Of a stretch of 64,000 nucleotides of DNA, positions 1-64,000 are shown in pieces. The notes beneath the pieces were generated by a model. That model did no database searches. It worked only from the letters and a program-made list of their open reading frames with translations, and was not told where the DNA came from. The stretch's first letter is position 1, and every line of letters starts with the position of its first letter. A program made the translations under genes and the position numbers. Source of the DNA: Thysanoteuthis rhombus (Eukaryota > Mollusca > Cephalopoda > Oegopsida > Thysanoteuthidae); assembly GCA_963457665.1 (NCBI GenBank), contig OY735201.1, forward strand, positions 28,452,048 to 28,516,047, written 5' to 3'.

Positions 1-184
1 CCAAGTCCAAATCCTCGGTGAAATCCACCTAATCAATATCCCCCTAGACCATATGTCCCGTGACTAACAGTATGTCCACCCAGTCCATATCCACCATGGA
101 ATCCACCCAGTCCGTAACCACCGTGGAATCCGCCCAGACCATATCCACTGTGGATTCCATTCAGACCATATCCATCGTATGCGC
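1..184 (-). pseudogene. Copy A exon 4, start of the repeat region (partial)
   Basis: The acceptor TTTGCAG lies just above 184. In the frame used by B and C it reads AYDGYGLNGIHSGYGLGG followed by FHGG/YGLGG repeats and HTVSHGTYGLGGY, then TGA at 35-33. The plus-strand reading frame at 60-257, rich in Ser and Thr, is only the antisense of these glycine repeats. Confidence 0.8.
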
Positions 185-185
185 C

Positions 186-2352
186 TGCAAAGTTCGAATA
201 AGTCTAATGTCACATTTATTTGACGGATCAGTATTCAAATTATCGAATGTACTATAGTAAAGAGCAGAAAATATGTTGGCTGCTTTGTGAATCATTTGTT
301 ATATTTTTTCTAATTAATCAGCATAAAGTACATCATTGTATTGGAGAAACATTAAAATGAATATTCAAAAATTCGGCACATTTTTCCATTGTTTTAATTT
401 GCAAGACTTGAGGAAGCTCAGGACATTCAAAACAGTATAAGAAAAAGTCAATTATTCAGAAGTTATACTAGAAGAATTTATAACTATCTTTCGTCTATTT
501 GTAATTCAACTGATTATATATATATATATATACGAGATGTCACACTGTCTGTTTGTTCTTCTGTGACGCTATCCAAACCACCTGAGCATGTATGTAACCC
601 AACTATATTTGACATGCATAATCACTGGACCAAGAGAACAGTTTAAGATTAAAGTTCAGGTTCTATTTACGAAGTGAACATAATACTATAAGACTGTTAC
701 TTTTCATTCAATATGCATCTATAAATACGCATCGTTTTCTCTTGTCTTTTTATATATTTATGTATAATCATTTAAGGGGTGAAAAGTTGATTGAAATCTC
801 TCCCTCAAAGAGTCAAATCCACGGATATAAAGTTCCTTTTTTTCCTGCTATCCAAACTGGAGCGTTCTTAAGAGAGCTTTCCCTAAGCTTAAATGGCGTA
901 AAGCGAAAAAAATTATACTTAATTCATATGAGATAAATACTTAGCGTCGCCACCCCCCCCCCAAAAAAAAACTTGGGAAATCATGTCATGCTGAATCATC
1001 CGAATAATGGTGGTGGGAAATATCAGAGACCGACACATAGAAGTGAAAAAAGATAACGTTAAAAGCAGGGATCATCGCTTAACAATTCTATTAGATGATT
1101 TTTAAGAAAGAAACTCGAACTCATGTTTCAGTCCAGTGGTCAATAGATTTAACATGGCGTGTAGGAGATATTCTTAACAGCAGGACCTTTGCCATCAGTA
1201 GAAGAATCAAATGTGATGGACAGCTAGCCAAGAAAAAACACAATTTTCTTCATGTCTACTAAACTGATTCCATATTATCTTATATTATCTTTTTAAAAGG
1301 CTTTTGTCACCTTAAAAAAGCAATTATTTTTTCTGTCACACATTGGGAGGATTCCATGAATATAGATGGGTCTTGTAAAAACGTCAGTTTGTTTTTGTAG
1401 TTATCTTCTTTTCAATTGATTTTGAAAACTAATGCAATAATCTTTTCTAATGCACCTGAACCAACTGAGAGAACCTTCAGATAATCAAAGCGTAAAAAAG
1501 TCACAAACTTTCAATTTTTGAATTATTCTATATATACATAAATTGAACTGTTCAAATGATCATATTCTTCCGATTGTCGAAAATGGAATACATCGGAGAG
1601 TTCTCGAGAAGCAAGCTTTATCAGCGATAAGTCCTAAAGTCTAAAAACTCAAGACCTGTGTGCCCTATTCAATAAATTCATTGTTGACTAATTTAAGGCT
1701 TGCCCCTTCCTTCAAAGGAATAAAAAGATATCTTTTTTAAATTATATAATGGCAACATCAGACCAGAACGCTGAAGACAAAGCCGTTTTTTGCCAAAGTG
1801 AGATGGACTAAAGTTATGTATCCCTTGTGCGTATATTAAATGAAACGTTATTTCAAATAGCAACATTTTAAGTGGAAAAAAAAACTTGTGGCCCTAGCTT
1901 TTTTCTGAAAACTTTTCAAACTAAGACAATCCAAGTCTCTTCCCCAGATCCATTATATATGCATACCAGACCTGGTTGAGATGCACCAAAGCTGCATCAT
2001 TGACGGAAAGTGAAGGTTCAGTTATGCACTATAGTTACATGTAAATAAACCCAAGTCTAAAAGAAACTTTCTTTTCAAATCAAATAGTCGAAGCCCTTCC
2101 TCAAAATCACTGAGAATACATTCAAAACATAGTTGAGCAGCTCTGATGTTTAAAAAGAGGCAGAGAGACGGACTAAAACAGTAGTTTTATATTAATAGAT
2201 TGACTAAGTTATTAACTATTTGGAAATGAACTTTGTAAAACGCTGTTGATGTAGTAAAACGAACAATTGAGAGAGGTTACATTAAAAGAAGAATTCTGCA
2301 AAGATTTGAACAAAAAAAAACTAAAAATCAAAAGGTTAATAACACATTTTAC
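186..2352 (-). other. Intron 3 of copy A
   Basis: About 2.2 kb, against 0.8-0.9 kb in B and C. It contains a homopolymer C/A run near 951-969. The segment 1998-2052 resembles stretches at 6904-6962 and 7131-7185, a small dispersed repeat. I see no gene. Confidence 0.5.
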
Positions 2353-2390
2353 CTTGAAAAAAGCATTAGCAGAGCTGCTCAGTGCACTAA
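2353..2390 (-). pseudogene. Copy A exon 3 (end of signal peptide)
   Basis: Bounded by CTGAAAAG (minus-strand acceptor CAG) and a GTAAAA donor. It encodes VSALSSSANAFFK in the family frame. It is one nucleotide shorter than the equivalent exons of B and C, which shifts the frame into exon 4. Confidence 0.75.
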
Positions 2391-2638
2391 CTGAAAAGCA
2401 AATAAAATACAAATTTCAAAATAGTATTGCACGGTGAAAAATATAAAAAATATAATATTTTTGTAGATCATAAGGGGGAAGGCATTATTTTCCATCCCAT
2501 TGAAGCATAAAGAACAGTTCTTGAATCGATTCACGTAAAAATTTAATGTAGAATCATGAAAGAATAAAATCTGAACGTAATACGCAAAAAAATTGCTTTA
2601 TTGATGGAAGTCAACAACATTTGTGCAGGTTGATTTTT

Positions 2639-2801
2639 GTCTATGTGTCTGTGTTTTTAGATACTTGTCTGTGTCTCTATGTTTGTTGATACTTGTTTGT
2701 GTCCCTATGTTTGTTGATACTTGATTGTGTCTCTATGTTTGTTGATACTTGTTTGTGTCACTATGTTTGTTGATACTTGTTTGTGTCTATGTGTTGGTGG
2801 G
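2639..2801. repeat. 28-bp minisatellite in intron 2 of copy A
   Basis: Five to six near-identical units, plus-strand core TGTTTGTTGATACTTG preceded by TGTGTCTCTA. The equivalent intron of B (about 18870-18930) has roughly two units, and C (about 42850-42890) has one. Confidence 0.85.
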
Positions 2802-3663
2802 AGATTATGTCTTTAGTTTAATAAGATACCTTTTTATATATTCTGCTTGAAGTAAAATTCACACTGCCAAGTTGTTTATCCAGAAAGTACCTGGAGAGTT
2901 CATACTTCTGCCAACGCCTTTGTCAATAAAGATTGAATGAAAATCATTCCACAAATAGTTATGACGCAGCGATGTGCTGTGAAGAATTCCCAGATACACA
3001 TCAAATTTAACCATTTTTTAGACTTGGTTTACCTTTCGATAAAATCTCATTAGAAATTTTTGAGAACTTTTAAAGACAATGGATAGATAGATATAGATGT
3101 ATGCATAAAAGAAATGAAAGAAAATTCTACCAATTTGGAGAGAATTACTTGAATAGCCCATAGATTTTACTAATTTTCCCTTACCGTAGGGCCTAAACGT
3201 TTATAAGATTTCATTTAGATTTATGGAGATTTTTTGAAGATACCTTGTGGACAGACATTGAACTTGTAGAAATTTAGAAGACGTAACTGTGCATCGATCT
3301 GTCCCCAAATTCAATAATTTTCTCCTAGGCCAAAAGCCTGCGCTCCAGCCAAAATCCACTGAAATTCATCGTGACACGTGGAATGACAAAATGATGGAAG
3401 GACACAGGCAGATACACATAACATCATTTCCAGTGATATCGTTTGGGCCTGCAAGAGGGCGGAATGAGAGAAGTAAAGAAAGGCGTAGGGTTATATGTAT
3501 CACCCCTCGTTGGCAGAGGTGAATGACTGAGTGAGTTTTAGATGTGAAGTGATAAATTGTCCTCTCAAAAAAAACTTAAACAAAGAGGTTCTTGTTTGAC
3601 TAAGTGAACACAGGCAATCGTTAACAATATCCCAACCTGTCTTGGCTGGCTTGTCAAAGCTTC

Positions 3664-3780
3664 GGTCTGCTTAGAATGACCAGTCTCCCCTTAATGGTAA
3701 CTCAACTTGTTGCTGACCAAGCTTGACGTTGCTTGAATCCAATGATCTCACAACAACCAGTGTATGACACGTGATTTAGC
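3664..3780 (-). repeat. 5S-rRNA-derived relic in intron 2 of copy A (sense)
   Basis: On the minus strand it follows the layout of 5S rRNA: GGCTAAATCACGT (for GGCCATACCACGT), GAGATCATTGG, CAAGCAACGTCAAGCTTGG, then GGGGAGACTGG. It is too diverged to be a working 5S gene. The equivalent relic in copy B is at 18042-18134, in the same intron and the same orientation relative to the gene. Confidence 0.7.
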
Positions 3781-3938
3781 CCCAGGGAGGCTCGGCAAAG
3801 GGACACTGGGTATCCTATTTGGAGACATTGGCAGGATGGCGTTAGAATTGACCATGCGATATCAAAGCAAAGGCTAGCAATCTGATATTAGACACTATGA
3901 TCGACTAATGACAAATTCAATGATCAAAAAATATGTAC

Positions 3939-3998
3939 CTGGTAGCAAGGCTGAGACAATAAGATGAACGGTTGCCATTATGTCTCCTCAGATGTCAA
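3939..3998 (-). pseudogene. Copy A exon 2 (start codon and signal-peptide start)
   Basis: A 60-nt exon between a TTTTTTGCAG acceptor and a GTACAT donor. ATG at 3978-3976 begins MATVHLIVSALLP. Length, phase and sequence match exon 2 of B and C. Confidence 0.85.
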
Positions 3999-4033
3999 CT
4001 GCAAAAAAGGGTTGAAAGGAGGATTACATATTC

Positions 4034-4220
4034 ATTTTCTCTAGTATATTATACTTAATGTACAGTATATTTGTATTACTCCATCTGCTATATTGTACAT
4101 GATGTACAACATATTCGTATCATTCACTATATCACATAGTACTTATTGTTCAGTTCATTTGTATCACGTCTTTTGGTATAAAGTACTTACTGTACAATAT
4201 ATGCATATCACTTCGTCTGG
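4034..4220. repeat. About 45-bp tandem repeat next to copy A exon 2
   Basis: Four degenerate units with a shared pattern: AGTACTTA.TGTACA, ATATTTGTATCAC, TTCGTCTGG. The same motif occurs as one or two units at the equivalent place in C (about 43308-43375) and B (about 17695-17745, reverse complement). Confidence 0.7.
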
Positions 4221-5300
4221 TATATCTAATGTTTTATCAATATAAATTAGGCGAAAAATATAACTTATTCTATAAAAAATCATCTAAACATCACTTTCTG
4301 ATATCTTTGACGCGACCAGAACATCTTGATCTACGATAAAATATCTAAAGTATCAGCACTGCACAAGGAACGTTATTCACTATTCGGTATAACTCTGGGC
4401 AAATGACGTAGTACGCATTTTGGTATGTCAGTCGATGAGTGCAACTGATATTAGAGATGATAGTGCGTATGAAAATAAACTTTTAAGCAGCTATAATCAA
4501 TCTCTAGAGATTTAACATATTATCTACCAGTCGTAAAACCTTCGTTACTGGAATCTCAAGAACTTGGGGATGTCCCTTGAAAGGTGTATGCAGTTTCATA
4601 AAAATATTCTGAAAATGTAAATCACTTAGATTTTACATTATAAAGATCAAATTTCAGATGATAACTATGTGTCAGACTGCGGATACTGATGAGCATTCAT
4701 GTTTATTATAAAACAATATATAAACAAGTATTCAAGGGTCAATGAGGTGTCAACTACATAATTCAAACGCCATTATTGCCAAATCATATGACTGAGTGGA
4801 AGATAATTTTAGGTTGGAAGCAGTGTATCAGAGTACACTTTTCTATTAAGTTTCAAGTGTGTCCGCAGAAACTGATTTTCAAAAGAGGATTAGACGTGAT
4901 CCTAAATAGGAGATAATTTCAGGTAATACATTACCTACCAGGGAGCACCTTTCTATCGAGTTTCAAGAAAATTTTACTTGAAAAATGTCTGAAAATTGAT
5001 TTAAAATTTTCAAATTGTAAAGTTTAAACACCATTTTTTTATCAGGTTACGTAAATCTGAACGGAAAATTATTCCAAGTAAGATGCATCTTTCCAGTGGA
5101 CACCTTCCTAAGTTCAAGTAAATCTACCTTGAAACAGCTGTCAAAAAAGTAGAGAACAGACCTAAGAATTGACCAACCCTGGATAGAAAATGTAAAAAAG
5201 GTGTTTGGATTTCGTCTTAATAAATTTAATGGGCCTGAGTCACTGGAATAAATATTATGCAAAATCAACTATTCACGGATGATTACCAAAAGATTATCAA
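4221..5300 (-). other. Copy A intron 1, unassigned part
   Basis: AT-rich intron sequence. No coding region or recognisable element was found. Confidence 0.5.
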
Positions 5301-5405
5301 GGCCAAATAGTGTTGAATACAAACAATCACCAAAGGTAAGAGATATCAAGTCTTGTTAGTATCTGAATGGTCAACCAACTGGGTATACCAGGTGCTAAGA
5401 GTAGC
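5301..5405 (+). repeat. 5S-rRNA-derived relic, antisense in copy A intron 1 (first of two)
   Basis: Reads GGCCAAATAGTGTTGAATAC, then CAATCACCAAAGGTAAG, TTGTTAGTATCTGAATGG and GGGTATACCAGGTGCTAAGA. These match in order the 5S rRNA segments GTTGAATAC, GATCACCGAAGTTAAG, GGTTAGTACTTGGATGG and the box-C region. Degraded. Confidence 0.7.
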
Positions 5406-5780
5406 CAGGATTCATGTTGAGAGCCTCCCATGGCGATCCTGTAAATCTAATTAAGAGGAGGCCGATCTTAAACACACGCTAAATAACCCTCCTCTTTTGC
5501 CTCTACCTGAACCTCTCACTGGCATGGTTGCAAGCGACAATAGATGAATAAATGATGCAAAAATATTCTAAATTGAAGGAAATTAAGGTTTTAATGGCAT
5601 ACGTCTTAACAGAAACTGAAAGAATTATCTGAGTACACTTATGTAGAATTTATACTCAGTAACTCTCAACATGAATTTTCCAAATCTAAAACCCCGTACA
5701 ACTAGACTTAGAAATCACTTTCAGTTAACAAAAGTAAATTGCTCCCAGAGACATCTAGAATGCTTACAGCAAATCTATAT

Positions 5781-5880
5781 TTGATACATTGGGTCTCGTA
5801 CTATTATTGAAGTTAACCAACATCGAACCTGGGTATTACTTAGATGGGTGCCTATTCGGGAATATCAGGGCCTGCAAGCG
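5781..5880 (+). repeat. 5S-rRNA-derived relic, antisense in copy A intron 1 (second)
   Basis: Nearly complete 5S order: TTGATACATTGGGTCTCG, TTGAAGTTAACCAACATCGA, ACCTGGGTATTACTTAGATG, then TTCGGGAATATCAGGGCC. It is followed by AAGTGAGTGACGC, also found after the relics in B and C introns 1, so it is a shared element with a common tail (a 5S-derived SINE type). Confidence 0.75.
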
Positions 5881-6037
5881 AGGATGTTAAAGTGAGTGAC
5901 GCTACCCCTAGTACTATTGTATTTCGTATATTGCAAACCAAGACAATAGAAAATTTTCGATAAATGAAGCCTGGGCAAGGCATCAAAAAAACAAAAAAAT
6001 ACATATCAAATTGAAGAAGAAATTCCATGCCACTTCG

Positions 6038-6074
6038 CCGATGACGTTGATACATGTGTGAGTCGGTGGGAACT
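6038..6074 (-). other. Copy A exon 1 (predicted 5' UTR)
   Basis: Placed by alignment with exon 1 of B and C. It starts at ACAGTTC about 31 nt below the TATA box. The donor position reads CGAAGTG instead of GTAAGTG; a shifted GC donor is conceivable but weak. Confidence 0.55.
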
Positions 6075-6287
6075 GTTGTCCTCCCGTTAGGCAAACGCTT
6101 TTATAGCCCATTTCGAGCCTACGCACAAGGTCTTTGGTAAGACATCGATTGTGAGGCGGGCTTTGATCTTTTTTTTTTTTAGACATTGAAATACCAGCCG
6201 TTAATGAGAACATGGAAACATAGGGTTGATTATTGATGTGAACCTGGAAACTATAAAAGCATTCAATTCAACACAAAGCCCGATTGC
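6075..6287 (-). promoter_or_regulatory. Promoter of copy A, conserved family block
   Basis: TATAAAAG at 6105-6098. The upstream elements are shared in order with B and C: GTTCTCATTAAC, TATTTCAATGTCTAAAAA, CAATCGATGTCTTACC and TTGTGCGTAGG. Homology reaches about 210 bp upstream of the inferred start. A second TATAAAAG lies on the plus strand at 6252-6259; I do not assign it. Confidence 0.75.
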
Positions 6288-7130
6288 ATTAAAAATCTTT
6301 ATCTTCATCGGGAGTAAGGCAACGAGCCCCCGTACAACAAAAGATCAATGCATTGAATTTTGTAACAAATGGTGCAGACAACAGAAATGAATTACCTTTT
6401 TTGGTTAACAGAATAGAAAATTAATACGGGTTAAGATTCGGTTTGGTATTCTTTCGTGGAAATCTTTTATTTGAAACTTTCTTAAATCATATAAATGATA
6501 AAAGGTAAATTAACTATTTCTTAAACTTCTTTTTCTGCAAGAACATATGTTGGTTGAAAATAAACTCTCATCATCGATGCAACGCATAAGTTTATGACCA
6601 AAATATCATACAAATGTTAGGACAGAAGCCAATGTTGGTTATTTTGTAACACTAAAAAATCTGTCCAAGCACGTACCCGATAAGGGTGCCTCATTCCTTC
6701 AATGCTCTTTCTGTCGACAGATTCCTCCTAACGTTACCAAATTAGCCATATATGGCTAGATTTTTTTTTCCCATTTAGCTGATAATAATATACAATAACC
6801 ATTTTAAAATGGAAAGTTTAGTAAAAGTGAATGCGATTTTCATCAATTACTGACTGGAATTCGCCTTATCGAGCAGTTTCAAGACATGTATATATGCATA
6901 TTGAACGGAAAGTAAGGGTTTAGTTTAGCAGTATAGATACATTATAAATAGAAACCCCCTTAAAAACCATTTTACATTAACCTTTTTTAATTCAACACCT
7001 ACCACAAATGAGTACACATGCCAAATTTGGTTTAGCTGCGCCAATGTACACGGTGGAGGGGTACACAGTGACAAACAGGGCCAGTTGTTTCATGATCAAT
7101 AATGTTAAAATAAAATGTATATATGTATAT
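6288..7130. other. Upstream flank of copy A, no gene seen
   Basis: AT-rich. The segment 6904-6962 is a diverged repeat of 7131-7185. No further feature is supported. Confidence 0.5.
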
Positions 7131-7160
7131 TGAACGGGCAGTAAGGATTCGTTTCAGTTT

Positions 7161-7183
7161 ATAGTTACATTATAAATTGAATA

Positions 7184-7265
<82 letters not shown>

Positions 7266-7289
7266 TATTCAATTTATAATGTAACTATA
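7161..7289. repeat. Hairpin: (TA)n between perfect inverted arms
   Basis: The arm ATAGTTACATTATAAATTG continues into AATATCTGTATA and is followed by about 65 bp of alternating TA, then the exact reverse complement of about 31 bp. It could extrude as a cruciform. Confidence 0.9.
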
Positions 7290-7690
7290 TATATATATAA
7301 TTCCACTGCTTGGCCAAAGCCATTCCATGTTCTCCCTATAGAGACTGTGATAATGCTAACCTTTGTCATGTCCTTACTGCAAACATTTCTATCTCATCTC
7401 TCCATCTTGTGTCTGGTCTTCACATACAGCATTCGCGGTCTTCAGCATACCAATCTTGCGCTATCTGTTATCTTTCAGTCCATCTCTATTTTCTGTCTCT
7501 GAAATATTCTTATGATATATTTCACTTTGGTTCGTTCTCTGACCCATTTTGTTTATTCCAAACAATGCTGTCCTCATTGTTATTTGTGTTATGTTGAGTT
7601 TGTTTCCATGTGTTTCATATTCGTATGGCATGGCTCATTTTCATTGTACACTGCACGTTTCAAGTATAAAATGCTCTTTTCAAATGTCTC
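7290..7690 (-). mobile_element. RTE-type LINE, degenerate 3' part
   Basis: Minus-strand translation gives RPDTRWRDEIEMFAVRT and GEHGMALAKQWN, the usual carboxy end of RTE/BovB-like reverse transcriptases (RPxTRW, AxxQW). The preceding part, MRTALFGINKMGQRTNQ, fits the upstream conserved region. Multiple stops; not functional. Confidence 0.7.
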
Positions 7691-9000
7691 TATGTTCAAC
7701 AATGCTTTCCGACTAATAATCATACGCTGTTTATTTCCCTTTCATTGATTTTTTCTCATTTTGTAACTTCCCTTGAGTAAATGTATTCCCTAAATTCTTC
7801 CAGATTTTCACTCTAAATTTTTATATTTTAATCGGGGAAATATTTTCATTCATTATATTTGCTTTAATTCTCTCTCTCTTTAAACCTATTTTGAGGCTTT
7901 CCCTACTTAGACCATAAGTTGATAGAATAACGACATTCCTTCTAACAGATACATGATAGATCTTTCACCAAAGTTTAGTACAACTATTTTCACTGTACAT
8001 AAGAGAAACCAAAGAGCCAAAATCTCCTGTCTAGATATAGTAACCTTACTTCACAAAAAGAATATAATAAGGATGTTGGCAAATATCTCATTATCACCCA
8101 TCATATACAATTTTTCCAAAAATAATTACAAACTAGCAAACACTGAAGATTAAAAACAACCATTGGAACAGACAAATTGTAGGAGTGGTCACTCAACAAT
8201 AGACCGCTTAGATATAATAAATCAGCTTATCAAAATTGGCAAGGGAATACAACGGACCACATTGTTTGGACCTTGTTGATGATGAAAATATTTGACCTGG
8301 TGAAACGTACGGCAGTTTCAAACTCTTTCCTAAAACAAAGTACTGACGAGGATCATCAAAAAACTGTTGAGATTATATGAATTGCTGTGCATAAGAGCCT
8401 GACAAGCCATTTTTTTTTCCTGGAGATAAAATAGAATTCAAGATCTGAGGAACCTTCACTTGCGAAACTTTTGTTATTTCAAAGCAATATCTTTTCCATA
8501 TTTGAGCTTGAATACTCTGTATTATGATTCCGATGCATATTACAATGAATCTCATACAAATACGTTACCACAGATTCTGTTCTGTTGGAACTCCGATCAT
8601 AATCACTAGTTATTTATTGGCCAAGTTTTACTGGCGATATTTTCGTTATTTTCACGTTCAGGGTGTTCATTTTAGTTTTGTTTAGAAACTTCTATTATCA
8701 GCTTTTGATTTTAATATTCCTATGAATATTCATTGCGTGAATATGCTAAATATCGAAGCGTTTTTTTTTTTATGTCCACGGAAAAGTAGAAAGAATTATT
8801 GCATTGTAACTTGGTATTTGTGCTTCCATGATGTAACAGGCATCAAAATCTTTATGCATGATTGTTCGAGCCTCAAAATGGAGAGAAACCTTTTAGGTCT
8901 GAAAATAATCATTTACTGAAAAAACAGAATTCTCAAAATTTTCCATTTTGTAAAATACTTTAGCTATCTCATTGAGACTGTTAACGCACACAGTGAAACT
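7691..9000. other. No gene recognised
   Basis: AT-rich sequence. Short reading frames lack recognisable domains or splice context. Confidence 0.4.
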
Positions 9001-9044
9001 TTGAACCGGGTTCCCACAACTTTTTTTTAAAATTTCGTTGGGCC

Positions 9045-9230
9045 ATGCACAATCACTTCATAAGAAAAAAGTGCTACAATAATTTGACTTTTGATTTGGA
9101 TAGAAATATATTAAACATTGTAAAAAGGTGTAAGGCAACAAGATACGATCCTGCATTAAGTATCTTTGAAGAAAGTGATTTTGAGAAAATGGAATGGAAA
9201 CAATTTAAAGCATTTACGATTTACCGATGA
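9045..9230 (+). other. Unidentified 61-aa reading frame
   Basis: It has a more protein-like composition than its surroundings (FDLDRNILNIVKRCKATRYD and EESDFEKMEWKQFKAF). I recognise no family and see no clear promoter or splice partner, so it may be chance or a transposon scrap. It lies just before a duplicated segment. Confidence 0.2.
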
Positions 9231-10440
9231 TATCATATTTTGTATACGAAAACCAAAATTATTCCTGGATGTAATAGTACAATAAGAAAATTATTGTTAC
9301 TTTTTAAGATTTCAATCCCCCCAATCATGCAGGCTTATTCACAGCATGATTGTTTGATTCAACCAAACACTTCTTTGAATAATAAAAGTTCCGTTCAAGT
9401 AAAAACGGTTACGTCAAGATTTAAATTTCTTGCACCAATATTAAATTTCAAATTCATACCAATTTATTAGACATTTAAATATTTCTGGGTACTTAAAGCA
9501 GGGTGCTACTGCTTTTATAGTGTCTGTAGTTGGAATTGAGTTGGAATCAATATGACGCGGGATAAGTAAACGGAACCCTCCAATGATTAATGAATTATTT
9601 ATACCTAGGGTAACCATGTGCAGTGGTTTGGTAAATCTGATTTTGATCACGCTGAATATATGCTCATATCTGAGTGTGTAAACAAACTACGACTTAAATT
9701 TTTCACGTAGATGGTCCATATAGATGCTGGTATACAAGTGTATTAAGAAAAAGAAGATACGCGGAATTAGAGATTTTTGACCCTTTAAAAGATTTACGTG
9801 GTTGGAATCGCGATCGATAAACTCGGGGATCTGTTTTCTATTGGTACAAAATGATAAACTGATCCCCCATTTTAGTATAGAATTACCGTTGACATAAAGA
9901 TGAGAAAGGTTTCGTTTTGGAATTTTGTGTCAAACGGATCCCCTGATGCGTAATACTTCCATGTCTATTGTTTTAAGAGTGTGTAGACCAGATACGCATA
10001 TAATATTTAGTATACAAAAACCAAAATTATCTCTAAATTAATCAGTACGAAAGAAAAGCTAGTTTTGCTTCCACAAAATTAACCAAACCAAATCATCTTC
10101 AAGCAGATCAATTCACAACATGATTGCTTTTTTTCACGAAACGCTTCATTATATCTTAACAGTTTTGTTCGAATGAAATTGGACCAGTCAAGTGATTTGC
10201 ATCAATACAATTTCTTACGGGTATAATAAATTTTTAAGAAAATGCATACCAATTTATTATACATTCAAATATTCATCATAAACAGAATTTAAACTGCCTT
10301 TCAAGTTCTGTACTTGAGATTGGGATCAGAATCAGAATCAGTTTTCAATCAAATCATAAACTAGACCCACCAATTATCAATGAAGTATTCATATATCTAC
10401 ATCGTAGCTATCGCATGCAGTTTTGAAACGCTCAAAATAT
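9228..10440. repeat. Diverged direct duplication (9228-9660 and 10005-10440)
   Basis: Both copies start TATACRAAAACCAAAATTAT and later share CATACCAATTTATTA, ACATTYAAATATT, CAATKATYAATGAA and GYATGCAGT in the same order and spacing, with roughly two thirds identity by eye. No coding content. Confidence 0.65.
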
Positions 10441-10796
10441 CATTATTTCTGTTGAGAGAACAATTTAAGTGAAGTAACATTTAAGTAATTACTATTTCAT
10501 GAAAATCAGTCAATTTAACGATTAATTGACAGGGTGTCCAAATGAAAATATATTTCTCTCTACTAAAAATGTAAAAAAATACATTTGGTAATCGTCTATT
10601 ACCTGTGAAAAAATTGTAAATTGAGTGTTGAGTCAATTTTATTTACTCGTAAGCGATGAGACCAAATTTCAATTTACAAGCTATTACGGTACATCTAAAT
10701 GTATAAGATCAGAAAAGGGGAAACTTGACATCATCCAAAATATATAATTATATTCAAGGAGATTAAAACTGCGTGGTATGACCCGCAATATTTTAG

Positions 10797-10854
<58 letters not shown>

Positions 10855-10905
10855 TAGAGATAGATAGATAGATATAGATATATATAGATATATATAGATA
10901 TATAT
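10797..10905. repeat. Compound microsatellite (TA)n(GA)n(GATA)n
   Basis: Direct reading shows TA, then GA, then GATA and TATAGA units. Confidence 0.95.
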
Positions 10906-10994
10906 GCAATGCTCTTCCATAGGAATAGAGCATTCTGATGGATAGGGAATTTATGTGTAAATAAATATGTTGCTTAAATTTAGCCTCTCTGACT

Positions 10995-11120
10995 GTCCAG
11001 TGTCGTAGCTCAGAGGTAGCATATCGGCCTCCGGGTCTGAAGCAGAGGTTTCAATCCTGCCTTGTGGTACTGGATGAGATAATGGGAAGTCTATAGCCAC
11101 ACTGAACAGCTTTCAGTGGA
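10995..11120 (+). mobile_element. tRNA-derived SINE
   Basis: Pol III box A-like TAGCTCAGAGGTAG at 11006-11019 and box B GGTTTCAATCC at 11047-11057, at tRNA-like spacing, then a non-tRNA body and a (TA)n tail at 11125-11170. It is not a clean cloverleaf, so SINE rather than a tRNA gene. Confidence 0.65.
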
Positions 11121-11122
11121 TG

Positions 11123-11124
<2 letters not shown>

Positions 11125-11170
<46 letters not shown>
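11125..11170. repeat. (TA)n microsatellite
   Basis: Direct reading. Confidence 0.95.
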
Positions 11171-11171
<1 letters not shown>

Positions 11172-11714
11172 ATATATATCTCCAAACAAGGTTTTATCCC
11201 GAAAACGTTTCCTCCTTCTTTGTCTTTCCCATGTCTAGATTGGGGAAAGCCGTAATATTTTCTTACTTCATTTTCAATCTCAATATTCGATGCAGCTTTA
11301 GGCCACGGGATACAAGACAAATAACAAGATGAATAATGACAATAGAGCAGAAATGTATCTGTGCATACAAAAATTGAAGTAAACACTTAATACATGGCAG
11401 CTTATAATGACAAGTGGACAATGTATTATCCTACATCCAAACTGGGAAAAAAGTATTTATTGTTAAATTTAAGACAAAAATCTTACTTTTCCGCTCAGTT
11501 TTATTCGGTAATCATGAAAGTAAGTATTTCAAATGTCAAATGTCGATCTGTTGTCTGCGAAGAACAAAGGCTGACTATGAGATACATGAAAAAATCCAAA
11601 GTGCAAAACGATGGAGTGTCGTCTTTTACAAGAGATCGAGTATTTTTAACAGTATATGCGATATACATATCTTTATACACAGACACACAGACACACACAC
11701 AAAAATATATATAT

Positions 11715-11755
<41 letters not shown>

Positions 11756-12780
11756 TAGATAGATATAGTCTACAGAGCTTTACAACTTCAAATAGTAAAC
11801 ATATAAAATATTTTTCTCCAAAAACTCATGTCAATTTAGGCTATTATTTTCCAAGACCTGTTAATGTTATTTTAATAATTTCCCATTGTGTTTTATTCTG
11901 GCAATATATCAAGATTTTTTTCTGGTTGAGATCATCAGTTTTTTACTATGAAACCGTTTCGGAGATTTAAAAACAATATATATGTGACATCAAAAAAAAC
12001 ATAGATTATAACCTTTCAGAAGACAAGTTTAGATAAAAATAACTAATGCCGTTCTTAGCAACACTGACTTCTTCCCCGTACATGGACTGAATGATGCATG
12101 CATTCCTACTTTTTCGGAAGGTTACAGGCTTGTGCACTTACTTTTTCTACAAATTAGAGCTTTCCATCCTTTATGAAAGTCACCAGTTACGCTCCCTAGC
12201 ATGTCTTGATATGCTTTTGTCTAAGAGTGTAGACCTTAGATATCTAATGTACATAGACCCACAATATGTCAGAATCAGGTGTTTTAATTTAAATGTTGTT
12301 CATCCTAACTAGATAGGTGCCGAAATCATTACAAATTATAGCAATGATGATGGACATCTGATAAAAATATCAAAACGTATTGCATTGACTTGAATATATC
12401 TTTTGTTGTTTTAAATTGCCAAAAAAATAGTATAAATGTAGAAATGAAAGAATTTGTGGAATTAGCCGAATGGAGTAGGCCAATGATGTTTGATCGGTCT
12501 ATAAGATGAGCTGCCAACCATTGAGAGACTCCAACACATCTGTTAAGGATAGGTTACAACAAAAGTGGTCTCCATGACTCCAAGATTAAGTATCCATTTA
12601 TCCATCTATAAAAAAGATCATTGTCTATTGCATTTATTTGAAAAAAACAGTTCACACTACGTTTTTGTTCATATCTCTGAGTGTTGACTAGATACACATT
12701 TTATCAACACAATCCTGGAATAAGTTCAAATAAAATGGCGTCATTTACATGTTGCACGTTTAAACTAGGTAGGTACAAAA
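11171..12780. other. No gene recognised; (CA)n(TA)n(GA)n at about 11680-11770
   Basis: Reading frames over 11394-11970 run through the CA/GA microsatellite and have no recognisable domain. Confidence 0.5.
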
Positions 12781-12824
12781 AGAATAACGAATTGTTGCCA
12801 TAACCACCATTTTCTTTTTCATCT

Positions 12825-13740
12825 TAGTTGTTGCCATTGCATTTTTGTATCAGGCCATCAATAGTGGAAGATCCAAGGAAAATCGAACCCTTTAATAACG
12901 GCCTCAATGCTTAGCTTGCTGATCATTGCTATGAAACGTGTTCTTGATCCATTTTTTTCCATATGATTTGCTCGATAATCATCCAGTGGGAAAACTTCCA
13001 CTGATATATTTGGATTAGGCTGTTGTCATTTTTTAAACAGCATCAAGTTAGCAGGATAAATTTCTATCGGTGGGTAAGAAGTGTTTTCATCGGCAGAATT
13101 TTTCACCCAAGGTTAAGAGTCCAGTTTTACGGACAGTACATTAAAAAAATCACAATGCCCTTTATTACAGTTCAGCATGAGTTTGTATAAAACAATCTAT
13201 ATTCAGAGATCCAATGAGAATTGAATCCACCAACAGTAGCCTCCAAGATTACTTTGATGAGCATTGATTTCATGTTATCATTCTGCATAGCTTGGTATTA
13301 GACCGTTGTAGGTGATCTGATAAGAACGGAACCCACTAACTAAAGCCAGTGATATCATCTTACTGATCGTTGTTATGACTCGTCTGGATCATTTTCTCTT
13401 TCATATCATTTATCAACATAGAATATATGTTTATATTTTTTTAAGAACATTTCTGACCGGAAGAGATTGTTCATGTGACGGTTTCTAGTGAGTGACTAAC
13501 CCGACTTGTTTACTTTATTATTCATCGACATAAGTTCATCTGACCATCAATAGTGGGAGATGTAATTAGTGTTGGACACACTTACATCCACCGGTAAGAT
13601 TAATCTGCTGATTATTGGCACATGACCTGAGTTCTAGATGATTTATTTTCATATTATTTATTAACATAGCAGCTTTGTAAGAGACCATCGAGAGCAGAAG
13701 ATCCTATGAGTATTTTAGATTGCTATACGTCGTGTGCCCT
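12825..13740 (-). mobile_element. Cluster of about five minus-strand tRNA-derived SINE copies
   Basis: On the minus strand a unit recurs: ATGATCAGYAAG, a box B-like GGGTTCGATTTTCC (12890-12877), GGATTCAATTCTC (13228-13216) or GGGTTCCGTTCT (13334-13323), then GGATCTYCCACTATTGATGG and YCTGATACAAA. Two weaker copies follow at about 13530-13640 and 13670-13740. All share one orientation. Confidence 0.6.
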
Positions 13741-14251
13741 AATCATTTTTTCATATGATCTACTTATTAATCCCAGAACGATCCAATCACGTAGATTTAC
13801 TGAAATGTTTTGTCTTTTTTCATTTGTTTGTTTGTTTCAACCTTTTATATAAACATAAACTATTTCTATGAAAAAAAGTGTTAACAAATATTTGAACTAG
13901 CACAGAATATTTTCCGATTCTCAGACCTGCTTGGGCCATGAAAAATTTGGAGCGGGTTGAATCAAAATTTTCTTTCGAGCTTATACCATTTAGCAATCTG
14001 TGTTTGCCTTTTCATCATTTTTTATCAATTTCAAAATGATTGGAAAAAAAAACTCAATTTTTCATGAGACAATATATAAGGAAACGTTTCCAGGAAATTT
14101 GGCACTAAGCAATGACCAATTTCACAGATTACAAAATCATTGGATTTCTTTGTGAAACGTTACTGTATTTAATTCACAAAACCAAGTTACAACAAGTTAA
14201 ACATTTGCTCAAAACCTTATGACTAATACTGTACACATACACACACATATA

Positions 14252-14313
<62 letters not shown>

Positions 14314-14408
14314 ATGTGTTGTTTTAGGAAAAATGAACCAAGTTTCAAATATGAATTCAGATATCAAAGTCTCAACTTGAAAGGAAATAATATGTAAAAG
14401 TTGTTTTA
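13741..14408. other. Upstream flank of copy B; (TA)n at 14253-14312
   Basis: Apart from the microsatellite nothing is recognised. Confidence 0.5.
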
Positions 14409-14615
14409 CGCTATCGGACATTCAGTTCCAAAATTAAACCTTTGTTTCAAAGATCTCATTTACAATTGAGCCGTCTTTCCCAGGTTCTCATCAACATTGG
14501 TGTTTCAATGGCTAAAAAAAGAGATGAAAGCCAGTCTAACAATCGATGTCTTACTAAGCACCGTGTGCGTAGGCTCGAGCTACGCTATAAAAGCTTTTGC
14601 CGGCCGAGGGAGATC
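14409..14615 (+). promoter_or_regulatory. Promoter of copy B, conserved family block
   Basis: TATAAAAG at 14586-14593 and initiator TCAGTTT with its A at 14616, 30 nt downstream. The upstream block matches A and C in order: GCTATCGGAC, TTCCAAAATTAA, GTTCTCATCAAC, GGTGTTTCAATGGCTAAAAA, AATCGATGTCTTAC and GTGTGCGTAGG. Such conservation over neighbouring introns points to shared control, probably tissue-specific. Factor identities are not inferred. Confidence 0.85.
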
Positions 14616-14649
14616 AGTTTCCAGCAACTCATTTATCTCTCAGCGTCGG
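14616..14649 (+). other. Copy B exon 1 (5' UTR)
   Basis: From the initiator to donor TCGG|GTAAGTG at 14650. It has no ATG. The matching exon in C is 45035-45018. Confidence 0.75.
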
Positions 14650-14835
14650 GTAAGTGTTCCAAGATTCCTCCTCCGATTCAAAAGATTTTCAGTGCCTTTA
14701 TGCTGTATACAGCATCAGCTGGCCCTGCCTGACTCCATATGTCACGGTTTTTTTTGTCTCCTGTGTCTTAAAGTTCGCAGAATAGAATTAGAAGTGGCGA
14801 GCATATGAAGTGGCGTCAGTCACTTAACCATCTAT

Positions 14836-14935
14836 GCTTATGACACCTGGTATCCCCAAGTTGTCACTTATCTGAGAACTGACCATGCTCACCATTGCTT
14901 AACTTTGGCGATTGCACAAGAACCGCTGTATCTAA
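14836..14935 (-). repeat. 5S-rRNA-derived relic, antisense in copy B intron 1
   Basis: Minus strand: GATACAGCGGTTCTTGTG, CAATCGCCAAAGTTAAGCAA, GAGCATGGTCAGTTCTCAG and GGGGATACCAGGTGTCATAA, all in 5S order. It is followed by AAGTGACTGACGCC, the tail seen after the relics in A and C. Confidence 0.8.
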
Positions 14936-16197
14936 CTAATTAAGGCGGTACGAATTTAGAATGTCTCGTGGCATTTTTTTCCTTTGTGTCTCGCAGGGAA
15001 TTCGTATTTCAGGTATGAAATGTAATTTTTTCTGTTTTTTTCCCCTGCCTGTATCGATATTTCCACTTAATGACTGCATTTCTGATATTGCAAATATTTG
15101 TTCACACTATTAGGAACAACGGACTTGTTTTAGTTTTAGTAACATATCTTTGCGTTAAAATCATTATGCAGAGGTTTATTCATTTGGAAGTGTATGACCC
15201 AGACTCATTGAAATTTTGAAGAACGAAATTCAAACACCAATCCGTAAACCATATTTATTCCATATTGCTGTAGGGTTTCACGACTGCATTTGCACTGTAG
15301 GTCGTCCAAAATCTTTTTTGTGATGCCACACATAAAATATATGTCTTCAGCATCTATCAGTTTTCTAATATGTAATGAGTACCGGAGTATGAATTAATAA
15401 GTCCGTGCCCATATACATAGAGCTGAAATTTCCACTGAATAATATTTGATCAATGTGAATGATGTTCACCACCGGAGTAAGTTTACTGGCGTAGAACGTT
15501 GGTGATTATGTTGAAAAAAGAATAACTCTTGTTTGAAAAAAAAATCATTCGGTAAATCAAACGGCAGTTCGGTTGCACTTCGTTCTATCTTTGTGCTCAC
15601 CTCACGTCATTCGGTGAATTATTAGAAAGATCTCGGTACTATCCTAGTTTCTATTGCTGCCTGTACATGTACTCATGAATTCCAGTAAAGCTAATTCGAC
15701 GAAAAAAGTAGCTAAATCTTCTTTAAATGTTTTCAAAAGTTTTTTCATTTTTTGTTGAAAGTTCATGTCAATGATTATCAGTGGTGTGGCTGGGAGTATG
15801 CTCTGGTGACACCTTCAGAAAAGGGGCCGCCAGGATGACTTTTTTTAATTTTCTATTAGTAATCATTATATTTGTTTATTTAATGAATTGAAATTGACTA
15901 GGACTTGTTAACTGTATTGATGTTCAATAATTTGCTTCGTCCTCCACGGACCTTTCTAATGGGATGTATGAATAATGAAATGGTCAGAATCGTCGCTAAC
16001 TAAAGTCATGATGAACTATATTTTCCAGTTTACTTTACATTATCTGGTAGATTATGAGAAATTTCTTGGCCTTATCCTAGTTTCATGGCCAAGACTTTTG
16101 CTGCATTCAGATCAACGTCAAAGAGTATTATCTGTTCTTTTCACGTCAACGAAGCATATAACTTCCTGTCTTCAACTTTAAATTTCATTATAGTTGT

Positions 16198-16690
16198 ATT
16201 ATCAAGCTATGCTCACACTAAGTCGGCTAGCTTTCGACAGGGCAAACTCAACCTTCCAGTACAAGGAAATTCCGCAAGTGTTCAAATATAGTAGCCACCT
16301 AGGGAGCGTAAACAGGAAAATTGACCCTGAAAATCATGCAACATGCACAAGGGAGAACCTTGTTCGACATAACGTGCACATGTAACGACAGCACATTATA
16401 TTGGAGGAAAAACTGGAGTCCGACATATAGGGTCAATAGGAAAACTTAAATGGCAATGCTTAAGTTACGAAAATGGCAAAAAACTGCGAGACATCACAAC
16501 TCACAACGTTGATCTTTAGAGATCACATGTAAAACTGAGTCAGAAAAAATATAAGATAGCGTGACGTACTAGATGATTTCAGAAAGTACAAGCTCCGTGA
16601 CACCCACGAAAGAAAGGTCTACCGAATCCTAAGGATGTCCATCTCCAACCACAGACACTTAAAAGGCTGCTGCTGAAGATAATTAGATGA
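16198..16690 (+). mobile_element. RTE-type LINE, degenerate 3' fragment
   Basis: Pieces such as SIGKLKWQC, a LARHI-like region and a carboxy portion correspond to the copy at 31085-31975. The nucleotide end CACCCACGAAAGAAAGG, then CTTAAAAGGCTGCTGCTGAA, also matches. Frameshifted; in the sense orientation of intron 1 of B. Confidence 0.6.
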
Positions 16691-17773
16691 TTGTATTCCT
16701 ATCATTTTGTTCATTAATTCCAATTTGATTAAATCAAGTTTTTTTTTATTTTCAATTGACAAAAAAGATACATCTTGGTTGCATTATAATTGTTGGATAT
16801 TTTTCTCTTGGATTTCATGAAACTTTAGAACAATAAATTACATTCAAAATACACAATGATCCAATAACAAAAATAATAATCTATTTTAATACAAAATTTT
16901 ATGATGATTATTGAGTTAAAAATGATCAAAAAAGAGTAATTAAGAGTCATAATAAGTAGAAATGTTCCTGTGAAATCAAATTCTTTTTTCTATATGCTTG
17001 AGATAAACTTTAAAACTTAAAATGGGAATTCTTAGACATGTGGTTTTCAGTCGCAGAAATGAATATGATTCATGATAACATTTGTTTTCGTCGTTTGAAA
17101 AAGTATTCAAATTAAATTTAAGTCCATGAAGAAAAAACTTGAAATGGAAATACGACCATGATAACATTTAAAATTGAAAATAGGAAGTGCTATGTTTTGT
17201 TGACTTGGGAAGAACAGATACTACACTCTGATTTTGATCTAAAAGTCGCAAAAAGGTTGGACCAAGAATCTAGAATAAAGCCAATTTCGTTATGGTCCAC
17301 AAGTTCTCCGGATCTATCAAACTTCGTTCTGTAAAAAACATTCGAAGCTATATCAAGTATAAACTGCCTCAGTATTAAGAGTGTATGTATATCTTTAGAT
17401 AGATTTACATAAACACTTAATACTGGGGCAATATATACTTGATATTTACCAAGTTTGAGTTGGATTTTATGAAATTATTGAAATATTCAGGAACTCCACA
17501 GAATTACGAGTTTCACAATCTTTCTATGTCAATGACACCTTGATTTTTACTATTGATATCACGTTTGAAGTGATAGAGGTTGGATTTGAAACCTTAAAAC
17601 TAGAATAAGATCAAATGTACCCATTGATGATATTCCATCAAATAAATTTGCCCATGAGTTTTCTTGATCAACTACACCAGAGAAAGTTGTATAAACATAT
17701 TGTACATTATGTAAAACATACCAGAGGAAGTTAACACAAATATAATATCTTTCTTTTCACACCTTTTTTGCAG

Positions 17774-17833
17774 TTGACATCTGAGAAGACAGAATGGCAA
17801 CCGTCCATTTTATTGTTTCAGCCTTGTTTGCAG
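17774..17833 (+). CDS. Copy B exon 2 (start codon, first half of signal peptide)
   Basis: A 60-nt exon after TTTTTTGCAG. ATG at 17794 starts MATVHFIVSALFA; the phase-1 donor GTAAAT follows. The 20-nt leader TTGACATCTGAGAAGACAGA is conserved in A and C. Confidence 0.9.
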
Positions 17834-20800
17834 GTAAATATTTTTGGTCATAACAAAATTCATCAGCAGTTGATGACTGAGGCTGATTTTTAGGGTGTTA
17901 ATCTACAGTCTTATGGGCCGTGGTTCAATCCAGACAGCGGAGACATACCAAAGACTTTTCTAAATGGCAGTCTCTGTCTGGCATCCAGCACTAGAACTAG
18001 GATTTGGGAATCTATCACTAAGGTCATATGTAATAGTTGACGGCTAAATCACGTTGGATATGGTGGTTCACGTGAGATCATCGAGTCAGCACTTAAATGG
18101 GTGATCGTTTGGGAATATCCGGTGCCGTTAGCAGAAAAATCAACAGCAGACCTGGCAAGTTGGCAGTAAGTCTTATTTACATATGCCTGTGTGCAAATAG
18201 CCTTATAACAGGTTTGATGAGGGTGTAAGAGGAGAAAGGTGAAAAAGATTTTCGTCACTCTTTGTTCCCTTCTGATGAAAGGAGATTCTTCAAGAGGACA
18301 ATTTATTGGTTCACATCTAAAACTCAATTATTACCTCTGCAAGCAAAGCTGAACGTTGTGTGTATTATCCTCCTATCTTACCGTCATCCTGTCTGTAACT
18401 CTATCCATACGATATCTCTGAAAGTTGTGAATGAATTTGACAGAACTTTCCTTGAGGCATAGGCAATTGGCTACAGAAGAAGTGATTGAGATTTTTTGGC
18501 TGGTCCATTCACAGTTATCCCGTCTACATTTTACCCATGTCAACACCATAGATTATCTTCGATTTTCCTCTGTCCCTGAATTCCAATGAGATTTTGTCGA
18601 AGGATAGGGCATGACTGAGGAAGAATTGATTACAATTTTGGACGGATCCAAAAATATTCCTCATTAACTTTCCCTAGTCGTAAGTACTTGTGGAATATAT
18701 TTTATTCAATTTTTAGAGACAGTGGCGTTGGTACACGTATGTGTCCTCTGAGTGCTTTATAGATTAACAGCATTGCATTCTGTATTTCACAGAATTTCCA
18801 GCTGATTATATTCTAATGTAACAAACGGAACTCATGTCGCATAATTTCGTGATATAAACTAGTATCGACAATAATAGAGACACAAACAGGTATCAACAAA
18901 TATGGAGACACAAGTAGAATCAACAAAGATGAATGTAATTGTCCTTTATTGGAACAATTTGTCCAGCGCATTAGATTCGGATTCTACGATAAATTTCAAC
19001 GATATTCTTCCAAAAGCTGTTCTGTTTCTATGGGATGGAAAATAAGGGCTTCTATTTTATTATCTTTAAAAATGTTACCTTAAATATGAGTATTTTACAT
19101 CCTGAAATAATAATTTGAAATATACGTTTCTATTTTTCAGTTATTGCCTTGAGCAGCTCAGCTAATGCCTTCTTTCCAGGTAAAATATGTGATTGAATTT
19201 CATTTTTTTTTTTCATTCGTTCAAGATTCTGGCAGGATGTTTTTACTAAAAACAATCACTACCCAATATGGGGTAGTAAAATTTAACATTGTCTAATCGT
19301 GATTTGAAATCGGGACTAACTGATTGAAGGTGACTATCTCTAAACGACTGAGCAAAATTAATAAAAATTACGCTTTTAACAAATACGAAAATTACAGTTG
19401 GGTGGAGTAGAAGTAGGAGCTGCATTTGGCTCTTCAACTGCCAGTCCTCTGAATTTCTTGAGCATAGTCCCTCCTGCAATAAAGATGATGGATGAGCTGA
19501 AAATTAGCATTTTCCAAATATGCTGCCATACGAAAATTTTTTCTTTTACTCGTATTCATTCTGATATTTATATCTTACAAGCTGAGGGACCAAGTGATGA
19601 CTAAAAGACTAAAAAATGACTGACACTTTCAGGGGAAAAGAGATTACGTTCACGTTCGACCCACTTGATGAGGGGAAATTCATAAATGTTTCTTCAATAC
19701 GATGAAATGCATTATTGCAAGGATGGAGTCTTCTCTTACTTTCGACCAACTGGAAAATTATATATAAGCATATAAGAAATTATGCATATGTATATGTATA
19801 CCTAATTTCATATCCAATATATGATGATAACTCTTCCTCTAAGGAAATGATACACAATATGTTAATTATTTTTTAAAGGATATAACTTATCATTCAGAAG
19901 GCAACCACAAACAAGTAGTCCTGTTGAGACAATAATATTTATAATGTTGATCCGTATAATAAATGTAACGTAAGACTTTTTCGAATTTCGTAGGTGCTTA
20001 CGGTGGATATGGACTTGGCGGATTCCACGGTGGATATGGTGGACACACTATAAGTCACGTGTCTCACGGTCTAGGAGGATATGGTCTGGGTGGATTCCAC
20101 GGTGGATATGGGCTCGGTGGATTTCATGGTGGATATGGACTTGGCGGACATACTGTCAGTCACGTGTCTCACGGTCTAGGAGGATATGGACTGGGTGGAT
20201 ACGGTGGATATGGACTTGGTGGATTCCATGGTGGATATGGACTTGGTGGACACACTGTTAGCCATGTGTCTCATGGTCTAGGAGGATATGGACTGGGTGG
20301 ATACGGTGGATATGGACTTGGTGGATTCCATGGTGGATATGGACTCGGTGGTCATACTGTTAGTCATGTGTCCCACGGTCTTGGAGGATATGGACTGGGT
20401 GGATACGGTGGATACGGACTTGGTGGATTCCATGGTGGATATGGACTTGGTGGTCATACTGTTAGTCATGTGTCTCACGGTCTAGGAGGATATGGACTGG
20501 GTGGATTTGGTGGATATGGACTGGGTGGATTCCACGGTGGATATGGGCTCGGTGGATTCCATGGCGGTTATGGACTTGGCGGACACACTATAAGTCACGT
20601 GTCTCATGGTCTAGGGGGATATGGTCTAGGCGGAATCCACGGTGGATATGGACTCGGTGGATTCCATGGCGGATATGGACTTGGCGGACATACTGTCAGT
20701 CACGTGTCTCATGGTTTAGGAGGATATGGCGGTTTTGGTTACGGAGGACTGTATGGTGGCAACTATGGCGGCTACGGTCATAGTCACTATGGCGTTGGTG

Positions 20801-21477
20801 CTCGTACTGTTACCCAATTACGTCACAGAATCCACCCCCTCGGCTATGGCATCGTTAACCAAGTTGGTCATGCAGTACATAGAGTGACACAACCAGTGTT
20901 TCATCATGGCGTTATTTCCCGCCGTTATGCAATTCCTCATACAGAAGTCCGTTACACCAGCTATCCAGTTGTAAATCGTTACATTCAATGGGTCACTGTC
21001 AACAAACCATACGTTGTACCCCGATATGAAACACACATCCGCTCATACCAAGTTCCAGTACCCCGTTATTCAGTCCATATGGCCGTGCGCCCTGTATACA
21101 TCCCAAGGGTTCATATTGCTGAAAGCCACCAACCAGTAACTCGTATCAGTCATGTGTCACATGATATCCATCAACCAATCTACGGAGTACATTACCCAAT
21201 GGGACATAGCGTAGAGGCTGTATCTCATCATCAACCTTTCGTGTATGGACATCATACTACTTATGGCAGTTACGGTGGAGGTCTCCACGGTGGTCATTTT
21301 GGCGGCTACGGTCTTGGAGGTTTCCATGGTGGTCATTTTGGCGGTTACGGTTTTGGAGGTCTCCATGGTGGTCATTTTGGCGGCTACGGTCTTGGAGGTT
21401 TCCATGGTGGTCATTTTGGCGGTTACGGTCTTGGAGGTCACTTTGGAGGTTATGGCTTTGGAGGTCACCACTTCTAG
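17794..21477 (+). CDS. Copy B: secreted Gly/Tyr/His-rich repeat protein, about 520 aa (suckerin/shematrin-like structural protein)
   Basis: Coding parts are 17794-17833, 19141-19179 and 19994-21477, and phase is kept across both junctions. The product begins with a signal peptide (MATVHFIVSALFAVIALSSS then ANA, likely cut after ANA), so it is secreted. The N-terminal half (about 28-297) is GYGLGG/FHGG repeats with seven HT[VI]SHVSHG blocks, in a unit of about 34 aa. A non-repeated core (about 298-451) is rich in Tyr, Val, Arg, Pro and His, with VVPRYETHI, VPVPRYSVHMAVRPVY and one Trp. The C-terminus is HFGGYGLGGFHGG repeats. There is no Cys and only one Lys. Such composition is known from extracellular load-bearing materials such as squid suckerins; the match here is by resemblance only. 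No catalytic motif. Start chosen as the only ATG before the signal peptide, conserved in three copies. Confidence 0.88.
17880..18040 (+). mobile_element. Probable tRNA-derived SINE in copy B intron 2
   Basis: Box B-like GGTTCAATCC at 17922-17931; box A is weak. The segment is absent from C at the matching point. A has a diverged possible counterpart, so insertion age is unclear. Confidence 0.4.
18042..18134 (+). repeat. 5S-rRNA-derived relic, sense in copy B intron 2
   Basis: GGCTAAATCACGTTGGATA, GAGATCATCGAGTC, CAGCACTTAAATGGGTGATC and TTGGGAATATCCGGTGCCGT follow 5S rRNA, with about 15 nt missing in the middle. Position and orientation match the relic at 3780-3664 in copy A. Confidence 0.8.
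19141..19179 (+). CDS. Copy B exon 3 (second half of signal peptide)
   Basis: A 39-nt exon after TATTTTTCAG, encoding VIALSSSANAFFP, with donor GTAAAA in phase 1. Counterparts are in C (42626-42588) and A. Confidence 0.88.
19180..19993 (+). other. Copy B intron 3
   Basis: 814 bp ending in TTCGTAG. The frames at 19246-19604 show no domain. Confidence 0.7.
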
Positions 21478-21516
21478 ACTATTCTTCTGATACATCGATT
21501 ATACTGGATAGAATCG
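19994..21516 (+). CDS. Copy B exon 4 (repeats, core, stop, short 3' UTR)
   Basis: Starts GGTGCTTACGG. The stop TAG is at 21475-21477. The exon ends 39 nt later at GAATCG|GTGAGTATT, a donor also present in C 41 nt after its stop. The N-terminal repeat has a DNA period near 102 bp and is highly homogenised. Confidence 0.85.
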
Positions 21517-23472
21517 GTGAGTATTGAATCATTGTTTCGCCATTTTATTCTATGCACAGTTTCACAATAACAGACCCTATCCGTGGATATTCAACGGTTT
21601 GAACAAATATCTAAAATATCTATTTATTTATGCATCACTCAATTCCCGCTTCTGCATCTATCTGTCATCATTTCTCAGAAAACAACAGTTCATTCTTCCC
21701 ATACTTGTCCTCCCTTTTCCGAATTTTTCTCCCTTTTGTTGCTGTCTATGCAAATTATTTGCCCAATTTCGCCCTCCCCCTCCTTTTCTTTGTTTATCTC
21801 CAATTTCAAAATACTTTCAAATTCAGCCTCTCATTTCAATATCCTCTTCCCTGACCCCACCTTGTCGACAAATTTTCAGAATGGATCAAGGTTGTCGTCC
21901 CGTTGTATTACAGCACTGACGACTAATCTGTCTTCAAAGATCTCTTTTCCTTTACAGCGTGAGTTTGGGAATAGGGATGGTAGCAGCTACATGTGATGAT
22001 ATTTCAAAATATAGATTTTCCCTCGTTGTGCGCATGTTGTAAGCATTGATATCATTCGGGAGTAAAATTTCAGGTTTGGAGAGTACGGCTGAAAAGGCTG
22101 TAGAATGGGTAACTCAAGACTTCTGTTAACAAACAACAAAAATTGTTCAATTGTCCAAAAAGGCTCTTTGCTTTCCTGTTTCCATCCTACCCTCCCTATT
22201 TACAGTGTGCTCTTATGGTAGCAGTTATACCTAATATTGATCATACTTTTGTACTCCGATTTCACTTTTATTTTTCCGTATTTGCCTCTCTCTGTTCCTC
22301 CTTTTCAAATCCCCTCTTTTTGTCTCTCTTACATTTTTGGTCCCCTTTTTTTCTTCCTATCTTTGTTTTGAGCTTTTGGTCGTTTTCTTGGTTCTTTCTC
22401 TGCATCCCTAACTCGTTATCCATATTTTATAGTCTTTCTAATGTCTTAGCTGGCTTGCCTTAACATCAGTCAATGTTTGAAACATAATGTATACAAAAAA
22501 AATTCAAAAAGTAGTCACTGTTCTTTTAAATATATTTCAAACAGTACATCTAAATACGCCACCATATGAACACTTTCACACGTACGTGCACGTGCATTCA
22601 TAGTCATATACAACACCTTTGTTCCATTGATAACCCTCCTCCTCCCTCAGAAATGACACTCTTTTTTACCCAATTTTGAATACAAAGCATGCCAAGCAAG
22701 TGCCGAGATTGCTAAAAACAAATCCTAGCTAAGGTACTCAATCATCGATTAATAATGCATGCCATACATTATGGGAGCTGAAAATGATAATACGTACATG
22801 TGCCGGCGAAGATTTGTTAATATTGGTGTCCAATGCTTAATTGAGTCATGGGATCCTTTCAGGTTTTCTTTGTCGGTGGTAATTGCACTCAAAAATAAGG
22901 CATGAAAACTTGAATTTGTCCTCATGTACAAGGCAGAATTCTTTTTCATCTTCTATCGCATCCTGTTAAATTCGATCACCCTCAAACATATAATAAACGG
23001 TTCATTTTTGCTTACGGTCACAACATGAACTTATTACATCTGATCATAAGACCATTTCATATATATTTTTAAAATTTTTTAAATATTCTTCAATGATACA
23101 GAAATCGTATTTGTTCCACTGATGTACAACGTATTCCTCACACTGTATGCGTATGTATCGTCTTTCCTACAGCCCATCCGTTCCATGTGTCTTTCTCTCA
23201 AACTTATGTCATTGTTATTAAACTATACTAAGGCTACAATTTCTGATATGATTTGATAAGTTTGATAATTGATGACAGAGGTGATAAGATCTTTGAATAT
23301 AATCATGTTTAAAATCTTACTTATTTCATTGTCACCTGTGTTTCATTCAATTATTCATTTATTCCATTTGAACCTGTGACACTCAGCAGGACCTTGCAAT
23401 CTAATAACGGGGCAAGACTCGTACAGTGAAGAACCCTACATTAGAGTAATTTTGTTTTTTTGGTTTTTTTAG
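21517..23472 (+). other. Copy B intron 4 (3' UTR intron), pyrimidine-rich
   Basis: Starts GTGAGTATTGAAT and ends in GGTTTTTTTAG. Long C/T-rich stretches (about 21660-21960 and 22150-22440) create open frames without domain content. C intron 4 is similarly pyrimidine-rich in sense. Confidence 0.65.
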
Positions 23473-23578
23473 GGATCTGCACAGATATCCTTCCAATCTG
23501 ACAACAGTCGAATACAAAAGCAAGTCATTTTTATATTGTAAACACTGAAACAATAAAAAGTTGCTCATTATTAATTCT
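23473..23578 (+). other. Copy B exon 5 (3' UTR with poly(A) signal)
   Basis: Begins GGATCTGCACAGATATCC after an AG acceptor, has AATAAA at 23552-23557 and is followed by T/G-rich DNA. The same exon occurs in C at 38940-38838 with conserved start and AATAAA. Confidence 0.75.
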
Positions 23579-25500
23579 CTGATTTTGTCGTTTTTTGCAA
23601 GTATCAATTTCCTTTCTTATTTTAGAAAATACTTGATTAATAGGTTAGCTCAGTGATTCTGAATATTTTCTACTCGTTGCCCAAACTTGATACATAAAAG
23701 ATTTCATTTCCTCTAATTATAATAAGAAAAAAAAGCAGTTTGATTTCGTGACTAATTCATGGTAAAATGAATGTTCACATATGAATTTCAGGGCACTTAC
23801 CAACACTGTACAGCGTGGAATTCAGTAACTGCAATTACCTCATCGCTTCTACTACCACTGTCAAAAATGATGTAATCTGCACGTCTAAAATCTTCACATT
23901 TTTCTTTTATCTCGGAGCAAATAACCAACTCACAGTTATGACACAAGTGTCTAGTTTGTTTGATGTACATTTCATGGAGCCAAAAGGTTCAGCTCTTGAA
24001 CAAACATTATTTTGCATTCTATTGAAAAAGTGTGTGCTCGATCCCAATTTGTATATGTCCGTGTGTTTCTGCGCTCAGGGCCATACTATTTTGTCTATAG
24101 ACTTGAAAATTAGCATCAGTACTCCGTTAGATCCTTTCTAGAAATGATCCTTTAAATTTTTTGAAAAAAATACTCTCTCAACTTTTGGGGGGGACTTCAT
24201 TTTAATCACAACATCTAGACTCTCGAGGATGTAGATATTTCTAGATGTTTTTCTGCTCTATTTTAGATGCTTTCTAGTGGTGAACGCCAATGATGTCTTA
24301 CCTAGAATTTATTCTTGTCACATTAATTCTTCGATAGAATGTTCCTTATATGATTTTGAATTTTGACGCTCCAGTTGTTCAATTATTGGCTGTATCGGCG
24401 AATTTGTGATTCGTTTTTACAATGGAGTGAACAAAAATGGATGAACACCCTCCAAGTGTGATAGTTTGATGATTATTGCCAGATTTTGAGTATTTCATTT
24501 GGAATCTATAGTAAAAGTAGAATTTTATAATACTGTGTAATTAAGAGTCAGTAGCATTGCATGATTAAAAAATAATCAGTTGAGTCAATTCAGTTTTGAG
24601 CCATGGAACGTTTTTGGCTATTCACACCATAATTCAAAATTTGCACCAATGACATTAGATAGGACATGAATCCATCTGCTCCGTATACCCAAGCTTTGAG
24701 TAAAATATCTAAAAAAAACAGGAAAGTCCACCCCATCCAGCACTGTGAGGGGCGGAAGATAAGTGGAGAACGCGTTCCCAACAGGGACACTTGATTGAAC
24801 TTTGGTGAAGCTTCGACAGGCCCAGGAAGCCGAGAGTGGATTATAGACAATGATAAATACTTTTGTGAAATATAACCCCAATAGCACCCTCGATGGTACG
24901 AGCCAATGAATGACTGGTGCATTTTAGTTTTTTGTGTTTTCGTTGAGAAAGGAAGCTTTATTAGGATTTCCATATAACTCAATTTAGAATTCAAAAGGAA
25001 AGTTGGATTGATCGAAATTGGAAAAATAAAAATGAAGAATAGAAAGTTGATTATTCTGCATATTTTGAATTATATTTTCACAATATTAAAACAACATTTG
25101 CTTGTTCACCAGAAAGTTCAGATTTTTATATTCAATGTTGGGTACGTAATAACAAAATTTGAAAAAAAAATGCGTTTGGCTAAATCCTGAATGATCGACC
25201 AAATTCATTCAATATTCAAAGACCCTCCCGGGCAATAGAATTCGAATGACAGAAAATTCATGAATTGATTCAATGTTTATTATTATTTCTCCGTTTATTA
25301 TCCTATAAGTCCAAAACTGAAACGTTTTCGAAGTCTTTAGATTTGATTCCAATTCAAATGCACTCAGATACCTGATTTGTTTTTTGAAAAAAAGTGACAA
25401 TATTTTTGTAATTCAATGTTTGAAAATGATTAATGCCCTTATGCTGGCTTAATCCTAAAACTACTTACTCAGCTTGTTTGCAATGTGAAATAGACTCATA
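23579..25500. other. 3' flank of copy B
   Basis: Stretches near 23780-23810 (TATGAATTTCAGGGCACTTA) and 24500-24640 (TCAGTTTTGAGCCATGG) are homologous to the flanks of C (38660-38380) and of the orphan flank at 58.4-58.7 kb. The rest is unassigned. The minus frames at 24590-24994 show no known domain. Confidence 0.55.
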
Positions 25501-25502
25501 GG

Positions 25503-25663
25503 CAGCAAGCACCTGAGATGGCACCACTCACTTCACCTTGCGCCATTTAACCATAGCTATGTGAAGGGCATTGGTCTGAGATAAACACAAACATTCCCAG
25601 CTGGAGTTTGAACCTGGCTCTCCATATCCATTCTTTGTGACGTTATCTGCTAGGTCACCAAGC
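25503..25663 (-). mobile_element. tRNA-derived SINE
   Basis: Minus strand: box A-like TGACCTAGCAGATAACG (25657-25641) and box B GGTTCAAACTCC (25614-25603) at tRNA spacing, then a non-tRNA body. Confidence 0.65.
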
Positions 25664-26029
25664 ACCTTCATGTTTACCATTGATTTGATTCTTAGTTGTT
25701 ATGCTGAATCAACATTTTTTTTACTGAGGTATTTTCAAAGTTTATTTGAACGTAAATATTTATAAGTTGACTTTAAACTTTCTAACAAAGAAACAAAAGA
25801 GATTCTACTCAAAACAGGTTTTGTTTCGGATTTTAACAATGTGCAATGGATGTCCTTCAACTTCCTACCAAAGTCAAAATACGGAAAAAAAAAAGAATCT
25901 TTAGACATTTACTTTTTTGCCGTATTTTGACTCTTTTGCAAAACGAATATTCTTTGTTCTTGAAAGTCTTTTGTGGCGTCCATCAATCTCAGTAGAGAAG
26001 ACAACAACAACAACAACAACAACAACAGC

Positions 26030-26076
<47 letters not shown>

Positions 26077-26440
26077 GAATAATAATAAGAATAATAATAA
26101 TCGATTAAATGGGGGCGGATAGCTATACATTAGAATTTCGGAGATATAGGTCAGCAAGTGATTCATGGAATGCACATTCCCCTCAGCATTTATCTCTAAC
26201 CACGCCATACACACGCATGTCTTACATAAAGATGGAATACTTCGGTTGGTAAGGGCTGGTGGAGTTTTAACCAACCAACCAGGGCATCGATCAACGTTAC
26301 AGCGCCACAAACCAAACTATATATAATATAGACGATAATAGTTTTCCCACATAAAAATCAAGATCCGGTTGTTATAACAGCCAATTGTTCCCATGTTGAT
26401 TGTCAAGAGGGACCTCTTCACTTTGCATCTGTTGTTCCCA
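25664..26440. other. Unassigned, with (AAC)n(AAT)n at about 26003-26103
   Basis: The trinucleotide run makes a poly-Leu or poly-Ile reading frame that is not a gene. It may be the tail of an element no longer recognisable. Confidence 0.5.
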
Positions 26441-27770
26441 ATTTCAGGCGAGAACGGAGGTTGGATCAATTGTTATCAAGAAAAAAAGAATCAGAGATGA
26501 AAGAGAACAGTTGATCAGTTACCAAATTTCAATTAAAAAGTAAACTATCTGTTAGGATTACAGAAGAAGCATGCTCACAATATGGAGAGAATAGTCCGTA
26601 GTAGATGTCTCTAAAGAGATTTTTTTAAAATCTCGCGGCAATAAAGAGATTGAGGATTACTGAAGAGCAAATTGCACGCAGATAAATTAATAGCCAGTCG
26701 TTGAGACATAAAAAAACATTTAAAAAAGGGATACCCGCTGTGATGGAAGAAATACACCAAAGGAGACTAGTGAAAGGATCAACATCACGGAAACGTAGAA
26801 GAAAAGATTGCCCGAAATACATAAGACTGTTCTTTCCAAAACAAAAAAAAAGATTTTGCTAATGGTGAAAGGAGACAGAACATAATATCAGACACCACAC
26901 ACGCACACACTTTTGGACTGTGGCGATGTTAAAAAGGACACAACGAATTAATAGTATTGTTATTAAATGATGTTTTTTTGTTTGTTTTTTTTTGTTTTTT
27001 TTCAACTACAACATATAGACGGGGTGACAAATATAATTGAATAGAACCAAAATAAAAAAGAAAAGAAAACATTTTTTTCATAACAGACAAGTGGAAAGCA
27101 CCAGTGCCAGGTGGTAACCATGTATATTGGTTCAAGAAATTCACTACATTAAATAACTGGCTGACCAATCATCTTCGAAGTTTTCAGGATGAAACTTATG
27201 GTAAGGTCCCAGACTTAGATGGTTAGAGGGGGAATAACCCTTATTCAAAGGAACTCTTTGAAGGGGATCAAGTGGGTAACTACAGACCGATCATATGTCT
27301 ACCACTAATGCAGGAGATTCTGACTGATCAGATTGCAGAGAAAATATATATAAATTCCATTGGAAGAAGGGGATAATTACCAGATAAACAAAATGAGTAC
27401 AGAAAAAGGAACAATTTGAGAAAATTACTCGTTGTATATTTTAGAAGAATCAAGGAAGAAGAGAATGTTGCAGTGACATAGGTTGATTACAAAAAACATG
27501 AGACATGATCCTGCATAGCTGAGTAATCAAATTCTTCAAAGATATGCAAGATCAACGGATCAGTGATGAGATTCATAGACAATTCTTTGAAAAACTAGAA
27601 TCTAGACTTGACACCTACAGGGGTAAGCTCAACAAAGATGGACATGAAAAAGAAGAATATATCATTTTTTGTTCAGTTTTCGCTAATGATGGTATTACTA
27701 AATAGAGTTTAGGGTAATAGCAATGAATAACAAGTCTTTCATAAAAGAGGGTAGGGCAACCGATCTGTAT
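26441..27770 (+). mobile_element. R2-type LINE fragment (N-terminal to RT region)
   Basis: Collinear with the better copy at 50386-53650. It has the KKGIPAVMEEIHQRRL region, a KAPVPGGNHVYWFKKFT block, NYRPIICLPLMQEILTDQI and VTVDYKK-like RT motifs. Many stops and frameshifts. Confidence 0.7.
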
Positions 27771-28932
27771 ACAAGGTCGACAAAAATCGATTTTAGAAGA
27801 GGGAAGAACTCAAAATGCTTTCCAACCAAGTTAAAGAATAAAATGGTCACATCCAATGATTTCTCTATAATTCAATGTTAGTAATTGATTTTTCTTAGAA
27901 ACTGTTTTATTACTCAATTGAAGTAAGTTGGAAGTTTGAAGTAATGAGGGAGAGATATGAACAGATGTATGATGTTTGGCTGACTACTTATAAATATAAA
28001 GGAGAGTTTGGCGGCTCATTGAATGGGGTAGGTAATCCCAGATCTAACAGGGAACCAAGAAAAAGCATTATTGTTCCACACAAATTGATAGACATGAACA
28101 GTAAAACTGGATGAAGCGATATTTATTGTGAAGGTCCGCTTCATATCAAAACATAAATCAAGAAAGGGATAACATCAGATTTAATTGACATAAAATACAG
28201 GTACGAAACAGAATTAAAGAGACAACTACACACCCCCAGATGACAAAAGAAGGAAATTTTGGCTCAGCCCCTTTCCTTTCGGTTCTGGAATATTGACCCA
28301 AGGACAACGCTTCCCAACCGAGAGACAAACAGCAAATGCCTGAACTAAGGCAAATTTGTCTCTGCCCATCGACCACCCGAGTTAACTTACCCTGGTGAGT
28401 ACCCAAACATTCTATCTCTGTTTCATTCTGTTTTTAATTTGTAATAATTCCATTTGTCAACAGAAGGGGAATGAATTTTACTACCTGAGAGAGACTATTC
28501 AACCTCTGCAGGTCAACTATATGAGAGAAAGATTGATCTCGGTGAGTACCGTTACTTATTATTGTTTCTTTTATTTTCGTTTTTATTACGCATCCCAGGT
28601 TTAATTGTTGCTTCAATAATGTAATTCGTATATGTGTTGATTGGGGGTGGGGATATAGCCATATATGAAAAATTTGATTACGTAGGTGAACGAGTTATAT
28701 TTGGAATGCAGTCTTCGAACTATCCTTCACAACAACATACCCACCCCTGTCTCACATTACCAAGATAAAATACTATGCGTGCTTTGGGCTGGTGAAGATC
28801 ATGACTTTTACTGATTTAAATCAATTTAACCAACCTGCAAGATTTTGGAGCGACCTTCCAGCAACACAAACCAAGCAAGGATGGATTTATGAAATTATGG
28901 AATCATCATGAAAATGAAGCACAAATTCAAAA

Positions 28933-28963
<31 letters not shown>

Positions 28964-28966
28964 ATC

Positions 28967-28998
<32 letters not shown>

Positions 28999-29730
28999 TG
29001 CAATAACTGCTATTCCTTTTGGTCTCCAGCAGAGACCCAGTTATCATCCAACGACTATTGACCACAGCTGCAACTTGGGCTTCCTTAACAGCCTACAGGG
29101 GCACACCTCACCAGCAAGCTACTGTGGATCAAAATGATATGTAAAATTGCGAGAAGTGGATAACGAACTACGTTTTTTTTAATCATAATCTAGAAAACAA
29201 ACCATCTGTTTGGGATTACTGACTTTCACAATATCCAAAAAAACGTCCATATTACATACATTGAGTTAGTATTCAGCTAATCACGAGGAACAAATTCTGA
29301 AAGAAACTATTTATCAGAGATAGAACTATCCTCTTTATCTGTTTATTTAGCATCTGTTTATCTGTCAGTTTACATCACACATACACGTTCCTCAATATTC
29401 AATGGATGTATCGACACGTATATACCAACACACATACACCACATTGCTCGAACACACAAACGTGCGTGGACACATACATTCCCCTCAGTCGCCGATACAC
29501 ATAAGGGCTCAATTAATATTTGATGCTGAATGTCTGAACCAATTAAGATATCATATCCAGAAACTATATATCCCGTCGGCATCAATCCTATCACGCCAAT
29601 AAGTCTGTAAAACTGGCATCTCCTGGAAGGCCAAACACTTGAACATTTTCTGCCAGGGTAAAAGGAAAAGTATCAGAAACAGTTACACATACCACCAGGC
29701 ACACAGACACTCTTCAATGTTTCTCTGCAC
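27771..29730. other. Unassigned; (TG)n(GA)n at about 28937-28998
   Basis: The minus frame at 28158-28406 (CLSSGICCLSLGWEALSLGQ) reads like transposon debris, but I cannot name a family. No host gene seen. Confidence 0.4.
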
Positions 29731-29739
29731 ATGCATTTC

Positions 29740-30640
29740 TTTCAGAATCAAAAAACACGTACGGAAAGATATCTGAGGACAACAAAGAGACACAACGAAG
29801 CTCTAGGATGGGCAGATACTATTTCAAAAGAGAGGAGAACTGAATACAACAATTCTAAAATCGTAAAGGCACCAAGGAAGGATGGAATTGACGTATATTG
29901 GTTAAAGAAATTCACCACACAGCATAACAGACTCTCCACCTACTTGGAAGCTCCACAGATAAGACGAGGTCCCTGACTGGATGACTACATGCTGAACGAA
30001 AGGACAGTCAAGAAGAGACTCAGACAAGCAACTATATATCAATCACATTCATACCACAGGTGTTGAAAAATCACACCAAACGGATAAGAGAGAATACTAA
30101 AAGAACAGAAATGATGCATAAAAGGAACCAAAAGAGCTGATCGCTTGCATAGAAAAGATGAATCTGCGATGAGTAAGGAAGGGAAGAAAAAAATGTTACA
30201 ATGAGATGAATGATTTCAAAAAGTACATACTCAAATTCCTCAGGATATTCAAGATTAGAGAATCAATGGTGAGATCGATAAGCAATTTTTGGAATACAAG
30301 AAAGTAAATCTGAAAGGTGTAGTAGATTACTTAACAAGAGATATGATATATGGCATGGGGATTCGGTACTTTTTGTCCTCACCATGATAACACTAAATAT
30401 AATCTTGAAAAAAAAGAGACCATCCCATTTCTCCCGAATAAAGTGAATATACAACCACCTTGTGTACATAGGTGGCATGAAACAATATACACAAAGAACT
30501 CCTGCAATGACAAATAGGATGGAAAGAAAGATTCAACAAAGATCCGGAATGGTAAGATCCCAAACTGAATAACAGAGGCCAAATACTGAAAGGGGGGAGT
30601 CAGGCAAGCAACTATAGACCAATCATGTTCCTATCATGGG
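29740..30640 (+). mobile_element. R2-type LINE fragment(s)
   Basis: KAPRKDGIDVYWLKKFTTQH matches the conserved KAPGPDGIHGYW block of this family; RT-region pieces follow. A second block, SNYRPIMFLS (about 30600), repeats an earlier RT motif, so two pieces are joined. Defective. Confidence 0.75.
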
Positions 30641-31084
30641 ATTTTCCTATCTTTTTTATGTTTTAAAATCCAGTGCTACCATTTGAAGTTTTGTTTTGGT
30701 TTGGGAATACAGCAGTGCCATTAGAATAGACTGCTCGATATTTCCTCAGATAAATATCAATTAAGAATTTACCAAAGTACATATTACTTTTTTTTTTTTC
30801 AATATATGTATTTATTTGACGTTATTCCACTTTTATTCTCTGGACAAAAATAGTAAACAAAACCTCAAATCAATGTGCAACTTACAAAACGTAGAAGTGG
30901 CAACCCACAACAAACTGGTTTACTCACTATTGTTAGGTTGAGGTTATTCATATGTTCTGACATTTATATGGATCTACCTAAGTATCTTTGTATCTAGCTA
31001 TTCGGACTTCATCCTACCCCAACGGTTCGTAGGAGAAGCTTGATATTTTTGCTCTACGTCAAAGTACTGAAACATATATACAAT

Positions 31085-31935
31085 CACAGCAACTCCTTTA
31101 TCAGGCTACATCAAAACTCTAAACCCTTAAAACTCAAAAAAAGGAGTAAGACAAGGTAATACCAGCTCACTCCCCACAGCCTGCTTTGTGATGATTTTCT
31201 GTAATCTGGACTGATAGAATAGAGGAATCAAAATAAACGACGAGATCTGAGCAATCTAAGATTTGCAGACAACATTATCCTATTTGCAGAGAACCTATAC
31301 GACCTTCAACTAATGCTAGATGAACTAAACAAAGGAAGCAAAAGAGTCAGCCTACACCTGACTTTCAGCAAAACAAATGTCATGTGAAACAATCATATCG
31401 AGAATAAACACACAAAATCGAAGTTACAAAACTGGGGAAAGTAGACCACCACATCTACCTAGGACAACAAATCTCTATGAAACCCACGATCGAAGAAAAG
31501 AATCACCCTAGGATGGCTAGCCCTTGGCAGGGTAAGCTCAACTTTCACAAACAAAACGATCTCAATAATCCTAAAAAGTGTATACAACCAATGCATCCCC
31601 CCGATAGTCACTTATAGAGCTGAAACATGAAACCTTACCAAGAGACAAACCTGCAAACTGAGAAGCATGCTGCGAGCGCATGAGAATATGGGGGTTCAAG
31701 ACGTCGTATAATCTATTAGAAAACTCAAATGGCAATGGGCTGGTCAGATTGCAAGAATGGCAGACAACTGAAAACATGGATCCCCAGAGACCACATGCGA
31801 AACAGAGGCCGACAAAATACAAGATGGATAGATGAACTAGACAAAAACAGAAAATATTGGCTCTGCAACGCCCATGATAGAAAAAAGTGGTAGATCCTGG
31901 GGAAGGTCTCTGTCCAACGACGGAAGTTAAAAGAC

Positions 31936-31972
<37 letters not shown>

Positions 31973-31975
31973 ACA
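31085..31975 (+). mobile_element. RTE-type LINE fragment with (GAT)n tail
   Basis: KKGVRQGNTSS (RT motif), FADNIILFAENLYDLQLML (the catalytic FADD reads FADN), SKTNVM, KRITLGWLALGRVSSTF, KLKWQWAGQIARM and a (GAT)n run at 31938-31974. Trinucleotide 3' tails are typical of RTE. 5' truncated and frameshifted. Confidence 0.8.
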
Positions 31976-32934
31976 CACCCAAGCACCACTGATTGAATGG
32001 GGAAAATTTTATCATTATGTTTCTTTTTTTGGAAAATATCCCTTCTGAATAGGATTTTATTGGAGGATTCAATTAATAAGTTAATGCTTAGTTGGTTCCT
32101 TAATTTATTTCAACTCATAAAGCAAAACGTATCATAAATACCCATAAATTAATAGTAATTCAGAACTTTACTAGGAATGCTAATTTTTTCGTTTCGTTTT
32201 CAAGAATTTGTGAGTCCATTTTTTACGATGTTTTAAATTTTCTTGATTTATTTTTTCATCTCTTAAAGCTTAGTATTACTGATTAATATATTTTTTTAAT
32301 CTTTAAAATTTGAGATGGACTCCCTAAATCAAAATATTGAAAAATCAAATCAAAAGTCCAGGTAGAATGGACTTGGGATACAGAGGGAAAATGAATTAAA
32401 AAATGAACCAAACTTTGGATTAGGGAACGAAAGGAAGCAGCGTTGGTTCAACTACATCTTTCCAGTTTCAGACACGAAAGTATATAACCTCTCATAACCG
32501 GTAGGTGTTCTTTAGTTGGCTGCTAGGAAGGACCTCATCTTTCATTATTCGCCACAATTCTGGTTTGTGTACCTTACAAGGAGAGGGTACAATCGTCAGG
32601 GAGAAACTGTTGGACTAAATAATGAGAAAAATTATCTATTTATTGTTACCCAAAGAGCATCTGATCAAATAGAGGTCACAGACAACGCTCATTAACAGTA
32701 TGAAGAGATAAATCCACGGTAGAGACATCAAGTCAGTGTTTGGCTGATCGAGCGGAATGAATTCCGAAAAGAAACTGGATATAAGAGATAAACATGGAGG
32801 GAATCTGCCAGAATATAGGAAGAAGATGAACGTGAATTATCGTCAGAAGACCTGACGTAACTGATACATTAAACGACGAAGTAGGACGTCGAAACCCCAA
32901 TGCAAGGAGAGGCCGCTGCAATACGTTTAGGGCA
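31976..32934. other. No gene recognised
   Basis: AT-rich. No domain or element identified. Confidence 0.4.
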
Positions 32935-33611
32935 GGGATTGGAAAGAATTAGAAGATTCAACTGAACATGTCAATTACCTCTTATAGCTTATTTGAACTA
33001 ACAACATCATGCTGGTGCAAATAATGGTAAGAAACATCTTTATGCCATAAGAAGTAACAAGACACCTGCCTTTGAGAAGAATATTTTAGAGACAGATCTC
33101 CCAACTGCAGGAAGACATTGGATTCCAAAAAACACATCAGACATGAACACGCCACAAGAAAGACACTTTTTGACACATAGAAGATATGACATAAAGGGGT
33201 ACCCGCTGCGGTGGAAGAATACTAGCCAAAAAAGCAAGGCTAAAGATATTGACAGATGATTTTCCTATACACCGATAACCACACTTTCAAAAACGAGGAA
33301 AGATAATTTCATTAAGACTTGAATGAAAATAGAAAACAGAATATAAAACCGGACGCCAAGAACACGAAGACCTCCTCCAACAACATATGTGGATGTCAAA
33401 AGAGACACAGTGCATATCACATCTACATTACAGATTAATCTAAAAGCTCTAAATTACATACGTAGAGGCGAGATCTCGGAATGGATAACCAAAAGCAGAA
33501 TATCCCTATTCCAAAAGGATACTTGAAAAAATAAGAATTATGTTAGCAACTATAGACCAATAACTTGATTACAACTGGTGTGGACAGTCTTGACTGGACA
33601 AATCAAAGGGA

Positions 33612-33661
<50 letters not shown>

Positions 33662-33740
33662 AAAGATGAGAACACTTACCAAAAAAAAGAAAAGTAACAA
33701 AAAGGGATCAAATGAGCCAATGACTTCCATGGACCCTGTC
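32935..33740 (+). mobile_element. R2-type LINE fragment (N-terminal region), with (TA)n at 33616-33660
   Basis: EHVNYL, GVPAAVEEY and DNHTFKNEER parallel EHVNWLLQHI, FPAVVEDIHQ and QNCTFQNNERK of the best copy, then NYRPIT-like sequence. It stops at the (TA)n. Confidence 0.6.
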
Positions 33741-34850
33741 TACCCGCTGGACGAATGTATTACCTTTTTATTGCTGGGTGTTTCTCCCACGAACTCATGA
33801 CAAACGTTTGTTCGCATTCCAAACCAACAAAGCCTCCCTTATCACGGGAGCCTTCGTCCAATTCTCCTTGACACTCGACCAACTTACCCGACACGACATT
33901 TTTTTTTACCCTTTCAAGCTTTCACTCAGTTTGCACGAAAGTCCTGAGAGTGTTTTTGAATGTGCCCTCGGTGGCTTCATAGCCAACAAATGATGTTCGG
34001 TCGGTTCAAATTCCTTCAATCGGATGCTTTGCTATTTTCATATACGTTTTCAGTTGATTCAGTAATTCTACTACCTACTTAATGGTCCATGGTCACCAAA
34101 AAAAGAGAGAAACAGAGAGAAAAAATGCACTCACCTGTGTTCCTCATTTGTCTTGATCTGTTGCTGTTGAGATCCGCTGTCATTTGTTCCCTTATTTACT
34201 TTGGTTTGGTAAGACTGTCTTGCTGTGCTTATCGTGGTATCTCCAAGGTTGAAGCTTTTTAATCGAATATCCAAACTAGGAGCGATCACCTGTTGTGTGA
34301 TGAGCTACTGGGAAAAATATGTGGTATCTCATAACTTAGGGATTCCCAGGCTTATGACATATATCGCAGATATCACGTGGCGCAGCAGATGCGAGGTAAA
34401 AGGCGGATAAAACGGAAACGTTTGCTGGGATGCAAGAAAAAGTGGACAATCTGCTTACTTGACCTTTGGCGTATTTCGTTGACCACAGACTGTGAACAGC
34501 TTTTTTTTATTGGAAAGGACCTTTGGTTTAGATCTGGGTAACATACGTCGTGTGCCTAAGAGAGAACTCAATCCTAATAAAGCCATGAAAATAAACAAAA
34601 GTTGTTTCAGTCGATAAACACCACTTGAGGACAATAGTTTCGCCCGAAGAGGTTTGCAGATCACGAAAAACACTAATCATTCTTTGGAAGACCTGTCTCG
34701 ATTGATTATTTTAAATCCATGCAAGTTGTTCTCTGTCCACAAACACCACTTGAGTTTTGCTGTCTGCAAGGTTTTGCTGTGCACAGCAGCATTTTACATC
34801 ATAAGAATGTTGCAATGGGATAGATTGACTTCAGAAAAGTAAACCACATT
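33741..34850. other. Unassigned segment with higher GC
   Basis: 33741-34000 is visibly richer in C and G than its surroundings. A minus-strand frame includes WSSVKENWTKAPVIREALLV and a plus frame of 71 aa starts at 33778. I recognise neither. Confidence 0.35.
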
Positions 34851-35165
34851 CTCACACGTAGATGGATAATCGAATACATAAGATAACAGATGAGAATCAG
34901 TGGTGAGATTCATAGGCAACTATGAAAAATGAAAACCTGGAAAAACCTTATGAATAACTCGATTACTGCAGTTTGAACTTTGACAGAAGTAAGGGTGTAA
35001 AAGTTGAGCACTTTGTCCAAGTGAATATTTTTATTAACCATGATACCACTAAACAGAATCATTAGAAAACAACAACAGATACCATTTCTCCTAAACAAAG
35101 TGAAAAATCAACCATATTATGTACACGGGTGACATAACCGTACGTTCAAAGAACAAAAATTCAGA
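34851..35165 (+). mobile_element. R2-type LINE fragment (RT palm region)
   Basis: Parallels the RT section around 51650-51900 of the best copy: a RISGEIHRQL-like start, then LTMIPLNRI and PFLLNKVKNQPYYVHG. Truncated both sides. Confidence 0.6.
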
Positions 35166-35169
35166 ATTC

Positions 35170-37310
35170 AGTTCAACTGAGTCAAGGAATACAGTGATGA
35201 CACTGGATTGGAATTATGAAAACTGCTGTGAACAGCAGAAATGCTGAAAGGAAGGCTGACAACTTGAATGGACTTCAAATATCCAACAGACCCACCAAAC
35301 ATCTGATATGAACGTAGCTGGACACTCAATTGCCTTAGGATATTAAAAATTGGCAAACCAGTGGTGGGATCTATACCCAACTCCATGAAAAACTGGGATG
35401 TAATCGTGATAGATGCTCTTTGTCCCTACGACTATTTGTACTAACCATGAAATCAATGAAAATAATCTCAAAAACAGCATAGGATATGTCAACCTTCTTA
35501 CGTACATAGACGACAGCTATTTGTAATGAACAGAAAAAAGGAAAATTTGATCAACAAAAGAAAAATACAGCGACCACATTGGAATGGAGTCCGAAATAGA
35601 AAAATATGCGCTAATGATAGAGAGGGATTCGAGCTACAGAAAGTATCGGACAACAACAAAAATAGTGCATTGATATCACAGGACCAATAAAACTACCTAC
35701 GGGTTCTCGAATGTGACTCGACAAAATAGGGATGAATGAATGAGAAAATATAAAAGAATGTGAAAGATATTGGAGACTGAACTAAAGAGATGAAATCTTA
35801 TAAAAAAAAAAAACAGAATCGGTCGTAAGATACACAGGTTCATTTCTTGGATGGACAAAAGATGAACCCCAATCAATGGACTGGCAAACAAGAAAGCTTT
35901 TATGACGATGCCCAAGGCTCTACTCCCTGAAAATGATTCTGATAGACTGTACGTGAAGATGAATGAGGGTGAAGGAGGACATATCCGGAAATATAAAGAC
36001 ATCAGCAGAGAAGGCTGTGTCATGAAAGCCGAAACAGGATTAGAAAAGTGTGAGCAAGAAAGCAAAGAAGATATTATGCAAACGCTCGAAGCAATGCATT
36101 GAACAACTTAAAAACGAGGGGACACCTAAGATAACAACAAGAGAAGGATAATGGACACAGCAAAATACACCAGGAATTCAAAAGATTGATATAGAATATC
36201 GCTGACGAGTGATCACGTCATGACTATGCAAAGGGTAATTGAAAAGAGAAAGAGATTCCCTCATCATGGCAGGCAAAAACCAGAGCACAAGGACGAACTA
36301 TGTCAAGGCAAAGATAGACAGAGTCCAGACAAATATCAAATGCTGCTTATGCGGAAAAAAACAACGAAACAAGTGATATCCGCTGCGGTGGGAGGAATAC
36401 AACCAAAAAGACTAGTCAAAGAAGCAAGAGTAACGCGGTATAGACAAAAGCATATAGTACCTCACTTTCAAAAACAACAATTCATTAAGACCTGAATGAG
36501 GGAAAGAATACTGGGATAGCAATTATTCGAAACAAAGGGGGAAGTCAACCAACCAAAATATATGGATAACAGCGATCACATTTGGGATGGGCTTTGGAAA
36601 TGGGAAATGCGTACTGATAGTGATGCACAGGGCAAGGATTATAGCGGCAGAAAAATGGGGCATCAACAAAGCAGAGACGATCTGAATCCCCGGGGGTTTT
36701 CAAATGTTACTCAATAAAACAGGAAGAAATAAAAGAGAAAATAGAAAAGAGATACCTTAGAGAGGTCAGAAAAATTATTATAGACGAAGCCAAATTGCGA
36801 GAAATTGATAAAAGAGATGAACACGGGGCAAAATTGGTAACAAGATACACAGGTTCCTTTCTTGAATCGGCAAAGGATGAACTCCAAAAATTGGCCAGTG
36901 AACAATGACACTTATCAAGATACACAAGGTTCTAACCCCAGGAATAGAACGAACTGTGCATGAAGAGGGAAGAATGCAACAGAGGACTCATCAGCTTTGG
37001 AGACCGTGTCTAAAAGGACAAAATGAGGTTAGAAAATCATGTACAAAAAAGCAAAGATAATATGCAGAGTATTCGAAGCAGCGCGGCAAACAACAAAAAA
37101 GTAAGAAAGTACAACAAACGAGGAAAAATGGGAACGGAGAAAATACGGGGGTTCAAAACACAGATAGAAAGTATCGTAGACGAGCGATCATCGATACGGA
37201 TACACAAAAAAAAACTGGAAAGAAAAACAGATTGCATGTTCTTTATGGCACAAAAACAAGTACATTAGGACAATGTATGTAGATTAAAAGAGATTTGCTG
37301 ACACAGTCTC
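35170..37310 (+). mobile_element. R2-type LINE, two or more joined fragments
   Basis: 35400-36350 covers RT thumb to just before the zinc knuckle (VVRYTGSFLGWTKDEPQSMD). At 36350-36500 an N-terminal block reappears (KQVISAAVGGIQPKRLVKEA). 36530-37310 again covers the thumb region (HEEGRMQQRTHQLW). Head-to-tail or nested pieces of one family; defective. Confidence 0.7.
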
Positions 37311-37369
37311 CGGTAATGACTATCAAACATTTAATCTGAACATGCTCACCCATGAATGATATCCACCAT

Positions 37370-37900
37370 TTTTTGCCCTTTGTTTTAATGCTGGTCTTGG
37401 ACAAATACCTTATCCGGGAATCACCTGACCCCCCATCGTGGGTGTCAAGGACCCAATACTTTCTGAACTTGTAAAGTCAACTTATTTTCTGTTGGCCATA
37501 GATTCGCATATTATCTGTGGGGACCCATGTTGTGAGTCGTGATGCCCAGTGGTAGTTTGATATTCTTGTTAAATATAACCAGCCCATTGCCATTTGAGTT
37601 TCATAATGAAGTCTAAGATGTCACGGACTCTATTTTTTTTCTTTTTTGTACTCTGCTGTCTTGTGATCACTCAGTGTGACGTTGAACATGATTGTCTCCT
37701 GTGCACGTTGCATGGTTCCAGTTTAAGGGTCAATCTTCTTACTACGGTCCATGTTTCAGGTCCATGGGTGACTATCATAGAATGCGTTGGTTGTAAGGAC
37801 TTTAAGGACTCATAGGATATACTTGTTCTTTAAGGGTTCAATTCACTCTAAAGAAAGCTTGCCCACCTAGAATGATTCTCCCCTTGATTTTCTCTTTTTT
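37370..37900 (-). mobile_element. RTE-type LINE fragment, 3' part
   Basis: The minus strand reads MKLKWQWAGYI, then HHDSQHGSPQIICESMANRK, close to KLKWQWAGQIARM and its sequel at 31720-31800. Broken. Confidence 0.65.
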
Positions 37901-38837
37901 GAGGATTTATTGGAGGGTCGTTGTCTTTGTTAGATGTAGTGGTATACTCTCTTTTTTCATTTCATGCCACGTCCTCATTTTGTTCTCTGCCTGCTACTGG
38001 GGATTTAACCCCTTCTGGGATGTTATTTAGCCACTGGTGAATCTCCATTGTTCTTTTCTTAGTCAAAACACGTCAGCAAAAAAAAATGTTTTCGCTGAAT
38101 ATGATAGAAAGACCAAAGTAAACTACTAACGTTTTTTTGATCACATATTCATCTCTCTGTTGATCTCAAAGTCAATCATTGGCAAGACAATTGTCAAGTG
38201 ATTTGTTTGTGGAAAATGTCTTTTCATAAGCATCATAAACAATCAAAATTGAGATTTAAATTCGGTTTGCCAGCTCCGTTTTCATATCAACTAAAAAAGT
38301 TACTCTAAACGTCAAGTATACCAACCTCCAAGGGAACCTTTTAGATAAAGTGGAGAGGAGAGTTTGAATTAAGGTGTTAGAAGCGAAAAGCATTTTATGG
38401 CTCAAAACGAAATCGTATAATGGCTCAATTGATTAATTCCTAATCAAACAATATCATAAATTCACCACAATACTGTTACATTCCAATTTTAATTTAGATT
38501 CTATAGCAACTAATGACAAACTCATTAATGTTATGAAGTATAAAAGGGATGTGGCAAATATATTGTAACCAGCTCTCACACAATAAAGAAACTACAAATA
38601 TTTTAGTAAGTGCCTTAAAGTTCATATATCAATATTTATCCCCATGGATCTGCAACATGATATACAATTTGATTATTTCTTTATTTCTTTGGTAAAAGGG
38701 ACATTAACACATCGAGTTGATGAAATGGGACCTGGAGCAAAGACATTTAGAATCACAGAAGTGACCTATATATCAAGTTGTTTTTTACCAAAACGAAGAA
38801 GAAAATTGAGACTTCGAATAAACAACAAAATCAGAAA
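37901..38837. other. 3' flank of copy C
   Basis: 38380-38660 is homologous to the flanks at 24500-24640 and 58440-58720. No gene seen. Confidence 0.55.
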
Positions 38838-38940
38838 GGTATTGATAAGCAACTCTTTATTGTTTCTTTGTTTACAATATGAAATAGACTTGCTTGTGAA
38901 ATCGAGCGTTGTGAGAATGTAAGGATATCTGTGCAAATCC
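38838..38940 (-). other. Copy C exon 5 (3' UTR with poly(A) signal)
   Basis: Starts GGATTTGCACAGATATCC after CATTTTAG; AATAAA is at 38861-38856. It is the counterpart of 23473-23578 in B. Confidence 0.75.
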
Positions 38941-40487
38941 CTAAAATGAAAGAAAATAAGATAATTCTTATACAGGGTTTTTCAGAGTAGGGACTCCGTC
39001 CCATCAATGGGACGTAATGTCCAGTAGGTTCGGAGTCAGATTCACAATGATTAAATGAAATAAATGATGAGGAGTATGTGAGAAATATACGGATGGAAAT
39101 TAAATTTCAAAAATGAATATAAGTTATAATCATATTACCTTCGTTATCTAAAAATTATTCGTTGAAATCATAAACTTATAATAGTAACGATAACTTTGAC
39201 ATGGTTGAAAACAGATAACAGAGATTCAATGAGAGAGAGAGGGGAGTGAGGGTTAGTAGGCAAGATACAATTCATTGGAGTAGAGTACGAAGGGTGGGTT
39301 CCACACATCTTTAACTTCTTTACATGTCTTTAAAACGTAAACCTGTTTACTTGCATTCAAATTTCAAGAGTGTAACGTGGTCCTTCATTTTAGGTGTTAT
39401 ACCTTTGTGACCTGACCCTTAAGATAAATTGGATCGTTTATTATATGTCAATGGATCACGATATCATTGGATTAAACTTGTATTCAGTTGAAGGAACTCT
39501 GCTCTTTATCTAAAGATGTATTTAGATTTACATGCTTCTATTGTAATTACAAAAGAGACAGAACACCTGAAATATCCCTAGACTCAGGAACTATAGTACA
39601 AACGCATCCATGTTAACACTTGCAGGTATCAATATTTTTCTGTCTGTAAAATCAATTGCAAAGGAACAAGATTTAATGATAAAGCACCTTAGATGGAAAA
39701 ATGCCACTTGTTAGGATTTATAGCAAGTGTGTGTGTGTGTGTGCGTGTGTAAGTGTTTTTGTTTCGTGTGTGTGTGTATGTGTGTTTCGTGTGTGAGCGT
39801 ATACTGAAACGAAAACACGGAAAGAGTGAGAAAATGGTTGAAAATACGAGAGAAATAGAAAGACAAAATATGTGAAGGAAACTACGAAGGAAAGACTAAA
39901 AGGTAGACGTGAAGTAAAACTGCAAATGCAGAGTCTGTAATGAAGGCTCCAATATCACACTGAAGAATAACACTGTAAAAAGAATGGACGGAAAGAGATG
40001 GAAGCCCGATACTAGTTACTGCTGTACACCAACCCCAACACCCCAACTGATATCTCAAACCAACCGCCAGTGGTCGGGGGAGAAACAGGCAAATATATGT
40101 TTGGAAGTAAAACGCCGAATCTAAAAGTATTTAGGAATTGAAACTAACAAAAGAGAGGGTGGAGAAAGAGAGAGAGTTGAGATAAAAATCCTCACTGAAA
40201 GCAAAGAGGAGTACGAATGAATGAAAAGACCGGAAAGGAATTTTAAAAGGGGGGGGGTGAAGAAAAATCGTCATAGGGAGAAAAGAATGAAAATTAGTGG
40301 CATGCAGGGGAGAAATGATTATATGATTTAAAAAATAATGATGGATATATAAGATGGCAATACATATAAAATAGACAGGTATTTATTATCGTAAGGTATT
40401 TTCAACGCCATTGAATTTCCATGGTACTGCTAGTTAATACAATACTGTGTACTGGATACAATAAATGAAAAATAATTCAATACTCAC
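38941..40487 (-). other. Copy C intron 4 (3' UTR intron)
   Basis: Donor GTGAGTATTGAAT at 40487. Pyrimidine-rich in sense, with a (TG)n run at about 39727-39800. No domain. Confidence 0.65.
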
Positions 40488-41673
40488 TAATTCTTATCCG
40501 GTACAAACGGTTCTGTCAGAAGAATCGTCTAGTGGACAAATCCGACACCGTAACTGCCATAGGGACCTCCAAGACCGTAACCACCATAGAGACCTCCAAG
40601 GCCGTAACCACCATAGTGACCTCCGAGCCCGTAACCGCCATGGTAACCTCCAAGACCGTAGCCGCCATAGGAACCACCGTAGAGACCTCCAAGACCGCCA
40701 TAAGTAGTATGATGTCCATACACGAAAGGTTGATGATGAGATACAGCCTCTACGCTATGTCCCATTGGGTAATGTACTCCGTAGATTGGTTGATGGACAT
40801 CATGTGACACATGGCTGATACGAGTTACTGGTTGGTGGCTTTCAGCAATATGAACCCTTGGGATGTATACAGGGCGGACGGCCATATGGACTGAGTAACG
40901 GGGTACTGGAACTTGATATGTGCGAATGTGTGTTTCATATCGGGGTACGACGTATGGTCTGTTGACAGTGACCCACTGAATGTAACGATTTACAACTGGA
41001 TAACTGACATAACGGACTTCAGTGTGAGGAATTGCATAACGACGAGAAACGACGCCATGATGAGCAACGGGCTGTGTCACTCTATGTACTGCATGACCAA
41101 CTTGGTTAACGATGCCATAGCCGAGGGGGTGGATTCTGTGATTCAATTGGGTAACGGTACGACCACCAATGCCATATTGACTATGGACACCTCCAAGACC
41201 GTAACCGCCATAGTGACCACCATACAGACTTCCCAGACCGTAACCACCATAGTGACCACCATAGAGACCTCCAAGACCGTAACCTCCAAGTCCTCCATAA
41301 CCAAAACCACCATATCCTACTGGACCATGAGACACGTGGCTAACAGAATGGCCTCCAAGTCCATACCCACCATACAATCCACCCAAACCGTATCCACCGT
41401 ATCCACCGTACAGGCCACCCAGACCGTATCCACCGTATCCACCGTACAGTCCACCCAGTCCGTATCCACCGTACAGTCCACCCAGTCCGTATCCACCGTA
41501 TCCACCGTATCCACCGAGTCCGTATCCACCGTACAGTCCGCCCAGTCCATATCCGCCGTATCCGCCGAGTCCATATCCTCCTAGACCGTGAGACACGTGA
41601 CTAACAGTATGACCACCGGGTCCATAACCACCATAACCGCCCAATCCGTATCCCCCGTACCCACCATATGTAC
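40488..41673 (-). CDS. Copy C exon 4 (repeats, core, stop)
   Basis: Acceptor TTTGCAG just above 41673. The stop TAG is at 40531-40529, with the 3' UTR donor 41 nt further. The in-frame start is in exon 2, not the internal TTG at 41644. Confidence 0.87.
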
Positions 41674-43224
41674 CTGCAAAATTTAAAAAGATATAACGTC
41701 AATCGTTTTTCAGACCGATGGATATTGAAAATACAGTCATGAAAAGCAAATGTATTTTGATTGAATTGTGAGTAAAAGTTACACCTCTTCAGATTAATTA
41801 ACTCAATATGCACTTGTTATCAAACATTCAAAATCAAATTCCAAGCAATTGTCTTTTTCGACATACTTGTTTAAAATTGTTTTATTTAGTAAGACTCCAC
41901 AAAGAAAGCACCGAACATTTGGAACGATATAATAAAAAAAACATACATTCAAAGACTGTGGTAAAGAATTTATTATTTTCAATGATCTATTCATCTAATT
42001 CAATAAATTTATTCAAGATTTTAACTTCTCTTTCCGTTAACACTCATATAGTGAATATATTTTTATGCACAAAGGTTCTACCTTTAAATTGGAGAGTTCA
42101 TGGTTGCGTACAAAAACAGAAGCTATTCCCGTTTTCCGTCTTTTATCGAACCAGTTACATGAAGTAGCCTGTCGAAAAGCGTGGACTTGACTCTGTATTT
42201 TTACATGTTTTCATGTATTAATTTTCATCCAGAAAATAAACTGAAGTGAATCTGGCAAAGTGCTAAATTCCTTTGCTTAAAGTGGCTAGTAGGAGATATT
42301 TCCTAGCAATTTTGTTACGGTCAGAAAACCACGAAACTCACACCGTTTATAAGCATATAAGTAGATGATAGTGATCTGATATGATCTTACACTAATTTTT
42401 TCTTGAGTAAATGTTTAATTTGTTAGCGCAGATATTTGGATCTTGTATTATACATTATATTGATAATTTTGATACAAATTTTAATATGTACTCTGAAATA
42501 CGCTGTTAGTATAGTAAAAAAAACAATTGACAGAGGTTACAAAAAAGCCTGAAAGAACCAAATCAAATGGTCATTCACATATGTTACCTGGAATCAAGGC
42601 ATTAGCAGTGCTGCTCAGCGCAATAACTGAAAAATAAAAAGAATACATATTTCAACTTATTATTGCAGAGTGAAATATATTCATATTTCTGATAAGGCTT
42701 ATAAATTGGAGGGAATTATTTTTTCTACCCATTGAAAACTATGAAACTGGCGTGAAGATATACTTTAAAATCTTCAAATCTTTAGAATCTTCAACTTACA
42801 AACTCTAATTCCAATGCGCTTAAAAAATTGCCTTATCGATAAAAGTCTACATTCAATAATTGTTGATACTTGTTAGTGCCATTATTACTTCCATAAGCTA
42901 CCTTCTTTATATAATCAACTTGAAGGGAAATGCAGAATGACACGGGTTCGTTTACATAATAGAATGATATTTGGATGTAAACCTATAAATTGTGATCCTA
43001 TGGAATCACTCAATGGTCGAAAGGGAAATGAGAAAAAGAAGAAATCTGTATCATCGTTCTTCCCTTATACCCTCATCAAGAGTATTACCCGGTCAGGTAC
43101 GCACGAGCAATTGTTAGTAAGACTCACTTCTAGGCCATGATGATCAACTATTGATGTATTCTGTAATGAAAAAAAAGCATTTACCTGCCAGCAAAGCCGA
43201 AACAATAAGATGAACGGTTGCCAT
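40529..43224 (-). CDS. Copy C: secreted Gly/Tyr/His-rich repeat protein, about 407 aa
   Basis: Coding parts are 43224-43185, 42626-42588 and 41673-40529. The signal peptide MATVHLIVSALLAVIALSST then ANA is nearly that of B. N-terminal repeats (about 28-198) use YGLGGLYGG units, so Leu-Tyr stands where B has Phe-His, and only two HTVSHVSHG-like blocks occur. The core (about 199-352) is almost the same as in B, with about seven substitutions by eye over some 150 residues. C-terminal repeats are YGLGGLYGG and GGYHGG. No Cys and no Lys. Probably an extracellular structural or adhesive protein, inferred from composition and signal peptide. It faces B tail to tail. Confidence 0.87.
41674..42587 (-). 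other. Copy C intron 3
   Basis: 914 bp; GTAACAT donor, TTTGCAG acceptor. The frames inside (for example 41808-42167 plus) show no domain. Confidence 0.65.
42588..42626 (-). CDS. Copy C exon 3 (end of signal peptide)
   Basis: A 39-nt exon encoding VIALSSTANALIP, phase 1 on both sides. Confidence 0.87.
42627..43184 (-). other. Copy C intron 2
   Basis: Only 558 bp against 1.3 kb in B. The first bases and the 43120-42960 part align with B, but the SINE and 5S relic seen in B are missing here. Confidence 0.65.
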
Positions 43225-43244
43225 TTTGTCTTCTCAGATGTCTA
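43185..43244 (-). CDS. Copy C exon 2 (start codon)
   Basis: A 60-nt exon. ATG at 43224-43222 starts MATVHLIVSALLA. Leader TAGACATCTGAGAAGACAAA; acceptor TTTTTTACAG. Confidence 0.9.
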
Positions 43245-43405
43245 CTGTAAAAAAAGGTATAGAAAGAACGTTTATATATATATATATATTATTTGGAGGG
43301 GTCTGTTGTACTTAAATAGCGTATATTTGTATTACTTCGTTTGGTAATTTTTGATTGATGTGAGATATATTTGTATTAACTAGCAAAATAAACTGAAAAT
43401 CAATC

Positions 43406-43505
43406 GTGGTCGTCATTGAAAGAGATAAGAAATGCTCTTGTCCAGTGGACTTCTAATAGCTTCCGACGATGATGGTATTTATGATAATGATGATCCTATT
43501 ACATT
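43406..43505 (+). mobile_element. RTE-type LINE 3' end
   Basis: The region GTCGTCATTGAAAGAGATAA / GAAATGCTCTTGTCCAGTGG resembles 44915-44965, and GATGATGG follows as a short trinucleotide tail. Confidence 0.5.
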
Positions 43506-44331
43506 CGCTGATATTCTGTACTTAATTGAAGAAAACACATGTCCGTGTATATTGAAATGAACCTTAATAATAGATAGCAAAATTCCTCAGCTATTTTAAA
43601 CAAATGGTGACTTTCCAAATCAAACCTTAGTCGCTACAAACATTTATCACTAATAGTCTTTCAGAAGTTGAACATCTGCGAAAAATCAAGGTGTCATTAC
43701 AAGATGTCAAAAGAGATGATTTTCGTTTCCAATCATTGATGGGATACTGTTCTACGTTTCTCTCAGAAGAAAACACCAAAAACTGCAAAATACTGGAAGA
43801 AAAAACTACTTGACTAAGATTTAGAAAAATACTAATTAAATGTAATATTTCTTCAAGAAAGTTGGAGATTCGTCGGATTTCAGAATCGTTCTGTTAGAAT
43901 TATAAATATTTTTTGCGTGAAATCGATAATCCAAGAGAATATCGATATCAGCCGAGGAAAATTTGGAAAAATCAAGAAGAAACAAAGATTAACGTCGTAA
44001 AAACAATGTGTATTGTGTATGCAAATGAGCTATCCTTGCCAAGATGTTCTCTACATTCTTTGTAAATTGTCGACGGTGCTGTGCAGACCCTCTCGTTTCA
44101 ACAAAACATATTCTCAAACTGAAGCAATACAGTAAAGGGATGTACATTCTATTTATTAGTAATAAGTAAAAAGTAGTAAAATCCTTATTTGAGGATGATT
44201 ATCCAAACTAAATCAAAGAGTACACTGTTTCAAATTTTGTTTGGAGATATTTTCATCAGAAAATCTTTAACCCTTATGTGAAAACTTCATCGTTAACGAC
44301 AGGGAAATAGACAGAAAAACACTACATTGCT

Positions 44332-44370
<39 letters not shown>

Positions 44371-44510
44371 CAGAGTAAGAAATCTGTTTGACGGATATTC
44401 AGCCAACAATGGTCAAGGATGGTTGTTTTTAGAAAATGATACTCATCGACTCAAAAAACCAACTGAGAGGTGATGTCTCTGGAAAGATACAAAGTTAAAT
44501 TGTACTTTGG

Positions 44511-44612
44511 ATTGAATACGCCGGTTCTTGTGAAATCACCGAAGTTAATTGACATCGAGTCTGGTCAGTATTTAGATGGGTGACTGATTGGGTATACAAG
44601 ATTTCGTAAAGG
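44511..44612 (+). repeat. 5S-rRNA-derived relic, antisense in copy C intron 1
   Basis: Best preserved of the six: TTGAATACGCCGGTTCTTG, AAATCACCGAAGTTAATTG, ACATCGAGTCTGGTCAGTAT and TTAGATGGGTGACTGATTGG, then AAGTGAGTGACGCC as in A and B. Confidence 0.85.
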
Positions 44613-44759
44613 AGAATTGTGAAGTGAGTGACGCCGTTTCAGGTATTTATCACCTCTTAGTATATTTAAAATATCGTAAGCAGAGACAAGAGAAACTTGT
44701 GGTATGTGAAGCGTAGCTAGGGACAGTTCATTCCTTAGCTAGTGTAAAGGCACTACAAA

Positions 44760-45000
44760 GGGATATATATGTCAATGGGACAGAAAATGCAGTAGGAAAA
44801 GACCAGATACAAGTATGGGACGGAAAAAGATCTTGGAAAAGACCAGACACAAGTTAAGGCAATGGGATAGAAATGTTTGCCAGTAAGATATGTAAGGAGT
44901 CAGAACAATCACTGTCGTCATGGAAAGGAATAAGAAAGGCTCTCGTCCAGCAGTGGACCTATAATCGCTATTGAATTTGCTGATGATAGACTGAAGAATA
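44760..45000 (+). mobile_element. RTE-type LINE 3' end
   Basis: Reads RPDTS, GNGIEMFASKICKESEQ and SSWKGIRKALVQQWT, the typical end of RTE reverse transcriptase proteins. It lies beside the first exon of C on the opposite strand. Confidence 0.6.
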
Positions 45001-45017
45001 AATCTCAAGTCACTTAC

Positions 45018-45035
45018 CCGAAGACGCTGTGAACT
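45018..45035 (-). other. Copy C exon 1 (5' UTR)
   Basis: From the initiator TCAGTTC to the donor TCGG|GTAAGTG. Only 18 nt if the start is the initiator A; the real start may lie a few bases upstream. Confidence 0.65.
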
Positions 45036-45212
45036 GATCTCCTCCAGCCAGGCGAATGCTTATAAAGCAAAGTTCTAACCTACGCACACGGGTCTGTGGT
45101 AAGACATCAGTTGCCAGACAGGATTTGACGTCTTTTTTTAGCTCTTGAAACACCGGCTGTTGATGAGAACTTGAAAACAACGGGTTAATTTTGGAAGACA
45201 AAGTCCGATAGC
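45036..45212 (-). promoter_or_regulatory. Promoter of copy C, conserved family block
   Basis: TTTATAAG at 45066-45059, 31 nt above the initiator. Elements GCTATCGGAC, TTCCAAAATTAA, GTTCTCATCAAC, GGTGTTTCAAGAGCTAAAAA, TGATGTCTTACC and GTGTGCGTAGG follow the order in B. Confidence 0.82.
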
Positions 45213-46900
45213 ATATGAGAATTGCTTTTATTTCCCCCACGAAAATTAATGACAATAAAGAAAAATCGGTTGATATAAAATACTTCTGGAAAATGAAGAA
45301 AAAATCTCGATGTCGAAGTGAACTTGAGCAAATGGTTGATAGAATAAAGTCAGATGCTCCATATACATGAATAACTATGATTATATGAGTATATTCATTC
45401 ATGTATAATTGATTATTTCATATATGCCCATACGGTGAGTGCAAAACGTACCCGACGTATTTTTTCTAAGCTAATTTCAATCTAATCCTTAAAAATTGGG
45501 TTTTCAGTTTATGTTCTTTAGAATTCCTTGAAACAAAATGTCTTTTCAATTTCACTTCACCAACTTGGACTATTCTGTGAAGGTCCTGTAAATAAAATTC
45601 CCTAGGAATCCTCTCAATTTACAAATTGCAATACAACCAAATGGAACGCAAAGGAGGTTGATTACTTGAGCAAGCAGCTTTACATGTCTCATTTTAATTC
45701 GCCAAAAGTCTTTTTAACTACTCAACACAGCAACACGAAAGTGCTTATGTGTGCCAATGTAAACTTGGGGAACGTTTTTAGCAAATAAGTTTTTCGTGAA
45801 AATCACCCTTGAAATAGAACCTCGATATGAAATGGGAATTTATGATAAAGCGGCCCCAGGGTTGCACCCTAATTTTTAGTTGGATCCACTGAATATAGGT
45901 TGGATTTACTGACTCCTGTAGGGTTATTAACGTTAAGCTACATCGAGCTCAGTCAATACACACACTACTACGAAAATCTGCAAAATTTGCAGAGTAAATG
46001 GGTATTTCATGTCCTTCATGGAGAGAAAAAGAGAGTAAGAAGGAGAACAGTGGGTACTCTGGTATGGTTCATAGGGAGGGACTGGAGATAAGAGGGTGTG
46101 CGTCTTTGTTAATTTTCTGTTGAACTTATATTTATCATCTTTTTCTGGGATCATAAATAATCTCCGAAGGATATAAATATCACCTTTTAAAATTGAATCA
46201 AATTAAGCATTATCCAGTTTCCCTCTATCCATTTTATCGATTTCTCAGCAATTAACCACTCTGCTGGGTGGATATTCAGTTAGTTTAAATAATGCTCGTG
46301 ATAATACAACTAATTTCAATTTCCATACCCTTTATATTGAAGCTAACAAATAATGACAGCACTTTTCCCGTTTGACGCATGTGGAAATTATATGTTGAAA
46401 TCGACCATTCTAACATTTCCCTTATTCTGGCAATCTCTAAACCAAAGTTAAGGTTGGTACCCATCTGTAAGTCGCATAATTGTTATTTGTAGTAAGAGAA
46501 AAATTCTTAGCAATTATGTAAAAGTTTTTGTTTGTTTTCTTTTGTTTTTTCCATCTCTATAGTAAAATGTTCTTCTGATACTTATTGTAAAATGATGGGT
46601 ATTGTTATCAGATTTGGAAAAAAATTAATTTTGTTTTTGTTAAACTTAAGTAATTTTTTAATTATTTAGTCTTGATTTGTTTCTATGTTTAGTTACTTAC
46701 GACTAAAAAATACTATATAGCATTAATACCTTCTGCTTTTAAAACAATGGGTGAGGGGTAGCAGATGACAAAAATTCGAAAAGCTTTTCTCGAAATCATA
46801 CAATTTATTTAAGAGTTTTATTGATATGCACAATGAATAACGAATTACTGTCTGACCACAAATGGCTCAATCCACCAGCCAAGTGGGCTACTTATTCTCC
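45213..46900. other. Upstream flank of copy C, no gene seen
   Basis: AT-rich; no recognisable element. Confidence 0.45.
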
Positions 46901-46912
46901 TCTCTTTTTCAA

Positions 46913-46995
<83 letters not shown>

Positions 46996-46996
46996 A

Positions 46997-47051
<55 letters not shown>

Positions 47052-47085
47052 GTGTGTGCGTGTGAGAGAGAGAGAGAGAGTGTGT
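46913..47085. repeat. Compound microsatellite (TC)n(TA)n(TG)n(GA)n
   Basis: Direct reading. It creates long spurious frames on both strands. Confidence 0.95.
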
Positions 47086-48301
47086 GATTGTATCTTGGTG
47101 ATTCTTGTCACATTTCTATTACTACAACATTGAAATTTTGCTTTGGTACACCACGAGGCAACATGGAAAACGTTTTTTGTTTTCCTTTGCATTCCAAAAA
47201 AGTTTTTTGGAGTGTCTATTTCAGATCAACAATGCCTAAATCATGCGCTGATATTTTTCAGATAATCTTAAACGAAGGGCTTTTTCTAATGATTTTGGAA
47301 AAAATATTCATTTTTCAGATAAACAATTATGTTACGTCTGCGGGCTATGGGGATTCATTCATGCGAGATACGGATATTAATACAATAACGAACTGAATCC
47401 GTGGAGATTCCAAAGGTGTTGGCAAGTTGGATTATCATACTTTTCATCCTATTTCTAAATATTCTCAATCTTTCCCTTATCCTCTCCAATATCCATTGCT
47501 GATCTAAGATTATTTCAAATGTTATACAAACATGGATGTGTAAATTGAGCAATTATTCCCAAACCCTTCCCAGTAAATTACCTCAGTCACTTTTATGTCC
47601 TGCCCCTTACCACCTTCTCATTAAACCTCCTGACGCTTTTCTTCCTCCCCTTCTCCCACATAAACAACCTAACTTTTATTCCTTTCTCCCTGTTATCTTA
47701 TCAAACGACCGAGTTACGATTTTCCCCCTTCCTCTTCCTACCAGATTAAGTAAACTACATAACTTCATTTTCTCAACTCTGTCTTCCTTATCAAAATAAA
47801 TAATATAATAAATAGATAAAGCATTTTCAATACAATAATTGATATTTAATTTTTCAATTTATCGTAAAAAGAAGTTATACATTTTTATGAGAAAAATTCT
47901 AATAATCTCGACCCATATTTTCTTACGATCGTGTAATTCCGTGATGCAACGAAGAAAAACGGCTCTGTCATCTGCTTTATTCGAATTTCTGCTTTCCTGA
48001 ATTATTTTTCTACTGTTTTTGACAAATTATCCAATCGCAGCGTGATTTTGTTTTTTGTAAAAGCCAGAAAAATGGAGGAAAAGGAAATGATACCTTTATT
48101 CCAAAATAACCCAAAACATTTTTACCTGGACAAAATAAGGAGAAAGCCTAGATGCAACCGAAACCATTTTCTGAAACAATGATGGGAATATGGGAAAAAT
48201 CTACTTTCCAATTCTACTTAACTTTGGTACAAGACGAAATATATCTTTTGCGAAAGACAAGGAACAAGGGCTTTCAATGATAGCAAAAATTCACTGAAAA
48301 A

Positions 48302-48364
<63 letters not shown>

Positions 48365-48599
48365 CAACATCATCATCATCCTCATCATCATGACACATAA
48401 AAGAAAACTGTAACTCACAAACAAGACTGTAGTACACAAAAAAAACTATTGCACAAAGCTGCAACACAAGAAAAACTGCAACACCCAAAAGAAAACCAGT
48501 ACATCACTCCAACTTTCTTTTGCCTGAGGTCATTGGTAACGATTCGGCAATAAATTGTGAGGAACAGTGATCGAAAAAAAGGATGACACAATTTTTTTT
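47086..48599. other. Unassigned; pyrimidine-rich 47550-47780 and (ATT)n at 48304-48363
   Basis: No domain found. Frames over the ATT run are poly-Ile or poly-Asn artefacts. Confidence 0.5.
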
Positions 48600-50329
48600 T
48601 CTGCAAAAGAAAGAGAAAGACTCGAGATGTTGTACAACAAAGTTTTTGAAAAATACAACAATGACATTGGGATTGAGTTCGGAAAAGAAAAATGCGTTCT
48701 TATGTGAAAATTAAGACCTTATACACTAGCAACAGAAGGAATTGACTTCCAAAGAGTGACAAAAATTAAAACATTAATTATGCAGGACAAATATAAACGC
48801 TTAGGAGTTATCGAGAGTTTCTCAATAAAACAAGAAGAATTGAACGAGAAAATGAATTAGAAATACCGTGGGAGAATGAAAAAATTGAGACTAAGCTAAG
48901 TGGCAGGAATTTGATAAAAGGAAAGGACACAGTGTCAGTGTTGGTAGTAAAATACACAGAGTTTTTTGGATGAACTAGAATAAACTTGAATCAATGGACG
49001 GGTCGATTAAAAAACCTATGACGATGCACAATACACTACTCCCAAGAGATAATATGAATGAGCTGCATGTGAGGAGGAGTAGAGGTGACAGAGGACTAAA
49101 CAGCTCACGAAACATTATCCAGAACAATAAATCGAACAAGAATAGTATATGCAAGCAAGCGTTGAAGACAGCATACAAACAAGTGCATCAAACAAGGAAA
49201 AAAAAAGATGAGTTGACAGCAAGGAGATAAGGGATGAAAAATGGAAACAGAAAGAATCTACACGTCACTTCAAAAACAGATTTTTAAAAATGCCGACAAG
49301 ACATCTTGGATGTGGTTACGCATGAAGAGAGAAAAATAATCCTGCATAATTTCAGCGCAAAAAAAATCCACCGGGAGAAACTATATCAAAGCAAAGATCG
49401 ACAGGACCCAAGTACAAACAGAGAATGCCGCCTATAATGAGAAGGGGATTAGACACTGACACATGGAACCAGTGAATGTACTAAACAAGCCAATAAGGAG
49501 TACAAGAACTGATACAATAGGGTAGCAACTGTTATTCATTGGGAAGTATGCAACGACCATGGGGACGAATTGTATCAGCACAAACCGGGGATTGTCCCTG
49601 GAGAGCAAAGCCAAAAATTACTCTGTGACCAAATCCAACCACCTCATCCATTCAAACCATATTATCAGAAAAAAAATTTAAATGTTTGAAAATGTATCTA
49701 AGTACAAAACCCCGAAAACAGACATCAGAAAAATGAGGCAAAACTGAAACATTCCTGTTGTTATAGGAGTCCTTCGAGTCATGAAAGGGGTGTGGATAAA
49801 TATGTCGGTAAAATACTACGAAACCCAATCATCTATAAGAAAACCATCCTCACTGACGCTTGCCCATAATTTTTGCAAAGCTCTCTCTATGTGCACGTTG
49901 TTTTTTTTTTTACAACTATGTACTGGTTGTCATGTAGCCTTTCCCATCGACTAGCCAGTGCCAACTAAATTAAAACATTGTTACCTGTCCTAAGTTTCTA
50001 GATGGAATTCGGTGGGCAATGAGCACTTCTAGACATCAAACAAAGTAGATAATAAGACGTAAACTATCTTCAGTTGTCAGAATTATCCATGATGAAATGA
50101 ACATACATAGCTTAAGTATTAGAAATGTGGAGGAAGATTGAAACAATACAATCGATAGCGCTGCCGTGGTATGTGAGCAGAGACCTGAGAAAACTTATCA
50201 CCCAGAGTCCGTCGATAACCATCAGATTCCTGGTGAAACAGTTCAAACCACAGAACTGTCGTGGAGGGCTGGGGATATCAGCAGAATGACTCCCCTTCAG
50301 TTTCCTGTGATAACCACCAGATATCTGTC

Positions 50330-50383
<54 letters not shown>

Positions 50384-50385
50384 TT
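48600..50385 (+). mobile_element. R2-type LINE, 5'-truncated, with (AAT)n tail
   Basis: Starts in the RT (EREFEMLYNKV, NNDIGIEFGKEKCVLM), continues with KYKRLGVIESFSIKQEEL and an RLE-like VVIGVLRVMKGV, and ends in about 50 bp of AAT (50333-50382). Part of 49870-50100 is unclear. Defective. Confidence 0.7.
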
Positions 50386-53300
50386 AATCACCAACACAAA
50401 TGACAAAACTGATATAAACCCGAACTAAATCCCTGAGTAAAGGCACACACCAGAGAGAGACGACGAAACCCCAACAGAAGAAGGGAAAACACATATACTA
50501 AATTTGAAAATAATCATGCGACAAGAAAAAACGACATTCCCCACTCTTAGATACAAGGACAGGAAGAAACTCGAAGAAGTGACCGAACATGTCAACTGGC
50601 TCTTACAACATATCGAAAGAAACAGCCTTTTGGAACTCAACAACCTAATCTATGCCGGGGCAAAAATGGTAACACTACGTTTCACAACACAAGGAAGAAT
50701 CCCAAATAATAATAAGAAGAAGGGAAAACCCAACCAGGAAAGAATATTAGAAAAACAGATCTCACAACTTCAGAGAAACGAAGTGATATTGAGGAATGCA
50801 CCACATACAAACAGGCCACGAGTAAGACTTTGGAACGAATAGAAAATAACCAAAAAAAATTCCCCGCAGTAGTGGAAGACATACATCAAAGGAGTTTAAC
50901 CGAAAAGGCAAGGTTGAAGAGATACAGGCAAAGAACAGCCCAATACACACAAAACTGCACATTCCAAAACAACGAGAGAAAGTTTTAGCAAGATTTGAAC
51001 GGAGAAAGATGACAGAACATGAAATCTGACTCCTCAGAAACCAAGAACTCCTGGAATACGACATGAAAACACCCAAAAAGACACAACGTAACCCCGCAAT
51101 GGTTAAGAAACATGAAAAGAGAAGAAACAATGGAGAACCATTATTATTGAATTAAACAACATTAAAACAAACTCTTAGGAAAATAGCCCACTGGAAAGCA
51201 CCAGGACCTGACGGGATCCACGGATATTGGTTTCAGAAATTCACAACACAACACGTTAGACTCACCAACCAACTCCAAAGTTGCATAAATGAAGGCGATG
51301 CACCACAATGGATGACCAGAGACAGAACCACCCTCATCCAAAAAGACTCTGAAAAGGGGGAACATGGCAAGCAATTATAGACCAATAACGTATTTACCAC
51401 ACATGTGGAAAATCCTGACCAGACAAATAGCAGAGAAAATATATTTATCAATGGAAACAAGGAGACTGATACTAGAAGAATTAAAGGTTGCAGGAAAAGA
51501 ACCAAGGGGACAAATGACTAACTCTACATCGACCAGATGATCTTAAAAGAAGAGGGGAAAATGAAGAAGAACATTGCAATGGGATGGATAGACTACAAAA
51601 AAGCATACATGATTCCACATAGTTGGATACTCGAATGCCTCAGATTGTTCAAGATCAGTGAACCACAGGTGAGACTCATCGAAAACTCCTAGAAAAACTG
51701 GAAAGTAGACTTGACAGCCACAGGTGAAAACTTAGCAGAGGTATGTATAGAAAGGGGAATCTTCCAGGGAGACTCCCTGTCCCCACTATTATTTGTTATA
51801 ACTATAATATCAATCAATAGAATCCTGAAGAACAGCAAAGGATACCATTTCTCCAAAACAAAAGGAAAGGTCAAACACCTAATGTACATGGACAATATAA
51901 AATTGTTTGCAAAAAATAGGGGAGAGTTCGAGATGCTGATCAACAAAGTAAAAGAATACAGTGATGACATTGGGATGGAATCTGGAACAGAAAAATGTGC
52001 AATTATGGTTATGCACAAAAGAAGGCTTACAATGGCAGAAGGAATAGAACTCCAAGACACAAGAAGGATTAGAGCACTGACCGCACAAGACCAATACAAA
52101 TACCTGGGAGTTCTTGAATGTGACACAATAAAACGGGAAGAAATGAAAGACGAAAAAAAGAAAGAATACATTGGGAGGATAATGAAAATATTAGAGACCA
52201 AATCAAACCGCAGTAATCGGATAAAAGGAATGAACACGTAGGCTATATCAGTAGTGAGATACACAGGACCATTCCAAGGATAGAAAAAGGAAGAACTCCA
52301 GTCGATGGACAGGCGAACATGGAAACTTTAAACAATGCATAATGCCTTACACCCCTAAAGATGACACGAATAGAATATACGTTGAGAAGGTGGCAGGCGA
52401 CTCATCAGAATACAGGACTGTGTCATGAGAGCTAAAGCGGATCCAGAACAGTACGTGCAAGCAAACAACGAAGACATCATAAAGAGTGCACGAAACAGCG
52501 CAACGAACAATAAGGTAGAAAAAAATGGAACAGCACAGCAAACAAAGAAAGAAAAATGGGAAAGGGAAAAATTGTATGGAGATTTTAAAAGACAGATACA
52601 AGATATGGCAGACGAGAGGTCATGGATATGGCTACGAAAAAGAAACCTGAAGAGAGAGACTGAATTGCTCATCATGGCAGCGACATCAGGACAAACTATA
52701 TCAAAACAAAAATCGACCAGAATATAAACAAACAACCAATGCCGCCAGTGCGGTGGAAGAGATGAGACCGCAAACCACAAAACGAGTGAATGTAGTCAAC
52801 TCGCCCAGAAAGAGTATAAACGCCGACATGATAGAGTAGCAACGGTGATACACTGGGAACAGAGTAAACAAATTAGATTCAACCATACGGAAAAGTGGTA
52901 TTAGCAAAAACCAGAGGCAGCCCCAGAGAATGGAAACCACAAATTACTCTGGAACTTTGACATTCAAACTGACCACCTCATCCAAGCAAGAAGACTGGAC
53001 TTGGTAATTGTAGACGAGAAGAGGGGAAACCTTCCAAATAGTAGACATGGCTGTACCTGCAGACCATAGAATAAAGAGAAAAGAGAGTTAGAAAAATACC
53101 AAGGTCTAGTTATAAAACTGAAGAAGATGTGGGACATGAAAGTTAGGGTCGTGCCAGAAAGGCGCACTGGAAACTGTCCCGGAGACACTGAGGGTGAGAC
53201 TGGAGGAGATCAGGATAAAAGGAAGGATTGAGATTGTACAGACCACAGCACTGCTAGGAACCGCGTAGATACTGAGGAAAGTGCTAGAAATATAAGGACT

Positions 53301-53650
53301 GCAATACTGATTGTTAGCAGTGGCCTAACAGAGGAAGGAAAATGAAAGCGGAGATGTAAACCACAGCACTGACATGATAGGCGAGGAAGAGCAGAAATGT
53401 TGGTCGAAGACCTGAGGAGACTTATTGTCACTCAGCCTCCAGCAGTTACCCCCGGGCAACTGGTGTTAAACTGTAAACCACAGTATTATTGTGATCTATG
53501 AGAATGAGGACGGGAGGGTTGGAGACTTGAGGATACTTGCTGTCACTCAACCTCTAGCAGTAACCCTTAGATAACTGGTGTGAGATTGCAAACAACAACA
53601 ACAACATCAACAATAATAATAATAATTACAAAGAATAGTAATAATAATAA
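50386..53650 (+). mobile_element. R2-type (RLE-encoding) LINE, most complete copy, defective
   Basis: In order on the plus strand: an N-terminal region (LEEVTEHVNWLLQHIERNSL, LEKQISQLQRNEV); KKFPAVVEDIHQRSL; KAPGPDGIHGYWFQKFTTQH; SNYRPIT; the RT motif ERGIFQGDSLSPLLFV; the catalytic box as YMDN instead of YxDD; YKYLGVLECDTIKREEM; a zinc knuckle CX2CX8HX4C (about 52740-52797) followed by AQKEYKRRHDRVA; and an RLE-type stretch RRLDLVIVDEKRG. The element ends in AAC/AAT repeats. Stops and frame changes split the ORF. The CCHC knuckle plus C-terminal PD-(D/E)XK endonuclease is the R2/NeSL/R4 type plan; placement within it needs a tree. It follows directly after another copy's tail. Confidence 0.8.
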
Positions 53651-53725
53651 TTATTATTATTATTATTATCATTATTATTATTATTATACTAATAATAATA
53701 ATAATTACAAAGAATAACAGTAGTA
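53630..53725. repeat. (AAT)n / (ATT)n inverted microsatellite
   Basis: AAT units, then ATT units, then AAT again; two LINE tails seem to meet here. Confidence 0.85.
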
Positions 53726-54110
53726 GTAATAGTGAACAAATAACCAGTGAATGCAGCAAACAATTCAAGAAGGGGTACTAGAACAAGTTCCAACTTTTAT
53801 TTTCTTGGAACTATGTAAACGACCAGGATGTAAAAAAAGGTTCCTGCACAAACCAGAAACTCTCCTAGAAAGCCAGGATTTGGTTTTGGAGCTAAAAAGT
53901 TATACTATATTCCACGGTCACTAAGGAGAGTACGAGGAATAATAAGCTTATGACCTCCTATCGACAGCTATGGCTTATCAGTTGAATGAAGAAACGCTGC
54001 TTTGATATGTGAGAGGAGGACTAGAGACTTGTGGGGACTTACTGTCACTCGGCAGACACCAGGTGTGAACATGCAATAGTAGTAATAATTATGATACACA
54101 ACAACAGCCA
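53726..54110 (+). mobile_element. R2-type LINE 3' fragment
   Basis: Starts with NSEC-like knuckle remnants (TSECSKQFKK), has RLE-region scraps, and ends with the same TGTGGGGACTTACTGTCACT type 3' terminus as 53410-53590. Confidence 0.6.
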
Positions 54111-54670
54111 CAACTACGCTAATGAAGAAGAATCTTAGTCTAAAAAAATATATATTTTTAGAAATGTATTCAGAAAAATGTTTTGCATACGAATAGAATT
54201 CCGAACGCTGCTTCAAAGTCAACTTCACATAAATTATCTTTGTTCTTATTTTTTTTCTGTGTATTTTTTCAATGCATAATATGCGAAAGGTCAAGAAAAA
54301 AGCTTTTAAATCTCACGTTTAGTCGCGTTCCGAATGGCTGTTTATCTAATTTACGTTTTATTTACAGTTAAAATTGGAGTATATGCGTAAATGATTCCTA
54401 CGTAGGTATCTGCGTTACAGGAACTCTATAAATACGTATTACAGCAATTTCAATCATTCGTTTGGCGCGTGTCGTAAAACAATTTGAAGAAAACTAGTTT
54501 GTCAAGACAATGTGAGACGCTATGAATTCGATACTTAATGAATGCTTTGTTACTGTGGCGTTGTACTAGATGGGGTGGGCCTAATCTATAACTATTTCAA
54601 CTATTAGCAATGGTGTATATAAGCACTTTATATTAAATACACATTTTTTCAAAAACTATCCCAGAAGGTG
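54111..54670. other. Unassigned
   Basis: No element or gene recognised. Confidence 0.4.
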
Positions 54671-54674
54671 TATA

Positions 54675-55110
54675 AGATCAGACACGTCGAGGTAGTGACA
54701 GCCATACACTCGGAACTATGCAAACAATCAGGATTTGGCAACGTAGGCTAATGGTACCAGCACGATCCAGAGACTTCCCTAGGTAGTAGAAGCCATAAAT
54801 TACTATGGGATATCCGAACCAACCACACCATGTAAGCAAGAAGCCCAGATATGATAGTTGTGCACAAAAATAAGAAATATGGACAAATATCAGACATGGT
54901 TGTTCCTTCGAATCAGCAAGTCAATACATATGAGAATGGAAACAGGAAAATTACCAGGACTTTGCCTGGGACCTGAAAAAGAAGGGGAACGTGATAGTCA
55001 GGGTAATGCCAATGAACTTGGGACAATTCTAAGGACGTTGAAGTTAAGATTTGTGTAGTTAGAAATAATAAGAAGGATTGTAGTGAAAACTGCGTGTTAC
55101 ACAGTGATGT
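54675..55110 (+). mobile_element. R2-type LINE fragment, RLE endonuclease region
   Basis: VTAIHSELCKQSGFGNVG, WYQHDPETSLGSRSHKLLWD, RSPDMIVVHKNKKYG and VVPSNQQVNTYENG follow the knuckle-to-RLE segment of the family. The key RSPDMIVV segment is clearer here than in the 50-53 kb copy. Confidence 0.75.
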
Positions 55111-56943
55111 ACAGATACACCACTAAGTGATGCAGAAATATATTGCAAAGCTACCTAAATGTATTGACCCAACCAAAGAACTGAATAGAAACAAAAAATG
55201 AAGGTGATGATAGAAACAATAGTACTGGGAGTTCAGGATGCAGTCCCCTAAAAAGGGTCTCTTTCCGAAATCTATTTTTTGGTTGATATATGCTCCCTCC
55301 TTCAATCTTCTCACTCACCCTGTCAATTATCGATAACAAAATGTTGGCAACATCAAAAACTCAAGCATTGAGTTCAATCATCCGAATAAAATATGGAAAA
55401 TATATGTATCTACATATTTATATATGTGTATATGCGAGAAATAGAGAGAGAGAGGGGGCGATCAATGAGATAATTTCAGAAATAAATGATTGTTTACTCT
55501 CTCATAACATTTGTTTTGGTTTTGTTTCTTTTTTCAATCCAATTTTAATTTAAACCAAGAGGAGTCTGGGGATGTTGAGAATATTTACGAATTCATGTCT
55601 TAAAAAAGAAAGAATAAGATGAATATTGAACCCGGCTAGTCTACCGTGACTCTGTTAATAATACCCATCAAGAGGAGAGTGAAATGGCGGAAGTTTATTC
55701 AACAAAACAAACACTTCGTTTCTTGAGGCGATTGCCATAGACTGTGCATCACTAAAATCATCTTTATGCATTGCAAATGGAAAAACAGATCAGGAAGCCC
55801 TATGGGTGGGGCTCAAATGACAATGGTCCGCCGTGGTCTGTTCACAGTATAGGCGGCTATAATCTGGTTTGCTTCAAGATCACAGTTATGGAAAATATAG
55901 CCTAGGGCCGAAAAACTTGACAGAACTGAACTATGAGGCCTTGTTATGACGAGGAAAGAAATAATAAGACGAGAGGAAATGCTCTCTGCCCTGAATATAA
56001 ATGAGTTTGGGGAGAGTTATTTTAATTTTGTTCAAAAGAGGAAGAGGATTTGATATCAATGAACAGGTTGTTTAATATACATATATACAGAGACAGATAT
56101 CGATAAAAATAAGGGAAAAAGAATTTATAAACAAATATAGATGTATATTTGTATGTGTGTGTCTATGCATGGAGTGCTACATAAAAGTTCTGGGCACTTG
56201 ATGTTCGAAATGGCTTTCTTTAGAAAAAAAAGGACAAATGGTTGAAAATGAGGTTTCTTATTTCATACTGTAACTTGAGGATATGTGTGGAATATTCAGC
56301 GATGCACAGGAAACTTTAGGTAACTGCATATATTAGGAAAGAACTGAACAAATCTATGCAGGGAACAGTCATCAGAAAGTATTCGAAAAAGTTGGTTTTT
56401 TGCGTGGCTTTGGCAACATTAAAAAAAAAAACAACCAATCAGATTTCTTTTTCTCAATTTTTAAAACCGAAGTCTTAGGCTTCCTGAGTTGACATGAGTG
56501 TATTCCCTTTCCTTACTGACACAGTTCATTTCTATGGGTAAGGAATGATTTTCATATGCAGTTTTTATCCACTTCCAATTTTTTCCGAATTTCCAGCTTT
56601 TTGTTCTAAAATAATTATATTAGAAGTTTATTCTCCCTTATGGACCCTTTTTTATATGTTTGTTTCTTCTTTTCTTATATGAGTAAACTATTATTTGGGT
56701 CTTTTATTTATTGGGTTTCAGCAGTGATTAAACAGGTGTTATGATTAGATATTCATTCTGTATTCTTTATTCTACTCCTTGATTGTCATATGTATAGCTA
56801 TTCCTATATGGTTTTACGTTGACACCAATATCATTTTTGTTGAATATATCAAATTTATGATGAAAGTTTCAATTGGTTTCAGTATATTTGTTAGCATGTG
56901 TACATTATTATTTTCATCATCATCATCATTATTATTATTATTA

Positions 56944-56980
<37 letters not shown>

Positions 56981-56986
56981 CATCAT

Positions 56987-57033
<47 letters not shown>

Positions 57034-58020
57034 TACTCATACTCTAATTATTCTATTAGTTGTTTTTTTTTGCCTTCTATTGGTGAGTTACTTGTTGTAT
57101 AACTTTTTTTCAATTGGGTGAAACTTACAAGTACGGGACAATTATTCACCTAAAAATTAATTTTTAGGGCAGATTTTTTTTTTTAAGTCCAGAATCATTT
57201 TACCCCTTACCCTTCCGTTTCTATATGGTTTTATATGATAATGTATACATCAACATTATTTCACATCAGTTATATTTTTATATCAGTTATCATAGTAATA
57301 TGCTATGTAGGGCTTTCCTTTCTTTATATTTATACTGTTCGAATGTTGTTTAAAATGCATGAGCAATACGAATATTTGTATGTCTGAATGGGACTTGTTG
57401 AAAAATCTTAGCTTGCTCAATATGGAAAACTCTTGATAAATACTCCAACGTGAATGAATGTACGTGTCTTCTCATCGAAGCAAAGATATATTATTATTGT
57501 CATAGCTTACTCATTGAACGAAAAAGAAAGCCAGTCATTATCAAAGCTTGATTTAATTTCAATTTTTACCTTTGACACTTTTTCTCTTGTTTCTACTGAA
57601 AATTATGATCCATACAATGGACTTTTGTTCCTAAAAATAATTTTAGATTCACTAGTATACTTTAGCCTTTAATGATATATGATCCTTGACACTGTAAATT
57701 AGGTTGGACATAAAGATACAACAATTACGAAATTGATACATTTGAACCGGAAATTTATGTTTTCTTAAATACTTCGGACAATCCATTGGAAAATCCTCAT
57801 GATACAAACATGTAAAATCCCATTTATTTCTGATATTATACGTATCATACAGAAAAATCGAAGGGCGCAAATAATGATGACCAAGAGTGTATTTGATCTA
57901 AGAAAATACCCATCCGTGGATCTATCTCCAGATCTCAGTAGAGAGCATCTGCCCAGATCCATCTTCATGATGGATTCCCTTCAATTAACCTTCCTTCAGA
58001 CTTCCCAAAGCCAATTGTCC
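55111..58020. other. Unassigned; (ATT)n(AGT)n at 56917-57032
   Basis: The 107-aa frame at 56779-57102 is mostly poly-Leu/poly-Val from the triplet run. I see no gene. Confidence 0.45.
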
Positions 58021-58022
58021 GT

Positions 58023-58280
58023 TCAGTAATTTTGCTTTTCATAGATCAATCCCCAGGGTCCAGACCCCGAGAAATCATCTGCTCTGTCATGCCAAAATTT
58101 CGGTGATCCAAAGCTTTCATCTTCAAGATGACCAATCTCTTCCACCCATTGGTCAATTGCATGCATCCACTTCGACCTCATTTCTTGAACGGTCAAGTTG
58201 GACCGATTAACTGTTCGCTCTATGCAACCCTCATGCCATATTAACGCCCAAAGAGAAGGGAACTTTGTAGTTATTAGCAC
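58023..58280 (-). CDS. Possible terminal coding exon of an unidentified gene
   Basis: The minus frame includes VQEMRSKWMHAIDQWVEEIG, then HLEDESFGSPKFWHDRADDF and GPWGLIYEKQNY with a stop. Use of Trp, Asp and Glu is unlike the AT-driven frames around it. A possible acceptor TTGAAATTTAG lies just upstream of the reading frame (about 58281-58291), and AATAAA occurs about 190 nt after the stop (near 57830). I recognise no family. It could equally be a transposon remnant. No upstream exon was found. Confidence 0.35.
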   Translation of the reverse strand: MLITTKFPSLWALIWHEGCIERTVNRSNLTVQEMRSKWMHAIDQWVEEIGHLEDESFGSPKFWHDRADDFSGSGPWGLIYEKQNY

Positions 58281-58429
58281 TAAATTTCAAGAACAGAACA
58301 GTTTTGATGAAGTACGGCTTCATCTAAGGGTTACGATGGAGACTGCCCCGCGTATAATTAAGATATTTTATCACAATGATTCTGATCATGGGCGCACAAG
58401 GGGACAATTTAAATATATTTGGGTGCAAT

Positions 58430-58720
58430 TTAGAATGTGGGTTTGAAGATCGAAAATCATGCAATGACTCAAAACTAAGTTGTGTTGAGGCTGAACTTAC
58501 TAATTCCTATTTATAAAATACAATCAATTCATAATTACACAATGACTAATTACTAATATCACCAGATATTCTATAGTAACCAATGTTTAACTCATTAACT
58601 ACAAAACTGATGACGTAATTGTATTGATATTAAATTTCAGACGATGAAGAAATGATAAAAACTTCAGTAAGTGCCGTAAAGTTCATATTCAATTTTTGAA
58701 TATAGCATCAGTATCATTAT
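58430..58720 (-). repeat. Orphan copy of the family's 3' flank
   Basis: In minus orientation it aligns with the DNA downstream of C exon 5: TATGAACTTTACGGCACTTA, then ACTATAGAATATC, GGAATTAGTAAGTTC and TTAGTTTTGAGTCATTG. B carries the same series at 23790-24620. No family exon was found between here and the right edge. Confidence 0.6.
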
Positions 58721-59406
58721 ACCTTTTCAACATTAAATTTGTTGCATAATTACAAAAGGGGGTACATCTGTTTTTCAAGTTTGCACAATGGGGCGTTGGA
58801 CAAAAACCTCAAGAACCACATATATAAGGCTTACGATGGGGTGTGTTCGTGAATAACTAAGATAGTTCATTATTCACCAGTGATTGTTGCATTACGAAAA
58901 AGTTTTGGCTGTAACTGCTGTTGCCAATAGATCCAAAGAATCTAAATGACGGGTCGAAATCTCAAACAAAATAGCTCTATGGCCAAATAATGTTGCACTG
59001 GACAAATGGGAGAGAGTACAGATAGATAGATAAAATATGGGAACTGTGCTTCAACCACCGGATGGAAACCTGATAAGAGTAATGCATGCTGCACATGTAG
59101 AGATACGATAAAAAAACAAAGTCCATCTTTTCACATTTAAGTTACGTAGATTCGTTAATAATAATCACAACATGGATGCGCCAACAGATTTTAATACGAT
59201 TTCTCGAATTTAACTTTTTTTCACAAAACTGCAAACGCAACTTAAGTAACAACTTTCAAGTTGAGGCAAGAATAATTGTGTTTTTCACAACCCAATTCAA
59301 AGCAGTATATCTCAATTCAGAACAAAAGTTATTAATCAAAGTGGTATTTTTGTCAATTAAAAACAAATTAATTCATATATCTGTGAATTTTTTAGATGAA
59401 ATATTA
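58721..59406. other. Unassigned
   Basis: 58820-58890 resembles 58315-58385 (GGYTTACGATGG, then ATAAYTAAGATA), a local diverged duplication. No gene. Confidence 0.4.
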
Positions 59407-59790
59407 TTATTTCTATCAATATTCGGACCATCCTCATCTTGGTTGTTTTTCATACAACGTTTCAGCTGTTGCACTCTACAGCCTTCATCAGGTGGACACA
59501 TAGCGTAGTGGTTACAGCATAATAGGTGGACACATAGCGTAGTGGTTACAGCATCAGACAAATTACTGCTAAGTAATCTGATGGTTCTAGGTTCAATCAT
59601 AGTGTGAGACAATATAACAATACTACTAACGCTAAGAGGGGAGTGCAGTCAATATACCCCCGTCGGATAAATAAAGGGTTCGGTTCGTTACTTCCCCACA
59701 CATACCTGATGAAGGCAGTAGAGTGCAACGGCTGGAACATTGTATGAAAAACAACCAAGATGAGGATGGTCAGAATATTAATAGAAATAA
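59407..59790. repeat. Inverted-arm element of about 85-bp arms around a SINE
   Basis: The left arm 59407-59494 and right arm 59705-59790 are reverse complements with few mismatches; the inner part TTGGTTGTTTTTCATACAA is exact on both sides. Either a fold-back element or two opposed copies of one repeat. Confidence 0.75.
59491..59605 (+). mobile_element. tRNA-derived SINE with duplicated head
   Basis: AGGTGGACACATAGCGTAGT plus GGTTACAGCAT occurs twice in tandem (about 59490-59554). Box A-like TAGCGTAGTGGTTA and box B GGTTCAATCAT (59590-59600) follow tRNA spacing. Confidence 0.6.
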
Positions 59791-59799
59791 ATCAATTCA

Positions 59800-60000
59800 T
59801 TCCTGAAACATGGTTTTCATGGTCCAGAACCAATGATTCTTCCAAAGTTTTTCGACCAGCTGTTTGGTTTTTGAAACTTTCCTTTGCAGGAAGTAAAAGT
59901 ATATTATTTCCTCTTTCTCCACCCTTCTGCCAATCTGATCTCTGTCATGCAACACTGAAAAAACTCCATTCAACTAGCTCTCACACCAAAACTTTTTTGT
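59800..60000. other. Unassigned
   Basis: A plus frame of 80 aa (59760-60002) has no recognisable domain. Confidence 0.4.
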
Positions 60001-60004
60001 AGCA

Positions 60005-61225
60005 GGCTAGATTAATCCCTGACAAAACTAAATTGAATTGGTCTAGCCTCTTTTATACCCCAGGTTATATTCTAGGCTAGTCAGGTTTATACCCTGGAAT
60101 AAAACTTGCTAGTCTATTTCATACACCCTTTAACCAGATTGTAATCCAAAGATATAAAGCCGGTTAGCTCTATGAAGCAAGTGTGTATGGATGTGTTTAC
60201 GGCATGTATGTGTATGTGTGCATATATTACATATTTGGATGTGTACGAGTATATATAGCATGCGTATAAATATGTACGTAGCAAATGTGCGTATTTGGTA
60301 TGTGTATTCAATGGTGAGTGTGTGGGATGAATACGTAAGTTTATGTATGTACGTGCTTGTTTTTATCATGTATGTGTACGTTCAAACATGAGTCCACTTA
60401 AATTTGTAGCATCTGTGTGTGTAGTATGTAAGCATGTGTATGTTTGAGGTATGTACGTATGTATGTGTGCTTCTGTAGTATATGTGTGTGTGTGTGCGTA
60501 TGTAATATGTGTGTATGTTTCATGTATGTTTTGACAGGATGTGACGTAGAGTATACTAAGATTTGCCATTCTACGCAATTGCTAATGTGCCGTGCTTATT
60601 TTGTAAAGCTTGACCTATCATGCATTATATCATGAGAATGTTTCTTCAGAATACTTCAATCTTGTAATTGATGTTAGTTAACTCATGATTCGTTGTAGTT
60701 CTTTTTGCGCACGCTGTTCTTCCATAGTTGTCTCAAATAAAGTCATTTCTTGGAAATTTCACTCTTTTTGTCGTTCTTTACTTTTAAATAGTCGAATTTT
60801 TATTTTTTTAATCCATTCTTTAGTAATATGAAAATAAATATTTTGAGACGATGAATAAGCAGAATCATGTATGGTAATTAAAATTCCAAAAACTGATCCA
60901 ATCGAGGGATACCTATTGTCTGCACTCAATTAGTTTTTAACGGTAATTAGGTGATTAAAATTGTACACTGTAGTTTATAAGAGTATGACATCAGTGTGTG
61001 CAAGAATTTAATACTGTATTTTAGATTTCGTGGTGTATCTGAGTGTAAGAGTATAATGGAATGTTCAAACGCAGACTTATTCATAGAAAACTGAAGTTGG
61101 TGTAATCTAGGCTAGGGGGTATGAAATAGGCTAGATTGTTTTATTCCCCGGGTCATAAACTTGACATGCCCAAAATATACCCGTGATATAAAACAGGCTA
61201 GCTTTTATTCCGGGTATAGTCGAGA
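60005..61225. repeat. Possible non-autonomous element with inverted ends of about 110 bp
   Basis: 60030-60130 and the reverse complement of 61100-61215 share CTAGCCT.TTTTATA, TATATTYT.GGC, GTTTAT.ACCC.GG, AATAAAAC and CTATTTCATAC in order. The interior (60185-60540) is GT-rich degenerate repeat with no coding sequence. Confidence 0.5.
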
Positions 61226-62600
61226 CAGGTAGTATTTTTGAGGCTGTTACAACAGCACATAATCAACTCACGATTTATAAGCGGACACATCGCCTTCGAA
61301 CTCCAGTCGAGTGCCGGTAAAATATTCCTTAAAAAAAACAACATATCTCTAACTGTAATAATATTTTAGTGTAAAACCTGATACTGCGTTGTAAAGCCCA
61401 ACCCAACAAAAAATCTAGATGTTTAAAGACCGTGTATAAACATCTCAAACGGTAGAACCATAAAAAATACACACACCCTTTACGTCTTTCGCCATAAAAA
61501 TATTCTTATATCTTTGCATGAATCTTTCGTCTTAGCTACCTTACGGTCCTTCTGCGTGCTCTGCATTATTACAGCAAAAGAAAAAAACAGTTTTCATGTT
61601 ATCATTTTATATTGATCATTAAACTTTCCTTCTTCCTTTTATATCCTTCGCTATTTACTCTCCATCCCCCCTTTTTTGTCATTGGTTTCATCTCGCTTTT
61701 ACCGCATAGAATGTCTCAAAATTAACACCAAAAAGTAAAGACTGGCTTTGATGATCATTTGTAAGATCGCTGAAAAAGACAACGTTGTGCTATCGAATGG
61801 CTCCCAAAATTACTTTATTTTTCTTTGTGGCGAGTCCCTGAAGAAGAAGTGTATGTTATGAAACGAGCTACATGCTAGAATTGAGAAACCAGATTAGGAG
61901 AAAAAATGTTGATCTTCTTCAGAATATGTGCGCACCAGTGGCTTGCCGACTAGATAAACGCATTAAAATAAATGGCACTCACATTAAACCTTACATTTAA
62001 AGCATTCAATATGTCTATTGTTATTAGATCGGTTGTTTGTTTATTACATCAATGAAATTGTTTGGGGATAAATGTAGCGTTACTGTTGAGATAACCTGTA
62101 TCTCTTTTCCGGCCCATCTGTTTTTCTTTCGTCTTACTTTTGCTATATTCTCTCATAAAAATCTTCTCACGACTTCTAACCTTTTTCTTCTTGAAGATAA
62201 TTTCAATCTCTTTTCTTTCTAAATGATGAGTCAAGTCAGAAAACATTGTTAATCTTAATTTTACAACACCTACATTCACCGAAACAAATACGAGAAGGCG
62301 TTACACACGTGTAATGTATCTATCTATTTATGTCCGTGCTTATGCATTTATCTATCTTTCTTTCTACCAGAATATATTGAAATACATGCTTATATTATAA
62401 ACAGTGGGATTTTTCCAGTTTGTTCTTCTTTCTATAACAATAGATTCTTCCTCTGGAAGTCAAAAGTTTTGCTGATAAAAATATCTCCCACCCACTATAA
62501 GAAACAGGATTTTTCCAGGAGAAACTTTTGTAAATAAGACACATAATAGAAATTCAAATATATTTATGTATTCCTTCACAGGGATTAATCAGTATATATG
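61226..62600. other. Unassigned
   Basis: AT-rich, no gene or element recognised. Confidence 0.4.
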
Positions 62601-62617
62601 ATGACATGCACATGTAC

Positions 62618-64000
<1,383 letters not shown>

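Follow-up and report, generated by a model that had tools for sequence, protein, structure and literature searches.

Canonical suckerins, such as suckerin-19, are secreted, Gly-rich proteins in which AATAVSHTTHH modules alternate with Gly-rich modules, with repeats of the GLYGGYG type. Suckerins in general attract study as model proteins for tough thermoplastics that can be processed in water. A conserved non-repetitive block next to variable repeats is also found in spider-silk terminal domains. Suckerin-6, named in Sepioteuthis lessoniana (A0A081DU90) and golden cuttlefish (Acanthosepion/Sepia esculentum, A0A081DUA6), has a signal peptide, Gly/Tyr/His repeats that include VSHVSHG, and a 155-residue core. 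In Loligo vulgaris its mRNA is described from the inner cells of the sucker (PMC9839350), and in the account of PMC9068888 suckerins were not found in Octopus bimaculoides. Long Gly-rich modules belong to the definition of the suckerin family given in PMC6839752. Histidine-rich beak proteins are likewise Gly/His-rich proteins of squid hard parts, and are described with a GHGLY repeat and repeat-driven phase behaviour (PMC10766971). The suckerin literature that we found deals, in the parts available, with suckerins collectively or with suckerin-19 rather than with the suckerin-6 core.

The window, that is, the whole stretch of 64,000 nucleotides that was analysed, contains two intact genes, B and C, whose products have the signal peptide, repeats and core of Suckerin-6. 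They are decapodiform suckerin genes of suckerin-6 type and lie in a second, expanded cluster away from the main suckerin cluster. We consider it likely that this identity holds together with selection on and homogenisation of the core and with a role of the proteins in sucker material.

Suckerin-6 core and gene structure

In a search of 5.8 billion proteins with E up to 1, the core matched only Suckerin-6 of two species, S. lessoniana (77% identity, E 2.4e-57) and golden cuttlefish (75% identity, E 5.4e-54). The signal peptide and the Gly/His repeat arm at the N-terminus match Suckerin-6 as well, and in the alignment the leader region is invariant at 15 of its first 18 positions. The core of B and C is the suckerin-6 core. 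The original prediction saw a resemblance to suckerins, which the named matches bear out. Its further statements, that the core was unrecognised and that no suckerin with such a core was known, are overturned by the protein search with the core that it had itself proposed, as this returned a described family. Searches of Pfam gave no match, those of Rfam nothing useful, and the core matched no PDB sequence at E up to 10; the likeness to spider-silk terminal domains is an analogy only. A lone PDB profile match, to transketolase at E 0.36, was taken as chance.

B and C share the long Gly-rich modules and GLYGGYG-type repeats of canonical suckerins. However, the VSHTTHH motif occurs 0 times in all six intact core-bearing proteins, which counts against canonical membership, and B and C are therefore not classed as canonical suckerins. 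The place of the Ala-/His-rich VSHTTHH modules is taken in the copies of the second cluster by His-rich SHVSHG. A further difference concerns the C-terminus. The named Suckerin-6 proteins and the single copy near the main cluster end just past the core (9 residues after it in the latter), whereas the five intact copies of the second cluster continue for 50–72 residues of Gly-rich repeats. As homology to Suckerin-6 is clear, we treat this extension as a derived layout, and B and C as suckerin-6-type variants rather than orthologues.

Both gene models are intact and in frame, encoding 520 amino acids in B (coding pieces of 40 + 39 + 1484 nt) and 407 in C (40 + 39 + 1145 nt). In each gene, the signal peptide is split by an intron and the mature protein follows in one large exon (Table 1). 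The exon models are predictions based on conserved splice sites. The original prediction spanned 17794 to 43224, and both ends coincide exactly with the A of a start codon, that of B on the forward and that of C on the reverse strand. Two extra predicted non-coding exons per gene lie outside the extent it gave. The conserved blocks that flank each gene resemble, on one side, a TATA promoter and non-coding exon 1 and, on the other, an exon of the 3'UTR. The TATA/exon 1 block is conserved upstream of B, C, the broken copy A and the copy near the main cluster (L012), and also of three further copies (L009, L010 and L011). The exon 5 acceptor and AATAAA are conserved in B, C, L009, L011 and L012, and weaker in L010. 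A conserved block at the ATG was dropped as a promoter candidate, as it represents the splice acceptor and exon 2; in the seven copies measured, the TATA block lies 1.2–3.1 kb further upstream. Copy A has an altered first donor, and its core, which lies beyond the window, contains two stops.

Table 1. Positions in the window of the features of genes B and C and of the broken copy A.
Feature	Position	Strand	Remark
Gene B TATA element and predicted non-coding exon 1	14584..14649	+	TATA from 14584; last exon base 14649, then GTAAGT
Gene B exon 2, start codon and beginning of signal peptide	17794..17833	+	
Gene B exon 3, end of signal peptide	19141..19179	+	39 nt
Gene B exon 4, mature protein and start of 3'UTR	19994..21516	+	stop codon ends 21477; GTGAGT donor
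Gene B core, 155 residues	20803..21267	+	Suckerin-6 homology
Gene B predicted exon 5, 3'UTR	23473..23557	+	AATAAA at 23552
Gene C TATA-like element and predicted non-coding exon 1	45018..45068	-	TATA-like element from 45068; last exon base 45018
Gene C exon 2, start codon and beginning of signal peptide	43185..43224	-	
Gene C exon 3, end of signal peptide	42588..42626	-	39 nt
Gene C exon 4, mature protein and start of 3'UTR	40488..41673	-	stop codon ends 40529
Gene C core, 155 residues	40697..41161	-	7 differences from gene B
Gene C predicted exon 5, 3'UTR	38856..38940	-	AATAAA from 38861
Copy A, broken third copy	1..6231	-	runs past left window edge
Copy A promoter block	6043-6195	-	
Copy A exon 2	3978-3939	-	
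Copy A exon 3	2390-2353	-	38 nt instead of 39
Copy A exon 4	from 184	-	in-frame stop

A second cluster in the genome

In the 2.73 Gb genome, the canonical suckerin cluster lies on one contig (C1), which holds 33 of the 36 motif hits. The presence of this cluster points to a squid or cuttlefish; an octopus source was considered and set aside, and would have been surprising in view of the O. bimaculoides result. A single suckerin-6 gene, L012, is found on C1, 115 kb beyond the canonical cluster. As a search of C1 with the core found it in this one place only, the core is not present among the canonical genes found. The window is part of a second cluster on another chromosome-sized contig (C4). 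In this cluster there are five intact genes with the core, five remnants of broken cores and two further open genes, which have no core and whose proteins contain zero Lys, Arg, Asp and Glu. The core is thus dispensable in some chains. Unlike the named Suckerin-6 proteins, the C4 genes thus form a separate cluster with core-less members. The suckerin-6 core itself was already known; here it is present in an additional gene cluster. In a literature search that covered mainly openly accessible papers, we found neither a second suckerin-6 cluster nor homogenisation of its core described.

The promoter block is common to the C4 copies and the suckerin-6 gene on C1. In L035, the one canonical gene that was examined, the signal peptide is split and exon 3 measures 39 nt, as in B and C. 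When the promoter, exon and 3'UTR blocks were sought in this gene and in 40 kb of sequence surrounding the C1 copy, only one marginal match was obtained, to exon 3 in L035.

Selection on the core and its apparent homogenisation

The cores of B and C differ at 7 of 155 residues and 29 of 465 nucleotides, close to the 'about 154' residues and 'about seven' changes of the original prediction. In a six-frame search of the window, the C core matched the B core at E = 1.6e-98, which excludes chance. The repeat arms have diverged in unit, number and length, as had been predicted. FHGG occurs nine times in the N-terminal arm of B and not in that of C, LYGG once in B and seven times in C, and SHVSHG seven times in B and twice in C. 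The N-terminal arm measures 296 residues in B vs 197 in C, and the C-terminal arm 69 vs 55. The separate divergence of the repeats was thus correctly described; as to their being tuned, replication slippage is enough to explain the divergence.

Between the B and C cores, dN is 0.029 and dS 0.197 (Fisher p = 6.5e-7), and all five pairs tested were significant. Across all 15 pairs of the six intact copies, core dN/dS ranges from 0 to 0.18. The cores of L009 and L010 differ by 10 silent changes and no residue. The core is under purifying selection, although the private changes in intact B, L009 and L010 are too few to show a third-position bias alone.

Homogenisation was measured, per block, as the distance within C4 divided by the distance between C4 and C1. 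This ratio was 1.02 for the promoter, 1.08 for exon 3 and 1.08 for exon 5. In the core it was 0.40 (bootstrap 0.30–0.52), i.e., C4 copies are 2.5 times closer to each other, and 0.39 (0.28–0.53) at core third positions. The exon 2 block, with a ratio of 0.72 (bootstrap 0.52–0.99), also shows some closeness within C4, which counts against homogenisation of the core only. Core dS is 0.08–0.35 within C4 vs 0.50–0.57 to C1, and signal-exon dS 0.34–0.54 within C4 vs 0.36–0.57 to C1. Intron alignments of the C4 pairs that were run gave p of 0.41–0.58, near random (shuffled control 0.58). As trees of the core and of the promoter-near block had no supported inner branch, we relied on distances rather than topology. 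The core exon thus also appears to be homogenised, among the C4 copies but without the C1 copy taking part. Such a pattern would be expected from gene conversion or unequal exchange that stays within exon 4.

Selection alone, which would keep the core near-invariant between B and C by removing amino acid changes and needs no exchange, agrees with the low dN/dS and with the purely silent divergence of L009 and L010. However, the silent sites of the core are too alike within C4, as seen in the third-position ratio, when the promoter, exon 3 and 3'UTR blocks show no such closeness, and core dS is lower within C4 than to C1. This makes selection alone unlikely. The strong selection on the core that had been proposed is supported, but it is not the whole cause, as homogenisation explains much of the closeness of B and C. 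Nor do selection and conversion exclude each other, as the original prediction had it: dS does exceed dN, and both processes appear to act. If the C4 copies were just young, alike throughout and with a core free of special constraint or exchange, a low core dS within C4 would follow. Against this, the introns align at near-random identity, signal-exon dS is the same within C4 as to C1, and core dN is far below dS. Because of the introns, the signal-exon dS and the block distance ratios, recent duplication is refuted unless introns evolve abnormally fast, and we regard it as very improbable.

Two other explanations concern the material to which the proteins belong. The C4 proteins may have been recruited into a material other than ring teeth, such as that of arm hooks, skin, egg coat or beak, the core then being retained for a material-specific role. 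The separate contig, the repeats added after the core in all five intact C4 copies and the absence of VSHTTHH modules are in line with this, and the chemistry of oegopsid arm hooks is reported as unanalysed in one source (PMC8688392). The promoter block shared with the C1 suckerin-6 gene and the expression of suckerin-6 in Loligo sucker cells (PMC9839350) argue against recruitment, which seems quite unlikely to us. If the proteins instead belonged to a different family of Gly-rich proteins from hard parts, for example the histidine-rich beak proteins, the suckerin likeness would be a compositional convergence; richness in His and Gly, the lack of an Ala-rich module and the lack of a Pfam match could be read in this way. 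However, the core aligns to named Suckerin-6 at 75–77% identity, none of the six core-bearing proteins contains GHGLY, and the gene structure is shared with the canonical suckerin L035. The Suckerin-6 core match and the L035 gene structure refute this explanation unless the database names are wrong, and we give it hardly any credence.

A charged core between repeat arms

Cys is absent from both proteins and Lys nearly so (one in B, none in C), as had been noted, and Gly makes up 32.7% of B and 30.5% of C. In the mature proteins, Lys, Arg, Asp and Glu are confined to the core, so that trypsin can cut B and C there only. In the C1 copy, 3 of 15 Lys/Arg lie outside it. Period-14 self-similarity within the core is weak (reached by 4 of 300 shuffles), and nothing was built on it; a two-residue alternation was tested for in the core and gave no signal. 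AlphaFold2, run on the core with four sequences, reached a pLDDT of 26.7, and a docking role of the core thus has no backing from a fold.

Returning to B and C as suckerin-6-type genes, their proteins would be secreted by the epithelium of the sucker and contribute to its ring teeth or to a related hard part. The Gly/Tyr/His repeats, which otherwise lack charge, may self-associate through beta-sheet and aromatic stacking, with a pH response via His. The cationic core would act as a charged block that keeps the chains soluble and sets register or co-assembly, and we read it as a putative assembly or solubility block between self-associating repeats. Exchange from copy to copy may keep this shared block identical across chains and leave the arms to drift in the length and unit of their repeats.

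More tentatively, the second suckerin locus could encode a two-component, charge-segregated material. In core-bearing chains, a single homogenised block would hold all of the Lys, Arg, Asp and Glu, and the sister chains without a core, expressed from a promoter of the same kind, would hold none. Exchange would keep the docking or solubility signal common as the arms vary, and the ratio of the chain types would set how the material forms. We see this as a possibility, though not a strong one. The locus allows selection to be separated from exchange between copies as causes of a near-invariant core, as it offers controls in the form of one unlinked copy and several broken ones. If the core is a conserved block that bears charge and was lost outright in some paralogues, the genome provides a natural comparison of chains with and without it.

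Identity of the core and structure of its genes

Genes B (+) and C (-) each comprise an exon with the start codon, a 39-nt exon that ends the signal peptide and a single long exon encoding the mature protein (exon 4), with predicted products of 520 and 407 residues. The ends of the span in the original prediction fall exactly on the two start codons, and its conserved block of about 154 residues with about seven B-C differences measures 155 residues with 7 amino-acid differences. At the DNA level the two cores have 29 mismatches over 465 bases, and 19 of these fall on third codon positions. Both genes have two additional predicted non-coding exons, one upstream, 3' of a TATA element, and one terminal 3'UTR exon. 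The acceptor and AATAAA of the latter are kept in B, C, L009, L011 and L012, and in weaker form in L010 (L009, L010 and L011 are further intact genes on contig C4; L012 is the copy on contig C1). Copy A, cut by the left edge of the window, is broken: its first donor site is altered, exon 3 is 1 base short, exon 4 has an in-frame stop and the core, beyond the window, has two stops. The exon 2-3 introns of A and B both contain a 28-base minisatellite with a similar unit (see table).

When the B core was searched against 5.8 billion proteins (E up to 1), two proteins were found from 52 candidates, both named Suckerin-6, from Sepioteuthis lessoniana (77% identity, E 2.4e-57) and golden cuttlefish (75%, E 5.4e-54); this and the two following searches admit only lengths of 0.55-1.75 times the query, so that much shorter or longer relatives could escape. 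The squid Suckerin-6 core as query returned the same two proteins from 7 candidates. A profile of five full proteins found both plus one fragment whose first part is like the Sepioteuthis protein, and no other suckerin at E up to 0.001 among the best 7,990 candidates sharing most words. The core matches no Pfam family. The signal peptides of these genes also match named Suckerin-6. The core is thus part of a described protein, and the claim that it was unrecognised falls to one of the two outcomes named beforehand as refuting the idea, a match to a described family. Database entry P0003, predicted at 205 aa, follows the repeat arm of Sepioteuthis suckerin-6 and then shifts frame near the core start; it is probably a faulty gene model.

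A second suckerin-6-type cluster

In the 2.73 Gb assembly (514 contigs), at least six genes carry an intact core, of which B, C, L009, L010 and L011 are on C4 and L012 is on C1, and broken remnants of the core lie in at least five C4 places (A, L013, L015, L016, L017); these counts are lower bounds, as the searches score the best candidates. The whole Suckerin-6 protein as query recovered the same six open genes. The window lies at C4:28452048-28516047. The canonical suckerin motif VSHTTHH gave 36 matches genome-wide (8 for the reversed control pattern), 33 of them within C1:62.396-62.842 Mb. Translation of two of these places, L023 and the L024-L030 gene, gave canonical suckerins; the suckerin-6 gene of C1 is found 115 kb past this cluster. 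One canonical gene, L035, has its signal peptide split likewise, with an exon 3 of 39 nt. The source is taken as squid or cuttlefish because of these canonical genes on C1.

The core is C-terminal in Suckerin-6 of Sepioteuthis and cuttlefish, and in the 334-aa C1 copy, where 9 residues follow it. In contrast to named Suckerin-6, all five intact C4 copies add 50-72 residues of Gly repeats past the core. When the whole genome was searched with the promoter block of B, 14 places matched: one is at the C1 copy, and the remaining 13 lie in the C4 cluster. Genes B, C, L009, L010 and L011 and the broken copy A account for six of these 13. Of the other seven, three were inspected: L038 looks degraded, and L036 and L037 are open, with predicted models of 316 and 414 aa that share the signal exons but lack the core (no match to it in their DNA at E up to 0.001). 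L037 retains repeats resembling those 3' of the core in B. As both lack the exon 4 donor and have exon 5-like sequence with AATAAA shortly after the stop, they are predicted genes with rearranged 3' ends.

Features of the C4 cluster and of the window
Feature	Position	Description
L036	C4:28298100-28306000	core-less open gene
L037	C4:28317000-28325000	core-less open gene
Four additional suckerin-6-type promoter blocks	C4:28346400, 28361290, 28397750, 28414854	promoter-block search
Minisatellite	window 2629-2795 (copy A) and 18856-18931 (gene B)	unit GTTGATACTTGTTTGTGTCTCTATGTTT / complement

A 2022 genome paper (PMC9068888) counts 13 suckerins in Doryteuthis pealeii, where they form two closely linked clusters on a single chromosome, and 16 in Euprymna scolopes; it found none in Octopus bimaculoides. 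The literature, as partially covered, yielded no account of a second-contig cluster, internal cores, core-less sisters or core homogenisation; the core is already known, and its setting here is not described within that coverage.

The region 48622-52984 of the window probably contains remnants of a retroelement, as a 182-aa open frame (51693-52241, +) matches the reverse transcriptase RVT_1 (E 2e-13) and segments of the region show 63-73% identity to other parts of the window. A 471-aa open frame at L031 (C1:62930501-62940500), close to the suckerin-6 gene of C1, by eye resembles the window's retroelement frames.

Selection on the core and probable exchange between copies

The strong selection originally suggested for the core is supported by dN/dS, which ranges from 0 to 0.18 when the six intact cores are compared in all 15 pairings. 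Fisher tests on five pairs gave p from 6.5e-7 (B-C) to 3.4e-18, and L009 and L010 differ by 10 silent and 0 amino-acid changes. Private changes at codon positions 1:2:3 number 1:1:8 in C, 1:1:7 in L011 and 6:3:27 in L012; those in B (1:1:2), L009 (0:0:3) and L010 (0:0:1) are too few singly. The broken copies lack a third-position bias (A 8:8:9, L013 22:15:11, L015 18:12:8, L017 13:7:9), which is supporting evidence only, because these counts are restricted to sites identical in all intact copies and are thus biased against third positions.

The C4 copies could be alike merely because they are young. This is very unlikely, as their parts are unequally alike: the introns are near random alignment and the core is close. 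The intron after exon 2 has p of 0.41-0.50 in six C4 pairs and the start of the next intron 0.41-0.58 in 9 of 10 pairs (shuffled control 0.58). With the C1 copy as yardstick, the ratio of mean within-C4 to mean C4-to-C1 distance (bootstrap ranges in brackets) is 1.02 (0.83-1.25) for the promoter block, 1.08 (0.83-1.44) for exon 3, 1.08 (0.90-1.31) for the 3'UTR exon, and 0.40 (0.30-0.52) for the core, or 0.39 (0.28-0.53) at core third positions. The exon 2 block, at 0.72 (0.52-0.99), shows that the contrast between core and rest is imperfectly clean. Signal-exon dS (26 codons, without L011) is 0.34-0.54 within C4 (6 pairs) versus 0.36-0.57 to C1 (4 pairs), whereas core dS is 0.08-0.35 within C4 (10 pairs) versus 0.50-0.57 to C1 (5 pairs). 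Judged from these distances, the simplest account would be that the C4 copies repeatedly exchange sequence within exon 4 only, which is to be expected if that exon alone retains enough homology.

Charge partition and a possible role of the core

All Lys/Arg and Asp/Glu residues of mature B (15 and 5) and mature C (14 and 5) lie inside the core. The two named Suckerin-6 proteins show the same partition, as do L009, L010 and L011; only the C1 copy departs from it, with 12 of its 15 Lys/Arg falling within the core. The predicted core-less proteins L036 and L037 contain no Lys, Arg, Asp or Glu. His is dispersed: the core contains 18 of the 64 in B and 18 of the 32 in C.

The repeats of B and C resemble the Gly-rich modules of suckerins, and the suckerin-19 module GLYGGYGV is described as gelling to beta-sheets with aromatic stacking (PMC6839752). 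One cationic block per chain might hold secreted chains in solution and restrict or steer the way they pack. The core would then have to be compatible between chains, which would fit its conservation across genera and its homogenisation among copies. The two open sister genes without a core suggest that chain types may be mixed. The predicted core structure is a model without confidence. In Loligo vulgaris, suckerin-6 mRNA was observed in inner cells of the sucker that form a cup-shaped group (PMC9839350). Around residues 86-125, the B core has a weak self-similarity at a 14-residue offset, with a score reached by 4 of 300 shuffles.
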